A stretch of 64,000 nt of DNA from contig NZ_JASAOF010000003.1 in NCBI RefSeq assembly GCF_029952525.1, forward strand, positions 496,001 through 560,000. The letters are read 5' to 3'. The notes beneath the pieces were generated by a model. It did not search any database. It was not told the origin of the DNA and saw only the letters and a program-made list of their open reading frames with translations. The position numbers were made by a program, and so were the translations under genes. Below, piece after piece: positions 1 to 64,000 of the stretch (position 1 is its first letter; every line of letters starts with the position of its first letter). Source of the stretch: Saccharopolyspora ipomoeae (GTDB taxonomy: Bacteria > Actinomycetota > Actinomycetes > Mycobacteriales > Pseudonocardiaceae).

Positions 1-215
1 ACGTCGACGACGCCCAGGGCCTCGAGCACGCGCAGCGCTTCCCGCAACGAGGGTCGGCTCACTCCCAGGAGCTGGGCGAACTCCCGCTCGCTGGGCAACC
101 GGTCGCCGGGCGCGAGACGACCGTCGAGGATGCGCTGCTCGATCTGCGACATGACCTGCTCGTAGGTCCGAACCTTGCGCGCCGGCTCCCACGAGCTGTG
201 GGTCGCGGAACTCAT
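1..215 (-). CDS. GntR (FadR-type) transcriptional regulator, N-terminal part
   Basis: Only the first 71 or so codons lie in the window; the gene continues past base 1. The start is the ATG whose complement is at 213-215. The protein opens MSSATHSSWEP, then carries a GntR winged helix: residues about 14-30 (VRTYEQVMSQIEQRI) lead to the family signature PGDRLPSEREFAQLLGVSR and PSLREALRVLEALG. This signature is typical of FadR-subfamily regulators of organic-acid or fatty-acid metabolism. The ligand-binding domain is outside the window. It reads away from the symporter pair at 405-2386, so control of that pair is possible but not shown. Confidence 0.85.
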   Translation of the reverse strand, partial: MSSATHSSWEPARKVRTYEQVMSQIEQRILDGRLAPGDRLPSEREFAQLLGVSRPSLREALRVLEALGVVD

Positions 216-245
216 GCCACTCCTCACTTCCGGCCTTCGTTGCCC

Positions 246-256
246 AGGTCCAACCA
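246..256. promoter_or_regulatory. Candidate FadR-family operator upstream of the GntR gene
   Basis: On the minus strand the sequence TGGTTGGACCT fits the FadR-type core TNGTNNNACNA except at the last base. It lies about 30 bp upstream of the GntR start, where autoregulation would act. This is a motif-level guess. Confidence 0.25.
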
Positions 257-348
257 CCTTACGTCCCCGTTCACCCGAAATCGGCCCCACTGACGGCATC
301 CTTACGCTCCGCTCGAGGCCGGTGCCCGGATTCGGGCCCTGAAAAGCC

Positions 349-388
349 CGGGAACCTTCCTGCCGGGGAAGTAGCAGGAAGGTTCCCG
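349..388. repeat. Inverted pair of the GGGAACCTTCCTG element (hairpin)
   Basis: CGGGAACCTTCCTGC at 349-363 and its exact complement at 374-388 form a perfect 15-bp stem with a 10-nt loop. It lies 17 bp beyond the stop of the symporter gene (stop at 405), where a terminator would sit. There is no T-tract. Confidence 0.8.
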
Positions 389-404
389 TTCATCGGTCAG
401 CTGG

Positions 405-1967
405 TCAGTGGGCGCCGATGCCGGTCAGCGATCGGACCTCCATCTCGTCGGTGCGGTCGCCGTCCTCGCGCTCTCCGAGCAGGGTGCCGATGTAGCCGAA
501 CAGGAACGAGGCCGGGATCGACACCAGGCCCGGGTTGTTCAGCGGGAACAAGGCGAAGTCGGCCCAGGGCATCATGGACGACGGGGCGCCCGAGACGACC
601 GGCGAGAAGATCATCAAGAGCAGGCACGTGGCCAGCCCGCCGTACATGCCCCACAAGGTGCCTCGGGTGTTGAACCTCCTCCAGTACAGCGAGAACAGCA
701 GGGTGGAGAGGTTCGCGGAAGCGGCGAAGGCGAACGCCAGCGACACCAGGAACGCGAGGTTCTGACCGTTGACCAGGATGCCGCCGATGATCGACGTGGC
801 GCCGATGATCAACGCCGTCAGCCGGGCCACCCGGATCTCCGAGTCCGGGTCGGCCTGGCCGCGTTTGAAGACGTTGGCGTACACGTCGTGGGCAAAGGAG
901 GCCGACGCGGTCAACGTCAGCCCCGCCACCACGGCGAGGATCGTGGCGAAGGCGACCGCGGCGACCACTCCCAGCAGCACCGTTCCGCCGATGCGGTAGG
1001 CGAGCAGCGGAGCCGCGGAGTTCTCCCCGCCCGGGGCCGACAGGATCGAGTCCGTGCCGCTGACCGCGCCCGCGCCGAAGCCGATCACCAGCGTGCACAG
1101 GTAGAACACGGACATCGTGACCGTCGCCCACACCACCGAACGCCGGGCCTGCAGAGCGTTGGGCACCGTGTAGAACCGCATGAGGACGTGCGGGAGCCCT
1201 GCCACGCCGAGCACCAGGGCCAGCGACATCGAGACGAAGTCGAGCTTGGTGGTCCCATTCTCGCCGTACTGGGCTCCGGGGGCGAAGATCCGCTCGCCGA
1301 GCGGGTTCTTCTCGGCCGCGTGCTGCATCAGGGACGTGATGCTGAATCCGAACTTGCCCATCAGGAACAGGGTCATGAGCGCGACGCAGAGCATCAGCGC
1401 CACGGCCTTGATGATCTGCACCCAGGTGGTTCCCTTCATCCCACCGACGAGCACGTAGACGACCATCAGCGCGCCGACCGCGGCGATCACCAGCGCCTGC
1501 CCGGCCGCGCTGTGCACGTCGAGCAGCAGCGCGACGAGGCTTCCCGCGCCCGCGATCTGCGCGATCATGTAGATGAAGGAGATGACCATGGTCGACACGG
1601 CTGCTGCCGCGCGCACCGGACGCTGGTTCATCCGGTAGCTGAGAACGTCGCCCATGGTGAATCTGCCGGTGTTGCGCAGGAGTTCGGCGATCAGGAGCAG
1701 GTTCACCAGCCAGCCGACCAGGAATCCGATGGAGTAGAGGAATCCGTCGTAGCCGTGCACGGCGATGGCGCCGGCGATGCCGAGGAACGAGGCGGCCGAC
1801 AGGAAATCGCCAGAGAGCGCGATTCCGTTCTGCGCACCGGTGAACTGCGCACCGGCGGCGAAGTAGTCGGTGGTGGAGCCCGCACTGCTCACCCGGTAGA
1901 CGATGTAGAGGGTGACCAGCACGAATGCCGCGAAGATGCTGATGTTGAGCATCGGGTTGGTGTCCAT
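405..1967 (-). CDS. Sodium:solute symporter family protein (acetate/monocarboxylate type)
   Basis: This 520-residue membrane protein of the SSS family resembles cation/acetate symporters such as ActP and MctC. It has about 13 hydrophobic segments. The N-terminal block has SSAGSTTDYFAAGAQFTGAQN, then GIALSGDFLSAASFLGIAG (about residues 49-67), the classic start of ActP-type carriers. VGGMKGTTWVQIIKAVAL lies mid-protein. The likely role is Na+- or H+-coupled uptake of short monocarboxylates across the cytoplasmic membrane. The start overlaps the stop of the DUF485 gene (TAATG), so the two are translationally coupled. DUF485 next to ActP is a well-known pairing. The exact substrate cannot be read from the sequence. 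Confidence 0.9.
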   Translation of the reverse strand: MDTNPMLNISIFAAFVLVTLYIVYRVSSAGSTTDYFAAGAQFTGAQNGIALSGDFLSAASFLGIAGAIAVHGYDGFLYSIGFLVGWLVNLLLIAELLRNTGRFTMGDVLSYRMNQRPVRAAAAVSTMVISFIYMIAQIAGAGSLVALLLDVHSAAGQALVIAAVGALMVVYVLVGGMKGTTWVQIIKAVALMLCVALMTLFLMGKFGFSITSLMQHAAEKNPLGERIFAPGAQYGENGTTKLDFVSMSLALVLGVAGLPHVLMRFYTVPNALQARRSVVWATVTMSVFYLCTLVIGFGAGAVSGTDSILSAPGGENSAAPLLAYRIGGTVLLGVVAAVAFATILAVVAGLTLTASASFAHDVYANVFKRGQADPDSEIRVARLTALIIGATSIIGGILVNGQNLAFLVSLAFAFAASANLSTLLFSLYWRRFNTRGTLWGMYGGLATCLLLMIFSPVVSGAPSSMMPWADFALFPLNNPGLVSIPASFLFGYIGTLLGEREDGDRTDEMEVRSLTGIGAH

Positions 1968-2386
1968 TACGGCCGCTCCTCCCCGGTCGCCTCGCGGTAG
2001 AGGGCATCGGCGCGCGGGTCGATCTCGCCGGCCGCGTAGCGCAGGTAGAGGACCGTGATGACCAGGGTGCTCACGAACTGGGCGATGCCGAAGACCAGAC
2101 CGATGTTGACGGTCCCGAACAGCCGGATCGCCATGAATCCGGGGTAGTACGCGGCGGCGATGACGTAGCCGATGTACCAGAGCAGGAAGATCGCGGTCAT
2201 CGGGAACGTGAACTTGCGCAGCTTGCCGCGCAGTTCACGGAAGTCGTCACTGCGCGCGAGTTCGGGGAAGTCCGGTTCCGGACGACCGAGGTCGGGCAGA
2301 TCGGTGCGCCGGGCGGATTTGTCGATCTGACCGAAGGTCGCTTCGGTCTCCCGCGGGGGCGGCGGGGGTTGGGTGGCGTTGCGCAT
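1967..2386 (-). CDS. DUF485 family membrane protein, partner of the symporter
   Basis: The protein has 139 residues from the ATG at 2386, chosen because GGAAGG lies 4-5 nt upstream; an in-frame ATG at 2416 has no such site. A Pro-rich, polar N-terminus (residues 1-55) is followed by two hydrophobic segments near 70-90 (FPMTAIFLLWYIGYVIAAAYY) and 100-120. The pattern FRELRGKLRKFTFPMTAIF marks DUF485, a family encoded beside acetate symporters, where it is thought to assist the carrier. The function is inferred from this association only. Confidence 0.85.
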   Translation of the reverse strand: MRNATQPPPPPRETEATFGQIDKSARRTDLPDLGRPEPDFPELARSDDFRELRGKLRKFTFPMTAIFLLWYIGYVIAAAYYPGFMAIRLFGTVNIGLVFGIAQFVSTLVITVLYLRYAAGEIDPRADALYREATGEERP

Positions 2387-2758
2387 GCATCCTTCCAAGC
2401 ATTTCGAGCATCGCACCGGCGTGTTCCGCCGATGCTGCGAAGTCCCCCAACTCCGTCCGACCGCCGCAGTCGTTCCCGATCTCCTTCGATCGCGAATTCA
2501 GCAGCGGCCGGTGACCGCACGACCTTGCGATGCCAACCGGGCCGGAGTCTAACGATCAATTCGCATTACCTGGACTACGGCAGCGACACACCACACCTAT
2601 TGATGAATCGAATGATCACTACGCGTGATTGGGGCCGACTCGAAGCCACACCTCCCCGGGTGCCGGACGGCAGCGCAGAGTCCCCCACGATCGGCCCGAT
2701 GAAAACCGTTTTAGCTGATCAACGGCAGAATTAGGCGAGGGTAACACAGGAAGAGCAT

Positions 2759-2773
2759 GGGAACCTTCCTGTC
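2759..2773 (+). repeat. Dispersed GGGAACCTTCCTGTC element, single copy
   Basis: The sequence GGGAACCTTCCTGTC is followed by GTTTTCG. This is one of the few copies not placed after a recognisable upstream gene. A small transcript may end here, or the copy may be a stray. Confidence 0.7.
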
Positions 2774-2789
2774 GTTTTCGCCCACATCG

Positions 2790-2823
2790 TCACCCGATAG
2801 GAGAGATTCTCTCCATCGGGTGA
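2790..2823. terminator. Strong hairpin in the intergenic interval
   Basis: The left arm TCACCCGATAGGAGAG pairs with CTCTCCATCGGGTGA around a 3-nt ATT loop, with one bulged base. It starts 16 bp after the repeat at 2759. It could be a terminator for an unseen short RNA or a protein-binding dyad; no T-run follows. Confidence 0.5.
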
Positions 2824-3218
2824 CTAAAGCGCGGGCGACCTCCCCGGAAATGAACACGAGCAGTGTCCAATGTGCTCGGCGAGGCCGCCGCCACCCACGA
2901 AGATGATCTCCATTGATGCGAATTCGCAGGTCAGCGGTTCAAATTCAGGAACCTTGGTAGATCATTCCGGTGAGGTAGTGTTCTGCACGCCGACGACCGG
3001 TGCGAACTGATTCGATGCCGCCGCGATCACCCCCGACATCGCAGGCCTTCGAGCACCACCGTCGAAGACCGCACGGCCACCCGCGAAAACCCCGAAACGC
3101 AGGCAGCGCCGCCAACCACGCATGACCTGCCGCGCACACCCGAGGCGGGCCGGCCTGCCCACCACACGAACGCGCAGTTGGCGACGAAAGCTTCCACCGC
3201 GCGGGAAAGGACTGCGTC

Positions 3219-6152
3219 GTGAGCAGCGGAGTACAAGACCCGCCCGCGAACGCGACCCGGACGTCCATGTGGTCGCGCGCCACAACTCGAATCATCACGT
3301 GGCAGAACTGGAAACTCCCGGTCAAGATCGCCGCGGTCGTGCTCGTCCCGGTCATCTTCGCGATCGTGCTGGGCGTCCTGCAGATCCGCGGTCAGATCAC
3401 CGAGGCCAGCAACTACGAGCAGATGGACCGGGTCGTCTCAGCCGGCCGCGCCGTGCGCACCGCCGTCGACCGGCTGCAGGACGAACGCAGCCAGGCCGCG
3501 GAATTCCTGGCACGCGGACAAGTCACCAGCGCCGACGTCCGCAACCGGTTCGCCGACTCGGACCGGGCGCTCGCCGAAACCCAACGCCTGCTGCGCGCCG
3601 CACCGGACAGCGACGCCGTGCGCTACGCCCGCCAGGAAACCGACCGGCAATCGACCGAACTCGAACCGATCCGCAGGCTCGTGCTCGGCGGCAACGTCGA
3701 CCCCGGCATCACCGCCAACTCCTACACCGAGCTCATCGACGTGATGCTCGCGCTCGACCGCACCCTGATCAGCCAGATCTCCTCGTCGGAACTCGTGGCC
3801 ACCGCCACCACCATCCACGAGCTGGCCAAGATCAGCGAAGAGGTCCAGTTGCAGCAGGCGCTGGTGCTCACCGGCCTCGCGCACGAGAACTTCACCAGCG
3901 ACAACCTCGCCCGGATCGCCGCCAGCGAGGCCCGCCGCACCGCGGCGGTCAAGGAGTTCCGCGCCGCTGCCGACCCGGAGCAGCGCATCCGCTACGACCG
4001 GCTCTACACCAATCCCGAGGTGCCCGCCCGGGAAACCTCGGTGCAGCTGGCCATGGCCGAGCAGAACAACACCCGATCGAGCCTCTCCTCGCACCTGGTG
4101 TCGTCGACGACCTGGAAGAACCAGTCGCACACCGCCGCGCAGGCGCTCACCGATCTGCAGGCCCAGCTCGACCGCCAGCTGCACCACACCGCTTTCACGC
4201 TGCAGGACACGGCGGGCAACCTCGCCGGGCTCGAATCGGTCCTGCTGCTCAGCGCCCTGCTCGTCGCCGGAGCGATCGTGGTCGTGATGGCCCGGCACCT
4301 GCTCGGATCGCTCGACGTGCTGCGGCGCAGCGCGCTCGACACCGCCAACCACCAGCTGCCCAACGCCGTCGCCGACATCCGCGCCGGTCACGCACCGCTG
4401 GCGGTCGACCCCGTGCCGGTCTCCACCACCGACGAGGTCGGTGAAGTGGCCCGCGCGTTCGACGACGTGCACGCGCAAGCGGTCACCCTCGCCACCGAGC
4501 AGGCCGAGCTCCGCCGCAGCTACAGCGACTCGTTCATCAACGTGTCGCGGCGCAGCCAGAGCCTGCTCGAACGCCAGCTGCGGCTGTTCGAACAGCTGGA
4601 ACGCGACGAGGAGGACCCCGACCAGCTGGCGACGCTGTTCCAGCTGGACCACCTCGCGACCCGGATGCGCCGCAACAACGAGAACCTGATGGTGCTCTCC
4701 GGCGCGGACCTCGCCCGGCGGTTCACCAGGCCGACCACCCCCGCCGACCTGCTGCGGGCGGCGGTCTCGGAGATCGAGCACTACCCGCGGGTGACCGTGC
4801 AGCAACTGCCCGACACCAAGATCGTCGGTTACGTGGCCAACGATCTGGTGCGGCTGCTGGCGGAGCTGCTCGACAACGCCGCGAACTTCTCGGCGCCGCA
4901 GACCCAGGTGGTGGTGTCGGGACAGCGGGAGAAGGACGGTTCCCTTCGTCTCGACATCGACGACGAGGGCATCGGCATGAACCCCGCCGAGCTCGCCGAG
5001 GCCAACCAGCGCCTGACCTCCGACGAGGAGATCAAGCAGTCCACGTCCCGGCGCATGGGCTTGTTCGTGGTCGGGCGACTGGCCCGTCGGCACGGCATCC
5101 GCGTCGAACTCGCCCCCGGGCAGGAGGGCACCGGCGTGCGCGTGTCGATGACGCTGCGGCCGGAGCTCCTGGTCGACGACGTCTCGCTGCCCGCCCCGCG
5201 CACCAACGGCGTCTACCGCCCGGACCACGACGACGACACGCTGATCCGGCAGTTCGACTGGGAGGCCGCTGAGCAGGACGCGATCAGCGATCCGCCCACC
5301 CACAACGGATTCCACCTCTTCCGCGGAGACGGCGACGAGGTGCCGAACACCGCTCCCGCGGACCTGTTCGCCACCCAGGAGATCTCCACCGAGCCGCCGC
5401 CCGCGATGGAGGTTCCCTCCACCGCGGAGTCGATCCTCGACGAGCTGTCCTCGGCGTGGTTCCAGGAACGGCCCGACGGTGAACCCGAGCTCCTCTGGCC
5501 GGACGAGGCCGACGGCCCCAACACCGAGACGTTCGCGGTGGTGGACCTGGAAGAGAAGGACCCGTCCTCCGACGACGCCGACGACTCCACGAGCGAGGCG
5601 CCGCTGCGGGACTGGAGCTTCGCCAGCGATGAGGGCAGGCAGCGCGCGGAGGAGGTCGCGGCGGCGGAACCCACCGACTTCACCTCGGCCGGGTTGCCGC
5701 AGCGGATTCCGCTGGCGAACCTGGTCGCCGGGAGCGCCGACCGGCCCGACGCCGAAGAGCCCCGGCCGACGCGGGACGCCAACCTGGCCCGAGGCAGGCT
5801 GGCCAGCTTCCAGGCAGGGGTCCAGCGGGGTCGGCACCGGCTGACCCAGGCGGGCCAGGCGGCGAGCAGCGCGGTCGAGGGACCCGCCACCGCGCCACCG
5901 GACGCGCCCGAAGACCCCGCACCCGCAGCGGTGGAGGAGACCTCCGACGAGGCCGCGCAGTACACGCCCTCCGGCCTTCCCCGCCGCACACCCAGAGCCC
6001 AGCTGGTATCGGGCTTGGCCACCGATTCGGCCACCGCACCGCCCCGCGACGCAGACGTGATGCGCGGTCGGCTGGCCAGCTTCCAACGCGGTGTCCGCGA
6101 AGGCAAGCACAGTCTCCGCGACCCTCAGCCCTCAACGGATGAGACCCGGTGA
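3219..6152 (+). CDS. cvnA: Conservon sensor-kinase-like protein (CvnA)
   Basis: This 977-residue membrane protein heads a four-gene conservon. GTG start, with GAAAGGA about 9 nt upstream. There is a transmembrane segment at about 36-56, an extracytoplasmic nitrate/nitrite-sensor-like helical region (about 60-330), a second segment at about 339-360, then a HAMP-like linker. A DHp-like helix contains FQLDHLATRMRRNN (His about 477). An HATPase domain follows, with N-box ELLDNAANFSAP (about 548), G1 DDEGIGM (about 580) and G2 MGLFVVGRLARRHG. The tail (660-977) is acidic and disordered, with two copies of a GLPxR...RGRLASFQxGVxxG module (about 823-875 and 917-967) typical of CvnA. In conservons it acts at the membrane with the next three proteins; the signal here is unknown. 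Confidence 0.9.
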   Translation: MSSGVQDPPANATRTSMWSRATTRIITWQNWKLPVKIAAVVLVPVIFAIVLGVLQIRGQITEASNYEQMDRVVSAGRAVRTAVDRLQDERSQAAEFLARGQVTSADVRNRFADSDRALAETQRLLRAAPDSDAVRYARQETDRQSTELEPIRRLVLGGNVDPGITANSYTELIDVMLALDRTLISQISSSELVATATTIHELAKISEEVQLQQALVLTGLAHENFTSDNLARIAASEARRTAAVKEFRAAADPEQRIRYDRLYTNPEVPARETSVQLAMAEQNNTRSSLSSHLVSSTTWKNQSHTAAQALTDLQAQLDRQLHHTAFTLQDTAGNLAGLESVLLLSALLVAGAIVVVMARHLLGSLDVLRRSALDTANHQLPNAVADIRAGHAPLAVDPVPVSTTDEVGEVARAFDDVHAQAVTLATEQAELRRSYSDSFINVSRRSQSLLERQLRLFEQLERDEEDPDQLATLFQLDHLATRMRRNNENLMVLSGADLARRFTRPTTPADLLRAAVSEIEHYPRVTVQQLPDTKIVGYVANDLVRLLAELLDNAANFSAPQTQVVVSGQREKDGSLRLDIDDEGIGMNPAELAEANQRLTSDEEIKQSTSRRMGLFVVGRLARRHGIRVELAPGQEGTGVRVSMTLRPELLVDDVSLPAPRTNGVYRPDHDDDTLIRQFDWEAAEQDAISDPPTHNGFHLFRGDGDEVPNTAPADLFATQEISTEPPPAMEVPSTAESILDELSSAWFQERPDGEPELLWPDEADGPNTETFAVVDLEEKDPSSDDADDSTSEAPLRDWSFASDEGRQRAEEVAAAEPTDFTSAGLPQRIPLANLVAGSADRPDAEEPRPTRDANLARGRLASFQAGVQRGRHRLTQAGQAASSAVEGPATAPPDAPEDPAPAAVEETSDEAAQYTPSGLPRRTPRAQLVSGLATDSATAPPRDADVMRGRLASFQRGVREGKHSLRDPQPSTDETR

Positions 6153-6184
6153 CCCCCGAATCAGTTAGGAGGAAAGGAGGCGCC

Positions 6185-6625
6185 ATGAACGCCCACAATT
6201 CCCAGCCGAGCCAGTTCGGTTGGCTCGTCACGGACTTCACCGAGCGAGTCCCCGGTGTCGCCCACGCAGTCGTGGTCTCTGCTGACGGACTGCTGCTGAC
6301 CGCATCGGCGAAGCTCCCCACCGATCGCGCCGATCAGCTCGCTGCGGTGGCGTCCGGGCTGCTCAGCCTCACGCAAGGGGCTGCGAGGTGCTTCGAGGCG
6401 GGTTCGGTCACCGAAACCGTGGTCGAGATGGAACGCGGTCTGATGCTGCAGATGGCCATCAGCGACGGTTCCTGCCTGACGGTGCTGGCGGCTCCGCAGT
6501 GCGACATGGGTTTGATCGCGTACGAGATGACGCTGCTGGTCGAACGCGTCGGCCAGATCCTGACCCCCGAGCTGCGTTCTCAACTGCAGGGCACGAGCCG
6601 CGTGATGACCGGACAGTCGGTGTGA
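6185..6625 (+). CDS. cvnB: Roadblock/LC7 domain protein (CvnB)
   Basis: The protein has 146 residues. I chose the ATG at 6185 because AAAGGAGG lies just upstream; the in-frame GTG at 6149 overlaps cvnA and has no site. A Roadblock/LC7 fold spans most of the protein: FGWLVTDFTERVPGVAHAVVVSADG, then LLLTASAKLP and LTVLAAPQCDMGLIAYEMTLL (shown in pieces). The family regulates small GTPases, and in conservons CvnB is the likely partner or GAP-like regulator of CvnD. The gene starts 32 bp after cvnA and 7 bp before cvnC, so the four genes form an operon. Confidence 0.92.
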   Translation: MNAHNSQPSQFGWLVTDFTERVPGVAHAVVVSADGLLLTASAKLPTDRADQLAAVASGLLSLTQGAARCFEAGSVTETVVEMERGLMLQMAISDGSCLTVLAAPQCDMGLIAYEMTLLVERVGQILTPELRSQLQGTSRVMTGQSV

Positions 6626-6632
6626 GGCGGAG

Positions 6633-7295
6633 ATGAGCGAAGGTCCGGACCCGACCGGGCAACACCGGTGGCGTAACCCCGATGCGCCGGACAACGACGG
6701 CGTGGCGGAGGTTTTCAACCGGTTCACCCTGGACAGCGGACGCCGCGGGTGGCGCTGGAAACGTGCGCGGAAGGACCCCGGACCGCAGGGCGCGACCGAG
6801 CCGGGCGGTGACGATCGCGGGGCGCGGTCGCACGCGCCGCATTCCGGTGCCTCCGCGCCCGAACCGCCGTGGCCGGCCTCCGACGGCCACGGCGAGACCG
6901 CCCCGGCACCGGTGCCCGCGTCCAGGCAGCCCTCGGACGCTTCGCCGGACCGTGACGCGATGTCGACCTCCATCCGCCCCTACGCGTGGACCGGAGGCCG
7001 CACCAGGTCCAACCACCACCTGGAACTGGAGACGCTGGTCTCGGCCAGCGAGTTCTGCACGCCGGAGCGGTTGCGGCGCACCGAGCACCACTCGATCGCC
7101 GAGATCTGCCGGCACCCCAGATCGGTGGCCGAAGTGGGCGCGATGCTCGGGGTTCCGCTCGGCGTGGCCAAGGTGCTGCTCGGTGATATGGCGGACCTGG
7201 GGTTGATCACCGTGCACGAAACCGTCAGCGACAGCGCCAGCTCGTCGCACTTCCTGTTGATGGAACGAGTTCTGAGCGGTCTCCGTCGGCTCTGA
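6633..7295 (+). CDS. cvnC: DUF742 protein (CvnC)
   Basis: The protein has 220 residues. Residues 1-110 are polar, charged and probably disordered, longer than in most CvnC proteins. The DUF742 domain (about 111-220) starts RPYAWTGGRTRS, continues LELETLVSA and has a winged-helix-like core (HHSIAEICRHPRSVAEVGA, LGVPLGVAKVLLGDMADLG). It ends FLLMERVLSGLRRL. It has the canonical position between the Roadblock and GTPase genes. Its biochemical role in the conservon is not settled; it may be an adaptor or a DNA-binding-like module. Confidence 0.9.
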   Translation: MSEGPDPTGQHRWRNPDAPDNDGVAEVFNRFTLDSGRRGWRWKRARKDPGPQGATEPGGDDRGARSHAPHSGASAPEPPWPASDGHGETAPAPVPASRQPSDASPDRDAMSTSIRPYAWTGGRTRSNHHLELETLVSASEFCTPERLRRTEHHSIAEICRHPRSVAEVGAMLGVPLGVAKVLLGDMADLGLITVHETVSDSASSSHFLLMERVLSGLRRL

Positions 7296-7375
7296 CTCCC
7301 CCAGCGCGCCGGACTCATTGGCGACGCGCCGAACGCAGCAACCCAGCTCTGACTCGATGACTGAAGTGGGCAGAC

Positions 7376-8008
7376 ATGAATCCTGATACGCAAGCCCGGC
7401 CTGAATCCCCCCGCAGGTCCCCGACCACCACCTCGGCGAAGATCGTCGTCGCCGGTGGTTTCGGCGCAGGAAAGACCACGTTCGTCGGTTCTGTGTCGGA
7501 AATCGTGCCGCTGACCACGGAAGCGGTCATGACCGAGGCCAGTCACGGAATCGACGACCTGCACGCCACTCCGAACAAGCAGACCACGACGGTGGCCATG
7601 GACTTCGGTCGCCTCTCGCTGGATTCGGATCTGATCCTGTACCTCTTCGGAACCCCCGGCCAGCACCGGTTCTGGTTCATGTGGGACGACCTGGTGCGAG
7701 GAGCGATCGGCGCGGTCGTGCTGGTCGACACGCGCCGCCTCGCGGACTGCTTCTCGGCCATCGACTTCTTCGAGGACCGGAAGCTGCCGTACATCGTCGG
7801 CCTGAACTGCTTCGACGGCAACCTGCAGCACCGCGTGCAGGAAGTCCGCGAAGCGATGGCAATCCCCGAGGACGTCCCGATCGTCACCTGCGACGCCCGA
7901 AACAGGGAGTCCACCAAGCAATCCCTGATCCGGCTGGTCGAGTACGCGATGCAGTGGTGGATGCAGCGGCATCCGGAGGAGCAGGGGAACCTTTCTGCCA
8001 CGCGCTGA
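7376..8008 (+). CDS. cvnD: Conservon small GTPase (CvnD)
   Basis: This 210-residue P-loop GTPase has G1 GGFGAGKTT (about residues 27-35), G3-like FGTPGQHRFWFMW, the hydrophobic strand AIGAVVLVDTRR and G4-like NCFDG. This is the MglA/CvnD pattern in which NKxD is replaced. It should bind GTP and act downstream of CvnA/B/C at the membrane. The last seven residues, GNLSATR, are encoded by a copy of the dispersed element (7985-8000), so the C-terminus looks extended or replaced by repeat sequence. A large hairpin follows at 8023. Confidence 0.92.
   Translation: MNPDTQARPESPRRSPTTTSAKIVVAGGFGAGKTTFVGSVSEIVPLTTEAVMTEASHGIDDLHATPNKQTTTVAMDFGRLSLDSDLILYLFGTPGQHRFWFMWDDLVRGAIGAVVLVDTRRLADCFSAIDFFEDRKLPYIVGLNCFDGNLQHRVQEVREAMAIPEDVPIVTCDARNRESTKQSLIRLVEYAMQWWMQRHPEEQGNLSATR
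7985..8000 (+). repeat. Dispersed element inside the 3' end of cvnD
   Basis: GGGAACCTTTCTGCCA differs from the consensus at two positions and encodes part of the last seven residues of CvnD before its TGA. Its orientation is the same as the gene. Confidence 0.75.
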
Positions 8009-8022
8009 CCCCTCCGCTCCCG

Positions 8023-8080
8023 GTGGGCGTGGGAGCGCTTCATCCCGGTGCTCGGCTGGGCGAAGCGTTCCCACGCCCAC
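8023..8080 (+). terminator. Hairpin terminator after the conservon
   Basis: The arms 8023-8041 (GTGGGCGTGGGAGCGCTTC) and 8062-8080 (GAAGCGTTCCCACGCCCAC) pair over 19 positions with one G-U pair and a 20-nt loop. It starts 14 bp after the cvnD stop. No T-tract follows, as is common in actinobacteria. Confidence 0.7.
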
Positions 8081-8181
8081 TTCGTAGCCGGGCGGTCACC
8101 CGTTCAGGCACCGGGTCCCAACACGCGCACGTCGACGCTTGCTTCCACGATTTCGCGCGCTGTGGGCCGATAGTTCTTGGC

Positions 8182-8931
8182 ATGCAGAAATCGATCGCCG
8201 CCAAGGCAGCCGCCGCCAACCTGCGTCGCCGCGTCTACCGCGTCGCCGAACTCGCCAGGCTCGGCATCAGCCAGTCCACCGCCTATCGCTGGGCTCGTGC
8301 CGACGGCCCGTGGACCCGCCTGGCGCCCGGAATCGTGCTCGTCGCAACAGGTCCCGCGACGGTGCGCGACCGCATCGACGCCGCGTTGCTGCGCGCGGGC
8401 CCGGGCGCGATGGTCACGGGGATGCACGCGGCACGGCTGCACGGCTTGAAATCGCCGCCCGAGTCGGCTGACGTCCACATCCTCATCCCGCACGGTCAGA
8501 AGATCCAGAGCTATGCGGGGACGCGCTTCGAACGAACCACCCGCCTGCCGAAACCTGTTTTCGTCGACGGGATTCCGGTCGCCCCGCCGGTGCGCGCAGT
8601 GATGGACGGCGCCCGCACGTTCCTGTCCGCGGCCTTGACCAAGCAGCTCCTCTTCGAAGCGGTTCAGCACGAGAACCTCTGCGATTTCGAGGAACTGGTG
8701 ACCGAGATGAATCGCGGCAGTCGCCGTGGCACGGCCTTGCCGCGCGCGACGCTGCGCGCCTACCGCCTAGACCTCGCTCCACCGCGCGATCTGCTGCGCG
8801 TGGCGCCGCTCGCCGGTTCCGGGAAACCGCCGCCGTCCGCGCGGGCAGCCCGTTCACGTCGCCATCCGCTGGCGGTGGCGGGGCGCCTGATCAGTCGCGC
8901 GTTCCTCAGGACACAGGCGCTGAATCCCTGA
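8182..8931 (+). CDS. AbiEi-like antitoxin-domain protein with altered C-terminus
   Basis: The protein has 249 residues from the ATG at 8182. The N-terminus (VYRVAELARLGISQSTAYRWA, in part) is a winged-helix motif like that of type IV AbiEi antitoxins. It is followed by LAPGIVLVATGPATVRDRI, the region before PGAMVTGMHAARLHGL, and VHILIPHG. These match the common actinobacterial AbiEi-like family. Relatives usually continue into a DUF559/nuclease-like domain. Here, after about residue 190, the sequence becomes Arg/Pro/Ala-rich without a domain, so the 3' half is probably frameshifted or truncated. No AbiEii toxin is adjacent. The 3' end overlaps the convergent patatin gene by 26 bp. Confidence 0.65.
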   Translation: MQKSIAAKAAAANLRRRVYRVAELARLGISQSTAYRWARADGPWTRLAPGIVLVATGPATVRDRIDAALLRAGPGAMVTGMHAARLHGLKSPPESADVHILIPHGQKIQSYAGTRFERTTRLPKPVFVDGIPVAPPVRAVMDGARTFLSAALTKQLLFEAVQHENLCDFEELVTEMNRGSRRGTALPRATLRAYRLDLAPPRDLLRVAPLAGSGKPPPSARAARSRRHPLAVAGRLISRAFLRTQALNP

Positions 8932-9850
8932 TCGCGAGGCGATCGTCGACCGGTTTCCCGGCGATGTCCACGGCACGTCCCGGCGGGACCGGTGTCGCCG
9001 AAGGCAGCCAGCTGCCGGCGCTGCGCCACGCCGTGTCGATCAGAGCGCCGGAGTGCGCGAACGAGTAGGGCGAGAGCCCCACGACGGAAGGAGCGGGCAC
9101 CACGTACAACTCGCAGCGGGAGGCGTTGAGCTGCATGTCGAGGCGTGCTGCGGAGACCATCGCCGCACCCAGGGCGGCGCCGTTGACTCCGCCGACCGAG
9201 CGCGGCGGTGTTTTCGGCGGCGGCCAGGTCGCGATGGAGCCGACCCCGCGGCGCCGGTCCGCGTTGCGCTCGAACGGCTCGGTCCCACCGCAGGGCAGCA
9301 CGAACACGCGCTGAGCTCCCTGCTCGACGGCGCGGCTGATCGGCATGAAGGCCGCGGGGCCTCCGTCGACCAGCCAGCGCTCACCGACCTTCACGGGTGG
9401 GAACATCCCGGGGATCGAGCAGGACGCCACCAGCGGTGGCAGAGCGGGTCCCTCTTCGAAGTAGACGGCTTCGCCGCTGACGAGGTCGGTGGCGGTGACG
9501 GTCAGCGGGATCTCCGCCTGGTCGAGCCTGCGGAACGGGAGGGTCTCGTGCAGCCATCGGGCGAGCCCGTGGTTGCCCATGACGTGGTTGGACAGGCCGA
9601 GCTTGCCCGCGAGGATCCTCATCGGCTGGATCGGGAATACGTCGGCGCGCCGCATCGACTTCCACAGCTCGCGCAGCTTCTCGACACCGCGCACGGTGGG
9701 GTCACCGGCGATCCACGCCGCGTTGAGCGAGCCCGCGGAGGTTCCCACGACGATGTCAGGGGTGACGCCGTGCTCGATCAGTGCCGTTGCCAGACCGGCC
9801 TGGATGGCTCCGAAGGTGGAGCCGCCGGGCAGGACCCATGCTGTGCGCAT
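8906..9850 (-). CDS. Patatin-like phospholipase
   Basis: The protein has 314 residues from the ATG at 9850, which has AGGAGGGAG upstream; an in-frame start at 9868 adds six residues and overlaps that site. Patatin features are the oxyanion loop PGGSTFGA near the N-terminus, the nucleophile elbow VGTSAGSLNA (Ser about 38) and the catalytic Asp in VDGGPAAFMP. It is a serine lipid acyl-hydrolase with a Ser-Asp dyad and no signal peptide. It is convergent with the AbiEi-like gene. The substrate is not predictable. Confidence 0.9.
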   Translation of the reverse strand: MRTAWVLPGGSTFGAIQAGLATALIEHGVTPDIVVGTSAGSLNAAWIAGDPTVRGVEKLRELWKSMRRADVFPIQPMRILAGKLGLSNHVMGNHGLARWLHETLPFRRLDQAEIPLTVTATDLVSGEAVYFEEGPALPPLVASCSIPGMFPPVKVGERWLVDGGPAAFMPISRAVEQGAQRVFVLPCGGTEPFERNADRRRGVGSIATWPPPKTPPRSVGGVNGAALGAAMVSAARLDMQLNASRCELYVVPAPSVVGLSPYSFAHSGALIDTAWRSAGSWLPSATPVPPGRAVDIAGKPVDDRLAIRDSAPVS

Positions 9851-9911
9851 CAGCTCTCCCTCCTGCATTCACCTTGTGCGCAAGAGTAGCGAGGAACGCA
9901 GTATTCGCAGC

Positions 9912-10346
9912 TCAGGCGTCGCCGGGATCACCGCGCCTGCGGTGGCGCTTGATCTCCGAGCGCCGCTTCTTGCCGGCCAGGCGCCGCCGCTGCGATCCCT
10001 TGGTCGGCTTGGTGGGGCGGCGCTGGGCCGCGGGCGGTGCGACGGCGGCGGCCAGCACGGCGGCGAGGCGTTCGCGCGCGGCTTGGCGATTCGCCAGCTG
10101 CGCTCGGCTCTCGGACGCGGTGATCGTGATGACCCCGTCGACGAGCCGCTTGCCGAGCCGCTCGAGCGCCCGGGCGCGCAGCTTCTCCGGCACGGACGCC
10201 GCCCGCGCGAGGTCGAAGGACAGTTCCACGCGTGAGTCGGTGGTGTTGACGCCTTGCCCGCCCGGTCCGGACGACCTGGAGAAGCGCTCGGAGAGCTCCG
10301 CGGGCGGGATGCTCCAGGCACGGGTGACGGGCAGGTCTTCGGGCAT
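9912..10346 (-). CDS. arfB: Peptidyl-tRNA hydrolase ArfB (ribosome rescue)
   Basis: The 144-residue protein keeps the GGQ loop: SRSSGPGGQGVNTTDSRVEL at about residues 24-43. It ends in a very basic tail (KGSQRRRLAGKKRRSEIKRHRRR) that inserts in the empty mRNA channel of stalled ribosomes. ArfB hydrolyses peptidyl-tRNA on ribosomes without a stop codon. I chose MPEDLPV at 10346 because it matches the family length; upstream codons read into the repeat pair at 10400. Confidence 0.92.
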   Translation of the reverse strand: MPEDLPVTRAWSIPPAELSERFSRSSGPGGQGVNTTDSRVELSFDLARAASVPEKLRARALERLGKRLVDGVITITASESRAQLANRQAARERLAAVLAAAVAPPAAQRRPTKPTKGSQRRRLAGKKRRSEIKRHRRRGDPGDA

Positions 10347-10399
10347 ACCGCCAGCATGCCGCAGTCCATCGGCGGGCACGGCGGCACCTGCCGTGCGGC

Positions 10400-10441
10400 T
10401 TGGGATCCTTCCTGCCACCTGTGCGGCAGAAAGGTTCCCAA
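10400..10441. repeat. Inverted pair of the dispersed element
   Basis: Arms 10400-10416 (TTGGGATCCTTCCTGCC) and 10425-10441 (GGCAGAAAGGTTCCCAA) pair over 17 positions with two exceptions and an 8-nt loop. The pair starts 10 bp after the stop of the serine hydrolase gene. Confidence 0.8.
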
Positions 10442-10450
10442 GCAGGCGAT

Positions 10451-11818
10451 TCAGCTCCCGGCGGGCCTCCACCCGGCGACCCCGCCTGGCACCGGGGCGT
10501 CGGCGGCGTAGGGGGTGCGGGTGAGGATGAACGTGTTGAGGTTGAGGTGGTTGGGTTTGCCGTCGGCGTCGCGGCCGATGCGCAGGATCTCGCCCGCGTA
10601 GTAGCCGTCGAGGCCGGTCCAGGTGCCATCGCCGTTGGGGCGGAAGCGCGAGGCCCTCCCCTTGCGTCCGTGCCCGAGCCTGAGGTCAAGAAGACCGTTG
10701 CTCAGGACCCGTAGCACGTGCGGGGACGGGCCCCAGTACCACTCACCGGTCAGTTCGAGCAGTCCCATGTCGACGTCCGGGCGGGGGATCCAGGGCTCCG
10801 GGATGCGCGGTTCGTGCTCGGCGAGAGCGTCGAGCAGGTCCGTGCCGAGGGCTCCGGTGACGCCGGCCGTGGTGTTGGCCATGAAGATCACTGCCTCGTT
10901 CTCGGCCGGGTCGGTCCAGACGCTGGCCAGGAAACCGGGCATGGAGCCGCTGTGGCCTGCGAGCCTGCGACCGTTGTGCCGGATCAGCTGGAGGCCCAGG
11001 CCGTAGCCGGAGCGCCATTCGGGTCCGTCGTCGACGGATCCGGGCACGCGCATCTCCGCCACGGTGTCCGGGTGCAGAACCTCCCCGGTGTCGCCCAGGA
11101 CGAACCGGGCCCACCTGGCCATGTCGTCAAAGGTCGACCACAACTGCCCGGCCGGTGCCATCGCACCGGCGTCCTCGGCCGGTTCCGGCAGCACGACATC
11201 CGCCCACGGGTGCACGGCCAGCCCTTCGGCGTGCGGTGCGACGTTGCTCAGGGTGGTGCGACGCATCCCCAGCGGCTGCAGGATTTGGCGTTCCATCACC
11301 TCGTGCCACGGGGCTCCGCGGAGGCGGGCGACCAGTTCGCCCAGGACGCCGAACCCGACGTTCGAGTAGTGGAACTGGTGGCGCGGTGTCGGGCGGATCG
11401 CGCTGTCGTCGATGGTGGCGAGCAGCTCGTCGGCGCTTCCTCCCGGGGTGCGTTCCCACCACTGCCCGGCGGGTTCCGCGGTCAGGCCGCTGCACTGGCT
11501 GAGGATCTCGCCGATGCTGCGGTTGCCGAGCGCCGTTCCCGGGAGGTGCTCGTCGAGCTTGTCGGTGAGGTCGAGGCGACCTTCATCGCGCAGCCGCATC
11601 ACCAGGACGCCCACGAACGTCTTCGTGATCGAACCGACCCGGTACTGGGTGTCGGTGGAGGCGGGTGCCCCGTTGACCTGGCCGCGGGAGTCGACCCAGA
11701 TGGTCTCGCCGTCGCGCAGCAGGCCGGCGATGAGGGAAGGAACCCGGTTTTCACTCTGCTCCACGGCCAGGCGTCGCAGCAGCACGCGCTGGGTGGAGGG
11801 CAGCAGACTCGTCACCAT
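10451..11818 (-). CDS. Serine hydrolase, class C beta-lactamase/DD-peptidase family
   Basis: The protein has 455 residues. The SxxK motif lies in VGSITKTFVG (about residues 61-70), the YxN motif in HYSNVGFGVLGEL, and an HxG-type third motif in LAGHSGSMPGF. The last 110 residues form a C-terminal beta-rich domain (LELTGEWYWGPSPHVL to FILTRTPY), common in actinobacterial esterase or DD-peptidase relatives. There is no signal peptide, so a cytoplasmic esterase or peptidase is likelier than antibiotic resistance. It is monocistronic, with a repeat hairpin at its 3' end. Confidence 0.88.
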   Translation of the reverse strand: MVTSLLPSTQRVLLRRLAVEQSENRVPSLIAGLLRDGETIWVDSRGQVNGAPASTDTQYRVGSITKTFVGVLVMRLRDEGRLDLTDKLDEHLPGTALGNRSIGEILSQCSGLTAEPAGQWWERTPGGSADELLATIDDSAIRPTPRHQFHYSNVGFGVLGELVARLRGAPWHEVMERQILQPLGMRRTTLSNVAPHAEGLAVHPWADVVLPEPAEDAGAMAPAGQLWSTFDDMARWARFVLGDTGEVLHPDTVAEMRVPGSVDDGPEWRSGYGLGLQLIRHNGRRLAGHSGSMPGFLASVWTDPAENEAVIFMANTTAGVTGALGTDLLDALAEHEPRIPEPWIPRPDVDMGLLELTGEWYWGPSPHVLRVLSNGLLDLRLGHGRKGRASRFRPNGDGTWTGLDGYYAGEILRIGRDADGKPNHLNLNTFILTRTPYAADAPVPGGVAGWRPAGS

Positions 11819-11880
11819 GCCTCAATGCTGTCACGCCAAAGGTCGTGCGCACGCGCATCGTCTCCGAGCGTCCGGGCGGA

Positions 11881-11897
11881 GTGGCAGGAAGGTTCCC
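11881..11897 (-). repeat. Dispersed element after the CPBP protease gene
   Basis: Read on the minus strand it is GGGAACCTTCCTGCCAC, 11 bp after the CPBP stop and in the same direction as that gene. Confidence 0.8.
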
Positions 11898-11907
11898 GTG
11901 CTTCGGC

Positions 11908-12867
11908 TCAGGCCTTGCGGCTGCGCCGTTCGACTCCCTTGCTGATCCCCTGCTTCACCACCGGGAACTTCACGGGCAGCTTTCCGATCATGATCAGGAC
12001 GAGGATGAGCAGTGCCAGCACGATCCAGCCGGTCCAGCCCAGCAAGCCGACACCGGCGTTGTCGACCGGATGTCCGGCCTGGCTGAAGACCAGCGCCATG
12101 GTGCCCGCGGAGTTGAGGAATCCGTGCGCGATCGCCGCCGGCCAGACGCTGCCCGACGCCAGCCGCAGCCAACCCAGCAACGTCCCCACCAGCACGCAGA
12201 AGCAGCCCATCATCAAGAACGCGACCACGACGGGCACGGTCGGGTAGTTGTAGCCGAGGAGCAGGATCGGGGCGTGCCACAGGCCCCACAGGACACCGGT
12301 GGTCAAGAACGCGCCGGACTGACCGAGCGGGAGCAGCTGCTTGACCAGGTAGCCGCGCCAGCCGAGTTCCTCACCGAGCGCGGGAACCGCGTGAACCCAC
12401 CCGAGCAGGAAGATCCAGCCGAGCTGGGTCACGGCGAGCCCGGTCGGTGAGACCTGGTTCTGCTCACCGACGACGGTGGTGCCGGTCTGTTCGGCGAGTC
12501 CGGAGAACCCGGTCCAGTCCGCTTCGTAGACGCCGAGCAGGTATCCGACCACCAGGGCGAGCAGCATCGCGACCAGCGGCCCGGCGCAGCCCAGGAGCGC
12601 GTAGTGCCACCACTTCTTGATTCCGCCGGGGTTGGTCAGTCCCAGTGATCGCAGTGGGGTCGGGCTCGGGCTGATCCACCGGCTGACCACCAACGCGGCC
12701 ACCGCGGGCATGAACATCATGAGCGCGAGGGCGACCGGCGCCCACTTCCACGACAGCCCCTCGCCGGTCAGCCAGAGCGGAAGGCTCAGCAACCAGGCCG
12801 GTGCGTAGGCGAGGACGACGAACCAGACGGTGCCGCGAACATCCACTCGATCACGTTCGGAAGCCAC
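11908..12867 (-). CDS. CPBP family intramembrane metalloprotease
   Basis: This 319-residue protein has about eight membrane segments. The CPBP (CAAX protease/bacteriocin-processing) signature is present: motif 1 PALGEELGWRGYL (Glu-Glu about residues 176-177), motif 2 GVLWGLWHAPILLLG with the catalytic His, and a later motif with His in AIAHGFLNSAG. This is a Rce1-like glutamyl/metal protease of the cytoplasmic membrane. Substrates of actinobacterial members are mostly unknown. Start MASERDR at 12867. Confidence 0.9.
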   Translation of the reverse strand: MASERDRVDVRGTVWFVVLAYAPAWLLSLPLWLTGEGLSWKWAPVALALMMFMPAVAALVVSRWISPSPTPLRSLGLTNPGGIKKWWHYALLGCAGPLVAMLLALVVGYLLGVYEADWTGFSGLAEQTGTTVVGEQNQVSPTGLAVTQLGWIFLLGWVHAVPALGEELGWRGYLVKQLLPLGQSGAFLTTGVLWGLWHAPILLLGYNYPTVPVVVAFLMMGCFCVLVGTLLGWLRLASGSVWPAAIAHGFLNSAGTMALVFSQAGHPVDNAGVGLLGWTGWIVLALLILVLIMIGKLPVKFPVVKQGISKGVERRSRKA

Positions 12868-12925
12868 GCTGGCATTTTGCCAACGTTTTCTGAGTTGTCG
12901 CTGAGCACGCCCTGGGATGAGAGAA

Positions 12926-12966
12926 AGGGGGCCTTCCTGTCATCCGACATGACAGGAAGGCCCCCT
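12926..12966. repeat. Perfect inverted pair of a variant element
   Basis: The 18-bp arms A+GGGGGCCTTCCTGTCAT (12926-12943) and its complement (12949-12966) surround a 5-nt loop. The GGGAACC half is changed to GGGGGCC in both arms, so the stem was kept while the sequence drifted. It lies 20 bp beyond the PBP stop. Confidence 0.85.
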
Positions 12967-12985
12967 CGTCGTCACGATCGCTCGC

Positions 12986-15184
12986 TCACGGAGTTGGTGC
13001 TCCGGGCTGCGGAGCTTGCGCGGGCGGTGCCGCCGGTGTGCCCGGGAGGGGCACGGTCGGCAGACCGTTGTGGATCTTCGTCATCGCGTCGAACCAGGTG
13101 CGCGCGGGCACCTTGCCGCCGTAGATGTTGCCGTCGCCGCACAGGTACGGCGGTGAGTCACCGCCACCGTCGCAGATGCCTTGGGGCCGCTTGCCATCGG
13201 AGTAGGTCAGCACCGCGCCCGCCATCTGCGGGGTGGCGGCCAGGAACGCGGCGGACTTGTGCTCCTGGGTGGTGCCGGTCTTGCCGATCATCGGACGCGC
13301 CCACTGAACCGCCTGCGCCGCTGCGCGGGAGGTTCCCTCGGTGTCGTCCTTGCTGAGCCCTTGCGCCAGCCCGGTCGCCACCGCCGGCGACACCGCCTGC
13401 TCGCAGCCGGGCTCGTTGAGCGTGACCGGGTTGCCGTAGCGGTCCTTGACCTCCTCGATCGGCGTCGGCGGGCAGTAGACGCCGTCGCTCATGATCGTGG
13501 CGGCGACGTTGGACAGCTCCAGCACGCTGGTCGGGGTGAAGCCGAGGGTGAAGGACCCGTTGTTGCGGTTCTTGATGGAGTCGCCCAGCGACGGCCCGTT
13601 CGACCCGTCGTCCTTGAGCGTGGATCCCAGCGCGTTGACGCCGTTGATGCTCTTGCGCATGCCGAGCTTGGCGGCCATGTCGACGGCGTTGTTCAGCCCG
13701 ACGCGTTCCAGCAGCGCCACGAATCCGGTGTTCGGGGATGTTGCCAGCGCCATCTGCAGGGTGCGCGGTCCGGGCCGGACGCCTTCGGCGTTGTGCACGG
13801 TGTAGGGCGCCAGACCGTTCTTGTAGACGCGCGAGGTGTAGCTGGCGGGCACGTCGATCGTGTCGTAGATGTCCATGCCGCGTTCGAGCGCGGCCCCGGC
13901 GGTGAAGATCTTGTAGATCGACCCGGCGCCGAAGGGCTGCACTCGGCTGACGATGTCGTAGGCCGTCTGCCCCTTGCTGGGGTCATTGCCGAAGTCGCGG
14001 TTGGCGACCAGTGCTCGGACCTTGTGCTTGTCCTTGCCGGGTTCGACGACCGACATCGCGTTGGCGATGCCCTCGGTCTGGGTCGGGACCTGCTTCTGGG
14101 CGGCCTGCTTGGCCGCGTCGGAGGCGGTGCGGTCGAGCGTGGTGCGCACCGTGTACCCGCCGACCTTCAGCTGGTCGGTGTCGATCCCGTAGCGCTCGAG
14201 GTAGTCGCGGACGTAGGTGCAGAAGAAGCCGTCGGTGGTGCCGTCACCGATGCCGACGCAGCCGTTCGGCGGGCGCCCCAGCGGGGAGAGCACGCCCAGG
14301 GGCTCCTGCTTGGCGATCTCGGCGTCTTCCTTGGTGATGCGGATGTCGTTGTTGCTGTCCGCCATCAGGTCGATGACGAGGTTGCGCCGGGCGAGCGCGT
14401 CCTGCGGGTTGCTGTTGGGGTTCAGCGATCCGGGCTGGTTGACGACCGCGGCCAGCAGCGCGGACTGGGCGATCGTCAGCTTGTCCGGGGTGGTGCCGAA
14501 GTAGGTTTGGGCGGCCGCTCCGACGCCGAAGGTCTGGTTGCCGAAGGGCACCACGTTGAGATAGCCGGTGAGGATCTCTTCCTTGGACATCGTGCGTTCG
14601 AGCTCGACGGCGATCTTGGCTTCGCGGAGCTTGCGCGCGATCGTCGTTTCCTTGGCCTGCTCGGCCTCGAGCTCGTTGGTGGCCGTGACGTGCACCAGGT
14701 AGTTCTTCACGTACTGCTGAGTGATCGTCGACGCGCCCTGGGCGGTTTCACCGCTGCCGATGTTGGTGGCCAGGGCCCGGATGGTGCCGTGCCAGTCGAC
14801 GCCGCCGTGGTGCCAGTAGCGCTTGTCCTCGACCGCGGTGATGGCGGCCTTCATCGTGTCGGCGATCTGGTCCGGGCGGGTTTCGACCCGGTAGTCCTTG
14901 AAGAAGTAGGCGATGGGTTTGCCGTTGCGATCGGTGACGGTGGACACCTGCGGCATTTCCTGCTTTGCCAGCGAACTCGACATTTTCGACATGGCATGGG
15001 TGGTCTGGTTGACCATCGCCCCAGCCCCGGTCGCCACCGGCAGCAGTAATGCCGCCACGAGTACGCCGGCAAGGACGCACAGTCCGAACATCTTCAACAG
15101 CACGCCGCTGCGCACGCCAGCCCCTATCACCAAAGTGTCCGCAAGATCCGGCCACCGACCGCGGGACGCGGCGCACATCCGCAC
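12986..15184 (-). CDS. Bifunctional penicillin-binding protein (GT51 + transpeptidase)
   Basis: The protein has up to 732 residues. The GTG at 15184 is the longest start; the ATG at 15178 has better spacing from GGGAG. A membrane anchor lies at about 30-55. The GT51 glycosyltransferase has EDKRYWHHGGVDWHGTIRA (about 118) and QGASTITQQYVKNYL. The transpeptidase has SxxK in GAGSIYKIFTAG (about 420), SxN as SPNTGF, and KTG in GKTGTTQEHKSAAF (about 634). It should polymerise and cross-link peptidoglycan outside the membrane. A Pro/Ala tail ends the protein. It lacks a PASTA domain, so it is closer to PonA1-type than PonA2-type enzymes. It is monocistronic. Confidence 0.93.
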   Translation of the reverse strand: MRMCAASRGRWPDLADTLVIGAGVRSGVLLKMFGLCVLAGVLVAALLLPVATGAGAMVNQTTHAMSKMSSSLAKQEMPQVSTVTDRNGKPIAYFFKDYRVETRPDQIADTMKAAITAVEDKRYWHHGGVDWHGTIRALATNIGSGETAQGASTITQQYVKNYLVHVTATNELEAEQAKETTIARKLREAKIAVELERTMSKEEILTGYLNVVPFGNQTFGVGAAAQTYFGTTPDKLTIAQSALLAAVVNQPGSLNPNSNPQDALARRNLVIDLMADSNNDIRITKEDAEIAKQEPLGVLSPLGRPPNGCVGIGDGTTDGFFCTYVRDYLERYGIDTDQLKVGGYTVRTTLDRTASDAAKQAAQKQVPTQTEGIANAMSVVEPGKDKHKVRALVANRDFGNDPSKGQTAYDIVSRVQPFGAGSIYKIFTAGAALERGMDIYDTIDVPASYTSRVYKNGLAPYTVHNAEGVRPGPRTLQMALATSPNTGFVALLERVGLNNAVDMAAKLGMRKSINGVNALGSTLKDDGSNGPSLGDSIKNRNNGSFTLGFTPTSVLELSNVAATIMSDGVYCPPTPIEEVKDRYGNPVTLNEPGCEQAVSPAVATGLAQGLSKDDTEGTSRAAAQAVQWARPMIGKTGTTQEHKSAAFLAATPQMAGAVLTYSDGKRPQGICDGGGDSPPYLCGDGNIYGGKVPARTWFDAMTKIHNGLPTVPLPGTPAAPPAQAPQPGAPTP

Positions 15185-15404
15185 TCCCGCTCACCGATCC
15201 CAGCGGTCGGAAAGAACCACCGGCTTCCGCTGCGCGGAAGCAATCGGCATCGTTTCGCTTTGCCGTCAACCAGTTCGTTGATATCACACCCGGCCGCGTG
15301 GCCCGCGTGCTGCCGAACAACTGAATTCGACTTGAAATCGACACGGAGCAGGGCCTGATCACTACACTTCGTGACAGATTGGTTCCCTTGCTCGCGGAGG
15401 AAAG

Positions 15405-15782
15405 ATGACCGACCCGTTCCTGGATTCGTTGGCCACCGCACTCGGCGGGCAGACCGCAACCGCGCTGGGTGCTGCGGGGACGATGGCCTTGGCCAAGGTC
15501 CGCGATCTGCTGCGCCGCAGGTCGCAGCAGGATCCTGACACTCAGGCGGCCCTGGAGGCGGTCGAGCGCGAAGACGCGGGGCCGGCTCAGATCACCGCGC
15601 TGTCCGAGCGCTTGGACGAGGTGTGCGCCGAGGACGTGGAGTTCGCCGAGGAGCTGCGCCGCGAAGGAGCTGCCGTGCACAACGAGATCACGGCGTCGGA
15701 CAACGTGGTCAACATCAACAAGGGCCAGGTCACGAACCTCGTGCAGACCCGCGAGATCAACGGCGGGATCACCTTCAACTAG
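15405..15782 (+). CDS. Small protein with C-terminal amyloid signalling motif (RHIM/BASS-like)
   Basis: The protein has 125 residues; ATG start with GGAGGAAAG upstream. Residues 1-90 are predicted helical: a Gly/Ala-rich hydrophobic stretch (FLDSLATALGGQTATALGAAG), then a basic segment and acidic helices. The last 25 residues are Asn/Gln/Gly-rich and end LVQTREINGGITF. This matches, position by position, the actinobacterial amyloid motif VVQARDIHGGVHF found at the ends of NLR-like and cell-death-associated proteins. The helical half resembles the associated Bell-type domain. I infer a self-assembling signalling or membrane-active effector. No NLR or protease partner is adjacent. Its stop overlaps the convergent neighbour by 8 bp. 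Confidence 0.7.
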   Translation: MTDPFLDSLATALGGQTATALGAAGTMALAKVRDLLRRRSQQDPDTQAALEAVEREDAGPAQITALSERLDEVCAEDVEFAEELRREGAAVHNEITASDNVVNINKGQVTNLVQTREINGGITFN

Positions 15783-16194
15783 GTGACTGATCCGATTCGT
15801 TGAGCCCGGCGAGATACCGGTTGTACTCGGCCAGTTCCGGATCTTCGTCGGCGTCGACCGGGGGCGCCGGCGGCGGCACGAGCGGCCGCGTCCGGCGTTG
15901 TTCCGCTGTCTCGGGTGCTGTCGTCCGCTGCTCTTCCGAAGTTTCGGGTTCGCTGCCGGTTTCGTCCTCGCCGCGCTGCTGAGCGAAGTCCATGCGGACG
16001 AGCTTGATCCAGAGGAAGATCGTGAACGCGCCGAACAGCGGCCACTGCAGCGCATAGCCGAGGTTCTGGAAGCTCCCGCCCGCCTCGTGCGCGCGGTCCC
16101 ACTGCCACACGGCGAGGAAGCCGGTGGCGATCGTGGCCACGATGAACAGCACATGCAGAAGCAGCCAACGTGGGGTCAACAGGCTGCGCAACAC
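15775..16194 (-). CDS. Two-helix membrane protein of unknown function
   Basis: The protein has 139 residues from a GTG at 16194 (VLRSLLTPRWLLLHVLF). Two hydrophobic segments (about 10-30 and 48-66) contain the pattern RWLLLHVLFIVATIATGFLA and GGSFQNLGYALQWPLFGAF, a combination frequent in small actinobacterial membrane proteins. The rest is an acidic, Pro-rich cytoplasmic tail ending EYNRYLAGLN. The longer open frame upstream of 16194 has no support. Function unknown. Confidence 0.75.
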   Translation of the reverse strand: MLRSLLTPRWLLLHVLFIVATIATGFLAVWQWDRAHEAGGSFQNLGYALQWPLFGAFTIFLWIKLVRMDFAQQRGEDETGSEPETSEEQRTTAPETAEQRRTRPLVPPPAPPVDADEDPELAEYNRYLAGLNESDQSPS

Positions 16195-16355
16195 GCTTCC
16201 GATTCTAGGTGCTCCCCGTCCCCGGCGGCCGCCCGGCATCTGCGGCGACGACCACCGGCCACTGTCGGTGACTTCACCGCCCTCACGCCCACGGGCGCGG
16301 TGTGGCCGACCCCACAGGACGGATGTGCCCGCGATCGGATGATGCCCGCACGGCC

Positions 16356-16372
16356 GTGACAGGAAGGTTCCC
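16356..16372 (-). repeat. Dispersed element directly after the MFS stop
   Basis: The minus strand reads GGGAACCTTCCTGTCAC, a perfect consensus copy beginning 4 bp after the stop codon of the MFS gene and in its direction. Confidence 0.85.
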
Positions 16373-16376
16373 TGCT

Positions 16377-17570
16377 TCACGCCCACCGACGCACCGCGAG
16401 GGCCCGGCAGAGCACCAGCAGAACGCCGGTGATCGCAAAGGTCGCCGGATATCCGGTCGCGGCGATGAGCACGCCGAATCCGATGGCCCCGAGTCCGTGG
16501 CCGCCGTCGTAGGCGATGTTCCACGCGGTGCTGGCGGTCGCCGAGTCGACCCGTTCCAGCATGAGGATGAGGGTGGTGTTCTGCACCGCGCCGAAACCGG
16601 CACCGAACAGCGCCGCGCCGGCCAGGGCGACCGGATCCGCGGTCCACGCGGCCACCGCCAGCAGCAGCACGCCGATGCCGCCGAGCAGGACCGCGGGTCT
16701 GAGGACACCTCGCTGGCCCAGCCGGTCCCCCACGTACCCCGCGAGCCACCGGCCGAGCATGGTCGCGGCGGCGAAGACGAGCAGTCCGGCGGGCGCGACC
16801 GAGGCATCGACGGCCATCGGGAGGAAGGCGGTCAGGCCGCCGGCCGCCGCGGTGTTGACGACCATGATCGTCCAGGACGGCAGCAAGGCGACCGGACGAG
16901 CGGGCGCGGTCCGCTTCGCCTCGCCGAGGTGCACGCGCGCGATCCCCAGGGCGGCCAGCGCGGCCACGAGTGGAACCGCACCGGCGGCCCAGAACAGGGG
17001 CTCGAATCCGATCCGCTCACCGAGCCACACCCCCGCCGGTAGCAGTGCGACGTTGGGGAGTCCGATCGCCAGGCCGTAGTAGGCGGCGGCTCTGCCGCGC
17101 TGGGCGATCGGCACGAGTTCCGCGGTCAACGCTGAGCCGGTGACGGTCAGGACGCCGAAGCCGATCCCGCGCAGCGCTGACACCCCGAGCAGGGTCGCGA
17201 TGTCGCTGGACAGCGTGAACAGCGGTGTGGGCGCCCCGATCAAGGCGGTGCCGAGGGCGAACAGCCCGCGGCAGTCGACGCGGCGCAGCAGCCACGGCAT
17301 CACCAGTTGGGTGAGCACCGTGATCAGCATGAACACCGCGTTCGTCGCGCCGGCCGCGACCTCTCCTGCGCCTCCGGAGACCGCCCACAGCGGCACGACC
17401 GGCAGCAGCAGCGCATACCCGGAGAATCCCCCGACCGTCGCGATCAGCAGGAATCGGAAGGATCGCTGTCGCAGCGGTGTCGGGGTGCCGGTGGAGACGG
17501 GTGTGCGCACCTGCTCTTGATAAGCCGCTCGAACGGCCCGTGTCCATTCGGGCAGCACCCGAGTTGTCAC
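16377..17570 (-). CDS. MFS transporter
   Basis: The protein has up to 397 residues with about 12 membrane segments. The first follows SFRFLLIATVGGFSGYALLL; the MFS loop is reduced (LLRRVDCRG), and GYVGDRLGQRG lies between helices 8 and 9. The short length and the AEL-x-QRGRAAAYYG region point to a DHA1-type efflux carrier. The listed start is a GTG with AGAGG too close; a GTG about 20 codons downstream is also possible. It is divergent from the secreted peptidase at 17645. Substrate unknown. Confidence 0.85.
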   Translation of the reverse strand: MTTRVLPEWTRAVRAAYQEQVRTPVSTGTPTPLRQRSFRFLLIATVGGFSGYALLLPVVPLWAVSGGAGEVAAGATNAVFMLITVLTQLVMPWLLRRVDCRGLFALGTALIGAPTPLFTLSSDIATLLGVSALRGIGFGVLTVTGSALTAELVPIAQRGRAAAYYGLAIGLPNVALLPAGVWLGERIGFEPLFWAAGAVPLVAALAALGIARVHLGEAKRTAPARPVALLPSWTIMVVNTAAAGGLTAFLPMAVDASVAPAGLLVFAAATMLGRWLAGYVGDRLGQRGVLRPAVLLGGIGVLLLAVAAWTADPVALAGAALFGAGFGAVQNTTLILMLERVDSATASTAWNIAYDGGHGLGAIGFGVLIAATGYPATFAITGVLLVLCRALAVRRWA

Positions 17571-17644
17571 CTCTTGGCCGATTGTGCGTTTCGGGTCGAG
17601 CGATTTGTCTGGAGCGCGTTTCGGCTACGGCAAGGAGTTCGGCA

Positions 17645-18889
17645 ATGCACCGTTTACGAGCACTGGCGCTGGTCGGCGTCGTGGTGGGCGCTGCGTTCGT
17701 TCCCTCGACAGCGTCGGCACCGCGCACCGCTGCGGCCCCACCACCGTGCAGCGAGGAGCCGCGAGAGAACCCGATCAGCGAGTTCACCAGCTACGACGAG
17801 ATGCTGGTGGAACTCGACCGAATCGAACGGGTCAGCGAAGGCCGGGTGACGCTCGAAGAATCGGGCACCTCCAACCAGGGGCGCGGCATGATGCTCGCCC
17901 GGGTCGGATCGGGCCCGAAGGTCGTGTTCATCACCGCCGAGATCCACGGCAACGAGAAGACCGGGCCCGACGCCCTGCTGGACGTGGTCGACTACCTGGG
18001 AACGTCGGATTCGACTGCGGCTCAGCGGATTCGCGACCAGCTGACCGTGGTGGCGATGCCGAAGATCAACCCGGACGCGGCGTCCCTGGACCGGCGCGGG
18101 AACGACATGACCTGGGAGGAGGCGCAGGCGCGGTTCCCCCAGCTGGCCGCGTCGCCTCCGCCCTGGAACTACATCACCGACCAGCGGCAGGGTGACGACT
18201 ACTCGCAGCGGCCGGGTTTCGACGTCAACCGCGACTACCACCCGGACCTGAACTACCAGCCGCAGCCGCAGGACTTCCCGGGCAGCAGCGACAGCCCGGG
18301 TTGGTTCCTCAGCCCGGAGACGCAAACGGTCCGGGACGTCTACAAGCGGCTGCGAGCGGAGTTCGGCGCGGTCGACACCTACGTCGACCTTCATCACCAG
18401 GGCGCCTGCTACACGGTGCCGGGAACCGATGACTTCGTGACGATGAGCTTGTCGGGCAAGTTCGTCGCGGACCCGCGCACGCCCGAGGGGTCCGAGTTCG
18501 CGGAGTTCGCCGACACGTTCCGGCCGGAGTACTCCCGCCAGCTCAACGTGGCCGCTTACAACGCGCTGCAGGACGCGGCCGAGCGCAACCCGGACTACGG
18601 GCACATCACGCTGTACCCGCAGGACATCAACCTGCCGGGCACCGGGCTCGGGGCTTTCCAGCTCAACGGCAGCGGTGCCGTGCTGTTCGAGGTCCGGGGA
18701 CAGACCCAGACCTTGGGCGAGCAGCACCGGGAAACCCTCACCCGCACCGTCCACATCGGTTTGGACGGGATCCTCTCCTCCATCGCGAGCGGCGAGGTGA
18801 CCCGGCTCGACCCGGCCGCCTACGACCAGATCCCGCCGACCGACCGCGGTCAGCGGACGCTGGGCGGACAGACGGACATCGAGGGCTGA
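17645..18889 (+). CDS. Secreted M14 family zinc carboxypeptidase
   Basis: The protein has 414 residues; ATG start with AAGGAG 7 nt upstream. A signal peptide (MHRLRALALVGVVVGAAFVP, cleavage after about residue 30) precedes the M14 domain. Zinc ligands appear in AEIHGNEKTG (HxxE, about residues 100-103) and a later His in VDLHHQGACYT. The general-base Glu is probably in VLFEVRGQTQ. An insertion rich in Tyr/Gln/Pro (DYSQRPGFDVNRDYHPD) is typical of actinobacterial M14 relatives. It should trim C-terminal residues from extracellular peptides. Confidence 0.9.
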   Translation: MHRLRALALVGVVVGAAFVPSTASAPRTAAAPPPCSEEPRENPISEFTSYDEMLVELDRIERVSEGRVTLEESGTSNQGRGMMLARVGSGPKVVFITAEIHGNEKTGPDALLDVVDYLGTSDSTAAQRIRDQLTVVAMPKINPDAASLDRRGNDMTWEEAQARFPQLAASPPPWNYITDQRQGDDYSQRPGFDVNRDYHPDLNYQPQPQDFPGSSDSPGWFLSPETQTVRDVYKRLRAEFGAVDTYVDLHHQGACYTVPGTDDFVTMSLSGKFVADPRTPEGSEFAEFADTFRPEYSRQLNVAAYNALQDAAERNPDYGHITLYPQDINLPGTGLGAFQLNGSGAVLFEVRGQTQTLGEQHRETLTRTVHIGLDGILSSIASGEVTRLDPAAYDQIPPTDRGQRTLGGQTDIEG

Positions 18890-18933
18890 TCCGGCCCACC
18901 GCCCCGGTCCCGGACGAGATGGCACGCGGGATG

Positions 18934-18949
18934 TGACAGGAAGGTTCCC
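18934..18949 (-). repeat. Dispersed element between convergent genes
   Basis: A perfect minus-strand GGGAACCTTCCTGTCA, about 85 bp beyond the stop of the minus-strand gene at 19035 and downstream of that gene's terminator hairpin. Confidence 0.8.
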
Positions 18950-19000
18950 GTACTCACCACCTGCGCGCGTGGGGCCGGTGCGGGGCGAGGATGCGAGGGC

Positions 19001-19031
19001 GTTGTCGTCCCGTCGAGGACGGGACGACAAC
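19001..19031. terminator. Perfect hairpin terminator between convergent genes
   Basis: GTTGTCGTCCCGTC and its exact complement form a 14-bp stem around a GAG loop. It ends 3 bp from the stop at 19035 and may serve both converging genes. Confidence 0.8.
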
Positions 19032-19034
19032 GGC

Positions 19035-19733
19035 TCACTCGTCGAGTTCTTCGAGTGCCGCTTGGGCCGCTTCGAGTTCGGCCCGGAGTTGTTCGACTCG
19101 GGCCCGGTGCTGTTCTCGGGCGGCTTCGATCACCGGCTCGACTGCCGCGGCGACGTCGTCGTGCAGGAGCTTGGCCGCCTGCGCGACGGCGTTGGCCGGG
19201 ACCTGGGTCGGTTTGACCAGCTTGCGCTTGGTGTTGACGACCTCGACGCTCCACTGCCCGTCCTCATCGGCGGTGAGCGTGACCACGGCACCGCCGATCT
19301 GGGGCTTGGCCTGTCGCGACTTGCGGCGTGCCGCAGCGGTGTCACCGGATTTCGCAGCGGCCTGCGGTGTCGACGTGGCCGCGGGAGTTGCCGGTTTCGC
19401 AGCGGGTTTCTCGACCGGTTTCGCCGCAGCGAGCTGGGCGGGTTTGCTCGCCGGGGCCTTCGTCGGAGCCTTGGCCGGTTCTTGCGGAGCCGGCTTCTTG
19501 CGCGGTGGTTTGACCTGGGTGACCTCGGCGGCCGAGAAGGACAGGACGTCCTTCGATCCGGCCGGGCGGACCTGGATGAAGTCCCCTTCGGCCGGTTCGC
19601 CGAGCGCGATCACCTTGCCGGAGCGCCCTTCTTGGACGCCGACGGCAGAGCTGGTGAACCACACCGTCGGTGTGGTTCCCGCGCTGAGTTCGTCGCGGAT
19701 TGCGCGCAGTTCATCGGACGACAGCGGTGACAT
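19035..19733 (-). CDS. DUF6319-type actinobacterial protein
   Basis: The protein has 232 residues. The N-terminal domain (1-75) contains TPTVWFTSSAVGVQEGRSGKV, then LGEPAEGDFIQVRPAGSKD and LSFSAAEV, which I recognise as the DUF6319 pattern. A Lys/Pro/Ala linker (76-140) resembles histone-like tails. The last 90 residues include GGAVVTLTADEDGQWSVEVV and a helical, Glu/Ala-rich coiled-coil end. The linker suggests nucleic-acid contact, but the function is unknown. Confidence 0.65.
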   Translation of the reverse strand: MSPLSSDELRAIRDELSAGTTPTVWFTSSAVGVQEGRSGKVIALGEPAEGDFIQVRPAGSKDVLSFSAAEVTQVKPPRKKPAPQEPAKAPTKAPASKPAQLAAAKPVEKPAAKPATPAATSTPQAAAKSGDTAAARRKSRQAKPQIGGAVVTLTADEDGQWSVEVVNTKRKLVKPTQVPANAVAQAAKLLHDDVAAAVEPVIEAAREQHRARVEQLRAELEAAQAALEELDE

Positions 19734-19840
19734 CGCCGCCCCTAGCTAGGGTGCGCTCCGAACGGAGCTGCTCGACAGTGACCGGATCACTATATCGAAC
19801 GCTCGTGCGAAGGTTCAACGGGGGCGGCGAGTCGATCACC

Positions 19841-21328
19841 TCAGCGCGCGGCGACCTCGTAGTCGGAGTAGTCCACCTTCCTGGTGCGCATCCAGTACTT
19901 CCAGGTGAAGCCCGGCCACAGCGTGCGGTTCACGCCATTCTCGTCGAGGTACCAGCTGCGGCAGCCGCCGACCGACCAGACCTCCCCGCCGAGCTCGTCC
20001 TGGAGCTCGCGGTTGAAGGCATCCTGCACCGGCTGGCGCACGTCGACCTGCCCGATCTCGCCCCGGTGGATGCGGCGGATGCAGTCGATCACGTAGTTCA
20101 GCTGGGACTCGATCATGAACACGACCGAGTTGTGCCCGAGGCCGGTGTTCGGCCCGAGCAGGAAGAACAGGTTGGGGAACCCGGAAACGGTGATGCCGAG
20201 GTAGGTTTCGGACCCCTCGCGCCAGGTGTCCTGGAGCTTGCGCCCTTCGCGGCCGACGATGGCGAGGTGGTCGTAGGCGTCGGTGACGTGGAAGCCGGTG
20301 CCGTAGATGATGGCGTCGACCTCGTGCTCCTGGCCATCGCCGGTGACCACCGAGTTCTTCCGGACCTCGGCGACGCCGCTGGTGTCGACGTCGACGTTGG
20401 GCCGGTTGAGCGCCGGGTAGTAGTCGCTGGACAGCAGGATGCGCTTGCAGCCCATCGAGTAGTCCGGCGTGACCGCCTCGCGCAGCTTCGGGTCGGAGAT
20501 GGTTTTGCTGATGTAGCGCTTGGACAACCACTCGGCGGCCTTGCCCAGCCGCTTGTTGAACACCGCGAAGTAGCGGGCTTCGAGGATCCAGTACACGGCG
20601 GCGCGAGCCGCGCGCTGCGTGAGCGGCACGGTGCGGAACAGCTTCTTGACGGACTCGGGGATCGCGCGGTCGGGCTTGGGCTGGATCCACGGGGGCGTGC
20701 GCTGGAACAGGTGCAGCTTCTCGGCCTGCTCGGCCACCTTCGGCACGAACTGGATGGCGCTGGCCCCGGTTCCCACGACCGCGACGCGCTTGCCCTTCAA
20801 GTCGTAGTCGTGGTTCCACTGCGCCGAGTGGAAGATCTCGCCCTCGAAGTCCTGCACGCCCGGCAGGTCGGGGTAGCTGGGGATGTGCAGGGCGCCGACG
20901 CCGGAGACCAGGGCGCGACCGACGTACTCGGTCCCGTCGCCGGTGGTGACCAGCCAGGTCTTGCTCCGCTCGTCGTACTCGGCACCGGTGAACTCCACGC
21001 CGTGGTGCACGTGATCGCGGACCTGGTACTTGTCCGCGCAGCGGCTGAGGTAGTCGTTGATCTCGCCCTGCTCGGCGAACAGCCGCGACCAGTTCGGGTT
21101 CTGCTCGAACGAGAACGAGTACATCAGCGAGGGAACGTCGCAGGCGCAGCCCGGGTAGGTGTTGTCTCGCCAGGTCCCGCCGAGGTCGTCGGACTTCTCC
21201 AGCACGATGAAGTCATCGATCCCGGCCTGCTTGAGCTTGATAGCCATGCCGAGACCGGAGAACCCGGTTCCGACGATGACCACCGAAGTTTCGTATCGAC
21301 GCTGGCCAGGCGATTGCCTCTGCACCAT
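19841..21328 (-). CDS. Flavin-dependent Baeyer-Villiger monooxygenase
   Basis: The protein has 495 residues; ATG with GGAGGGG upstream. The FAD Rossmann motif GTGFSGLG is near the N-terminus, then LEKSDDLGGTWRDNTYPGCACD. The Baeyer-Villiger fingerprint FxGxxxHxxxW is exact: FEGEIFHSAQW (about 164-174). A second Rossmann motif, VVGTGASAIQ, binds NADPH. It should insert oxygen next to a carbonyl in a ketone or aldehyde, giving an ester. It is divergent from the TetR regulator at 21411, and the dyads between them suggest substrate-responsive repression. Confidence 0.93.
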   Translation of the reverse strand: MVQRQSPGQRRYETSVVIVGTGFSGLGMAIKLKQAGIDDFIVLEKSDDLGGTWRDNTYPGCACDVPSLMYSFSFEQNPNWSRLFAEQGEINDYLSRCADKYQVRDHVHHGVEFTGAEYDERSKTWLVTTGDGTEYVGRALVSGVGALHIPSYPDLPGVQDFEGEIFHSAQWNHDYDLKGKRVAVVGTGASAIQFVPKVAEQAEKLHLFQRTPPWIQPKPDRAIPESVKKLFRTVPLTQRAARAAVYWILEARYFAVFNKRLGKAAEWLSKRYISKTISDPKLREAVTPDYSMGCKRILLSSDYYPALNRPNVDVDTSGVAEVRKNSVVTGDGQEHEVDAIIYGTGFHVTDAYDHLAIVGREGRKLQDTWREGSETYLGITVSGFPNLFFLLGPNTGLGHNSVVFMIESQLNYVIDCIRRIHRGEIGQVDVRQPVQDAFNRELQDELGGEVWSVGGCRSWYLDENGVNRTLWPGFTWKYWMRTRKVDYSDYEVAAR

Positions 21329-21359
21329 CAGAGCCCCTCCTCGGACACCGGCACACTAT

Positions 21360-21387
21360 CTACTGATCAGTAGGCTACTACGAGTAG
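21360..21387. promoter_or_regulatory. Candidate TetR operator between monooxygenase and regulator
   Basis: A perfect 14-bp palindrome CTACTGATCAGTAG (21360-21373) is followed after one base by CTACT-ACG-AGTAG (21375-21387), so the CTACT/AGTAG half-sites occur four times. They lie 32 bp from the monooxygenase start and 24 bp from the TetR start. Confidence 0.65.
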
Positions 21388-21410
21388 GTTACTTGCGGTA
21401 GGGTTGATTC

Positions 21411-22013
21411 GTGACGAGCTCTCCTGCATTGGGCGGCCGCAAGCGGATGTCCCGCGCCGAACGCGAGGCGCAGATCCTGGAAGTCGCCGAGCGGGTCTTC
21501 GCCAGCGACGGCTACCAAGCGAGCTCGATGGACGACATCGCAGGTCAGGTGGGCCTGTCCAAGCCGATGCTCTACGAGTACTTCGGCTCCAAGGAAGGCC
21601 TGCTGCTGGCCTGCCTGCGGCGTTCCAAGCGCGAGCTCCTCGAAGCCACGAGTCAGGCCGCGGCCAACGCCACCAGTTCGGAGCAGCTGCTCTACGACTG
21701 CATGCTGGCCTTCTTCCGCTTCGGCGACGAGCACCAGCAGGCCTGGGCCCTGCTGCGGAACGAGTTCTCGATCCCCAACGCCTCGGTCAACTCGGAGCTG
21801 GAGGCCATCCGCATCCAGCAGCGCGACTTCACCGCGAACCTGCTGCGCCAGGTCCGCAGCGACCTCGACGACGAGCAGGCCGAGGCCTACGCGGAATCGA
21901 TCATCGGAGCGAGCGAGCGCCTGGCGCTGTGGCGGGAGCACCGGCCGGAGGTCACCGCCGAGAAGGCCACCGAGCACATGATCACGCTGTTCACCCCCGG
22001 CCTCGGCTTCTGA
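21411..22013 (+). CDS. TetR family transcriptional regulator
   Basis: The protein has 200 residues; GTG start with a weak AGGG. The helix-turn-helix occupies about residues 17-62: REAQILEVAERVFASDGYQ, then SSMDDIAGQVGLSKPMLYEYFGSKEG. The C-terminal half is the ligand-binding helical domain. It is divergent from the Baeyer-Villiger monooxygenase, with palindromic half-sites between them, so it probably represses that gene and itself. The inducer is unknown. Confidence 0.9.
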   Translation: MTSSPALGGRKRMSRAEREAQILEVAERVFASDGYQASSMDDIAGQVGLSKPMLYEYFGSKEGLLLACLRRSKRELLEATSQAAANATSSEQLLYDCMLAFFRFGDEHQQAWALLRNEFSIPNASVNSELEAIRIQQRDFTANLLRQVRSDLDDEQAEAYAESIIGASERLALWREHRPEVTAEKATEHMITLFTPGLGF

Positions 22014-22037
22014 TCAACACCGCGCCGACCGGCGCAT

Positions 22038-22105
22038 GGGAACCTTCCTGCCATCACCGCGCCCGCGGGCGGTGGCCGGACCGGTGCGAGGGAACCTTCC
22101 TGCCA
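22038..22105 (+). repeat. Two direct copies of the dispersed element after the TetR gene
   Basis: GGGAACCTTCCTGCCA occurs at 22038-22053 and again at 22090-22105, both in the direction of the TetR gene that ends at 22013. The spacer can pair locally (CCGCGCCCGCGGGCGG). Confidence 0.85.
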
Positions 22106-22233
22106 CAGCCGCGAGCCGAAGGGGCCGATTCACTCGTTCGGGCTGCATTGGTCGATCACGGCTCAAGATCCTTAACAGCGTCTCCGATGTCGAGTCAGCC
22201 GTGCCAACACCTCTGACTCGAGGAGATCCAATC

Positions 22234-23013
22234 TTGCGCTCCTGGACCACGCGCACAGTCAAGGCGGCCGTCATGGCCGCGGGCCTCGCCACCGTCGGCA
22301 CCGGTGCCGCGAACGCGGCGGGAACAACCGACATCGACAAGCCCGACCTCACGTCCGTGCCGGACGAGGTCACCGCGGAGATCCCGGCCAACGCCTGCCA
22401 GATGCAGGAAGGCCCGTCGTTCAGCCCGACGAAGGCGCCGTGCGCCGACACGCAGCTGAACGTGAGCTCGCCGAACGTCGTCAAGAAGGTCGGCGTGGAC
22501 ATCACCAAGACCGCGCACGGCGTGGCCGGCGAGCTGCAGGACGGCCGTCCCGTGCTCGCCCCGGGCAAGCCGAACCGGGTTCTCGGGCACGTTTTCGCCG
22601 AGACCACGCGCGTGTCGAAGATGACCAAGACCCGTCCGACCGTGAGCGGCTCGGTCACCCCGGGCCACCTCGGCGTGGTGTACGAGCACACGCCCGACGC
22701 GGCGCTGCTGGACACCGAGATCGGGCCGCGCGAGCCCGGCCACCAGGGCTTCTCCGCGGTGGACACCGCGGTCGCGCTGACCGCCGCGCAGGGCTACGAG
22801 TCCGAGCCGGTGAGCAACCCGGTGGCGCTGGTCGCCCCGACGCTCAACAACAACCCGCTGCAGACCTCCGGCGAGCCGGTGACGCTGGCCAAGCCCAGCG
22901 ATGTGCTGCCCGCCGTGGAGAAGACCCCGGTGCTGTCCGAGGTCGACAAGGCCGTGGGCGGCGTGTCGGACGCTCCGCTCCAGCGGATCAGCGGTGTCCT
23001 TCCGAAGAACTGA
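22234..23013 (+). CDS. Secreted protein of unknown function
   Basis: The protein has 259 residues from a TTG start at 22234, chosen because AGGAG lies 8 nt upstream and a signal peptide begins at once (RSWTTRTVKAAVMAAGLATV, cleavage near AANAAG). An earlier ATG at 22036 would place the repeats in coding sequence. The mature protein is soluble and Pro/Val-rich, with two Cys (ACQMQEG and APCADTQ). No catalytic motif or known domain was recognised. It precedes a chaplin-like gene by 215 bp, so a surface or aerial-structure role is possible. Confidence 0.7.
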   Translation: MRSWTTRTVKAAVMAAGLATVGTGAANAAGTTDIDKPDLTSVPDEVTAEIPANACQMQEGPSFSPTKAPCADTQLNVSSPNVVKKVGVDITKTAHGVAGELQDGRPVLAPGKPNRVLGHVFAETTRVSKMTKTRPTVSGSVTPGHLGVVYEHTPDAALLDTEIGPREPGHQGFSAVDTAVALTAAQGYESEPVSNPVALVAPTLNNNPLQTSGEPVTLAKPSDVLPAVEKTPVLSEVDKAVGGVSDAPLQRISGVLPKN

Positions 23014-23026
23014 GAACCCCTGGGGC

Positions 23027-23095
23027 TTCAGCCGAAATGAAAGTCCATGGTGGAATGTCCGGTTCGCGTCACTCCATCGTGGGTATTCGGCTGAA
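23027..23095 (+). other. Inverted repeat between the two secreted-protein genes
   Basis: TTCAGCCGAA (23027-23036) and its exact complement TTCGGCTGAA (23086-23095) enclose 49 nt that contain the imperfect direct repeat TCCATGGTGG / TCCATCGTGG. It could be a 3' hairpin of the first gene or a leader structure of the second. Confidence 0.45.
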
Positions 23096-23228
23096 AACGC
23101 CCTTCTGAGTTCGACTTGGACGTGCGCCATGTCGCAGACTCTGCCGCGCGACGCAGGCGAAGCGCAGAAATTCCCTGTGCCGCAAGGGTTCATCCCCTGA
23201 AGAACAGTCATCCATAAGGAGAACGACA

Positions 23229-23477
23229 GTGCGTACCGCTGCACGTATCGCCGGCGTCGCCGGCGCCGCCACCGCCATGCTGGCCCTGGCCGGCCCGGCG
23301 TTCGCCGACAGCGCGGACAACGAGGGCGTCAACGGGGCGAACGACAACAACATCAGCGCCGTTCCGGTGCAGCTGTGCGGAGACAACGTCGCCGTCCTCG
23401 GCGCGGTTGTCCCGGTCCTGTCGCCGCAGACCCCGCAGTGCGTCAACGCCCCGGTCGTGGACCACCCCGAGGGCTGA
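23229..23477 (+). CDS. Chaplin-like small secreted protein
   Basis: The protein has 82 residues; GTG start with AAGGAGAA upstream. The signal peptide MRTAARIAGVAGAATAMLAL is cleaved near AFADSA. The mature peptide (about 56 residues) has the order VPVQLCGDNVAVLGAVVPVL, then PQCVNAP. This recalls the chaplin core (CGNxVxVxG...C.N), where two Cys form a disulfide within an amyloid-prone domain. The identity is low and no sorting signal is present, so short-chaplin-like is an inference. A strong terminator follows. Confidence 0.6.
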   Translation: MRTAARIAGVAGAATAMLALAGPAFADSADNEGVNGANDNNISAVPVQLCGDNVAVLGAVVPVLSPQTPQCVNAPVVDHPEG

Positions 23478-23493
23478 ACTCGCTGAGCGAGCA

Positions 23494-23529
23494 ACGAGGC
23501 GCCGGGTCCTTTCGGGCCCGGCGCCTCGT
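23494..23529. terminator. Bidirectional hairpin terminator
   Basis: ACGAGGCGCCGGG...CCCGGCGCCTCGT forms a stem of about 15 bp around a small loop (TCCTTTCGGG region). It separates the converging chaplin-like and fadB genes. Confidence 0.85.
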
Positions 23530-23556
23530 CATGTCAGCTCGCTGATCACCGTCAGC

Positions 23557-25776
23557 TCATCGGGCCGACGTGGCCTGCACGATCTCCGCGTCCGGCTCGC
23601 CGATGTCGAGCGGCTCACCGTTGGCGGCGCGCTTGACCAGAGACTCCGGCGGCTGGAACCGGTCGCCGTAGCGCTCCGCGAGTTCGCGGGAGCGGGCGAC
23701 GAAACCGGCCAGACCACCGGGGTATCCGTTCACGTACTGCACGACACCGCCGGTCCACGGCGGGAATCCGATGCCCATGATCGACCCGATGTTGGCGTCC
23801 GGCACCGAGGTCAGCACGCCCTCGTCGAAGCACTTCACGGTCTCCAGCGCCTCGGCGAACAACATCCGCTCCTGGAGGTCGACCAGGTCGACCTGGGAAG
23901 GATCGGCGTCGGCGGAACCGAAGTTCTCCACCAGCCCCGGCCACAGGCCGGCGCGCTTGCCGTCGGCGTAGTCGTAGAAACCGGCGCCGCCGGACTTGCC
24001 GGTGCGGCCGAACTCGTCGACCATCCGGTCGATGATCTGCTCGGCGGGGTGCGGGTCCCACGTGCCACCGGCCGCTTCCACCGCCGCCTTGGTCTCGTCG
24101 CGGATCTTGCGCGGCAGCGTCAGGGTCAGCTCGTCGAACAGCTGCAGCACCGGGGCCGGGTAGCCGGCCTGCGAGGACGCCTGCTCGATGGAGGCGGGGT
24201 GGACGCCCTCGGCCAGCATCGCCACGCCCTCGTTGATGAAGGTGCCGATGACGCGGCTGGTGAAGAAGCCGCGGCTGTCGTTGACCACGATCGGCGTCTT
24301 GTTGATCTGCTGCACGACGTCGAAGGCGCGGGCCAGCGCGCGGTCGCTGGTGCGCTCACCCGAGATGATCTCGACCAGCGGCATCTTGTCGACCGGCGAG
24401 AAGAAGTGCAGGCCGATGAAGTCCTCGCGGTTTCGGACACCTTCGGCGAGATCGGTGATCGGCAGCGTCGAGGTGTTCGAGCACAGCAGCGCGTCACCGT
24501 CGACGACGTCCTGGATCTCGCCGAAGACCTGGTGCTTGAGCTTGAGGTTCTCGAAGACCGCCTCGATGACCAGATCGCAGCCCGACAGCGGCTCGACCTG
24601 ATCGGTCGGGGTGATGCGACCCAGCAGCTCGTCGGCCTTCTCCTGGGTGGAACGGCCGCGCGCGACGGCCTTCTCCAGGATCTTCGCCGAGTAGTCCTTG
24701 CCCTTCTCGGCGTTCTCCAGCGACACGTCCTTGAGCACGACCTGCATGCCGGCCTTGGCGCAGACGTAGGCGATTCCGGCGCCCATCATGCCGCCGCCGA
24801 GCACCGCGACCTTCTTCGCCCGGAACTCCGGCACGCCGTCGGGGCGGCTGCCACCGGCGTTGATGTGCTGAAGGTCGAAGAAGAACGCCTTGCTCATGTT
24901 CTTCGCGGTCTGGCCGGTGACCAGCTCCACGAAGTAGCGGCCCTCGATGTCCAGGGCGGTGTCGAAGTCGACCTGGCTGCCCTCGACCGCCGCGGCCATG
25001 ATGTTGCGCGGCGCCGGCATGGGGGCGCCCTTGAGCTGCTTGCGCAGGTTGGCCGGGAAGGCGGGCAGGTTCGCCGCGAACTTCGGGTTCGACGGGGTGC
25101 CGCCGGGGATCTTGTAGCCGTCGGTGTCCCACGGCTGAGCGGCCTCGGGGTTGGCCTTGATCCATTCCTTGGCCTTGCCCAGCAGGTCCTCGGGGGTGTC
25201 GACGATCTCGTGGATCAGCCCGGTCTTGAGGGCCTTCTCGGGACGCAGCTGCTGGCCCTGCAGCAGGACGCCCATCAGCGCCTCGGCGATGCCCAGCAGG
25301 CGCACGCTGCGCACCACGCCACCGGCGCCGGGCAGCAGTCCCAGGCTGACCTCGGGGAACCCGAAGCGGGCCTTGGGGTTGTTCAGCGCGATGCGGTGGT
25401 GGCAGGCCAGCGCGATTTCGAGGCCGCCGCCGAGGGCGGTGCCGTTGAGCGCGGCGACGACGGGCTTGCCGAGGGTTTCCAGGCGGCGCAGCTGCTTCTT
25501 CACGTTGGCCGTGGTGGCGCCGACGGTCTCGGCGTCACCGGGCCGGGCCTGGATCAGTTCGCGCAGGTCACCACCGGCGAAGAAGGTCTTCTTCGCGGAG
25601 GTGAGGACCACGCCGGTGATGCTGTCGCGCTCGGATTCCAGGCGGTCGAGGACCGCGTCCATGCTCGCCTGGTAGCGCAGGTTCATGGTGTTGGCCTGCT
25701 GCTGGGGGTCGTCCAGGGTCAGCACGACGATGCCGTCGGCGTCGGACTCCCAGCGGATGGTGTTCTGCTCGCTCAT
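23557..25776 (-). CDS. fadB: Multifunctional enoyl-CoA hydratase / 3-hydroxyacyl-CoA dehydrogenase
   Basis: The protein has 739 residues from MSEQNTIRW at 25776, with GAGGGG upstream; longer frames read through the fadA 3' end. The hydratase half (about 10-190) has the oxyanion region NGTALGGGLEIALAC and the Glu region FGFPEVSLGLLPGAGG. The dehydrogenase half has the NAD motif VAVLGGGMMGAGIAYV (about 315), CSNTSTLPIT and LHFFSPVDKMPLVEI. It performs the hydration and oxidation steps of beta-oxidation. It starts 14 bp after fadA, giving a fadA-fadB operon. Confidence 0.95.
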   Translation of the reverse strand: MSEQNTIRWESDADGIVVLTLDDPQQQANTMNLRYQASMDAVLDRLESERDSITGVVLTSAKKTFFAGGDLRELIQARPGDAETVGATTANVKKQLRRLETLGKPVVAALNGTALGGGLEIALACHHRIALNNPKARFGFPEVSLGLLPGAGGVVRSVRLLGIAEALMGVLLQGQQLRPEKALKTGLIHEIVDTPEDLLGKAKEWIKANPEAAQPWDTDGYKIPGGTPSNPKFAANLPAFPANLRKQLKGAPMPAPRNIMAAAVEGSQVDFDTALDIEGRYFVELVTGQTAKNMSKAFFFDLQHINAGGSRPDGVPEFRAKKVAVLGGGMMGAGIAYVCAKAGMQVVLKDVSLENAEKGKDYSAKILEKAVARGRSTQEKADELLGRITPTDQVEPLSGCDLVIEAVFENLKLKHQVFGEIQDVVDGDALLCSNTSTLPITDLAEGVRNREDFIGLHFFSPVDKMPLVEIISGERTSDRALARAFDVVQQINKTPIVVNDSRGFFTSRVIGTFINEGVAMLAEGVHPASIEQASSQAGYPAPVLQLFDELTLTLPRKIRDETKAAVEAAGGTWDPHPAEQIIDRMVDEFGRTGKSGGAGFYDYADGKRAGLWPGLVENFGSADADPSQVDLVDLQERMLFAEALETVKCFDEGVLTSVPDANIGSIMGIGFPPWTGGVVQYVNGYPGGLAGFVARSRELAERYGDRFQPPESLVKRAANGEPLDIGEPDAEIVQATSAR

Positions 25777-25790
25777 GTCTGATGTGCCCC

Positions 25791-27005
25791 TCAGCCGATC
25801 CGTTCGACGATGGTCGCGATCCCCATGCCGCCGCCGACGCACAGCGTCGCGAGGCCGTACCGGAGGTTGCGGCGTTCGAGCTCGTCGATGACGGTGCCCA
25901 GGATCATGGCCCCGGTGGCGCCCAGCGGGTGGCCCATGGCGATCGCACCGCCGTTGACGTTGACCTTGTCGTGGTCGACGCCGAACTCCTTCATGAACTT
26001 CAGCGGCACCGCGGCGAACGCCTCGTTGATCTCGATCAGGTCGATCTGCTCGATGCTCATGCCCGCCTTGGCCAGCGCCTTGCGCGCGGCCGGGCCGGGG
26101 CCGGTGAGCATGATGGTCGGGTCGGCGCCCGACAGCGCGGCGGCCACGATGCGGGCGCGCGGCTTGAGGCCGGTGCGCTCACCGAGGTTCTCGCTGCCGA
26201 TCAGGGCCAGCGCGGCGCCGTCGACGATGCCCGAGGAGTTGCCCGGGGTGTGGACGTGGTCGATCTGCTCGACCCAGTGGTACTGCTGCAGCGCGACGGC
26301 GTCGAACCCGCCCATCTCGCCGATGCCGGCGAAGGAGGGCTTGAGCCCGCCGAGGGAGTCGGCGGTGGTGCCTGCGCGGATGTGCTCGTCGCGGTCGAGG
26401 ACGGTCACGCCGTTGCGGTCCTTGACCGGGACCACGGAGCGGGCGAAGCGGCCGTCGGCCCAGGCCTTGGCGGCGCGGTCCTGCGACTCGGCGGCGTAGG
26501 CGTCGACGGTGCCCCGGTCGAAGCCCTCGATGGTGGCGATGAGGTCCGCGCCGATGCCCTGCGGGACGAAGCCGGTCGAGTAGTTGGTCTCCGGGTCCAT
26601 CGCCCACGCACCGCCGTCGGAGCCCATCGCGACGCGCGACATGCTCTCGACACCGCCTGCGAGGACGGCGTCCTCCCAGCCGGAGCGGACCTTCTGCGCG
26701 GCGATGTTGACGGCTTCCAGGCCGGAGGCGCAGAAGCGGTTCAGCTGCACGCCGGCGACCGTGTCGGGCAGCCCTGCGGCGATCGCCGCGGTCTTGGCGA
26801 TGTCGCCGCCCTGATCGCTGACCGGCGAGACCACGCCGAGGACGACGTCGTCGATCAGCGCGGGGTCGAGCTCGGGGTGGCGGCGCTGCAGCTCCTCGAT
26901 CAGGCCCACGGTCAGGGAGATGGGTTTCACCCCATGCAACGACCCGTTTTTCTTTCCACGACCCCGCGGTGTGCGGATCGCGTCGTAGACGAACGCCTCG
27001 GACAT
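25791..27005 (-). CDS. fadA: Acetyl-CoA C-acyltransferase (thiolase)
   Basis: The protein has 404 residues. The acyl-accepting Cys is in [13 protein letters not shown] (about 93). The second motif, [18 protein letters not shown], carries the active-site His, and the third, [16 protein letters not shown], the second Cys. It cleaves 3-ketoacyl-CoA to acetyl-CoA and a shortened acyl-CoA, completing the cycle with the fadB product downstream. The promoter at 27044-27073 carries a dyad like that of the MerR gene at 36118. Confidence 0.95.
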
Positions 27006-27043
27006 GTGTGGCGTGCCTCCTCATTGCGGCAGGTGCTCCACTC

Positions 27044-27073
27044 AGAGTGTGACACCAATGCTGTCACAGTCAA
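27044..27073 (-). promoter_or_regulatory. fadAB promoter with a MerR-like dyad
   Basis: On the minus strand TTGACT (27068-27073) is followed by the dyad TGTGACA-N7-TGTCACA (27048-27068) and, 18 nt after the -35 hexamer, CACTCT as a weak -10. A dyad filling a long spacer is the layout used by MerR regulators. It has the same design as the site at 36081. Confidence 0.55.
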
Positions 27074-27120
27074 TGACAATCCTGATGTCCGCCGGAGGGA
27101 GCGGGCGGTGTTGGGAGCGC

Positions 27121-27182
27121 GGGAACCTTTCGTTCACCTTCCCCCCGCAGCGGCGCGCGGCAACTCGGCAGGAAGGTTCCCC
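27121..27182. repeat. Two divergent copies of the dispersed element
   Basis: GGGAACCTTTCGTTCA at 27121-27136 (plus) and, on the minus strand, GGGGAACCTTCCTGCC at 27167-27182. The second lies after the glcF terminator and in the direction of glcF. Confidence 0.7.
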
Positions 27183-27212
27183 TGCTCGGCACCGCACACC
27201 CGTCTCAACGAC

Positions 27213-27245
27213 GAAGCGGGGACGCCGCAACGACGTCCCCGCTTC
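27213..27245 (-). terminator. Hairpin terminator after glcF
   Basis: GAAGCGGGGACG and CGTCCCCGCTTC form a perfect 12-bp stem with a 9-nt loop, 13 bp after the glcF stop. Confidence 0.8.
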
Positions 27246-27257
27246 TGGTCACCGACA

Positions 27258-28574
27258 TCACTTCAACAACGTCTCCACGCCCGCGCCGCGGATCGAGGCG
27301 TCGAGCACCTGCACCGTGTGCGCCATCGACATGGCCTCGTCGCGTCGTTCCAGCGCCGTGCGGATCTGCATGGAGCAGCCCGGGTTGGCCGTCACCAGCA
27401 GCTGAGCGCCGGTGTCGAGCACGTTGGCGGCCTTGCGGTCACCGAGCTCCCGGGCGGGCTCGGGTTGCAGCAGGTTGTAGACGCCCGCCGAGCCGCAGCA
27501 CAGCTCGGCGCGGTTGATCTCGGTGAGCTGCAGCCCCGGGATGGCTCGCAGCAGCTCGCGCGGCTGCGAGCGGATTCCCTGACCGTGGGCCAGGTGGCAC
27601 GCGTCGTGGTAGGCGACCTTCACCGGCAGCGGGTGCCGCTCGGCCACGGGACCGAGTTCCACCAGGAGTTCGGCGATGTCGCGGACCTTCGAGGAGAACC
27701 GCTCGGCCTTCTCCCGGTAAACCGGGTCGTCCTGGAGCAGTCGCGGGTACTCCTTGAGCGTGGAGCCGCACCCGGCGGAGTTGATGACCACGTGGTCCAC
27801 CCCGGCTGCCTCGAAGCTGTCGAGCAGGTCGCGGGCGAAGGCCACCGCTTCGGCTTCGCGCCCCGAGTGCTCGCTGAGCGCACCGCAGCAGCCCTGCGCG
27901 GGCGGGACGACGACGTCGCAGCCCTCGGCGGCGAGGATGCGGGCGGTGGCCGCGTTGACGTCGGGGAAGAACGCCGACTGGACGCAGCCCGTGATCATGC
28001 CGACGGTCGCGCGCTTGGCCGAGCGGGCCGGGATCCGCGCGGGGAGCTTCTCGGCGCGGTTGATCGGCGGCGCCAGGGATTCCATGACCTGCAGGCCTGC
28101 GGGCAGCTTGGCCATCAGCCCGGTGCGCTTGAGCAGCCTGCCCAGGCGCGTGCGCTGGTAGAGAGCGAGCGGGCCGCGCATCGCGCGCAGCCGCTTCGGA
28201 TATGGGAAGAGCGTGAAGATGATGGTGCGCATCAACTTCTCGAAGCGCCCGCGTTCGTGGCGCCGCTCGACCTGCGCGCGCGTCTCGGTGATCAGCGTGC
28301 CGTACTGCACGCCGGACGGGCAGGCGGTCACGCAGGCCATGCAGCCCAGGCAGGCGTCGAAGTGCTCGACCATGTTGTCGGTGAGCGGTTCGCCTTCGAG
28401 TCCTTCCTTCATCAGGTAGATGCGTCCGCGCGGGGAGTCCATCTCCTCGCCCCACAGGTCGTAGGTGGGGCAGCTGGGCAGGCAGAACCCGCAGTGCACG
28501 CAGTCGTCGATGAGTTCGCGCTGGGGCGGGTGAAAGGCGTCGAAGGCGCCGGGGCGGGCCGGGGTCTCGGTCAT
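27258..28574 (-). CDS. glcF: Glycolate oxidase iron-sulfur subunit
   Basis: The protein has 438 residues from MTETPARPG at 28574, whose ATG overlaps the glcE stop (ATGA). Two ferredoxin-type clusters are visible: CVHCGFCLPSCPTY (about 25-38) and CLGCMACVTACPSG. Two CCG heterodisulfide-reductase-like domains follow (CCGALSEHSG; AELCCGSAGVYNL). It passes electrons from the flavin subunits to the membrane quinone pool. The -DEF order is the classic glc operon, although actinobacterial forms may act on glycolate or D-lactate. Confidence 0.93.
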   Translation of the reverse strand: MTETPARPGAFDAFHPPQRELIDDCVHCGFCLPSCPTYDLWGEEMDSPRGRIYLMKEGLEGEPLTDNMVEHFDACLGCMACVTACPSGVQYGTLITETRAQVERRHERGRFEKLMRTIIFTLFPYPKRLRAMRGPLALYQRTRLGRLLKRTGLMAKLPAGLQVMESLAPPINRAEKLPARIPARSAKRATVGMITGCVQSAFFPDVNAATARILAAEGCDVVVPPAQGCCGALSEHSGREAEAVAFARDLLDSFEAAGVDHVVINSAGCGSTLKEYPRLLQDDPVYREKAERFSSKVRDIAELLVELGPVAERHPLPVKVAYHDACHLAHGQGIRSQPRELLRAIPGLQLTEINRAELCCGSAGVYNLLQPEPARELGDRKAANVLDTGAQLLVTANPGCSMQIRTALERRDEAMSMAHTVQVLDASIRGAGVETLLK

Positions 28575-29812
28575 CAGATTCCTCCCACGAACCGGCCGGG
28601 GGCGAGCCGGTGTTGCGGATCGAACTGGTCCTTGGTGCGGCGCATCAGCGCGAGCGGTCCGGCGGCGATCGGGCCCCACGGGTCCACGGCCTGGAGCACC
28701 TCGCGCGGGGCGCGTTCGAGCACCGCGTAGTCGCCGCGGTCGCGCAGTCGCGAGGTGAGCCGCGCGATCGCGGTCGGGTCGGAGTCGGCCGGGAGGCCCA
28801 GGTGCAGGACACCGAGCCCGATCGCGCCGCGCACGGACACCGGCAGCTCACCGGCGAGCTGTTCGACGGCGCCCAGCAGATCGCGCATGCCGGTGGGCTC
28901 GGCTCCGACGCGCAGCCCGGTGCCGTCGGGGGTGAAGGGATGCTTCCCCCACCACTGCGGCGGCTGGTCGACGACGTCGCCGCCGATCTCGGCCGCCAGC
29001 TCCAGCGCGCGGGCGTGGGTGGCAGAAGGGCGTCCTTCCACCTGTCCGCAGACCGTGAAGGGACCTCCTGCGGGACGGTCGACCTCGATGGCGGTCGGCA
29101 TCGCCTGCGAGTGGCGGATGGTGTCCGCGGCGGCCGCCGCTGCTGCGGCGTCGTCGGTGGTGACGGTGATCCACCGGTGCTCGTCGGCGACGGGGTGCAA
29201 CCGGAACACGGCTTCAGTGATGACGCCGAGGGTCCCGAACGAACCGGTGTAGAGCTTGCAGAGGTCGTAGCCGGCGACGTTCTTGACGACCTTGCCGCCC
29301 GCGGTGGTGACGGTGCCGTCGGCGAGCACCACGGTGATGCCGATCAGCAGGTCGCGGACGCCGCCGAACAGGTGCCTGCACGGTCCGGAGTTCGCGGTGG
29401 CGATGACGCCGCCGACGGTGGCGGAGTCGATGGGCTGGTCGATGGCCAGTTGTTGCCCGCCGCTGCGGACGGTCCGGTTGATCTCGGCGATGGGGGTGCC
29501 GGCCAGCGCGTGCACGACGAGGTCGCCCGCGGCGTGCTCGACGACCTCGTTGGCCGGTGAGAGGTCCAGCAGCAGGTCGACGTCGCGGGGCGGGGCGCCC
29601 CAGTCGAGCTTGCTGCCGGAGCCCTTGGGCACGACGCGCAGCTGGTGTTCCGCGGCGACCTTCATCGCGGCCGCCGCCTGCTCGGTTCCCTCCACTGCGG
29701 CCACCAGGGAGTGGCCGATCCCGTGGTCCTGGTCGTTCGCCGCGCGGACGTGGTCGGCGCCGAGCGCGGCGACCAGTGCGTCGTGGGCGGCTTCGGTGGT
29801 CTTCGTGGGCAT
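28574..29812 (-). CDS. glcE: Glycolate oxidase FAD-binding subunit
   Basis: The protein has 412 residues. An N-terminal FAD-binding (type 4) fold shows VVPKGSGSKLDWG, PIDSATVGGVIATANSGP and GGKVVKNVAGYDLCKLYTGS, the GlcE variant that is shorter than GlcD and lacks its full cap. It overlaps glcD and glcF by ATGA junctions on both sides, so the three subunits are translationally coupled. Confidence 0.92.
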   Translation of the reverse strand: MPTKTTEAAHDALVAALGADHVRAANDQDHGIGHSLVAAVEGTEQAAAAMKVAAEHQLRVVPKGSGSKLDWGAPPRDVDLLLDLSPANEVVEHAAGDLVVHALAGTPIAEINRTVRSGGQQLAIDQPIDSATVGGVIATANSGPCRHLFGGVRDLLIGITVVLADGTVTTAGGKVVKNVAGYDLCKLYTGSFGTLGVITEAVFRLHPVADEHRWITVTTDDAAAAAAAADTIRHSQAMPTAIEVDRPAGGPFTVCGQVEGRPSATHARALELAAEIGGDVVDQPPQWWGKHPFTPDGTGLRVGAEPTGMRDLLGAVEQLAGELPVSVRGAIGLGVLHLGLPADSDPTAIARLTSRLRDRGDYAVLERAPREVLQAVDPWGPIAAGPLALMRRTKDQFDPQHRLAPGRFVGGI

Positions 29813-31314
29813 CAGAACTGGTCCGCCAATCCCGCTTCGGTCAGGGGGTGCACGCCGGTGCGCCGGCCCGGCACTTCTCCGCACAGCCGGGGTGTGGGGA
29901 AGACCTTGCCGGGGTTGCAGATCCCGACCGGGTCGAACGCGCAGCGCACCCGCTGCATGGTGTCGAGGTCGTCGGCGGTGAACATGCGCCCCATGTACTT
30001 GACCTTGTCCGCCCCGACTCCGTGCTCGCCGGTGATGGAGCCGCCGTGCTCGATGCACAGGTCGAGGATCGCGCCGGAGACGGCTTCGGCGCGCTCGCCC
30101 GCGCCGGGTTCGGCGTCGTCGAAGAGCACGAGCGGGTGGAGGTTCCCGTCGCCGGCGTGGAAGACGTTGGCCACGCGCACACCGGATTCGCTGGACAGGC
30201 GGGCGATGCGGCCCAGCACCTCGGGCAGCGCGGTGCGCGGGATGACCCCGTCCTGGACGATGTAGTCGGGGCTGATGCGGCCGACGGCGGCGAAGGCCGA
30301 TTTGCGGCCTTTCCAGATCATGGCCCGCTCGGCGTCGTCGGCGGCGACGCGGATCTCGAAGGCGCCGTGGGCGCGGCAGTGCCGTTCGACCTCGGTGAAG
30401 GTGTGCTCGACCTCGGCCGCGGGCCCGTCCAGCTCGACGACCAGCACGGCGCCCGCCCCGTCCGGATATCCGCACTGCACGGCCTGTTCCGCGGCCTCGA
30501 TGGCGAGCGCGTCCATCATCTCGATGGCCGCCGGCGTCACGCCGTCGGCGATGATGGCCGACACCGCGGCACCCGCTTCGTCGGTGGACGGGAACCCCGC
30601 GAGCAGGGTTTGCACGGATTCCGGTTTGCGCAGCAGCCGCACGGTGATCTTGGTGACGACGCCGAGGGTGCCTTCGCTGCCGATGAAGGCCCCCAACAGG
30701 TCGTAGCCGGGAGCGTCGCGCGCGTCGGACCCGAGTTCGACGAGTTCTCCGTCGGGGGTGACGACTTCCATGCCGAGGATGTGGTTGACGGTGAAGCCGT
30801 ACTTCAGGCAGTGCGCGCCGCCGGAGTTCTCGGCCACGTTGCCGCCGACCGAGCACACCTGCTGGCTGGAGGGGTCGGGGGCGAAGTAGTAGCCGTGCGG
30901 CGCAGCGGCTTTGGTGACGTCCAGGTTGATCACGCCGGGTTCGACGACGGCGCGCTCGTTCGCGGTGTCGATCTCCAGGATGCGGCGCATCTTGGAGGTG
31001 ACCACCAGAACTCCGGAGGAGTGCGGGAGCGCACCGCCGGACAGGCCGGTTCCGGATCCTCGTGCGACGAAGGGGATCTCGTGCGCGGCGCAGGCTCGCA
31101 CGACATCGCGGACCTGCTCGGCGGTCTCGGGCAGCACGACCACGGCCGGGACGACCCGGTGGCTGGCGAGTCCGTCGCATTCGTAGGTCCGCAGCCGCTG
31201 CGGATCGGTGATCACCGCTCCGTCGGGCAAGGCCGCGCGGAATTCCCCTATCGCGGTGTCCAGCGCGGTCGGGCCTCCCGCCGCGCGCTCGGCTTCGACA
31301 CTGGCCGACTGCAT
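29812..31314 (-). CDS. glcD: Glycolate oxidase catalytic FAD subunit
   Basis: The protein has 500 residues. FAD-binding type 4 motifs are PFVARGSGTGLSGGALPHS (about 93-111) and VAENSGGAHCLKYG. The C-terminal FAD-linked oxidase domain has NVFHAGDGNLHPLVLF and GSITGEHGVGADKVKYMG. It oxidises an alpha-hydroxy acid (glycolate or D-lactate type). First gene of glcDEF; promoter at 31370-31398. Confidence 0.93.
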   Translation of the reverse strand: MQSASVEAERAAGGPTALDTAIGEFRAALPDGAVITDPQRLRTYECDGLASHRVVPAVVVLPETAEQVRDVVRACAAHEIPFVARGSGTGLSGGALPHSSGVLVVTSKMRRILEIDTANERAVVEPGVINLDVTKAAAPHGYYFAPDPSSQQVCSVGGNVAENSGGAHCLKYGFTVNHILGMEVVTPDGELVELGSDARDAPGYDLLGAFIGSEGTLGVVTKITVRLLRKPESVQTLLAGFPSTDEAGAAVSAIIADGVTPAAIEMMDALAIEAAEQAVQCGYPDGAGAVLVVELDGPAAEVEHTFTEVERHCRAHGAFEIRVAADDAERAMIWKGRKSAFAAVGRISPDYIVQDGVIPRTALPEVLGRIARLSSESGVRVANVFHAGDGNLHPLVLFDDAEPGAGERAEAVSGAILDLCIEHGGSITGEHGVGADKVKYMGRMFTADDLDTMQRVRCAFDPVGICNPGKVFPTPRLCGEVPGRRTGVHPLTEAGLADQF

Positions 31315-31369
31315 TGTTCAGCCTCCCGGGAAACTTCCGCCTAGCAGAAAAGTGGTTCCGTGAAAGGAA

Positions 31370-31398
31370 ATCCTAGGTTGCTCACAACATAGATACAA
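31370..31398 (-). promoter_or_regulatory. glcDEF promoter
   Basis: On the minus strand, -35 TTGTAT (31393-31398), a 17-nt spacer and -10 TAGGAT (31370-31375) lie 56 bp before the glcD start, in a locally AT-richer patch. Confidence 0.55.
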
Positions 31399-31489
31399 GA
31401 GGTGGACAAGATGCGCGTGCTCACCCCGAGTGTGCCCGAATATGCACTTCACAGACGATCTCCGCAGGGCGGCGCCGCCCCGGAGACGT

Positions 31490-31504
31490 GGAAGAAAGGT
31501 TCCC
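31490..31504 (-). repeat. Diverged dispersed element after the MpaB-like gene
   Basis: The minus strand reads GGGAACCTTTCTTCC, 13 bp after the stop at 31518 and in the same direction as the gene. Confidence 0.65.
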
Positions 31505-31517
31505 TTCCTCCCGGCCG

Positions 31518-32363
31518 CTAGAGCTCCGCGAGCGACCGCGCGGAAGGGAAGGCCCCTTCACCCAGCCGCTCCACCGCACGCAGCACGTGCCCGCTGGGGA
31601 ACCGGTAGCGCAGCCGGTCGGGCACCGCCTTGCCCGCGGCGCGGAACGCACGCGCACCGGCCGTGGTGGCCGACTCCGGCAGCGGCGTCCGGCCGTGCAG
31701 GTCGTGCGCCCAGTTCGGCAGCAGCGAGTACGCCAGCCGCCCGATCGGCAGATACCCCAGGTTCAGCGGCCGCCAGCGCCTGGCGCGCAACGGGTGGTGC
31801 AGGAACCGGAACACGACCTCCGACTCGTCCGTGCGCGCCAGCTCCGGGCGCACCCGCCGGAAGTAGTCCGCCACCTCGCCACGCGAACCGGGCACCCGCT
31901 GCGGATCGAGCCCCACGAGCTCGGCGGAACGGCGCTGCTCGTCGAGGTAGCGGTCGTGCTGGGCGTCGGTGAGCGGAAAACCCGCGCGCCGCACCACCTC
32001 CGCGAACGTGGCGACCTCCGCGCAGTGCACCCACAGCAGCAGATCCGGGTCGTCGAGCCGGATCCGCTCACCCGTCCTCGGATCGCTGGCGCTCAGCGCG
32101 CGATGCACGTGGCGGACGCGTTCCGCAGCGGCAGCGGCCTTGTCGGTGGTGCCGTAGGTGGCCACACCCACGAAGTCGCTGGTGCGGCGCAACCGGCCGA
32201 TCGGGTCCTGCTGGAACCGCGAGTTCTGCACCACCGCGGCCACCGCCCGCGGGTGCAGGGCCTGCAGGAAGAGGCTGCAGATCCCCGCGATCCACATCGT
32301 CGGATCACCGTGCAGCTGCCAGGTCACCGTCCTGGGCCCGAACAAGCCCTCGTCGACCGCCAC
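31518..32363 (-). CDS. MpaB-like oxygenase (DUF2236)
   Basis: The protein has 281 residues. The DUF2236 signature begins LHGDPTMWIAGICSLFLQAL with HPRAVAAVVQNSRF, then DFVGVATYGTT, HCAEVATFAEVV and FRFLHHP. Conserved His in these blocks are expected to ligate a heme, as in MpaB and latex-clearing-protein relatives. Probable oxidative cleavage or modification of a hydrophobic substrate. It starts 4 bp after the stop of the phosphatase-superfamily gene, so the two are co-transcribed. Confidence 0.85.
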   Translation of the reverse strand: MAVDEGLFGPRTVTWQLHGDPTMWIAGICSLFLQALHPRAVAAVVQNSRFQQDPIGRLRRTSDFVGVATYGTTDKAAAAAERVRHVHRALSASDPRTGERIRLDDPDLLLWVHCAEVATFAEVVRRAGFPLTDAQHDRYLDEQRRSAELVGLDPQRVPGSRGEVADYFRRVRPELARTDESEVVFRFLHHPLRARRWRPLNLGYLPIGRLAYSLLPNWAHDLHGRTPLPESATTAGARAFRAAGKAVPDRLRYRFPSGHVLRAVERLGEGAFPSARSLAEL

Positions 32364-32367
32364 CGAC

Positions 32368-33528
32368 TCACCCTCCCGTCACCAGCACCGGCACCAGCTG
32401 CTCGGCGGCGGTCAGCGACCCGTGGTGGCCCCGCAACGCCGACTCCCCCGGCTCGACCGCGGAACGGATCACCCCGCCGGTGCGCATGATCGCCAGCACG
32501 TCGCCGATGCGCGGTGCCACCTCCGCCGACACCGGGCCGAAGTAGCCCTCGTCGATCGCCTGCTCGCCGGTCATCACCGCACCGGCCGGACCGACGGTGT
32601 CCCGCCAGGCGGCGAGCACGTCGCCTCGCGCACCCGCCCGCGCGTAGACGTGGCGGACGCGCACCTCTCCGCCGAGCAACCGGACCCCTTCGCTCAGCGC
32701 GGGATCGCTGTCGGCGTCGATCGCCTCGGCAGGGTCGAGGTCGACCATGCCGTGGTCGGCCACGACTCCGAGCACCGCTCCCGGCGGGAGCGCTTCGGCG
32801 ATCATCCGCACGAACGCGTCGACCTGCCGCAACTGCATGCGCCACGGGACCGACCCCGGCCCGTGGACGTGTCCCAGCAGGTCAACGCCCCCGTGGTAGC
32901 CGTAGCAGAGGGTCGGTCCGGGGCTCTCGGCTGCGGCGAGGAGCTCGGCGGCGAGATCGCCCAGCTCCCGCACGCCCCGGAACCGGCCGCCGCGCAGCGA
33001 GGCCCGGGTCAGACCGGTGCCCTCGAAGTGCGGCGGCACGGCGGTGCGCACGTCCACGCCCGCGGCCACGGCGCGTTCCAGAACGGTGGTGTGCGGCTGC
33101 ACCTGCTCGGGAGGCCACTTCTCGATCAGGCTGCTGCGCTCGTCGTCGGCACCGCCGGGGGCGCTGCGCGCCGTCCAGCTCAGGGGGTGCAGCAGCCCGC
33201 CGCCCGGTTCGGCGAAGGTGTAGCCGACGAGCCCGTGCTCGCCCGCGCACCGGCCGGTGGCCAGCGAGGTGATGCTGGTGACGGTGGTGGTGGGGAACCC
33301 CGCTGTCAGCGGCGGCGTGGTCTGCAGGCTCGACAGGAACGGGGCATCGACAGCGTGCTCGCGCAGCAGTTCGTGGCCGAGCCCGTCGACGAGCAGCACC
33401 AGGGCGTTGCGGCACGGCGGGATGCCGATGGTGTCGGTGAAGCCCTCGACGCCCATCGCGGACAGCATCGAGGGCAGGACGTCGCGCAGCGCGCGACCGC
33501 TGGGATCGGGGGCGACGATCCAGTCCAC
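32368..33528 (-). CDS. Alkaline-phosphatase-superfamily protein (nucleotide pyrophosphatase-like)
   Basis: The protein has 386 residues. The metal/nucleophile motif is NALVLLVDGLGHELL, with the nucleophile Thr in GFPTTTVTSITSLATG (about 98-113). A second metal site appears as YGYHGGVDLLGHVHG (DxxGHxxG) and VLGVVADHGMVDLDP. This fits the phosphodiesterase/nucleotide-pyrophosphatase branch. It has no signal peptide. It is paired with the MpaB-like gene. Confidence 0.85.
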   Translation of the reverse strand: MDWIVAPDPSGRALRDVLPSMLSAMGVEGFTDTIGIPPCRNALVLLVDGLGHELLREHAVDAPFLSSLQTTPPLTAGFPTTTVTSITSLATGRCAGEHGLVGYTFAEPGGGLLHPLSWTARSAPGGADDERSSLIEKWPPEQVQPHTTVLERAVAAGVDVRTAVPPHFEGTGLTRASLRGGRFRGVRELGDLAAELLAAAESPGPTLCYGYHGGVDLLGHVHGPGSVPWRMQLRQVDAFVRMIAEALPPGAVLGVVADHGMVDLDPAEAIDADSDPALSEGVRLLGGEVRVRHVYARAGARGDVLAAWRDTVGPAGAVMTGEQAIDEGYFGPVSAEVAPRIGDVLAIMRTGGVIRSAVEPGESALRGHHGSLTAAEQLVPVLVTGG

Positions 33529-33552
33529 GGCTCGCCTCCTTCGCGGCGGGGC

Positions 33553-33580
33553 GCGGTGACCGGCGGGCGCCGGTCACCGC
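33553..33580. terminator. Hairpin terminator after the acyl-CoA dehydrogenase gene
   Basis: GCGGTGACCGGC and GCCGGTCACCGC form a perfect 12-bp stem with a 4-nt loop, 8 bp beyond the stop at 33589. Confidence 0.8.
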
Positions 33581-33588
33581 CGGCACCG

Positions 33589-34737
33589 TCAGAATCCCAT
33601 GGACCGGCCGATGATCTCCTTCATGATCTCGGTCGTACCGCCGTAGATGGTCTGCACCCGGGAGTCCAGGTATGCCTTGGCCACCGGGTACTCGGTCATG
33701 TAGCCGAAGCCGCCGTGCAGCTGCAGGCAGCGGTCGATGACGCGCTTGTTGAGCTCGCTGAGCCACCACTTGGCCATCGCTGCGTGCTCGACGCTCAGCT
33801 CGCCGCGCACGTGGTCGCACACGCAGCGGTCGGCGAAGACCTGGCCGATCTCGACCTCGGTGGCCATCTCGGCGAGCTCGAACCGGGTGTTCTGGAACTT
33901 GCCGATAGGACGGCCGAAGGCGGTGCGCTCGCGGCAGTAGTCCTTGGTGAGCTCGAGGATCTTGGTGGCCGAGGCGATGGCGGCGACGCCGATCGACAGC
34001 CGTTCCTGCGGCAGGTTCTGCATCAGGTAGACGAAGCCCTGCCCCTCCTCGCCGAGGAGGTTGCGGGCCGGTACCCGCACGTCGTGGAAGAACAGCTCGG
34101 CGGTGTCCTGCGACTTCTGGCCGATCTTGTCGAGGTTGCGGCCGCGTTCGAAGCCCGGCATGTCGCGCTCGACGACCAGCAGGCTGATGCCCTGGTGCCC
34201 GGCGTCGGGATCGGTGCGGGCCACCACGATCACCAGGTCGGACATGATGCCGTTGCTGATGAAGGTCTTCTGCCCGTTGAGCACGTACTCGTCGCCGTCG
34301 CGGATCGCGGTGGTGCGGATGCCCTGCAGGTCGCTGCCCGCACCGGGTTCGGTCATGGCGATGGCCGAGATGAGCTCACCGGAGCAGAACCCGGGCAGCC
34401 AGCGCTGCTTCTGCTCGTCGTTGGCCAACCTCATCAGGTAGGGCGCGACGATGTCGTTGTGCAGGGGCGATCCGAACCCGGAAACGCCTGCGGCGACGAG
34501 CTCCTCGTCGAACACGACGTTGAACCGGAAGTCGTCGACTCCCCCGCCGCCGAACTCGTCGTCTACGGCGAAGCCGAGGAGTCCCTGCGCACCGGCGGCG
34601 CGCCAGGCCTCCCTGCTGACCTGACCGGCTTCTTCCCACTCCTGCACGTGCGGCACGAGTTCCTTGGTGACGAAGGTCCGAACCGTGTCGCGGAACGCCT
34701 CGTGCTCGGACTCGAACAACTCCCTGCGCATCATCAC
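33589..34737 (-). CDS. Acyl-CoA dehydrogenase
   Basis: The protein has 382 residues; the first two or three Met codons are tandem and AAGGA lies about 8 nt upstream. Signature ACAD motifs are AMTEPGAGSDLQGIRTTA (FAD and substrate loop), FISNGIMSDLVIVVARTD and the C-terminal QTIYGGTTEIMKEIIGRSMG. The catalytic Glu lies in the YGGTTE region, as in long-chain and related enzymes. It makes trans-2-enoyl-CoA with FADH2. Clustered with the racemase and the fad/glc genes. Confidence 0.93.
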   Translation of the reverse strand: MMMRRELFESEHEAFRDTVRTFVTKELVPHVQEWEEAGQVSREAWRAAGAQGLLGFAVDDEFGGGGVDDFRFNVVFDEELVAAGVSGFGSPLHNDIVAPYLMRLANDEQKQRWLPGFCSGELISAIAMTEPGAGSDLQGIRTTAIRDGDEYVLNGQKTFISNGIMSDLVIVVARTDPDAGHQGISLLVVERDMPGFERGRNLDKIGQKSQDTAELFFHDVRVPARNLLGEEGQGFVYLMQNLPQERLSIGVAAIASATKILELTKDYCRERTAFGRPIGKFQNTRFELAEMATEVEIGQVFADRCVCDHVRGELSVEHAAMAKWWLSELNKRVIDRCLQLHGGFGYMTEYPVAKAYLDSRVQTIYGGTTEIMKEIIGRSMGF

Positions 34738-34767
34738 GCATCCTTTTCGTTCGTGGCGGGCAGTGGG

Positions 34768-34788
34768 AGGAAGGGAACCTTCCTGTCA
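34768..34788 (+). repeat. Dispersed element with its own mini-hairpin
   Basis: A perfect GGGAACCTTCCTGTCA (34773-34788) is preceded by AGGAAG, so AGGAAGG-GAA-CCTTCCT can fold by itself. This copy is opposite to both flanking genes, an exception to the orientation rule. Confidence 0.8.
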
Positions 34789-34850
34789 CCACCGGCCCGC
34801 GGGACCGCTTCGAGGGGACGGGATTTCGCGACGGGTCGCGTCGCGGGACG

Positions 34851-35981
34851 TCATGACGCGGAGCGCATCGCCCCGGAGTCGAGCAGGTCCTGGGGAAGAC
34901 CCCAGTCGCGCAGGACCTCTTCGGTGTGCGCGCCCGGTGTGGCGACCGGTCCGGGCTCGGGGTTGGGGGTGTGGCTGAAGCGCGGGGCGGGAGCGGGCTG
35001 CAGGGTCCCGTCACGTCGCACGAGGGTCTGGCGGGCGGCCAGGTGCGGGTGCTGTTCGGCCTCGGCCATCGACAGCACCGGCGCGAAGCAGGCGTCGGAG
35101 CCCTCGAACACCTCGGTCCACTCCTGGCGGGTTCGCTGCTTGAACGTCTCGGCGAACGTGGCCCGCAGCTCGGGCCAGTTCGAGGCGTCGTCGCGGTCCG
35201 GGACCTTCCCCGTCAGTTCGAGCCGGTCGAGCAGCTCGGCGTAGAACTTGGGTTCCAGCGCTCCGACGGAGATGTGCTCGCCGTCGGCGGTCTCGTAGAC
35301 GTCGTAGTAGGGCGCCCCGGTGTCGAGGAGGTTGGTGCCGCGTTCGGTGCTCCACCCCCCGGAGCCGAAGAAACCCCAGAGCATGGCGCCCAGGTGCGCG
35401 GTCCCGTCGACGATGGCGGCGTCGACGACCTGCCCGCGTCCGCTGGAGCGGGCTTCGAGCAGTGCGGCCAGCACTCCGACAGCCAGGTACATGGCGCCGC
35501 CGCCGAAGTCGCCGAGCAGGTTCGCCGGTACCTGCGGCGGCCCGTCCTTGCGGCCGATGAGGTGCAGCATCCCGGTCAGCGACACGTAGCCGACGTCGTG
35601 GCCGGAGGTGTGGGCGAGCGGGCCGTCCTGCCCCCAGCCGGTCATCCGGCCGTAGACGAGGCGGGGGTTGCGTTCCCAGCACTGCTCGGGGCCGACGCCG
35701 AGGCGTTCGGTGACACCGGGCCGAAGTCCTTCCAGCAGCACGTCGGCCTCTTCGGCGAGGGCGAGCACCGCTTCCGGCCCCTTCTCGTGCTTGAGGTCGA
35801 CCTGCACCGACCGCTTGCCCCGGTTGAGCAGGTCCTCGCCGCCGCCGGCGGTGCCGGGCCGGTCGACCCGGACCACGTCCGCGCCGAGGTCGGCCAGCAG
35901 CATCGAGCAGAACGGCGCGGGACCGATCCCGGCGAGCTCGACGACTTTCACCCCGGCCAGCGGGCCACCCGTTGCCGTCAC
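34851..35981 (-). CDS. CaiB/BaiF family CoA-transferase, probable alpha-methylacyl-CoA racemase
   Basis: The protein has 376 residues from a GTG at 35981, with GGAGAGGA upstream. Family III motifs are VVELAGIGPAPFCSMLLAD, LNRGKRSVQVDLK, the His-Asp pair in TSGHDVGYVSLTG and PANLLGDFGGGAMYLAVG. The last two are characteristic of AMACR, which epimerises 2-methylacyl-CoAs so that beta-oxidation can handle branched chains. It is divergent from the MerR gene at 36118, with a dyad promoter between them. Confidence 0.88.
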   Translation of the reverse strand: MTATGGPLAGVKVVELAGIGPAPFCSMLLADLGADVVRVDRPGTAGGGEDLLNRGKRSVQVDLKHEKGPEAVLALAEEADVLLEGLRPGVTERLGVGPEQCWERNPRLVYGRMTGWGQDGPLAHTSGHDVGYVSLTGMLHLIGRKDGPPQVPANLLGDFGGGAMYLAVGVLAALLEARSSGRGQVVDAAIVDGTAHLGAMLWGFFGSGGWSTERGTNLLDTGAPYYDVYETADGEHISVGALEPKFYAELLDRLELTGKVPDRDDASNWPELRATFAETFKQRTRQEWTEVFEGSDACFAPVLSMAEAEQHPHLAARQTLVRRDGTLQPAPAPRFSHTPNPEPGPVATPGAHTEEVLRDWGLPQDLLDSGAMRSAS

Positions 35982-36079
35982 GACAGAGTCCTCTCCACGA
36001 CGCGGAAGCCGGAGCCCTCGAACAACGCGGGCCCCAGGACAACGCTGTGTCACGCGACACAAGAATCACGACGCAATCA

Positions 36080-36109
36080 GTGTTACATCGTTGGTGTAAC
36101 AGCGGTCAA
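36080..36109 (-). promoter_or_regulatory. Racemase promoter with MerR-type dyad
   Basis: The perfect dyad TGTTACA-N7-TGTAACA spans 36081-36101. On the minus strand TTGACC (36104-36109) precedes it, and TAACAC or AACACT, 18-19 nt further on, can serve as -10. It lies 17 bp before the MerR start, so autoregulation is also possible. Confidence 0.65.
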
Positions 36110-36117
36110 GGAGTAGC

Positions 36118-36843
36118 GTGACCGGCATGCTCCGAACTGCGGACGAAGAGCTCACCATCGACGAACTGGCCGCCCGTGCCGGAGTGACCGTGCGGACGGT
36201 CCGCTTCTACTCGTCGCGCGGCCTGCTGCCCGCACCGCGTCTGCGCGGTCGTCTCGGACTGTACGGCGCCGAGCACCTCGCGCGACTGGATCTGATCCGC
36301 GAGCTGCAGACGCTCGGCTTCACCCTGTCGGCGATCGAGCGGCACCTGCAGCGCATCCCCGAGGGGTCCTCGCCGGACGAGCTGGCGCTGCAGCGGGCGC
36401 TGATCGCTCCGTGGACCGATGAGCACGCCGAGGAGCTCGACCGCCACGAGCTGGATCGCCGCGCCGGTCGCCACCTCGACGACGACCTGGTCGAGCACCT
36501 GGTGGAGCTGGGGATCCTGCAGCGCATCGACGGCTCCGACGAGCTGCGGCTGCCCAGCCCGGCGATGCTTGGGGTCGGCCTGCAGATCCTCGACCTGGGG
36601 CTGCCGCTGGAGATGCTGGTGCAGGCCAAGGGAATCGTCGAGCAGCACACCGCGCAGATCGCGACCGAGCTGCGGGAGCTGTTCGCGGCGAACGTCCTGC
36701 GCCCCTACATGGAGCACGGGCGTCCCGAGGACGAGCGGGAACGGGTGCGGGCGGCCACGGACCAGTTGCGTCCGCTGACCATCCAGGTGCTGGTCAACGG
36801 GTTCCAGCACGCCGTCAACGACGTCATCCGCGACCACGTCTGA
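36118..36843 (+). CDS. MerR family transcriptional regulator
   Basis: The protein has 241 residues; GTG start with AAGGAG upstream, or the ATG three codons later. The MerR winged helix is TIDELAARAGVTVRTVRFYS, then RGLLPAP, and LYGAEHLARLDLIRELQTLG with FTLSAIERHL. The C-terminal 150 residues are longer than in metal-sensing MerR proteins and lack Cys clusters, so an organic or CoA ligand is likely. It is divergent from the racemase. The same dyad at fadA suggests control of acyl-CoA catabolism, as MerR-type LiuR does elsewhere. Confidence 0.88.
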   Translation: MTGMLRTADEELTIDELAARAGVTVRTVRFYSSRGLLPAPRLRGRLGLYGAEHLARLDLIRELQTLGFTLSAIERHLQRIPEGSSPDELALQRALIAPWTDEHAEELDRHELDRRAGRHLDDDLVEHLVELGILQRIDGSDELRLPSPAMLGVGLQILDLGLPLEMLVQAKGIVEQHTAQIATELRELFAANVLRPYMEHGRPEDERERVRAATDQLRPLTIQVLVNGFQHAVNDVIRDHV

Positions 36844-37000
36844 TTTCGCCGTTTCTTCCGGATGAGCGGCCAGGTCTACCGGTTGGGCGGAACGTGATTC
36901 CAGCTTTCGGCGCTGGTTTCCCTCGACCCTGATCAGGTTTCATCGCCTCAACGCGCGACATTCGCAACCGTCGTTCGGGGCGAGGGGAGATCCGGCTGCG

Positions 37001-38335
37001 ATGAGCACCGTGGACGACTGGGCCGAGGCAGCACTGGAAACGACGATCCCGCGACTGCTCTCCCGCACCACCGCGCGCTTCGCCGACGAACCGGCCCTGA
37101 CCGACGGCGACCGGACCTACACCTGGAAGCAGACCGGCGAGGAGGTCGAACTGCTGGCCGCTGCGCTGCACGCGCTCGGCCTGCAACGGGGCCAGACCAT
37201 CCTGTTGATGATGTCCAACCGCGCCGAGCACTGGCTGGCCGATGTGGCCGCCGCGCACCTGGGCGCGGTTCCCAGCACGCTGCACCCGGGGCTGAGCCAG
37301 GACCAGGTGCACGCCATCGTCGCGCACAGCCGCGCCCGCGTCGCGGTGCTGGAGAGCGGCGATCAGTTGCGGCGATGGGCCAAGGCGCTGCGCAACGACA
37401 GCACGGTCGAGCACGTGGTGGTGCTCGACGAAGCGGTGATGGTCAGCGCCGATCACCGCTTCCGCACCTGGGACGACCTGCGGAGACAGGGCGCGCGCCG
37501 GGCGGAGGAGGACCCGGGTCTGCTGCAGCGCGCCGGCGCCCGGATCTCCCCCGGCACACCGGCGGCCGTCGTCTACCCGAGCGAGGACTGCGACCACCTC
37601 AAGGGCGTGGTGCTGACGCACCGCAACCTGTGCTTCGCCGCCGCGGCTCTGCACCGCATCAACCGTCCCGAACCGGGCACGACGCGGCTGAGCTACCTGC
37701 CGCTGAGCCACATCGCCGAGCGGGTGGCGGGTGTGCACGCGGCGATCCACGACGCCGCGCACGTGCACTTCTGCGGGGACCGCACTCGGGTGCTCGCCGA
37801 ACTCCCGAGGACCAGGCCCGCGCTGTTCTTCGCCTCGTCGGAGGTGCTGTCGCAGCTGACGGGCGCGCTCCGCGACATCCCTGCCGAGCAGCGCAGCACG
37901 CCTCGCGACGGGCAGCGGGTGCGGGCGCGGATCGGCCTGAGCGGCACGGTGTGGCCGTCGACCAGGTCCGGCCCGATCGACTCCGAGGTGCTGGAGCTGT
38001 TCAGCGGAATCGGGCTCGAGGTGTGCGAGGGGTGGGGGCTGATCGAGACCACCGGGTGCGCCACCGCGAACCATCCCGACGACCGCCGCACCGGCACGGT
38101 GGGCCGCGCGATGCCGGGCGTGGAGCTGCGCATCGCGCCCGACGGCGAAGTGCTGGTGCGCGGCCCGCTGGTGTGCGCGGGCTACCTGGAGGCGGACGGG
38201 ATGATCCGTCCCGTCACCGACACCGACGGATGGCTGTGCACGGGGGAGGTCGGCGAGCTGGACCCCCACGGGTACTTGACGATCACGGGCCGCAAGGCGG
38301 AGCTGTTCGGCGGGAACGTGCCCTTGGCCCGGTAA
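37001..38335 (+). CDS. Truncated AMP-binding (acyl-CoA synthetase-like) protein
   Basis: The protein has 444 residues, against about 590-620 for long-chain acyl-CoA synthetases. The N-terminus ADEPALTDGDRTYTWKQ and the core LSYLPLSHIAERV, GWGLIETTGCAT and GTVGRAMPGVELRIAPDGE are typical. The phosphate loop (normally YTSGTTGxPKG) reads VYPSEDCDHLKGVVLTHRN, so its Ser/Thr/Gly core is lost. The chain stops at TGRKAELFGGNVPLAR, right at the hinge. The C-terminal domain with the catalytic Lys is missing. It is probably inactive as a ligase, and is either a decaying gene or a repurposed CoA-binding protein. Two repeat copies start 14 bp after the stop. Confidence 0.8.
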   Translation: MSTVDDWAEAALETTIPRLLSRTTARFADEPALTDGDRTYTWKQTGEEVELLAAALHALGLQRGQTILLMMSNRAEHWLADVAAAHLGAVPSTLHPGLSQDQVHAIVAHSRARVAVLESGDQLRRWAKALRNDSTVEHVVVLDEAVMVSADHRFRTWDDLRRQGARRAEEDPGLLQRAGARISPGTPAAVVYPSEDCDHLKGVVLTHRNLCFAAAALHRINRPEPGTTRLSYLPLSHIAERVAGVHAAIHDAAHVHFCGDRTRVLAELPRTRPALFFASSEVLSQLTGALRDIPAEQRSTPRDGQRVRARIGLSGTVWPSTRSGPIDSEVLELFSGIGLEVCEGWGLIETTGCATANHPDDRRTGTVGRAMPGVELRIAPDGEVLVRGPLVCAGYLEADGMIRPVTDTDGWLCTGEVGELDPHGYLTITGRKAELFGGNVPLAR

Positions 38336-38342
38336 GCACGAC

Positions 38343-38395
38343 GAGCACGGGAACCTTCCTGTCATTCCGGCTGGAGCACGGGAACCTTCCTGCCA
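38343..38395 (+). repeat. Tandem pair of the dispersed element
   Basis: GAGCACGGGAACCTTCCTG occurs twice with a 31-bp period (38343 and 38374); the copies continue as TCA and CCA. Both are co-directional with the truncated AMP-binding gene just upstream. Confidence 0.9.
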
Positions 38396-38442
38396 CCTGG
38401 GGCGGAGGCGTGAGCGGCGACTGTTCCGCCATTCGGACCGGA

Positions 38443-38448
38443 TAACCT
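38443..38448 (+). promoter_or_regulatory. -10 element of a leaderless DUF202 transcript
   Basis: TAACCT lies exactly 6 nt before the ATG at 38455 and no ribosome-binding site is present, so transcription probably starts at the ATG. Confidence 0.5.
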
Positions 38449-38454
38449 CAGGTC

Positions 38455-38847
38455 ATGGCGACCGATGGCGAAGAGCGGACCACACGATGGCCGCGTCGGC
38501 TCTACGAGGAGGGCGACGAGCCCGACCCCCGGTTCACGCTGGCCAACGAGCGGACCTTCCTCGCCTGGATCCGCACGGCGCTGGCGTTGATGGCCGGCGG
38601 GGTCGGTGTCGAGGCGCTCAACGCCGTGGCCGCCGAGCCCAGCCCCATCCGCACCGTGCTGGCGGTCGCGCTGCTGCTGGCCGGGGTGCTGTGCAGTGCC
38701 ACGGCCTTCACGCGGTGGGTGTCGACCGAGCGCGCGTTGCGGAGGGGTCGGCCGCTGCCCGCGCCGCGCCTGGCTCCGGTGCTGGGTTACGGGTTGGCCG
38801 TGATCGGGGTGCTGGCCTGCGTGCTGCTGTTCGTGACCGGGTTCTGA
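38455..38847 (+). CDS. DUF202 (YidH) family membrane protein
   Basis: The protein has 130 residues. The YidH pattern LANERTFLAWIRTALALMAGG (shown in part: NERTFLAWIRTALA) begins at about 31, followed by three membrane segments. The N-terminus is polar. Function unknown. Followed 2 bp later by a second DUF202 gene, the usual yidH-yidG-like pair. Confidence 0.88.
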   Translation: MATDGEERTTRWPRRLYEEGDEPDPRFTLANERTFLAWIRTALALMAGGVGVEALNAVAAEPSPIRTVLAVALLLAGVLCSATAFTRWVSTERALRRGRPLPAPRLAPVLGYGLAVIGVLACVLLFVTGF

Positions 38848-38849
38848 CG

Positions 38850-39176
38850 GTGAGCGGGAATCAGCCCTGGGATCCGGGTCTGCAGATCGAGCGCACGACG
38901 TTGGCGTGGTTGCGCACGGTGTTGGCGTTCATGGCGAGCCTGCTGGTGCTGCTGAAGTTGATCTCTCACCACAGCACGGTCGCGGCGGTGGTGTGCGCGC
39001 TGGTGACGTTGCCGTTCAGCGGTGTCGTGGCGTGGCTGCTGTGGCGGCGCCATCGCCGCAGCGAGCGTCGGCTGCGCGCGCGAACGCCACTGCCGGGCGG
39101 GGTGTTGCCCGCCGCGACAGCGGCGCTGGCGATGCTCGCCGGTGCCACCGGCGCGGTCTACGTCCTGTTCGCGTAG
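38850..39176 (+). CDS. Second DUF202 family membrane protein
   Basis: The protein has 108 residues from the GTG at 38850, 2 bp after the preceding stop. The pattern DPGLQIERTTLAWLRTVLAF is the YidG-type version of the DUF202 motif; three hydrophobic segments follow. It is probably co-translated with, and a partner of, the gene upstream. It converges with ohr, leaving only 4 bp. Confidence 0.88.
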   Translation: MSGNQPWDPGLQIERTTLAWLRTVLAFMASLLVLLKLISHHSTVAAVVCALVTLPFSGVVAWLLWRRHRRSERRLRARTPLPGGVLPAATAALAMLAGATGAVYVLFA

Positions 39177-39180
39177 CGGA

Positions 39181-39597
39181 TCAGGCGACGCGGACGTCGA
39201 TGTCGATGTTGCCGCGCACGGCGTTGGAGTACGGGCACACCGCGTCCGCGGCCTCGGCGAGCTGCTGCGCCTGGTCGGCGGGAACGCCGGGCAGTTCGAC
39301 GGCGAGCGCGACCTGGAGGCCGTAGCCGCCCTGGCCGTTCGGGCCGATGCCGACCTCGGCGGTCACCGAGGAACCTTCGATGTCGACCTTCTGCTTGCGG
39401 GCGACGACCTGCAGCGCGCTGTGGAAGCAGGCGGAGTAGCCGGCGGCGAACAGCTGCTCGGGGTTGGTGGCACCGCCGGGACCGCCCATCTCCTTGGGGA
39501 TGGCCAGCTCGAGGTCGACGAGGCCGTCTGAGGTGCGGGTGCGGCCGGCGCGGCCGGCTCCGGTGGCGGTGGCCTCCGCGGTGTAGAGAACGGTCAT
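39181..39597 (-). CDS. ohr: Organic hydroperoxide resistance protein
   Basis: This 138-residue Ohr/OsmC-fold peroxidase has the two redox Cys in GYSACFHSAL (about 58) and DAVCPYSNAVRGN (about 122). It starts MTVLYTAEATATG. It reduces organic hydroperoxides with a dithiol donor. The ATG overlaps the ohrR stop (ATGA), and CAGGAGA inside ohrR is the binding site. Confidence 0.94.
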   Translation of the reverse strand: MTVLYTAEATATGAGRAGRTRTSDGLVDLELAIPKEMGGPGGATNPEQLFAAGYSACFHSALQVVARKQKVDIEGSSVTAEVGIGPNGQGGYGLQVALAVELPGVPADQAQQLAEAADAVCPYSNAVRGNIDIDVRVA

Positions 39598-40067
39598 GAT
39601 CGCGTCTCCTGATTCTCGGTGACCCGGCGGGCCGCGTCGTTCAACGTGGTCGTCAGGTTTTCCAATGTGGACCGAAGTTCCTCGACGTCGCCGAGTTGCA
39701 TCCCGGTGGCGGCGACCATCCGCTGGGGGATGTCGCGCGCCTGCTGTCCGAGCGCGCGCCCGTCGTCGGTGATCGCGACGCGCACCGACCGCTCGTCGGT
39801 CTCGCTGCGCGCGCGGACCAGGACTCCGCGAGCCTCGAGTCGCTTCAGCAGGGGCGACAGCGTTCCGGAGTCGAGCCGGAGCAGAGCTCCGAGCTCTTTG
39901 ACGGTGAGCGACTCGCGTTCCCACAGGACGAGCATCACCAGGTACTGCGGGTAGGTCAGGCCGATCTCGTCGAGGAACGGCCGGTAGAGGTTGGTGAACG
40001 CCCGCGACGCGCTGTGCAGCGCGAAGCAGAGCAGCCGGTCCAGCGTCGTTCCGGGTTCTGTCGCCAC
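39594..40067 (-). CDS. ohrR: MarR family peroxide sensor OhrR
   Basis: The protein has 157 residues from the GTG at 40067; a longer frame would start inside the operator. The sensing Cys is in LDRLLCFALHSASRAF (about residue 14), followed by YRPFLDEIGLTYPQYLVML. The winged helix is LLRLDSGTLSPLLKRLEARG, with the wing SETDERSVRVAIT. It represses ohr until its Cys is oxidised. The start is probably leaderless: the -10 TACTGT lies 7 nt before GTG. Confidence 0.92.
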   Translation of the reverse strand: MATEPGTTLDRLLCFALHSASRAFTNLYRPFLDEIGLTYPQYLVMLVLWERESLTVKELGALLRLDSGTLSPLLKRLEARGVLVRARSETDERSVRVAITDDGRALGQQARDIPQRMVAATGMQLGDVEELRSTLENLTTTLNDAARRVTENQETRS

Positions 40068-40074
40068 GCCACGA

Positions 40075-40118
40075 ACAGTAGCGCACCATTCAGTTGTGCA
40101 CAACTTAATTGGGCACAA
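40075..40118 (-). promoter_or_regulatory. ohrR-ohr promoter and OhrR operator
   Basis: On the minus strand, -35 TTGTGC (40098-40103), a 17-nt spacer and -10 TACTGT (40075-40080). The -35 sits inside the palindrome TTGTGCACAA (40094-40103), and a second 10-mer TTGGGCACAA follows at 40109-40118, 5 bp away. This fits a two-half-site OhrR operator. Confidence 0.7.
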
Positions 40119-40197
40119 TGATGCTGCGGGTGTTCGCGTCGAAGGTTCCCCCGATACTCGAACGAGCAGGTCAGGGGCGCGCTGAGGCCCGAGGCGG

Positions 40198-40213
40198 TGA
40201 CAGGGAGGTCCCC
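40198..40213 (-). repeat. Degenerate dispersed element after sdaA
   Basis: The minus strand reads GGGGACCTCCCTGTCA, 21 bp beyond the sdaA stop and co-directional. A partial copy (GGGGGAACCTTCGA) lies at about 40138-40151. Confidence 0.6.
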
Positions 40214-40234
40214 CTGCTCACCCCGGGCCGCCGT

Positions 40235-41590
40235 TCAGCATTCGATGACGTTGACGGCCAGGCCGCCGCGCGCGGTCTCCTTGTACTTGACCGACATGTC
40301 GCGACCCGTCTCCCGCATCGTCTTCATGACCTTGTCGAGGGACACGTAGTGCGTGCCGTTGCCCCGCAGGGCCATGCGCGCGGCGGTGATCGCCTTGACC
40401 GATGCGACCGCGTTGCGCTCGATGCACGGGATCTGCACCAGCCCGCCGATGGGATCGCAGGTGAGCCCGAGGTTGTGCTCCATCGCGATCTCGGCGGCGT
40501 TCTCCACCTGCTCTGGCGTGCCGCCCAGCACCTCCGCCAAACCGGCCGCCGCCATCGAGCAGGCCGAGCCGACCTCGCCCTGGCAACCGACCTCGGCACC
40601 GGAGATCGAGGCGTTCTCCTTGAACAGCACCCCGATCGCCCCTGCCGTCAGCAGGAATCGCACCACACCGTCCTCATCGGCACCGGGGACGAAACGGGCG
40701 TAGTAGTGCAGAACGGCGGGAACGATGCCGGCCGCGCCGTTGGTCGGAGCCGTCACCACGCGCCCGCCCGCCGCGTTCTCCTCGTTGACCGCCAGCGCGA
40801 ACAACGTGACCCACTCCAGCGGGTCGTCGCGGTCGGTCAACGACGCCAACAGCTGCGCCGCGCGCCGCCGCACCTTCAACCCGCCCGGCAGCTCACCGGT
40901 GTTGCGGCACCCGTTGTCGACGCATTCCCGCATCACCCGCCAGATGTCGAGCAGCCCCGCGCGGACGGCCGGCTCCTCGCGCCACGACAGCTCGTTGGCC
41001 AGCATGACCCCGCTGATCGGCAAACCAGACCCGGTGCTGTGCAGCAGCAGATCGGCCCCGGTGCGGAAGGGCATGGGAACCTTCGTGTCATCGGCCTTGA
41101 CCCGATCCGCCCCGGCAGCGTCCTCGTCCACGACGAAACCGCCACCGACCGAGTAGTAGATCGCCGAGTCGAGCTCCCCTCCGTCGTTGCCGAGGGCGGT
41201 GAACCGCATCCCGTTGGGATGCTGCGGCAACGACTTGCGCCGGTGCAGCACCAGATCGCGCGCAACGCTGAAGGGCAGCACCTGGTCGCCGCCGAGCCGC
41301 AACATGCCGCTGCGCTCGATCTCGTCGACGCGCTCCGCGCCGGCCACCGGGTCCACCGCCTCCGGGCGGTTCCCCTCGAGCCCGAGCACCACGGCTCCCG
41401 GGCTGCCGTGACCGTGACCGGTCGCGCCGAGAGAACCGAACAACTCCGCTTTGACCTTGTTGACCTGGGAGATCACGCCGTTCTCGCGCAGCCTGACGGT
41501 GAACCGCTGCGCAGCGCGCATCGGCCCCACGGTGTGCGAGCTGGACGGACCGATTCCCACCGAGAACAGGTCGAAGACACTGATCGCCAT
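40235..41590 (-). CDS. sdaA: L-serine ammonia-lyase (serine dehydratase)
   Basis: The protein has 451 residues in the single-chain iron-sulfur form. The N-terminal domain has [16 protein letters not shown] (about 11-26). The alpha domain has the Cys residues expected for a [4Fe-4S] cluster: the CVDNGCRN region, [17 protein letters not shown], and [17 protein letters not shown]. It converts serine to pyruvate and ammonia. It begins 31 bp after gcvH and shares its glycine riboswitch leader. An element-like sequence lies within the gene at 41072-41087 (residues DDTKVPMP). Confidence 0.95.
41072..41087 (+). repeat. Element-like sequence inside sdaA
   Basis: GGGAACCTTCGTGTCA differs by one base from the consensus. 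It is antisense to sdaA and encodes part of the peptide ADDTKVPMP, so it is in frame and tolerated. Confidence 0.55.
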
Positions 41591-41621
41591 TGATCGCCTC
41601 GCCTCGTTCCGGGCTCCGCGA

Positions 41622-41993
41622 CTACTCGTTGATCAAGTCGGAGTACTGCTGGGCCGTGAGGGTCGCACCGGTCTCGGTGACGCGCACCTCGATCAGCCAG
41701 CCCTCGCCGTAGGGGTCGGAGTTGACCACGGCCGGGTCGTCGACCGCGGCTTCGTTGATGGCCACGACCTCACCGGTGACGGGTGCGAACAGGTCGCTGA
41801 CGGACTTGGTCGACTCGAGCTCACCACACGCCTGACCGGCCTCGATCTTGTCGCCGACCTCGGGGAGCTGCACGAAGACGATGTCGCCGAGGGCGCTGGC
41901 GGCGTGCTCGGTGATGCCGACGCGGGAGATCTCGCCGCGGTCCTCGATCCACTCGTGCTCTTCGGTGTAGGCCAGGTTGGTGGGCAGCGTCAT
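41622..41993 (-). CDS. gcvH: Glycine cleavage system H protein
   Basis: The 123-residue protein has the lipoyl-attachment Lys in [19 protein letters not shown] (about 63). It carries the aminomethyl arm between the P, T and L proteins. Start [15 protein letters not shown] at 41993. It lies directly under a tandem glycine riboswitch. Neither gcvT nor gcvP is in this window. Confidence 0.96.
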
Positions 41994-42046
41994 GAGGGAG
42001 GCTCCAAAGCGGTTTCGAGGGGCGTTGATCCCCGGTTTCGGCTGGG

Positions 42047-42232
42047 CCTCCCCCTCTGTTGCGGAACCTGAGAGCTTCGCCGCGGCGGCGGCTTGCACCG
42101 TGGGTGGCACGTCTGCGTCGACGAGCGCTTTCCAGAGTCGCCTCGCCCGAGCGGTCGTGGGTGCCTGAGAGTTTGCTGGGGAGTGTTGCTCCTTCGGCGC
42201 CCTGCGCTGCTGGCAGGGTCTCTCCCGCACGG
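42047..42232 (-). promoter_or_regulatory. Tandem glycine riboswitch upstream of gcvH-sdaA
   Basis: In transcript order, aptamer 1 (about 42160-42232) shows GTGCGGGAGAGACC, GCCGAAGGAGCAA and CTCTCAGGCA. Aptamer 2 (about 42051-42145) shows GACTCTGGAAAGC, a GC-rich variable arm and GAAGCTCTCAGGTTCCG followed by AACAGAGG. These are the conserved blocks of the glycine (gcvT) riboswitch, in tandem. About 55 nt separate it from the gcvH start. No clear terminator stem was seen, so translational or activating control is likely. Confidence 0.92.
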
Positions 42233-42346
42233 GGTCGATGGCCGGTATGCGATTGTCGATGTGCTCAGCAACGATAAACGCGCCAGCGGCACTGTCAATG
42301 CACATGTGATCTCCGCCGGTGCGTCTTGGTCGAGGAGGCCCCTTCG

Positions 42347-43900
42347 ATGCTCGACATCCGGGCGCTGGTCGAGCGGGTCGGACCGGCTCTGCTGCGCACC
42401 GTGATCAGCCCGGAGGCCAGCACCGTCGCCGGTGATGTGGTGATCGCCGAACCGGATCAGCCCACACCCGCCACCGGTGGCGACCTCGTGCTGGGCGTGG
42501 GCATCGCCGATCGCGAGCAGGCGCTGCGGCTGGTGCGCGAGAGCGGCGAGAGCGGAGCGGCGGCGGTGCTGCTCAAACCCCCGGTGGCGGCGCTCGCCGA
42601 GGTGGTGGAGGCGGTGCGCGAGGCGGGGATCGCGCTGGTCGAGGTGCGGCCGGGCACGGCGTGGGCGCAGCTGGTGTGGTTGATCCGCGCGGCGCTCGCG
42701 GGCGGGATCCGGCAGACCGAGGAGAGCGGGGTCGGGGTTGCCGACCTGTTCCGGCTGGCCGACGCGGTCGCCGACGTCGTGGACGCCCCGGTGACCATCG
42801 AGGACGCCCACTCCCAGGTGCTGGCCTACTCGGCCCGGCAGGACCTGACCGATCCGGCGCGGATCTCCACGATCATGGGACGCAAGCAGCCGGACGACGT
42901 GCTCGCGAAGTTCCGTGCCCGCGGCACGTTCCGGCAGCTCACCAAGGGCAGTTCGGCGATCTTCGTGCCCGCGCAGCAGGACGGCACGCTGCCGCGGCTG
43001 GTGGTGCCGATCCGCATGGGAGGCGAGCTGCTCGGGTCGATGTGGGCGGTGGTGCCGGGACCGGTCTCGGAGGAGCGCGCCACGGCCTTCGCCGACACCG
43101 CGCCGCTGGTGGCGTTGCAGTTGTTGCGCTGGCGCGCGGTCGCCGACGTGCAGCGGAAGCGCTCGGCGGAGCAGGTGCGGCTGCTGCTCGACGGAGGGGA
43201 CGGCTGGCGCTCGGCAGCCACCGAACTGGCCGTGCCCAACGAGGAGCACCGGGTGATCGCGATCGAGATGCCGGCGTCCGACGAGCCCGCCGAGGGGCAG
43301 CGGCTGGCGATGTGGGAGCGGATCACCCGCGGCATCGGGCGACGTCCGCTGGTCACCGAGATCGGCTCGGTGCTCTACGCGCTGGTGCCCGATCGGGGAC
43401 GCGGTGGCGGCTGGCCCGAGTTGCGCCAGGCCCTGCTTTCGCACGAGTTGTCCCCTCGCCCCCTCGTCGCGGTGGGAACGTCCGTGCCGGTCACCGACGT
43501 GCCGCGGTCGCGCGCGCAGGCCGATGAGCTGATCGGGCTGCTGCGCACGGGCCTGGTGCGGCAGCGCGTCGCGGTCTACGACGACCTGTGGCACCTGCTG
43601 GTGCTGAGCCGGATGGCGGGGGCCGCCACCGATGCCGGGGTTGCCACGTTGGGTCCCCTGCCGATGCTGCGCGAGCACGATCGCGCGCAGCACACCGACT
43701 ACCAGGCCACCCTGCACGCGTGGCTGCGTCATCCCGGTGACCCGCGTCAGGCGAGCCGGGAGCTGCGGGTCCACCCCAACACCTTCCGGTACCGGATGAA
43801 GCGGATCGGCCAGCTGGTGGACGTCGACCTCGACGACCCCGACGTCCGGTCGGCGCTGCTGGTGCAGTTGCTGGCCGAGCGGTGGGCTCAGCACGGCTGA
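42347..43900 (+). CDS. PucR/CdaR family transcriptional regulator
   Basis: The protein has 517 residues from the ATG at 42347, with GAGGAGG upstream. An N-terminal PucR-like sensory region (1-140) is followed by a GAF-like middle (VTIEDAHSQVLAYSA; VPIRMGGELLGSMWAVV) and the C-terminal PucR helix-turn-helix in LHAWLRHPGDPRQASREL and RVHPNTFRYRMKRI. It lies just upstream of and co-directional with ald, matching the AdeR-ald arrangement of Bacillus. It probably activates ald in response to alanine or nitrogen state. Confidence 0.88.
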   Translation: MLDIRALVERVGPALLRTVISPEASTVAGDVVIAEPDQPTPATGGDLVLGVGIADREQALRLVRESGESGAAAVLLKPPVAALAEVVEAVREAGIALVEVRPGTAWAQLVWLIRAALAGGIRQTEESGVGVADLFRLADAVADVVDAPVTIEDAHSQVLAYSARQDLTDPARISTIMGRKQPDDVLAKFRARGTFRQLTKGSSAIFVPAQQDGTLPRLVVPIRMGGELLGSMWAVVPGPVSEERATAFADTAPLVALQLLRWRAVADVQRKRSAEQVRLLLDGGDGWRSAATELAVPNEEHRVIAIEMPASDEPAEGQRLAMWERITRGIGRRPLVTEIGSVLYALVPDRGRGGGWPELRQALLSHELSPRPLVAVGTSVPVTDVPRSRAQADELIGLLRTGLVRQRVAVYDDLWHLLVLSRMAGAATDAGVATLGPLPMLREHDRAQHTDYQATLHAWLRHPGDPRQASRELRVHPNTFRYRMKRIGQLVDVDLDDPDVRSALLVQLLAERWAQHG

Positions 43901-43920
43901 GTCCGTCGCGGGGCGAACAC

Positions 43921-43936
43921 GGGAACCTGTCTGTCA
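43921..43936 (+). repeat. Dispersed element after the PucR gene
   Basis: GGGAACCTGTCTGTCA (one mismatch) lies 20 bp after the stop, co-directional. Confidence 0.75.
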
Positions 43937-44066
43937 CCACCGGCCCCGCACGCACCGCTGTTGTGCCGGCAGCACAAAGCCCCCCACCCAATCTCATGCC
44001 GCGGACATGATGCGTCCTGCGCCACATCGTCCGATCGTTGTTTCCACACGACGAAAGGACCCCACG

Positions 44067-45182
44067 GTGAAGATCGCAGTGCCTCGCGAGATCAAGAACA
44101 ACGAGTATCGGGTGGCGATCACTCCTGCCGGTGTGCACGAGCTGACCGCGCGTGGTCATGACGTGTTCGTCGAGGCGGGCGCCGGCGCCGGATCGTCCAT
44201 CCCGGACGAGGACTACCTCGCTTCCGGCGCGAAGGTCCTGGCCGCCGCCGACGACGTGTGGGCGGAAGGCGACCTCGTGCTCAAGGTCAAGGAGCCGATC
44301 GCCGAGGAGTACCCGCGGCTGCGCCGGGACCAGGTGCTGTTCACCTACCTGCACCTGGCCGCCTCGGCCGAGCTGACCGACGCGATGCTGGACTCGGGCG
44401 TCACCGGCATCGCCTACGAGACGGTGCAGACCCCGGATGGCGGGTTGCCGCTGCTGGCGCCGATGAGCGAGGTCGCCGGGCGGCTGGCGCCGCTGGTGGG
44501 AGCGCATTCGCTGATGCGCCCCAGCGGTGGCCGCGGCGTGCTGCCGGGCGGCGTTCCGGGGGTGCACCCGGCCCGGGTCGTGGTGATCGGCGGCGGTGTC
44601 GCCGGGCTCAACGCGGCTCGGGTGGCCCTGGGCATGGGCGCCGACGTGGAGCTGCTGGACACCAACGTCGACAAGCTGCGCGAGATCGACCGCGACTTCC
44701 ACGGCCAGATCCGCACCGTCACCTCCAACCGCTACGCGGTGGAGCAGGCGGTCCGCTCGGCCGACCTGGTGATCGGCGCGGTGCTGATCGCGGGAGCGAA
44801 GGCCCCGAAGCTGGTGTCCAACCACCTGGTCTCGGAGATGAAGCCGGGCAGTGTTCTGGTCGACATCGCCATCGACCAGGGCGGGTGCTTCGCGGACTCG
44901 CGTCCGACCACGCACGACGATCCGACCTACCGGGTGCACGACTCGGTCTTCTACTGCGTGGCGAACATGCCGGGCGCGGTGCCCAACACCTCCACGCACG
45001 CGCTGACCAACGTGACCCTGCCCTACGTGCTGCGCATCGCGGAGGCGGGCTGGCGGCAGGCCTGCCGTGGCGACGCGGCGCTGGCCGGTGGCCTCAACAC
45101 CCACGACGGGCACTTGGTCAACCAGGCCGTCGCCGAGGCTCACGGCCGCACGAGCCTGCCGCTGAACAGCGTCCTGGACTGA
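44067..45182 (+). CDS. ald: Alanine dehydrogenase
   Basis: The protein has 371 residues; GTG start with GAAAGGA 7 nt upstream. The N-terminus MKIAVPREIKNNEYRVAITP carries the substrate Arg (R15). Lys and His of the active site lie in LVLKVKEPIAEEYPRL and FTYLHLAAS. The NAD motif is VVIGGGVAGLNAARVALGMG (about 171-190). It catalyses reversible NAD-dependent oxidative deamination of alanine to pyruvate. Probably controlled by the PucR protein upstream. Confidence 0.96.
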   Translation: MKIAVPREIKNNEYRVAITPAGVHELTARGHDVFVEAGAGAGSSIPDEDYLASGAKVLAAADDVWAEGDLVLKVKEPIAEEYPRLRRDQVLFTYLHLAASAELTDAMLDSGVTGIAYETVQTPDGGLPLLAPMSEVAGRLAPLVGAHSLMRPSGGRGVLPGGVPGVHPARVVVIGGGVAGLNAARVALGMGADVELLDTNVDKLREIDRDFHGQIRTVTSNRYAVEQAVRSADLVIGAVLIAGAKAPKLVSNHLVSEMKPGSVLVDIAIDQGGCFADSRPTTHDDPTYRVHDSVFYCVANMPGAVPNTSTHALTNVTLPYVLRIAEAGWRQACRGDAALAGGLNTHDGHLVNQAVAEAHGRTSLPLNSVLD

Positions 45183-45213
45183 CTTCGGCCGGGTCGATCG
45201 CGCCTCGGGGTTG

Positions 45214-45269
45214 CGCGAAAGGTTCCCCTCCTCGCAGCCCCGCCGGTCTTCGTTGACAGGAAGGTTCCC
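45214..45269 (-). repeat. Two minus-oriented dispersed elements downstream of ald
   Basis: A partial copy lies at 45214-45228 (minus GGGGAACCTTTCGC) and a perfect copy at 45254-45269. Both are opposite to ald and to the XRE gene, an exception to the orientation rule. Confidence 0.75.
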
Positions 45270-45414
45270 TTGCTCGCGCGCGATGGCATCGACGGGCACC
45301 CGGTCACGTCCGAGCGGCTGCGGCACCGGAGCAGAACCGCGGGATGATGTTGCTCTCCTGCGGCTCTGCCCGGCACACCCCCAAGTGATTACACAATCGT
45401 GGAATCTCGACAGA

Positions 45415-45437
45415 GATTAGTATCAAATGCGATAATC
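45415..45437. promoter_or_regulatory. AT-rich promoter/operator region of the XRE triad
   Basis: Within the only clearly AT-rich patch nearby (45385-45440), the imperfect dyad GATTAGTATC-N6-GATAATC spans 45415-45437 and contains GATAAT as a possible -10. This is a plausible self-operator for the XRE repressor. Confidence 0.4.
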
Positions 45438-45471
45438 CGTCAATCGGGGGAACGGACCTGGGGGTGATCCT

Positions 45472-45903
45472 GTGCCCGAGAAGCACGAGAGCACGGTGAG
45501 CGATCAAGGGGACACGCTGGCGGAGAGGCTGGCGTGGCTGCGGCGATCGTTCCCCGACCCGGAGACCGGGCGGCCGTACGAGGTCAAGCGGATCTCCGCG
45601 GAGACCGGCATTTCCGGATCGCAGCTCTACAAGATCCTCAGCGGGGAGTCCCCGAACCCGGGCTGGCAGCACCTTCGGGCGCTGGCGGCGTTCTTCCGCG
45701 TTCCGCTCGACACCTTCGACTCCGGTGAGCACGCCGACTCGGTGCGGGCCCAGCTCGCGACGCTGGTCGAACTCCGGGAGCTGAAGGAGTCCGGTGTGGA
45801 ATCGCTCAGCTTGCGCGGGCTGACCCCGGCCCAGGCCGAGCGCATCCGCGGTGTGGTCGCCGATCTGCGCGACAGCAACACCGCGAGCAACGATGACGCA
45901 TGA
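45472..45903 (+). CDS. XRE-type helix-turn-helix regulator
   Basis: The protein has 143 residues; GTG start preceded by GGGGGTGATC. The DNA-binding domain spans about 15-85: DTLAERLAWLRRSFPDPE, then RPYEVKRISAETGISGSQLY, KILSGESPNPGWQHL and FFRVPLDTF. The rest is a helical tail (LVELRELKESGVESLSLRGL). It overlaps the ImmA-like gene by 11 bp. Its partner may be a protease that cleaves it, as in ImmR/ImmA. Confidence 0.85.
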   Translation: MPEKHESTVSDQGDTLAERLAWLRRSFPDPETGRPYEVKRISAETGISGSQLYKILSGESPNPGWQHLRALAAFFRVPLDTFDSGEHADSVRAQLATLVELRELKESGVESLSLRGLTPAQAERIRGVVADLRDSNTASNDDA

Positions 45904-46549
45904 TCCGGAACATGAGCATGCGTCGGCGACCGCACCGTTCCGCTGCGCGCGCCTGGTGCTCATCCCGGGCGATGATCGCGGCGTGACCCCCTCCGACGAT
46001 CACACCCAGCCCGGCACGATGCGGGCGTGGTGCCAGGAACTGGCGTCCGCGCTTCCGCTGCCGACGCCGTGGGACCTGCGCACGTTCATCGACGAGCTGG
46101 GGCGTGCCCGCGGGCGCCCGATCACGCTGCGCCAGGTCTCCGCGGTGGAGTCCGAAAGCCCCTGCGGCGCCCTGATCTCGCTCGCCGACCACGACGTGAT
46201 CGGCTACGTGCCCAGCACCCCGCTGCACGAGGAGCACATCATCCTGCACGAGGTCGGGCACCTGGTGTGCGGGCATTCGGACACCAAGCTGGCCGATTCG
46301 CCGATGGTGGCCGCCTTGGTGCCGGACCTGTCGCCCGAGCTCATCCGCAGCGTCCTGGGGCGCTCCGCGTTCGACGCCGTCACCGAGCAGCAGGCCGAGC
46401 TCGTGGCCAGCCTGTACCTCTACCGCGCCGGGCGCGCACCGGCGCCGCTGCGGGGCGTGCGCAAGCTGGACGCGCGGTCCGGCCGCACCCTGCGCGAGAT
46501 CCAGGCGACGTTCGGCAGCGCTCGCCGACGCGGGCCCGAGAAGCGATGA
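45893..46549 (+). CDS. ImmA/IrrE-like metallopeptidase
   Basis: The protein has 218 residues from the ATG at 45893, overlapping the XRE stop; a later start at 46019 is possible. The zinc motif HEVGH is in EEHIILHEVGHLVCGH (about 113-128), with a third ligand probably in the downstream Glu-rich helix (TEQQAELVASLYLY). The fold resembles the ImmA/IrrE peptidase family that cleaves XRE-type repressors. It overlaps the membrane gene by ATGA. Confidence 0.85.
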   Translation: MTHDPEHEHASATAPFRCARLVLIPGDDRGVTPSDDHTQPGTMRAWCQELASALPLPTPWDLRTFIDELGRARGRPITLRQVSAVESESPCGALISLADHDVIGYVPSTPLHEEHIILHEVGHLVCGHSDTKLADSPMVAALVPDLSPELIRSVLGRSAFDAVTEQQAELVASLYLYRAGRAPAPLRGVRKLDARSGRTLREIQATFGSARRRGPEKR

Positions 46550-47754
46550 GCAGCATCGTCCTCTCCTGCGTCGGTCTGATCGCGGTGCTGGCCGCGGTCG
46601 GCAAGGCCGTTCAAGGCCACCGCAGGCGGTCCCTCACGCCGAGCACGCTGTACCTGTGCGGCGCGATCGGCAGCGTGGGCCTGTCCGCGGCGCTGGTGGC
46701 TCCGGCTTCCCTGAGGTGGATGTCGACCTGGGAGCCCGTGCCCAACCTCGGGCGTCTGGTGGCCAACGTCCTGGCGATGCTCGCCGCCGTGTGCGTCCAA
46801 GGTTTGGTGGCGCACCTGCTGCACGAGCCGGCGCGCGCCCGCGCGGTGATGCGCGTGCAGATACCGATCATGGTCCTGGCGTCGGCGGCGATGGCGCTGC
46901 TGCTGCTCACGGCCGATCTCCCGTTCCACCTGGCCTACTTGGCCGGCTACGCCCACCACCCGGCCGTAGCCGCCTACATCGTCGTGTTCACCCTCTACAT
47001 CCTCTGGTCGACGTCGGTGTTCGGCTGGTTCTTGCACCACTACATCGCACGAACCCCGCGCAGGTGGCTGCGCGCCGGGCTGCGCACGATCCAGGCCGGG
47101 TGCCTGGCATCGGCGGGGTGGGCAGCGGCCAAGATCACCGGTGCGCTGTGGGTGGTGAGCGGCCGCAGCCCCGTCGCGATGGAACCGGTGGCGGACCTGG
47201 CGAGCGCGTGCGCCGCGGCGTGCGTCGCCCTGGTCGCCGCCGGGGCGACCATGCCCGTCTGGGGCCCGCGCGCGGCGGTCCCGGTCTCGTGGGGCCGCGC
47301 GGTGCTCCAATCCCGGCGGCTGCGGCCGTTGTGGCAGCGGCTGGCCGGCGAGCTGCCGCAGATCACCTTGCCCGCCGCCACGTACGCCCACGCCGACGCG
47401 CGGTTCGCCCTGTACCGGCGGGTGGTGGAGATCCGCGACGCCCAGCTGGTGCTGCGCTCCTACGTCCACCCCGAGGCCCACGCGTGGGCTCGCCGCGCCG
47501 CCGAGCGGGCGGGGCTCGGCCCCCGGCGCACCCATCAGGTCGTCGAGGCGGCGTGCTTGGCCAGCGCGCTGGACGCTCACGCCGCGGGCCAGCGGCATCA
47601 GCCGGACCCGGACGAATCCACCGCGCCGTATCGCGGCGTGGGCTCGGATCCGCACGCCGAGGCGCGGTGGTTGATCGAGATCGGCCGCCTCGTGGAACGC
47701 TCCCCGATCGTGGCCGACATCCGGTCCCGCAGCCGAGCCGACGTTCCCGGCTGA
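46546..47754 (+). CDS. Membrane protein of the MAB_1171c-like family
   Basis: The protein has 402 residues. Seven hydrophobic segments occupy about residues 1-240 (from SIVLSCVGLIAVLAAVGKAV to ACVALVAAGATMPVWGP). A cytoplasmic domain (250-402) follows, with LWQRLAGELPQITLP, YRRVVEIRDAQLVLRSY and ARWLIEIGRLVERSPIV. It is often annotated as a putative transporter in actinobacteria, always beside an XRE regulator and an ImmA-like gene. I infer a receptor-like role rather than transport; this is not established. Confidence 0.7.
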   Translation: MSSIVLSCVGLIAVLAAVGKAVQGHRRRSLTPSTLYLCGAIGSVGLSAALVAPASLRWMSTWEPVPNLGRLVANVLAMLAAVCVQGLVAHLLHEPARARAVMRVQIPIMVLASAAMALLLLTADLPFHLAYLAGYAHHPAVAAYIVVFTLYILWSTSVFGWFLHHYIARTPRRWLRAGLRTIQAGCLASAGWAAAKITGALWVVSGRSPVAMEPVADLASACAAACVALVAAGATMPVWGPRAAVPVSWGRAVLQSRRLRPLWQRLAGELPQITLPAATYAHADARFALYRRVVEIRDAQLVLRSYVHPEAHAWARRAAERAGLGPRRTHQVVEAACLASALDAHAAGQRHQPDPDESTAPYRGVGSDPHAEARWLIEIGRLVERSPIVADIRSRSRADVPG

Positions 47755-47758
47755 GCTC

Positions 47759-48397
47759 TCAGCCCAGGGCGGCGAACAGGCCGCCGCCGACGGCGGCGCC
47801 GATCAGCGCGCCGAGGACGACCTGCGCGGTGGTGTGGTCGCGGACCTGCACGCGCGACCAGGAGATCGCCGCCACCAGCACCATCAACGCCCAGCACACC
47901 GGGTGGTAGGTCACGGCGAGGATCACCACCGCGCCCGACGCCACCGCCGAGTGCATCGAGATCTTCCACCGCGCCGTGATTCCTCCCGTGACGAGCAGGG
48001 AGGCGATCATGGCGACGTCCAGGACGATCACCTGCCGCGGCGCTCCCAGGGCGACCAGCAGGCCCAGGCCGACCAGGCTCATGACGATCAGCGCGATGAG
48101 GGGAACCAACCTGCCCGCGCGGTCGCGGACGTGGTGGCCGTCCCACCGGCCGGTCCTGGCTCCCCAGACGATCACCGCCATCGGGAGGATGCTGCTGGTG
48201 GCCGCGACGAGCAGGCCCCAGCCGAGCGCGGGGAGCACTCGGTGCGTCGCGCGCCAGGCCACCGCCAGCGGCAGCAGGACGACGATCACCCACGGCGCGA
48301 ACAGCTCGGTGAGCACGCGCGCCAGTCGGTCGCGCAGGTCGCGCGCCGGGCTGCCGATCGTGGTGTTCTCGGTCGTCGGGCAAGCGTCCACGGGCAC
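47759..48397 (-). CDS. PAP2-like membrane protein
   Basis: The protein has 212 residues with about five membrane segments. The phosphatase motifs are altered: KISMHSAVASG stands for the PSGH motif and SRVQVRDHTTAQVVLG (SRxxxxxH) is intact, but the first motif (KxxxxxxRP) is not clear. It may hydrolyse a lipid phosphate such as undecaprenyl pyrophosphate. It is convergent with the triad, 4 bp away. The start is a GTG or nearby codon. Confidence 0.7.
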   Translation of the reverse strand: MPVDACPTTENTTIGSPARDLRDRLARVLTELFAPWVIVVLLPLAVAWRATHRVLPALGWGLLVAATSSILPMAVIVWGARTGRWDGHHVRDRAGRLVPLIALIVMSLVGLGLLVALGAPRQVIVLDVAMIASLLVTGGITARWKISMHSAVASGAVVILAVTYHPVCWALMVLVAAISWSRVQVRDHTTAQVVLGALIGAAVGGGLFAALG

Positions 48398-48849
48398 AGT
48401 TTCACATGCTCAGCGGACCGCACCCGCCAGCAGCTCACCACCACCAGCGCGAGGTTTGGGGAATTTGCCCCTAGTTCGAATTCGAATTGGTGGATGAGCA
48501 ACTCAAGTCCGAATGCGGGGCAATTGCCGGAGCGCACGAATCGCAGTGCGGCGAGAAAAGGGGAATTAGGGGCGGCCCGCTCAACCAGCCTGGGGGTCAC
48601 CGGGAGCAGGCCGCCACGCTCAGTGTAGGGCAAGATCGCCGGTTTGCCGACGACGTGAGCGAGCCCTTCGCCGCCAATTTTCAGCCGAATCGATAACCAC
48701 TCGATGGGGTGAGTCTCGCCGGGTGGCCGTGCAGGCGTGAACCGCTGATGCCGATGTCACCCATCGGAGTAACGGCGGGTGACTGATCGACGGACGCTCC
48801 CGCCGGAAACTCCGTGGCAGCAAAAGCACGCTGAGGGTGGGAGAAAAAC
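48398..48849. other. Intergenic interval with AT-rich palindromes
   Basis: There are 452 bases with no convincing gene. It contains the 12-bp palindrome TTCGAATTCGAA (48475-48486) next to the near-palindrome GGGGAATTTGCCCC (48458-48471), and GGGGCAATTGCC at about 48519. This should hold the promoters of the divergent PAP2-like and zinc-ribbon genes. No repeat element was seen. Confidence 0.5.
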
Positions 48850-49362
48850 GTGACGGACACGGCACTGCGCAAGGCGGTTCTCGACCGGCTCGACACGCTG
48901 GACAGAGCGATGGGCGAAGGCGCTCCCGAAGTGCTTCTCCCCATTGCCCGATCCGAACTGCATCGACTCACCGAAGCCCTCCAAACCCTGTTAGCCGATC
49001 ACGAACCCGACAAGGACGGACGCTGCCCGTCCTGCCGCGGAACGCTGCGCGGCCGCCCCTGGCCCTGCAAGGTGTGGCAGGCCGCGCACCACCAGCTCAT
49101 CACCGAGCGCTCCGCCTCGCAGGAACGTCGCAGCAACCTCCGCCGCCAAACCGGATCGCACCCCCGCACCCCCGAACCCGAGGTCCCGGTGATCAGCGAG
49201 CCGATCGTGTCGACCGTCGGACGAGGCCCCTCCGACTGGGACACCGACGAGTTCATCCGGCCCGACCTGACCACCGTCCCGATGACCCCGCCTCTGCTCG
49301 CCCAGCCGGCCGACGCCGAGCGCGGCACGATCTACCGCGCGGCCGTCGTCGAACGCTCCTGA
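48850..49362 (+). CDS. Actinobacterial protein with CxxC zinc-ribbon-like motif, unknown function
   Basis: The protein has 170 residues; GTG start behind GGGTGGGAG. An N-terminal helical half (LRKAVLDRLDTLDRAM) precedes GRCPSCRGTLRGRPWPCKVW (Cys about 58, 61, 73), a possible zinc site. The C-terminal 80 residues are Pro-rich and disordered. It looks like a family common in Pseudonocardiaceae, but I cannot name a function. Confidence 0.7.
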   Translation: MTDTALRKAVLDRLDTLDRAMGEGAPEVLLPIARSELHRLTEALQTLLADHEPDKDGRCPSCRGTLRGRPWPCKVWQAAHHQLITERSASQERRSNLRRQTGSHPRTPEPEVPVISEPIVSTVGRGPSDWDTDEFIRPDLTTVPMTPPLLAQPADAERGTIYRAAVVERS

Positions 49363-49498
49363 CCTGCCGCTCTCCCCCACGTCCGGCTCCCGATGACCTT
49401 TGCGGCCGCGACACCGCACCGGGCCGCGCCCGCCTGTCCGGCAGGATGGGGGCCGTCAGGGTTGGCACACCGACGGGTGACCGGACGTGGGAGGGCGC

Positions 49499-50467
49499 GT
49501 GCACGACGGCAGCGGTCGCATCCACGTGCAAGGGCTGAACAAGACGTTCGGCCCCGTGCACGCGGTGCAGGACCTCAGCTTCACGGTGCAGCCCGGCGCG
49601 GTCACCGGTTTCCTCGGCCCCAACGGGGCGGGCAAGACCACGGCGCTGCGCATGATCCTCGGCCTGGTCGCGCCCACCTCGGGCACCGCGACCATCAACG
49701 GACTGCCGTTCCACCGGCTGCCGAAGCCCGGCGGGATCGTCGGGGCGGTGCTCGACGCGCACGGGTTCCACCCGAACCGCACCGCCCGCCACCACCTGCG
49801 CTGCTACGCCGCCGCGATGGACGTCCCCGACTCGCAGGTGGACCGGGCGCTGGAGCTGGTCGGCCTGGCCGCCGCCGCGGACCGCAAGACCGGCGGCTTC
49901 TCGCTGGGCATGCGGCAACGCCTCGCGCTGGCCACCGCGCTGCTCGGGGATCCGCAGATCCTGGTCCTCGACGAGCCCGCCAACGGCCTGGATCCCGAGG
50001 GGATCGCGTGGTTGCGGGGTTTCCTGCACGCGTTCGCCGCCGGGGGCCGCACGGTGCTGATGTCCAGCCACTTCCTCCGCGAGATCGAGAACACCGTCGA
50101 CCGGCTGGTCATCATCAGCCAGGGCCGCTGCGTCTACGACGGGCACGTCGAGGAGCTGCGCGCCGCCCAGCAGGCCCGCGCGCTCGTGCAGGCCGACAGC
50201 CCGGAGGTGCTGGTCGGCAAGGTCCAGGAAGCCGGTTTCGGGGTCGAATACCTGCCGGACGGGCGGCTGGCCGTGATCGGGGCCGATTCCCGCGCGGTCG
50301 CCGACCTGGCGCGGGAAGCGGGCGTCGCGCTCTACGCGATGCAGGACGAGCGCATCGACCTGGAGCAGTTGTTCTTCCGCCTCACCCACGGCCAGTACGC
50401 GGGACTTCCGCAGTACGCCCCGCCGAGAACGTGGACGGGCCGGCCAGGCGAAGGTGGGGACGTGTGA
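49499..50467 (+). CDS. ABC transporter ATP-binding protein
   Basis: The protein has 322 residues from the GTG at 49499, which has GGAGG 4-5 nt upstream; GTG at 49487 is an alternative. Walker A is LGPNGAGKTTALRM, the signature SLGMRQRLALATALL, Walker B ILVLDEPANGLDPEG, and the H-loop LMSSHFL. It resembles the DrrA/Nod-type exporters. The stop overlaps the permease start (TGATG). Confidence 0.92.
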   Translation: MHDGSGRIHVQGLNKTFGPVHAVQDLSFTVQPGAVTGFLGPNGAGKTTALRMILGLVAPTSGTATINGLPFHRLPKPGGIVGAVLDAHGFHPNRTARHHLRCYAAAMDVPDSQVDRALELVGLAAAADRKTGGFSLGMRQRLALATALLGDPQILVLDEPANGLDPEGIAWLRGFLHAFAAGGRTVLMSSHFLREIENTVDRLVIISQGRCVYDGHVEELRAAQQARALVQADSPEVLVGKVQEAGFGVEYLPDGRLAVIGADSRAVADLAREAGVALYAMQDERIDLEQLFFRLTHGQYAGLPQYAPPRTWTGRPGEGGDV

Positions 50468-51321
50468 TGATCGCGCTGATCAAGGCCGAGTACCGGAAGA
50501 TCTTCACCACCAGCCTGTGGTGGGCGCTGCTGATCCCCGTGGTGGTGCTGGGGTTCGGCGCGGGCTGGTTGGGCACCGCCTTCGGCGGGATCATCGACAT
50601 GGTCGAGGAGTTCAGCGCGTCCCTGCCGCTGGGCCTGCTGTCGGTGGCGCTGTCGACGAACTTCGGCACGATCTTCGCGCTGCTGTTCGGCGCGATGTCC
50701 TTCGCGGGCGAGTTCCGCTCCAAGTCCATCACCACGACCTACCTCACGGCCAACCCGCGCAGCTCGGTCCTGTGGGCGAAGCTGATCGCCTGCGCCGGCA
50801 TCGGGGTGCTCTACGGCTTGGCGAACGTGCTGGTCGCGAGCTTCGGCGCGCTGCTCGGCGCCGGCCAGGACATGGGCAACTTCGGCGGCCTCGGCAGCTG
50901 GCTCGGCGTCGGCGGGGCCGGTGTGCTCGCGATGCTGCTGTGGACGCTGCTCGGGGTCGGTTTCGGCGCGCTGATCGCCAACTCCGTCCTGGTGATCATC
51001 CTGCCGCTGGTCTACAAGTTCGCGGTCGAGTTCATCCTGTCGATCAGCCTGATCGACACCGCGGTCTCGGGCATCAGCCCCTACCTGCCGGGCGCGGCCG
51101 GCAACGGGATCGTGTCGAACCTGGCGGTGCCGCTGTTCGTCTCCGCGGTGGCGGGACCCGACGAACCGAACACGCCGCGCGCCGCGTTCGAACTCCTGCA
51201 CCTGTTCTTCGGCGGCACCTACGGGCACCCGTGGTGGGCGAGCCTGCTGACGTTCCTCGGTTACACCGCGCTGTTCGTGGCCGGGGGCTGGTTCGTGAGC
51301 ACGCGGCGCGACGTGGTGTGA
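50467..51321 (+). CDS. ABC transporter permease
   Basis: The protein has 284 residues with six membrane segments, of the ABC-2 type (EYRKIFTTSLWWALLIPVVV; FAGEFRSKSITTTYLTANPR). It is coupled to the ATPase by a TGATG overlap. Together they form an efflux pump of unknown substrate. The stop codon is inside the left arm of the repeat hairpin at 51318. Confidence 0.9.
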   Translation: MIALIKAEYRKIFTTSLWWALLIPVVVLGFGAGWLGTAFGGIIDMVEEFSASLPLGLLSVALSTNFGTIFALLFGAMSFAGEFRSKSITTTYLTANPRSSVLWAKLIACAGIGVLYGLANVLVASFGALLGAGQDMGNFGGLGSWLGVGGAGVLAMLLWTLLGVGFGALIANSVLVIILPLVYKFAVEFILSISLIDTAVSGISPYLPGAAGNGIVSNLAVPLFVSAVAGPDEPNTPRAAFELLHLFFGGTYGHPWWASLLTFLGYTALFVAGGWFVSTRRDVV

Positions 51322-51388
51322 GGAAGGGAACCTTCCTGTCATCCCGCACGGGCTGCGGGCGAAATGACGGGAAGGTTCCCTTCCTCAC
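51318..51388. repeat. Long inverted pair of the dispersed element
   Basis: The 25-nt arms 51318-51342 and 51364-51388 pair with a single G-U. Each contains GGGAACCTTCC(T/C)GTCA flanked by GTGAGGAA, and the left arm includes the stop codon of the permease gene. This is the longest hairpin built from the element in the window. Confidence 0.9.
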
Positions 51389-51445
51389 GCGTTGGCGCCG
51401 GTCACACCGCGGGATCGGTGGTGCTGCGACGTCGGTGCGGCGGCC

Positions 51446-51451
51446 TAACCT
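51446..51451 (+). promoter_or_regulatory. -10 element of a leaderless ABC transcript
   Basis: TAACCT lies 6 nt before the GTG at 51458 and no ribosome-binding site is visible, the same spacing as at 38443. Confidence 0.5.
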
Positions 51452-51457
51452 GACGGG

Positions 51458-54400
51458 GTGAGCGACTCCGAGAATCCCCGCCGTTCCTCCGGCGGCTGGA
51501 TCCGTCGCCTCTTCGCCGCATGTCGGCGCCACCCGGTCGCGTTGACGTTGGCGATGGGCGCCTCCGTGACCGCAGTGGGGCTGGAGGCGCTGGTTCCGCT
51601 GCTGACCAAGCTCGCGGTCGACGACGCGGTGGCCCGCAGCACCGAACGGCTGTGGTGGATCGTGCTCGTGCTGCTGGTGCTGGGGGTGTTCCGGTTCGCG
51701 GCCGCGTTCGTCCGCCGCTACAGCGCCGGACGCCTGGCCTTGGACGTGCAGCACGACCTGCGGCGGGCGGTGTTCGCCGCGATGCAGCGGCTCGACGGGG
51801 GCAAGCAGGACGCGCTCCGCACCGGCCAGGTGGTGTCGCGGTCGATCAGCGACCTGCAGCTGGTGAACTCGCTGCTGTCGATGCTGCCGCTGGCGGCGGG
51901 CACCGCGGTGCTGGCGGTGTTCGCGATCGCGGCGATGCTGTGGCTGTCCCCGCTGCTCACGGTGGTTGCCTTGATCGTCGCGCCGCTGATCGCGGTCGTC
52001 TCGGCGCGCAGCAAGAAGCGGTTGTTCCCGGCGACCTGGTCGGCTCAGCAACGCGCGGCCGACATCGCCCAGCACGTCGAGGAGACCGTCACCGGCGTGC
52101 GCGTGGTCAAGGGCTTCGGGCAGGAGGAACGGGAGGTCTCCCGGCTGGAGACGCGGGCGCGGCGGCTGTTCGCCGCGCGGCTGCGCGCGGCCCGCATGAC
52201 CTCGCTCCCGGCCGCGAGTCTGGCGACGCTGCCGTCGGCCGGTCAGGTCGGCGTGCTCGGCCTGGGCGGCTGGATGGTGCTGCAGGACCAGGTGAGCTTG
52301 GGAACCTTCGTGGCATTCGCCGGCTACGTGGCGATGCTGTCCGGCCCGGCCCGCATGCTCTCCAGCGTGATGATCCAGGCCCAGCTGGCGCGGGCCGGGG
52401 TCGAGCGCATCCACGAGCTCACCGACTCCCAGCCCGAGGTCGAGGAGAAGCCCGACGCCCGCAGCCTGCCCGAGGGGCCTCTGGAGGTCCGCCTCGACGA
52501 GGTCGGGTTCGGCTACACCCGCGATCAGCCGGTGCTGCGGGACGCGACGTTGCGGGTCCGCCCGGGCGAGACGGTGGCGTTGGTGGGGCCGGCCGGATCG
52601 GGCAAGTCGACGGTGTCGCTGCTGCTGCCCCGCTTCTACGACGTGCACTCGGGCCGCGTCGCGATCGCCTCCGCTGACACCGGGGAGACCTTCGACCTCC
52701 GCGACCTGCGGCTGGATTCGCTGCGCGGCGCGGTGGGCGTGGTCTTCGAGGAAGCGTTCCTGTTCTCCGACACCATTCGCGGCAACATCGCCTACGGCCG
52801 CGCCGACGCGAGCGAGGAGGACGTGATCGCGGCGGCGAAGGGCGCGGAGGCCCACGAGTTCATCTCCGCCCTCCCGGACGGGTACGACACGACCGTCGGC
52901 GAGCGGGGTCTGACGCTGTCCGGGGGCCAGCGGCAGCGGGTGGCGCTGGCCAGGGCCCTGCTGTCGAACCCCCGGGTGCTGGTGCTCGACGACGCGACCT
53001 CGGCGGTCGATCCGGCGACCGAGGCCGCCATCCACGACACGCTGCGGTCGGTGACAGCGCAGCGCACGACTCTGCTGATCGCGCACCGGCGCTCGACGCT
53101 GGCGCTGGCCGACCGGATCGCGGTGCTCGACGGGGGACGCGTCGTGGACGTGGGCACCGAGAGCGAGCTGCGGGAGCGGTGCGAGCTGTTCCGGTCGTTG
53201 CTGGCCGGTCCCGGCGAGACCATCGACGAGCCGCACGACGGTGGGGCGGACGTGTCCCCCGACGACATCACCCCGGAGCTGTGGCGACGGGAGGAGCAGC
53301 CCGCGGATGAGGTGACGGGAACCTCCGTGTCAACGCCGGGCAGGCACGGCATGGGTGAGGGGTCCGTTCCTCCCACTCCGGAGTTGGTCGAGGGCATTCG
53401 CGCGTTGCCGCCGGCGAGCGATCTGCCTCGGGTGCGGGGAACCGATCCGACGGCGCCCGACCCGCAGTTCCGGCTGGCGCGCCTGCTGCGGCCGATCCGG
53501 TGGGGGTTGGTGCTGACGGTCGCCCTGGTCGCCGGGGACGCGTTGACCTCGGTGCTGCTGCCGTCGCTGGTGCGGCACGGCATCGACAGCGGTGTCGGGA
53601 CCGGCAACGTCGACACGTTGTGGCTGGCCACGGGCCTGGCGGCGGTGCTGGTGGCCGGTGGCTGGCTGGTGATCAAGCTGCAGACGGTGATCACCGCCCG
53701 CACCGGCGAGACCCTGCTCTACGTGCTGCGGTTGCGCAGCTTCGCGCACCTGCAGCGGTTGGGCCTGGACTTCTACGAGCGGGAGCTGGCCGGGCGGATC
53801 ATGACCCGGATGACCACGGACGTCGATGCGCTGTCGTCGTTCTTGCAGACGGGTTTGGCGACGTTCGTGGTGAGCGTGCTGACGTTGCTGGGCATCGCGG
53901 GCGCGCTGCTGTTCACCGACCCGTCGCTGGCGCTGGTGGCGATGGCGGTGCTGCCGGTGCTGGTGGTGGCCACGATCGTGTTCCGCAGGGTCTCGTCGAC
54001 GGCTTACGCCGAGGCGCGGGAGCGGGTCAGCACCGTCAACGCCGACCTGCAGGAGAACGTCTCGGGTATGCGGGTCGCCCAGGCCCACCGCCGCGAGGGC
54101 CACGCCGCGACGGTGTTCGCGCAGCGCAGCGATGCTTATCGGCGTTCGCGGCTGCGGGCTCAGCGCTACATCGCCACGTACTTCCCGTTCGTGGCGCTGC
54201 TGTCGGAGATCGCGCAGGCCGCGGTGCTGGGAGTGGGGGCGACGCGGGTCGCTTCGGGTGAGCTGACGGCCGGCGTGCTGGTCGCCTTCCTGCTGTACCT
54301 GGGGTTGTTCTTCTCGCCGGTGCAGCAGCTGTCCGGTGTGTTCGACGCCTACCAGCAGGCTCGTGTCGGGTTGCGGCGCATCGGCGAGCTGCTGCGCACG

Positions 54401-55228
54401 CCGACGTCGGTTCCGGAGCCCGCCGAGCCGGTGGAGGTGCCCGAGCGGCTGCGCGGCGAGGTGGAGTTGCGGGACGTCTCGTTCCGCTACCCGGGCACCG
54501 AGCAGTGGGCGCTGCGGGACGTGAACCTGCGGGTGCGGCCCGGGGAGACGGTGGCGCTGGTGGGCGCCACGGGTGCCGGGAAGTCGACCTTGATCAAGCT
54601 GATCGCCCGGTTCTACGACGTCACCGACGGTGCGGTGCTGGTCGACGGGACGGACGTGCGCGGCTACGAGCTGGCGGCGTTCCACCAGCGGCTGGCGGTG
54701 GTGCCGCAGGAGGGGCACCTGTTCACCGGCGACGTCTCCGACAACATCACCTACGCCCGCCCCGATGCCGGGCCTGCGGAGGTGGAGGCCGCCGCCCGCG
54801 CGGTGGGGGCGCTGCCGGGGATCGCGATGCTGCCGCACGGGTTCCGGCAGGAGGTGGGTGAGCGCGGTCGAGGTCTGTCAGCGGGCCAGCGCCAGTTGGT
54901 GGCGTTGGCGAGGGCGCAGCTGGTGGAGCCGGACGTGCTGCTGCTGGACGAGGCCACGGCGGCGCTGGACCCGGCGACGGAGTCGATGGTGGTGGCGGCC
55001 AGCGACCGGTTGGCGGCGCAGCGCACCACGTTCGTCGTCGCGCACCGGTTGGGCACGGCGGCCCGCGCGGACCGGATCGTGGTGGTCGACGGCGGGCGCA
55101 TCGTCGAACAGGGCGGGCACGAGGAACTGCTGGCCCGGCACGGTCACTACGCGCGGCTGTGGCGGGCGTCCGACGCGCACGACTCACCTGGGGGCGGTGC
55201 CGTGGCGGAGACGAGCAACATCGCGTGA
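51458..55228 (+). CDS. Fused ABC exporter with one degenerate ATP site
   Basis: The 1256-residue protein has two complete membrane-domain plus ATPase halves in one chain. Half 1: Walker A GPAGSGKST, signature LSGGQRQRVALARALL, Walker B VLVLDDATSAVDP, with Asp in place of the catalytic Glu. Half 2: Walker A GATGAGKST, signature LSAGQRQLVALARAQL, Walker B VLLLDEATAALDP, with normal Glu. The pairing therefore leaves one consensus and one degenerate site, as in heterodimeric exporters (TM287/288, BmrCD type). A Pro/acid linker (about 585-670) contains an element-like sequence (53317-53332). Likely drug or lipid export. Confidence 0.93.
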   Translation: MSDSENPRRSSGGWIRRLFAACRRHPVALTLAMGASVTAVGLEALVPLLTKLAVDDAVARSTERLWWIVLVLLVLGVFRFAAAFVRRYSAGRLALDVQHDLRRAVFAAMQRLDGGKQDALRTGQVVSRSISDLQLVNSLLSMLPLAAGTAVLAVFAIAAMLWLSPLLTVVALIVAPLIAVVSARSKKRLFPATWSAQQRAADIAQHVEETVTGVRVVKGFGQEEREVSRLETRARRLFAARLRAARMTSLPAASLATLPSAGQVGVLGLGGWMVLQDQVSLGTFVAFAGYVAMLSGPARMLSSVMIQAQLARAGVERIHELTDSQPEVEEKPDARSLPEGPLEVRLDEVGFGYTRDQPVLRDATLRVRPGETVALVGPAGSGKSTVSLLLPRFYDVHSGRVAIASADTGETFDLRDLRLDSLRGAVGVVFEEAFLFSDTIRGNIAYGRADASEEDVIAAAKGAEAHEFISALPDGYDTTVGERGLTLSGGQRQRVALARALLSNPRVLVLDDATSAVDPATEAAIHDTLRSVTAQRTTLLIAHRRSTLALADRIAVLDGGRVVDVGTESELRERCELFRSLLAGPGETIDEPHDGGADVSPDDITPELWRREEQPADEVTGTSVSTPGRHGMGEGSVPPTPELVEGIRALPPASDLPRVRGTDPTAPDPQFRLARLLRPIRWGLVLTVALVAGDALTSVLLPSLVRHGIDSGVGTGNVDTLWLATGLAAVLVAGGWLVIKLQTVITARTGETLLYVLRLRSFAHLQRLGLDFYERELAGRIMTRMTTDVDALSSFLQTGLATFVVSVLTLLGIAGALLFTDPSLALVAMAVLPVLVVATIVFRRVSSTAYAEARERVSTVNADLQENVSGMRVAQAHRREGHAATVFAQRSDAYRRSRLRAQRYIATYFPFVALLSEIAQAAVLGVGATRVASGELTAGVLVAFLLYLGLFFSPVQQLSGVFDAYQQARVGLRRIGELLRTPTSVPEPAEPVEVPERLRGEVELRDVSFRYPGTEQWALRDVNLRVRPGETVALVGATGAGKSTLIKLIARFYDVTDGAVLVDGTDVRGYELAAFHQRLAVVPQEGHLFTGDVSDNITYARPDAGPAEVEAAARAVGALPGIAMLPHGFRQEVGERGRGLSAGQRQLVALARAQLVEPDVLLLDEATAALDPATESMVVAASDRLAAQRTTFVVAHRLGTAARADRIVVVDGGRIVEQGGHEELLARHGHYARLWRASDAHDSPGGGAVAETSNIA
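53317..53332 (+). repeat. Element-like sequence in the ABC linker
   Basis: GGGAACCTCCGTGTCA has two mismatches to the consensus and encodes GTSVS in the disordered linker between the two transporter halves, a tolerant site. Confidence 0.5.
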
Positions 55229-55232
55229 GGAG

Positions 55233-55328
55233 GGGAACCTTCCTGTCACCCCGGGTCCGCGAGGGGAGCGCTACTTCTGGGTCACCGCGAGGTCGCCGAC
55301 GGGTGTGAGGAGGGGAACCTTTCTGTCA
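55233..55328 (+). repeat. Two direct copies of the dispersed element after the ABC gene
   Basis: GTGAGGAGGGGAACCTT-CTGTCA occurs at 55225-55248 (including the stop codon) and again at 55305-55328, an 80-bp period. Both are co-directional with the gene. Confidence 0.9.
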
Positions 55329-55674
55329 CGATCGCCACATCTCAGCCCGCGAGCGCACGCAACGGAATCAGGCGGACACGGTCCGCGATCGCTAAACGGA
55401 AAAATCGGACACTCGGGTGAGAGCCGGTGGGAGCGCTCCCGCCATGCGGTCGATTCGGTTACCAGTTGAGAACACAGCGTGGCGGTGAAACGCCATAATG
55501 GACCCGTACGACAACCCGTATGGACCAGCGCTGAACGGCGCTGATCAGCGAACGAAGCACGCTCAGGACGGCTGATGATCACTCGAACGGCTCGGGCGGG
55601 GTCTCATCTCCGCTGGCCGGACGATCCTGATCGATTCTGTGACAGGAGTCCTTCCGCCGAACGGCCGTCCTGTG

Positions 55675-55704
55675 TGTCAACCTCGCGAATCGGGCGGCTA
55701 GCCT
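55675..55704 (+). promoter_or_regulatory. Probable kgd promoter
   Basis: TGTCAA (55675-55680), an 18-nt spacer and TAGCCT (55699-55704) lie about 55 bp before the GTG start. Confidence 0.45.
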
Positions 55705-55759
55705 GGTACCCGAGTGTGTCTGTAAATCACGAGCATATGGATCGAGGCGAACGCCAGCC

Positions 55760-58700
55760 GTGTCCAGCAGCCCCGCGTCACAGTTCGGCCCCAATGAGTG
55801 GTTGATCGAGGAGATGTACGAGCAGTTCCTCCAAGATCCCACTTCCGTAGACTCGGCGTGGCACGAATTCTTCGCCGACTACAAGTCGGACCAGGCGAAA
55901 AACGAGAACACCGCTACCGCTGCTGCGGCCGGCGCTGCAGCGGCCCCGACACCGACGGCCACAGCGACCCGCGCCGCTGAGACCAACGGCCAGGCGGCCG
56001 CCGCGCCCGCGGCCAAGCCCGCCGCACCGAAGCCCTCCCCGCAGCAGGCCGCCAAGGCCGCGCCGGTGAAGCAGCCGCAGGCCGAGGGCGACGTCAAGAC
56101 CCTGCGCGGTGCCGCGGCCGCGATCGCCAAGAACATGGACCAGTCGCTCACGGTCCCCACCGCGACCAGCGTGCGCGCGGTGCCGGCGAAGCTGCTGTTC
56201 GACAACCGGATCGTCATCAACAACCACCTCAAGCGGAACAAGGGCGGGAAGGTCTCCTTCACGCACCTGATCGGCTACGCGCTGATCAGGGCGGTCAAGG
56301 ACTTCCCGAACATGAACCGCCACTACGGCGAGGACGCCAAGGGCAAGCCCGCGTCGGTCACGCCGGAGCACATCAACCTGGGCCTGGCCATCGACATGCC
56401 GGGCAAGGACGGGTCGCGCAACCTCGTGGTCGCCTCCATCAAGGGCTGCGAGGACATGACGTTCTACCAGTTCTGGCAGGCCTACGAGGACATCATCCGC
56501 AAGGCGCGCGGTGGCGCGCTGACCGCGGACGACTTCTCCGGCACCACGATCTCGCTGACCAACCCGGGCCCGTCGGGCACCAACCACTCGGTGCCGCGGC
56601 TGACCAAGGGGCAGAGCGCGATCATCGGTGTCGGCGCGATGGACTACCCCGCCGAGTTCCAGGGCGCCAGCGAGAAGACGCTGGTCGACATGGGCATCAG
56701 CAAGATCGTGACGCTGACGTCCACCTACGACCACCGCGTCATCCAGGGCGCCGAGTCCGGTGACTTCCTGCGCCGCGTGCACCAGCTGCTGCTGGGCGAG
56801 GACGGGTTCTTCGACGACATCTTCGCGTCGCTGCGCATCCCGTACGAGCCGGTGCGCTGGACGCAGGACATCCCCGAGGGCGCGGTCGACAAGACCGCCC
56901 GGGTGCTCGAGCTGATCGACGCCTACCGCACCCGCGGCCACCTGATGGCCGACATCGACCCGCTGAACTACCGGCAGCGCCGGCACGAGGACCTCGACGT
57001 CCTGTCGCACAGCCTCACCCTGTGGGACCTGGACCGCGAGTTCGCCGTGGGCGGTTTCGCCGGCCGCGAGAAGATGAAGCTGCGCGACGTGCTCGGCGTG
57101 CTGCGCGACTCCTACTGCCGCACCGTCGGCGTGGAGTACATGCACATCCTGGAGCCCGACGAGCGCGAATGGCTGCAGCAGCGGGTCGAGAAGCCGCACA
57201 CCAAGCCGGACTCGACCGAGCAGAAGTACATCCTGTCGAAGCTCAACGCGGCCGAGGCCTTCGAGACGTTCCTGCAGACCAAGTACGTCGGGCAGAAGCG
57301 GTTCTCGCTGGAAGGCGCCGAGACCGTGGTGCCGCTGCTGGACGCGGTGCTGGACAACTCCGCCGCGCACGAGCTCGACGAGGTCGTCATCGGCATGCCG
57401 CACCGCGGCCGGCTGAACGTGCTGGCCAACATCGTCGGCAAGCCGATCTCGCAGATCTTCCGCGAGTTCGAGGGCAACCTCGACCCGGGCCAGGCCCACG
57501 GTTCCGGTGACGTGAAGTACCACCTGGGCGCCGAGGGCAAGTACTTCCGGATGTTCGGCGACGGCGAGACGAAGGTGTCGCTGACCTCGAACCCGTCCCA
57601 CCTGGAGGCCGTGGACCCGGTGCTGGAGGGCATCGTCCGCGCCAAGCAGGACATCCTGGACAAGGGCCAGGAGGGCTTCACGGTGCTGCCGGTGCTGCTG
57701 CACGGTGATGCCGCGTTCGCCGGTCAGGGCGTGGTCGCCGAGACGCTGAACCTGTCGCTGCTGCGCGGTTACCGCACCGGCGGCACGGTCCACGTGATCG
57801 TCAACAACCAGGTCGGCTACACCACCGCGCCGGAGCACTCGCGTTCCAGCAAGTACTGCACCGACGTGGCGAAGATGATCGGCGCGCCGGTCTTCCACGT
57901 CAACGGCGACGACCCCGAGGCCTGCGTGTGGGTCGCGCGGCTGGCCGTGGAGTACCGCCAGGCGTTCGGCAAGGACGTCGTGATCGACATGGTCTGCTAC
58001 CGCCGTCGCGGCCACAACGAGGGCGACGACCCGTCGATGACGCAGCCGAAGATGTACGACGCGATCGACAAGATGCGCAGCGTCCGCAAGGTCTACACCG
58101 AGTCGCTGATCGGCCGCGGTGACATCACCGTGGACGAGGCCGAGAAGGCCCTCAAGGACTACGCCGCGCAGCTGGAGCACGTGTTCAACGAGGTCCGCGA
58201 GCTGGAGAAGCACCCGCCGACGCCGAGCCCGTCGGTGGAGTCCGAGCAGCAGGTTCCGCGTGGTCTGTCGACCGCGATCTCGCAGGAGTCCCTGGAGCGG
58301 ATCTCCGAGGCGCAGATCAACCTGCCGGAGGGCTTCGCCCCGCACCCGCGCGTGAAGCCGGTGCTGGAGCGTCGCGCCAAGATGGGCCGCGAGGGCGGCA
58401 TCGACTGGGCGTTCGGCGAGCTGCTGGCGTTCGGTTCGCTGGTCATGGAGGGCCGCCAGGTCCGCCTGACCGGTCAGGACAGCCGCCGGGGCACGTTCGG
58501 TCAGCGCCACTCGGTGCTCATCGACCGCAAGAACGACTCCGAGTACACGCCGCTGCAGAACCTCTCGGACGACCAGGGCAAGTTCCTGGTCTACGACTCG
58601 GCGCTGTCGGAGTTCGCCGCGCTGGGCTTCGAGTACGGCTACTCGGTGGGCAACCCCGAGTCGCTGGTGCTGTGGGAGGCGCAGTTCGGTGACTTCTTCA

Positions 58701-59428
58701 ACGGCGCCCAGTCGATCATCGACGAGTTCATCTCGTCCGGTGAGGCCAAGTGGGGCCAGCGCTCCGACGTGGTGATGCTGCTGCCGCACGGCCAGGAGGG
58801 CCAGGGCCCGGACCACAGCTCGGGCCGCATCGAGCGGTGGCTGCAGCTGTGCGCCGAGGGGTCGATGACGGTCGCGATGCCGTCGACTCCGGCGAACTAC
58901 TTCCACTTGCTGCGGCGGCACGCCCTCGACGGCATCCACCGCCCGCTCGTGGTGTTCACGCCGAAGTCGATGCTGCGCCTGAAGGCCGCGACCAGCCCGG
59001 TCGAGGACTTCACCGAGGGCAAGTTCACGTCGGTCATCGACGACCCGGCCCAGCCGGACCCGTCGCAGGTCAAGAACCTGGTGCTGTGCACCGGCAAGCT
59101 CTACTACGAGCTGGCGGCCTACCGCGACAAGAACGGCATCACCGACACCGCGGTGGCGCGGCTGGAGCAGCTCTACCCGCTGCCCCACCGCAAGCTGGGC
59201 GCCCTGTTCGAGCGGTACCCGAACCTGGAGTCGGTCCGCTGGACGCAGGAGGAGCCGGCGAACCAGGGTGCGTGGCCGTTCCTGGGCCTGGCGCTGACCG
59301 AGCAGTTCCCGGAGCTGATCGGCAAGCTCAAGCGGGTCTCGCGTCGTCCGATGGCCGCCCCGGCCACCGGTCTGGCGAAGGTCCACGAGGTCGAGCAGGC
59401 CGAGGTCGTGTCGAACGCCTTCGCCTGA
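55760..59428 (+). CDS. kgd: Multifunctional 2-oxoglutarate decarboxylase/dehydrogenase E1-E2 (Kgd)
   Basis: The protein has 1222 residues. The N-terminus [19 protein letters not shown] is the E1 small domain. An Ala/Pro linker (about 45-110) leads to an E2-like acyltransferase domain (about 115-360), with its catalytic motif [16 protein letters not shown]. The E1 thiamine-diphosphate domain follows, with [13 protein letters not shown] (about 545) and [21 protein letters not shown] (shown in part: [14 protein letters not shown]). It decarboxylates 2-oxoglutarate in the TCA cycle, with carboligase and dehydrogenase activities, as in mycobacterial Kgd/SucA. It starts with GTG. A terminator follows. 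Confidence 0.96.
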
Positions 59429-59440
59429 TCTCCACGGCTG

Positions 59441-59483
59441 AAGCGGGCCGTCGGTTCCTCCCGGAACCGGCGGCCCGCTTTTT
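59441..59483 (+). terminator. Classic intrinsic terminator after kgd
   Basis: The stem AAGCGGGCCG-CGGTTCC / GGAACCG-CGGCCCGCTT has one mismatch, a 4-nt loop and a TTTTT tail. This is the most typical rho-independent terminator in the window. Confidence 0.92.
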
Positions 59484-59523
59484 CGCGCCCGGGCGGGGCG
59501 CGGTGGGGCGGCGGAGTGTGCAC

Positions 59524-59539
59524 GGGAACCTTCCGCTCA
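59524..59539 (+). repeat. Dispersed element after kgd
   Basis: GGGAACCTTCCGCTCA (two mismatches) lies about 95 bp after the kgd stop, beyond its terminator and co-directional. Confidence 0.7.
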
Positions 59540-59638
59540 TCTCGGCCGGGGTTGTCTCGTTGTGGTGAAGGGTCGTTTCGTACCCTGCTGTTCCCGACCG
59601 CACCGCGTCGAAGATCGACCGAGCACTAGGAGGAAGCG

Positions 59639-59815
59639 GTGTATTTCACCGACCGCGGCATTGAGGAACTCGAGGAGCGTCGCGGTGACGACGAGGTCAC
59701 CTTGGCGTGGGTCGCTGACCGGATGCGGGCCTTCGTGGACCTCAATCCGGACTTCGAGGACGCCACTGAGCGTTTGGCGACCTTCCTCGCGCGCGACGAC
59801 GCCGACGACGAGTGA
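59639..59815 (+). CDS. DUF6104 family small protein
   Basis: The protein has 58 residues from a GTG at 59639 with a strong AGGAGG upstream. The sequence opens VYFTDRGIEELEERRGDDEV, then LAWVADRMRAFVDLNPDFED, and is rich in acidic residues. It matches the DUF6104 family that follows kgd in many actinobacteria. The function is unknown; the conserved position suggests a link to 2-oxoglutarate metabolism. Confidence 0.8.
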   Translation: MYFTDRGIEELEERRGDDEVTLAWVADRMRAFVDLNPDFEDATERLATFLARDDADDE

Positions 59816-59819
59816 GCCG

Positions 59820-59856
59820 GGCCCGGCCGCGCACCCCCTGCGAGCGCGGCCGGGCC
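59820..59856. terminator. Bidirectional hairpin terminator
   Basis: GGCCCGGCCGCG (59820-59831) and CGCGGCCGGGCC (59845-59856) form a perfect stem extended by one more pair, with an 11-nt loop, between convergent genes. Confidence 0.8.
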
Positions 59857-59860
59857 ACGT

Positions 59861-60826
59861 TCAGGGGCGCAGCACGGCGCGCCCGGAGATCTCGCGTCGT
59901 TCGATGGCCGCGTGGGCGTCGGCGACCTCCTCCAGCGGGAAGCTGCCGCCGATGGCTGGGGTGATGCGTCCCGCGGCGGCCTCGGCCAGGGCCTTGCGGA
60001 GCAGGTCCAGACGCCGCTCGCGCGTGGCGTGCTGGATGTCGAGGAGCCCGGTGACGGTCACGCCGCGCCGACCGGCCTCGGTGGTGTCGATGTCGGCGAA
60101 GTCGCCGTCGGAGGCACCGTAGGCGATGACGCGCCCACCGTCGCCGACGGCGCGGAACGCGTCGCGACCGTAGTGCCCACCGGCTCCGTCGAAGAGGACG
60201 TCGACTCCCCCGGTCAGGTCGCGGACCCGTTCCGCCCAGTCCGGTGCGCCGTAGTCGACTGGCTCGGCGCCGAGTGCGCGCACGCGGCCGAGCTTCTCGT
60301 CACCGCGCGCCGCACCGATGACGTGCGCTCCCGCGGCGGCGGTGAGTTGGACGATGATGGACGCCGCTCCCCCGGCGGCCGCGGCGACGAGCACTTTCTC
60401 CCCCGGTCGCACGGCCGCGTGGTCGGCGAGTTGCAGGGCTGTGACCGCGTCGTGCAGCAGCACCGCGGCCGCCTGCTCGTCGAGCCCGTCGGGGACCACC
60501 ACGAGTTCGCCGGTGGGGACGGCGACGAGTTCGGCGCAGGTGCCGCTGTTCTCGGTGCTGGCGACGACGGTCTTGCCCAGCCACGCCGGGTCGACGCCCT
60601 CGCCGAGCGCGACCACGTCCCCGGCCACGCCGTCGCCGGGGACGTAGGGCGGGTTCATGTCGAAGTATTCGCGTCCCCACCCCTGGCGGAGCTTGGTGTC
60701 GAGGAACAGCACGTCCACGGCTGCCATCTTGACCAGGACTTCTCCGGCTCGTGGTTCGGGGTCGGGTCGTTCGATCACCGACAGGACTTCCGGTCCGCCG
60801 AACTTCGTCACCTGCACCGCTCGCAT
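59861..60826 (-). CDS. NADPH:quinone oxidoreductase-like MDR protein
   Basis: The protein has 321 residues. The medium-chain reductase motifs are VTKFGGPEVLSVIE at the N-terminus and the NADPH loop AAAGGAASIIVQLTAAAG (about 150). No zinc-ligand Cys cluster is present, so it is the quinone-oxidoreductase (zinc-independent) type. It probably reduces quinones or enals. Monocistronic; start MRAVQVTKFGG. Confidence 0.85.
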   Translation of the reverse strand: MRAVQVTKFGGPEVLSVIERPDPEPRAGEVLVKMAAVDVLFLDTKLRQGWGREYFDMNPPYVPGDGVAGDVVALGEGVDPAWLGKTVVASTENSGTCAELVAVPTGELVVVPDGLDEQAAAVLLHDAVTALQLADHAAVRPGEKVLVAAAAGGAASIIVQLTAAAGAHVIGAARGDEKLGRVRALGAEPVDYGAPDWAERVRDLTGGVDVLFDGAGGHYGRDAFRAVGDGGRVIAYGASDGDFADIDTTEAGRRGVTVTGLLDIQHATRERRLDLLRKALAEAAAGRITPAIGGSFPLEEVADAHAAIERREISGRAVLRP

Positions 60827-60903
60827 TTTCGATCACTCCGCTCTCGGTCGACTGCACCCACCCTCGGACTTCGAGTTAGCTGGAGGTCAAGGGGATTTTT
60901 CGA

Positions 60904-61596
60904 TCAGCAGCAGCGCTGCCCGCGCCAAGCCTGCCGACCTTCGTTGACGGCGACCGCCGCGATGATCAGCGCCACCACCGGGTCGGCCCACGACCAGCCG
61001 AGGAGGCTGTTGAGTACCAGTCCGAGCAGCAGCACCCCGGACAGGTAGGTGCACAGCAGGGTCTGCTTCGAGTCGGCGACGGCGCTGGCCGATCCCAGTT
61101 CCCGGCCCGCCCGCCGTTGCGCGGTGGACAGCAGCGGCATGATCACCAGTGATAGGGAAGCGACCACGATTCCGGCCGTGGAGTGCTCGGCGGAGCCGGC
61201 ACCGAGCAGGGAGCGAACGGATTCGACCGCGACGTAGGCGGCGAGCGCGAAGAACGACACGGCGATGACCTTCAGCGCGGTGCGCTCGCGGGCTTCGGGG
61301 TCGGTTCCGGAGAACTGCCAGGCGACGGCTGCGGCGGAGGCGACCTCGATGACCGAGTCGAGGCCGAATCCGATCAGCGCGGTGGAGGACGCGGCGGCCC
61401 CGGCGGCGATGGCCACGACGGCTTCGATCACGTTGTAGGTGATCGTCGCTGCCACCAACCAGCGGATCCGTCGCTGCAGGGAGAGACGTCGGGGTTCGGC
61501 GATCGTGGTCGCTGAGGGCGCCCGAGAGCGGTCGGCGCAGCACGGGTCTGCGCAGGTGTCCTTGCTGGCCCGCCGGGAGGCCGGGTCGTCACTCAT
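60904..61596 (-). CDS. Cation diffusion facilitator family transporter
   Basis: The protein has 230 residues with six membrane segments. The CDF pattern is IGFGLDSVIEVASAAAV (Asp of helix 2) with a second Asp in VADSKQTLLCTYLSG. Cys-rich ends (CADPCCADRS; RGQRCC) are unusual and could bind the metal before export. Its start overlaps the ArsR stop by 8 nt, so the two are coupled and the metal specificity probably matches the sensor. Confidence 0.87.
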   Translation of the reverse strand: MSDDPASRRASKDTCADPCCADRSRAPSATTIAEPRRLSLQRRIRWLVAATITYNVIEAVVAIAAGAAASSTALIGFGLDSVIEVASAAAVAWQFSGTDPEARERTALKVIAVSFFALAAYVAVESVRSLLGAGSAEHSTAGIVVASLSLVIMPLLSTAQRRAGRELGSASAVADSKQTLLCTYLSGVLLLGLVLNSLLGWSWADPVVALIIAAVAVNEGRQAWRGQRCC

Positions 61597-61945
61597 GCCG
61601 ACCTCCGTCGGGGAGCGCCTCGACGCCGTAGTTCGGGCAGAGCGCCGCGGCGTTGCCGGTGGCGGCCAGGAGGGACTCAGCCGAGGCCAGCAGGTCGATC
61701 AGTTCGGGCCTGGCCAGGGAGTAGAACACCTGCCTGCCCTGCGGGCGACCGTCGACGAGGCCGCAGTCGCGCAGGCACGCGATGTGCGCCGACACCGTCG
61801 ACTGGGCCAGGCCGAGCCGGCCCACCAGGTCGGCGACCCGGGCTTCACCTTCAGCGAGGTGCCGCACGATGGCCAGCCGAGTGCCGTCGGAGAGGCTGTG
61901 GAACAGGGCCACGGCGGAGTCGACTCCGGCCTGATCGATCGTCAT
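61589..61945 (-). CDS. ArsR/SmtB family metal sensor, CmtR-like
   Basis: The protein has 118 residues. The winged helix is VADLVGRLGLAQSTVSAHI; the metal site is CLRDC (Cys57 and Cys61) plus Cys103 in AALCPNYG. Mycobacterial CmtR uses Cys57, Cys61 and Cys102 for Cd(II)/Pb(II), so this is probably a cadmium/lead sensor that derepresses the transporter downstream. The start appears leaderless: -10 TATCAT lies 6 nt before ATG. Confidence 0.88.
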   Translation of the reverse strand: MTIDQAGVDSAVALFHSLSDGTRLAIVRHLAEGEARVADLVGRLGLAQSTVSAHIACLRDCGLVDGRPQGRQVFYSLARPELIDLLASAESLLAATGNAAALCPNYGVEALPDGGRHE

Positions 61946-61946
61946 A

Positions 61947-61972
61947 CGACGATGATAGCGCTCTTCGACGAT
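61947..61972 (-). promoter_or_regulatory. CmtR-like promoter and direct-repeat operator
   Basis: On the minus strand the -10 TATCAT (61952-61957) is flanked by two copies of ATCGTCG (61966-61972 and 61947-61953) spaced 19 bp apart. The spacing fits a dimer footprint covering the promoter. Confidence 0.5.
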
Positions 61973-61979
61973 ACATTGA

Positions 61980-62792
61980 TCAACCGAGGCGCTGCGCGCA
62001 CGCGAGCTGGGTCAGGTAGCGCTTGGTGATGGTGCCGCCGCCCTCCTCGACGCAGCGTCCGATGCAGGTCAGGAGCTGCTCGCGCGCCGACTCCGGCATC
62101 GCCCGGTGACCCGAGTAGGTCATCAGCAGATCCAGGTACTGCTCTTCCGCGTAGGCCACCTCCCACTCGTAGCGGTGGAACTCCGGTCGGCTGAACCGGC
62201 CCGAGCGGTAGAACTCCTCCGGATCCTGAGCGATCTCGTCCGCGGTGGGGAGGCGCCGCCCGGGTTCGGTGAGGGGGTCGAACCGCTCGTAGCAGCGCTG
62301 GATCCGGGTGAAGGACTCCTCGCTGCCACCCGCGATGTGGTGCGTCGACACCACCGCCAGGACGCCTCGCGGACGCAGCGCGTCGGCGGCCTTGACCATG
62401 CGCAGCGCGGGGTCGAGCCAGTGGAACGAGGTCGCGGCCACCACGAGGTCGAACCCGACCGGCGGCAGCGCCCAGGTCTCGAAGTCCTCGACGACGACCC
62501 GAGCCGAGGGGTAGTCGTCCAGGTGCTCCCGGGCGATCTTCGCCATCTCCTCGCTCCGGTCGAGCGCGGTCAGCGCGAAACCCCTGCCCGCCAGCGGCAC
62601 GCTCGCCTGCCCGGTGCCGCAGCCGATCTCGAGAACGCGGGCCCCTTCACCCACCGCGGCCGTGAGCACGTCGAACACCTGCGACGGATACCCCGGACGG
62701 CACCGGTCGTAGCGCTCGGCGTCCTCGCCGAACACCGAGCGCAGCCGCTCGCGGTCGCTCACCGAGCCATGTCCGAACCGCAGGCCATGCAC
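61980..62792 (-). CDS. Class I SAM-dependent methyltransferase
   Basis: The protein has 270 residues. Motif I is VLEIGCGTGQASVPLAGRGF (about 53-72), motif II LTALDRSEEM, and motif IV FDLVVAATSFHWLDP. The type-11 methyltransferase fold continues to the end. The exact substrate is unknown. A shorter start (SDRERLRSVFG) is possible. Confidence 0.85.
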   Translation of the reverse strand: MHGLRFGHGSVSDRERLRSVFGEDAERYDRCRPGYPSQVFDVLTAAVGEGARVLEIGCGTGQASVPLAGRGFALTALDRSEEMAKIAREHLDDYPSARVVVEDFETWALPPVGFDLVVAATSFHWLDPALRMVKAADALRPRGVLAVVSTHHIAGGSEESFTRIQRCYERFDPLTEPGRRLPTADEIAQDPEEFYRSGRFSRPEFHRYEWEVAYAEEQYLDLLMTYSGHRAMPESAREQLLTCIGRCVEEGGGTITKRYLTQLACAQRLG

Positions 62793-62817
62793 GCAGTGTA
62801 CGAAGGGGCGGCGGTGT

Positions 62818-62833
62818 TGACAGGAAGGTTCCC
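62818..62833 (-). repeat. Dispersed element after hutI
   Basis: Perfect minus-strand GGGAACCTTCCTGTCA, 19 bp after the hutI stop and co-directional with it. Confidence 0.85.
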
Positions 62834-62852
62834 ACGCTCCCGCCCGAAGGCG

Positions 62853-64000
62853 TCAGCGAACGCGGTCGCCTTTCCGCCACACCGCGTGGGTGAGGGGAAC
62901 ACCAGGCCGATACGCGAGCCAGGTCGCGCTCGGGGCGTCCAGTACCTGCAGGTCTGCGCGGGAGCCGGGGCTCAGCACCCCGACCGCGCCGTCGCCGGTC
63001 TCGCGCCGCAGAGCGCGCGCCCCTCCCCAGGTGGCGGCGCGCACGGCTTCGGCGACGCTCATCCGCATCTGCAGCACCGCGGTCGCCACGCAGAACGCCA
63101 TCGACGAGGTGTAGGACGAGCCGGGGTTGCAGTTGCTGGCGAGGGCGACGGTGGCTCCCGCGTCCAGCAGCGCGCGGGCGTCCGGGAGGGGCTGGCGGGT
63201 CGACAGGTCGCAGGCCGGCAGCAGCGTCGCGACGGTGTCGGAGTTCACGAGCGCGTCGACGTCGGCGGAGGTCAGGTGAGTGCAGTGGTCGACGCTGGCC
63301 GCGTCCAGCTCGACCGCCAGCGCCACCCCGGGTCCCGGCCCGAGCTGGTTGCCGTGGACCCGCAGTCCCAGGCCGCGCTTCCGGGCTGCTGTCAGCACTC
63401 GCCGGGATTGGGCGGCGTCGAAGGCACCTTCCTCGCAGAACACGTCGCACCAGCCGACGTGCTCCCCCACGGCGTCGAGCATTTCCCCGCACACCAGGTC
63501 CACGTAGTCGTCCGAGTCGGTCCCCGGGGGCACGAGGTGCGCGCCGAGGAACGTGACCTCGTCGGCGATGGCGGCGGCGACCTGGGCCGACCGCAGTTCG
63601 TCGGCGACCGTCAGCCCGTACCCGGTCTTGGTCTCCACGCACGTCGTGCCCTGGGAGGCCGCTTCGTCGACGTGGCGGCGGAGGGTGTCGGCGAGTTCCG
63701 CGTCCGAGGCTCGCCTGGTGGCATCGACGGTGACCGCGATCCCGCCCGCCCGGTAGGGCTGTCCGGACATGCGGGCGGCGAACTCGGCGGTGCGATCGCC
63801 GGCGAAGACGAGGTGTGTGTGGCTGTCCACCCAGCCCGGCAGGACCGCCCGCCCGCCGACGTCCACGCGCTCATCGGCGTCGGGGACGTCCCGGGCGGAC
63901 CCGACCCAGACGATCCGGTCGTCCTCGACGACCAGCGCGGCGTCGGTGCGGGTCCCGAGCTCGTCGTCGTGGGTGGTGAGTTCACCTATCCCAGTGATAA
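62853..64000 (-). CDS. hutI: Imidazolonepropionase, 5' end outside the window
   Basis: About 382 residues are visible; the open frame runs to the window edge, so roughly 10-20 N-terminal residues are missing. Amidohydrolase features are [20 protein letters not shown] (metal HxH), [36 protein letters not shown] and the C-terminal Asp near [14 protein letters not shown]. It hydrolyses imidazolone-5-propionate to formiminoglutamate in histidine breakdown. Other hut genes are probably beyond the right edge. Confidence 0.93.

Follow-up and report, generated by a model that had tools for sequence, protein, structure and literature searches.

To our knowledge, motifs confined to a single chromosomal domain are rare, and the best known of them is matS in the terminus of E. 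coli. According to the cited text, matS is 13 bp long, occurs in 23 copies in the Ter region and has MatP as its partner, and SlmA sites (12 bp, 50 copies) have no copy in Ter (PMC3116907). REP, BIME and REPIN elements, which are associated with RAYT, are described in the sections of the source at hand as palindromes of 20-40 bp that form head-to-head dimers and are often found downstream of genes (PMC3733652). In Saccharopolyspora erythraea, transcriptional macro-regions have been reported, in which transposable sequences delimit the core and non-core regions (PMC3610266). These are large-scale domains in the same genus as the genome studied here, and the main text of that paper does not use the word "motif". 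Our literature search, which mostly covered papers available without subscription, returned no report of the present motif or of any domain-confined motif in Saccharopolyspora.

The repeat analyzed here resembles matS/MatP in being a short dyad motif that is repeated many times within one chromosomal domain, and recognition of matS takes place at the DNA level, as far as the cited text goes (PMC3116907). The outer bases GTGA...TCAC of our consensus unit are common to both; this likeness may be due to chance, and these bases are unconstrained here. Unlike matS itself, the 13-bp GTGACRNYGTCAC of the terminus, our repeat has a constrained 16-bp core starting with GGGAAC, tens to >100 copies over ~110-320 kb, a mid-arm position, a location mostly behind genes, and actinobacterial hosts. 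SlmA sites are likewise palindromic and domain-biased, but in the cited account they are kept out of one domain, whereas our motif is nearly confined to one. Palindromic units, head-to-head dimers, downstream location and some in-gene copies are shared with REP, BIME and REPIN elements. However, the GTAG or CGTC tag and RAYT are absent here, and confinement of REPs to a domain is not described in the sections of the source at hand (PMC3733652). As in the parS/ParB system, conserved palindromic DNA sites are clustered in one region, but the motif sequence differs from parS. The parS clusters of three complete motif-bearing genomes lie elsewhere, near the record ends and 0.8-1.2 Mb from the array; the domain is mid-arm, and we reject that it is the origin.

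The window, i.e., the whole stretch of 64 kb that was analyzed, corresponds to positions 496001-560000 of S. ipomoeae contig C33. It contains 33 matches to GGGAACCTTCCTGTCA with at most 3 mismatches, compared to a mean of 0.41 (maximum 3) in 100 shuffles, which bears out the about 30 near-identical copies reported in the initial annotation. The 15 coordinates given there are correct to within one base, all five inverted pairs it claimed are present among the features below, and the three copies it named as exceptions to the placement after stop codons (2759, 34773 and 45254) are correctly identified. With GGGAACCTTCCTGYCR and at most 2 mismatches, the window has 30 copies, 4 of which are inside genes according to our own gene calls. 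A start no more than 100 bp past the stop codon of a same-direction gene was found for 19 of the 30, so the statement that most copies follow a stop codon in the direction of the gene is valid for the window; as discussed below, the orientation is not general across five genomes. The features of the window are as follows.

1..64000, no strand: entire window, within the motif domain (contig C33 ~288-579 kb)
350..387, 350 + and 372 -: inverted pair behind an SSF symporter gene
2759..2774, +: single copy in a divergent gap
7985..8000, +: copy within a gene's last codons, the stop codon immediately beyond
10402..10439, 10402 + and 10424 -: inverted pair
11882..11897, -: single copy 10 bp past the stop of an Rce1-like (CAAX protease) gene
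12927..12965, 12927 + and 12950 -: inverted pair with a GGGGGCC variant in each arm; S. flava has the same variant at the + copy, and the - copy was not recovered there
13322..13337, -: weak copy (score 14.0) inside a penicillin-binding-protein gene, identical in S. flava
15372..15387, -: weak copy with 3 mismatches between divergent genes
16357..16372, -: exact copy 4 bp past an MFS gene stop
18934..18949, -: exact copy between convergent genes
22038..22105, +: direct copies at 22038 and 22090, spaced by 52 bp, that follow a TetR-type gene
27121..27181, 27121 + and 27166 -: inverted pair with a degenerate + arm
31489..31504, -: single copy with 3 mismatches, the S. flava sequence being the same
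33293..33308, +: weak in-gene match with 3 mismatches, missed by the weight matrix and probably due to chance
34773..34788, +: exact copy that reads against the flanking genes
38349..38395, +: direct copies at 38349 and 38380, spaced by 31 bp
40198..40213, -: degenerate copy, with two strong copies there in S. flava
41075..41090, +: antisense in-gene copy, no indel compared to the five orthologs shown and unchanged in S. flava
43921..43936, +: degenerate copy 20 bp past a PucR-type regulator stop, stronger in S. flava
45212..45227, -: degenerate copy adjoining the exact copy at 45254
45254..45269, -: exact copy of opposite orientation behind alanine dehydrogenase
51326..51380, 51326 + and 51365 -: inverted pair; the 75 nt that hold it fold as RNA at -61.7 kcal/mol
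52300..52315, +: in-gene copy in an ABC-transporter gene, encoding residues conserved in relatives, so that constraint there is partly coding
53317..53332, +: weak in-gene copy in an ABC-transporter gene, with 2 differences in S. flava
55233..55328, +: direct copies at 55233 and 55313, flanked by an ABC-transporter gene and a 2-oxoglutarate dehydrogenase-type gene
59524..59539, +: degenerate copy that follows the 2-oxoglutarate dehydrogenase-type gene
62818..62833, -: exact copy 19 bp past a stop codon

The 64-kb view showed just part of the repeat, and its confinement to a domain is visible only beyond the window. On C33, none of the 97 strong copies lie in 0-280 kb and all 97 lie in 280-580 kb (reversed control, 0). 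The same pattern is seen in S. rosea (55 of 56 copies within 203 kb of 6.56 Mb), G013 (40 of 42 within 166 kb of 4.83 Mb), G101 (52 of 52 within 112 kb), S. spinosa (20 of 20 within 190 kb) and S. flava (69 of 73 within 318 kb of one contig). Across genomes, the array comprises ~20-140 sites and spans roughly 110-320 kb. Few copies are found outside the block, including those on C17 and C10, and in G233 the block is absent. The repeat is therefore not a genome-wide 3'-end element, since its copies are almost wholly within one chromosomal domain. Coding sequence follows the same confinement, with 15 copies of score >=20 in 260 kb inside the block and 0 in 242 kb outside; in C33 400-580 kb, 8 coding copies were observed and 20 codon-order shuffles gave 1 match.

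The motif region is syntenic with the domain of the window in S. rosea, G013, G101 and G145, and 97, 82 and 91 C33 genes map to the motif blocks of the first three, respectively. Most domain genes have syntenic orthologs, including in motif-poor genomes where these are covered; in G256 and G046, most domain genes are present and the array is absent. The domain carries rho, nucS and a 2-oxoglutarate dehydrogenase-type gene, and the first 20 window genes that were scanned have ordinary functions (transporters, penicillin-binding protein, acyl-CoA metabolism, 2-oxoglutarate dehydrogenase-type, alanine dehydrogenase). With ordinary window genes and mostly syntenic domain genes, a mobile island was rejected, and a superintegron attC array was set aside because the domain genes are syntenic core genes. 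The terminus was also rejected, as that of S. rosea lies at ~3.2-4.0 Mb according to eight sampled stretches. A sign change in GC skew occurs near C33 500 kb, and a search with a dif pattern found nothing convincing. Between S. ipomoeae and G145, 18 orthologous gaps are occupied in both species, 7 in S. ipomoeae only and 0 in G145 only. These shared gaps imply that many copies are old.

The part that is conserved is a 16-bp core, GGGAAC(C/T)TT(C/T)CTG(T/C)CA, which in the consensus lies within a near-palindrome of 25-27 bp, GTGAG(C/G)AAGGGAACCTTCCTGTCAC in Saccharopolyspora and GTGACAGTAAGGGAACTTTCCTGTCAC in G013. Compared to S. flava, intergenic cores differ at 24 of 448 bases (5.4%) and without gaps, while their flanks differ at 185 of 1482 (12.5%, p = 8e-6); for in-gene cores the values are 3 of 144 (2.1%) and 99 of 1251 (7.9%, p = 0.007). 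The outer parts of the unit are no better conserved than the flanks (left 9 bases, 37 of 225 different; right 4 bases, 21 of 111). A dimer on the full palindrome is thus not supported in the S. ipomoeae/S. flava lineage. The five in-gene sites with score >=20 have 0 substitutions, whereas phase-matched windows taken from the same genes lead one to expect 6.0 (P = 0.004), and all nine in-gene sites have 3 compared to 10.4 expected (P = 0.015). Selection therefore appears to keep the motif sequence, to judge from these alignments, and the constraint is seen at the DNA level regardless of strand or coding, for one species pair and the 16-bp core only. Conversion between sites could be another cause of the lowered divergence. 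Amino-acid changes at in-gene sites show a weak excess (4 of 10 vs 9 of 91 for three sites, p = 0.02; 4 of 17 vs 12 of 145 for five, p = 0.07; 6 of 35 vs 27 of 303 for 11, p = 0.13).

We suggest that the repeat represents DNA address sites of one chromosomal domain for a putative domain-organizing protein, with a probability of roughly 0.48. A sequence-specific protein would bind the 16-bp core, and pairs and tandem copies would raise its occupancy. The 20-140 sites might then let this protein bridge, compact or position the mid-arm region, a role modelled on MatP with matS in the E. coli terminus, though with a denser set of sites. Sites would be found chiefly behind genes since they are poorly tolerated in promoters and coding sequence, and where genes are tightly packed a few sites may have arisen within coding sequence. 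Counting against address sites are the unconstrained outer palindrome, the lineage-specific flanks, the weak amino-acid excess and the copies on C17 and C10. The same applies to spacing, since helical phasing of copies is found in the S. ipomoeae genome only and even spacing is not general across genomes. We know of no need for address sites in a mid-arm domain.

An alternative, which we consider unlikely, is a repeat that spreads locally, where a small palindromic element or a template-switch process would copy mainly to nearby positions and homogenize one lineage-specific family regionally. The flanks and spacers are lineage-specific (CATG in S. rosea, CCGG in both G013 and G101). This pattern suggests that sites were copied from, or converted by, one another. 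G101 has tandem arrays in which 32 of 44 same-strand neighbor distances are 29 bp, and 10 of 31 pairs in G013 are near-perfect palindromes pairable over all 25 positions. At some positions, the two arms of pairs are more alike than expected. Local spreading would also fit the copy numbers that differ between orthologous gaps and the single weak copy in a mostly foreign 30-kb stretch of S. rosea. However, in-gene copies occur without indels in conserved proteins and are under constraint, the occupied gaps are common to species, and a local process alone leaves unexplained why the same orthologous block is used in several genus groups. A REP-type transposase is also absent from the four motif-bearing genomes. 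REP and REPIN elements are dispersed over the extragenic space of a genome, and such dispersal was not found here. All 3 motif-poor genomes searched have the Y1 transposase (RAYT), and it was found in none of the 4 motif-bearing ones. RAYT-driven REPs are thus not supported, and the small mobile element considered in the initial annotation loses its footing as a RAYT/REPIN type. Searches for a phage or plasmid source (one pair pattern in viral contigs, one G013-type pair in phages, one window pair in plasmids) gave none or two weak matches.

Less probable still are transcription terminators or mRNA 3' stabilizers, in which the RNA of pairs or units would fold where transcription units end. In co-directional gaps of five genomes, 202 of 257 copies are closer to the stop codon upstream than to the start codon downstream, and 0 of 45 co-directional gaps of <=40 bp are occupied in S. 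ipomoeae, as expected of such elements. Three paired sequences, one of them a consensus, also fold better than their shuffles (z -5.2, -10.0 and -11.3). However, the lone unit folds weakly (-10 kcal/mol), and past the stem of 85 pairs in four genomes there is no T-tract (mean T 1.05-1.61 per 10 nt compared to a background of 1.41-1.62, and 0 flanks with >=5 T). Arm likeness at core positions 11-13 is no greater than chance, 24 of 114 divergent gaps >100 bp are occupied, copies lie in genes, and G046 and G256 manage the same genes without the motif. Rfam at gathering thresholds returned a glycine riboswitch only. Orientation is unbiased as well: over the domains of five genomes, unpaired copies follow the gene in 33 gaps and oppose it in 25 (p = 0.36; by copies, 78 and 69), which is the expectation for DNA sites. 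The 3'-side preference noted initially stands, the oriented 3'-end RNA element is not supported, and a terminator role is conceivable for individual paired copies. An oriented RNA-processing or RNA-binding-protein site at 3' ends is very improbable: unpaired copies follow the gene in 11 of 13 co-directional gaps of the window, in line with the 19 of 30 copies above, but the five genomes together do not, G101 has 30 copies opposite and 16 same, antisense in-gene copies are unchanged in S. flava, and occupied divergent gaps and the missing T-tract also disagree. Terminator, RNA site and mobile element each leave the confinement to one domain unexplained.

For the address sites, our search for a motif-binding protein found no candidate, and none of the domain genes gives a convincing distinction between motif-bearing and motif-poor genomes. 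A ParB paralog is not supported as the factor, as each of 7 genomes has one ParB_N match and no second ParB. A gene at the boundary was also discarded; it encodes a protein with a weak TPR match and is not covered in G256. We also rejected the outlying copies as operators of a regulator gene, as their neighbors read from the translations as other proteins (RNA methyltransferase, glycosyltransferases, LCP-type proteins, a phosphatase-like protein).

It is possible, with the odds somewhat against it, that the address sites belong to a dedicated actinobacterial chromosome-organization system, with a dense array, a mid-arm domain ~1 Mb from oriC and a putative protein, in three genus-level groups. 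In this view, some members of these groups would lack the system along with all of its sites. If the address-site reading is true, bacteria mark domains besides the origin and terminus. The motif is a direct bait for discovery of such a protein, and relatives that carry or lack it offer a natural comparison.

The initial annotation counted GGGAACCTTCCTGTCA some 30 times in the window, and these copies are real: we found 33 matches with at most three mismatches against 0.41 expected, and none of 100 shuffled windows held more than three. The five inverted pairs reported with them were likewise recovered. The copies were also said to lie mostly behind genes and to read in the direction of the gene, which holds in the window, where 19 of the 30 copies with at most two mismatches are located within 100 bp past a stop codon in the same direction as the gene; 4/30 are inside genes. 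The pair at 12927-12965 carries a GGGGGCC variant in both arms, a change that matches from arm to arm, and only its plus-strand copy was recovered in S. flava. The window gene at 41622-41993 further has tandem glycine riboswitch aptamers upstream of it, at 42046-42237 on the minus strand (Rfam RF00504, 59.5 and 36.1 bits).

The 6.63-Mb genome holds 36 exact copies, 31 of which fall within 326-577 kb of C33, the contig of the window. With a weight matrix derived from five genomes, strong matches (score of at least 20) numbered 97 on C33, all of them between 280 and 580 kb, and the reversed control of the C33 scan gave 0. Small outlying groups were found at this score on contigs C17 (10 matches) and C10 (6 matches). 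Since nearly all copies are in one C33 region, the proposed 3'-end element is a domain element. The C17 satellite copies (20-37 kb) lie in a cluster read from its translations as glycosyltransferases and LytR-CpsA-Psr proteins, and the C10 group lies within 94-106 kb. At C33 485.7-495 kb, a block of genes, most of which have no ortholog in the other domains compared, has motif copies within coding sequence at 488168 and 491541.

By consensus, the 16-bp core is part of a near-palindrome of 25-27 bp around an almost invariant GGGAAC. Units facing each other across a 4-bp spacer are frequent and were counted in S. rosea (21 pairs) and in the related family genomes G013 (32), G101 (22) and G145 (10), and the window's genome has six facing pairs with a 6-bp spacer. 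In G101, contig C1 carries tandem unit arrays with a 29-bp period at 1,096-1,179 kb. The lineages differ in consensus, flanks and spacer. At several positions the two arms of a pair resemble each other more than expected by chance; core positions 11-13 are not among these.

In the window's genome, C17, C10 and C33 from 280 kb onwards together carry 119 copies, of which 94 are intergenic by our own gene calls, and the intergenic share of C33 280-580 kb is 13%. Among gaps of this genome longer than 100 bp, 25 of 53 co-directional, 5 of 7 convergent and 11 of 28 divergent ones are occupied, and none of the 45 co-directional gaps of at most 40 bp holds a copy. Across five genomes, co-directional gaps hold 257 copies, and 202 of them are closer to the stop than to the next start. 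Overall, the orientation of unpaired copies in these genomes is unbiased (78 same vs 69 opposite; 33 vs 25 by gaps); the window alone has 11 gaps same and two opposite, which is the bias initially noticed. A T-tract was looked for after the pairs, and none follows. The window's genome and G145 have 63 comparable orthologous gaps, each with a length of 40 bp or more in both; 18 of these were occupied in both, 38 were empty in both, seven were occupied in the window's genome alone and none in G145 alone (p = 2e-10). The other nine genome pairs gave p values from 0.0001 to 0.11. Copies thus tend to be kept in orthologous gaps, while copy number and orientation inside a gap are changeable.

In a survey of 297 family genomes, counted at up to one mismatch, at least 42 copies were present in 20 of the 22 genomes of the window's genus (counting the window's own genome), the low-copy members being G233 (11) and G256 (2). 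Two other genus groups contribute five genomes with at least 42 copies (G013; G101, G120, G137 and G153), and all remaining genomes have at most five each. Among the matches listed, the named several-copy carriers are Saccharopolyspora species, and unrelated bacteria with single matches are also present. In assembled chromosomes the copies are gathered into one block, with 55/56 at 5.478-5.681 Mb in S. rosea, 40/42 at 3.836-4.002 Mb in G013, 52/52 at 1.087-1.200 Mb in G101, 20/20 at 54-243 kb of one scaffold in S. spinosa, and 69/73 at 630-948 kb of one contig in S. flava, the other four being on another contig. The G120 copies among the matches listed are all at 5.293-5.425 Mb. G233 is an exception, with no block and six matches scattered on six contigs.

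The blocks compared with C33 (S. rosea, G013, G101, G145 and S. flava) are orthologous. By tblastn, 97 C33 genes have their place in the block of S. rosea and 82 in that of G013, in largely the same order, and 91 mapped to the G101 region with rearrangements. The three copy-bearing G145 contigs match C33 384-447, 451-522 and 523-567 kb, and the S. flava stretches examined are 90-94% identical to C33. S. rosea and G013 share the interval that contains the left edge, between the orthologs of domain genes 20 and 23, and in the window's genome copies extend about 120 kb further left. The dense part spans about 157 kb in S. rosea and about 124 kb in G013, and an isolated group follows 42-46 kb beyond it. 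In S. rosea, G013 and G101 the parS clusters are at the ends of the record, which puts the block 0.8-1.2 Mb away from them. The domain contains ordinary core genes including rho, nucS and urocanase and, as we read gene order and conservation, a putative ATP synthase operon. G046 and G256 lack the array although most domain genes are present: the equivalent of about C33 503-583 kb has 0-2 matrix matches, and the other parts covered have 0 core matches in G046 (C33 380-484) and one in G256 (C33 441-506). In S. rosea, about 30 kb of mostly foreign genes (C1 5,553-5,583 kb) lie inside the motif domain, with one weak copy only, one ortholog of domain gene 111, and a motif pair just behind the last gene.

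We compared the copies with S. flava at sites picked from the window's genome alone, so that neutral sites should differ at about the rate of their flanks. At 28 intergenic sites, 24 of 448 core positions differ vs 185 of 1482 in the flanks (p = 8e-6), and the cores align without gaps. The outer parts of the unit are without such constraint (left nine bases 37/225, right four 21/111). Nine sites inside genes differ at 3 of 144 positions vs 99 of 1251 nearby (p = 0.007), and phase-matched windows of the same genes gave 10.4 expected differences (P = 0.015); the five of these scoring at least 20 have 0 differences vs 6.0 expected (P = 0.004). The block contains 15 coding copies of this score, whereas 242 kb of coding sequence outside it contain 0. 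The residues encoded at the strong coding sites are often unlike those of orthologs, mostly without indels, but the data are no more than suggestive of an excess of change at conserved residues (p = 0.02, 0.07 and 0.13 for 3, 5 and 11 sites).

Since each lineage has flanks of its own, copying or conversion probably also shapes the array, and a locally spreading repeat therefore remains the strongest rival. No Y1 transposase was found in the four motif-bearing genomes tested; such transposases occur in motif-poor G046, G079 and G256 (3/3 tested), possibly by chance. ParB is present once in each of seven genomes. A binding factor was sought among domain genes that follow the motif, and the nearest candidate is domain gene 23 (G256 being partly covered), whose protein matched TPR weakly and showed no DNA-binding domain. 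Among known systems, matS/MatP comes closest in its working principle, with 23 sites in the Ter region (PMC3116907). Membership in that system cannot be claimed, because the motif is a different one, the array lies mid-arm and the search among domain genes gave no convincing binding protein. Strand indifference, constraint inside genes and confinement to the domain agree better with DNA sites that a protein would bind than with an RNA element.
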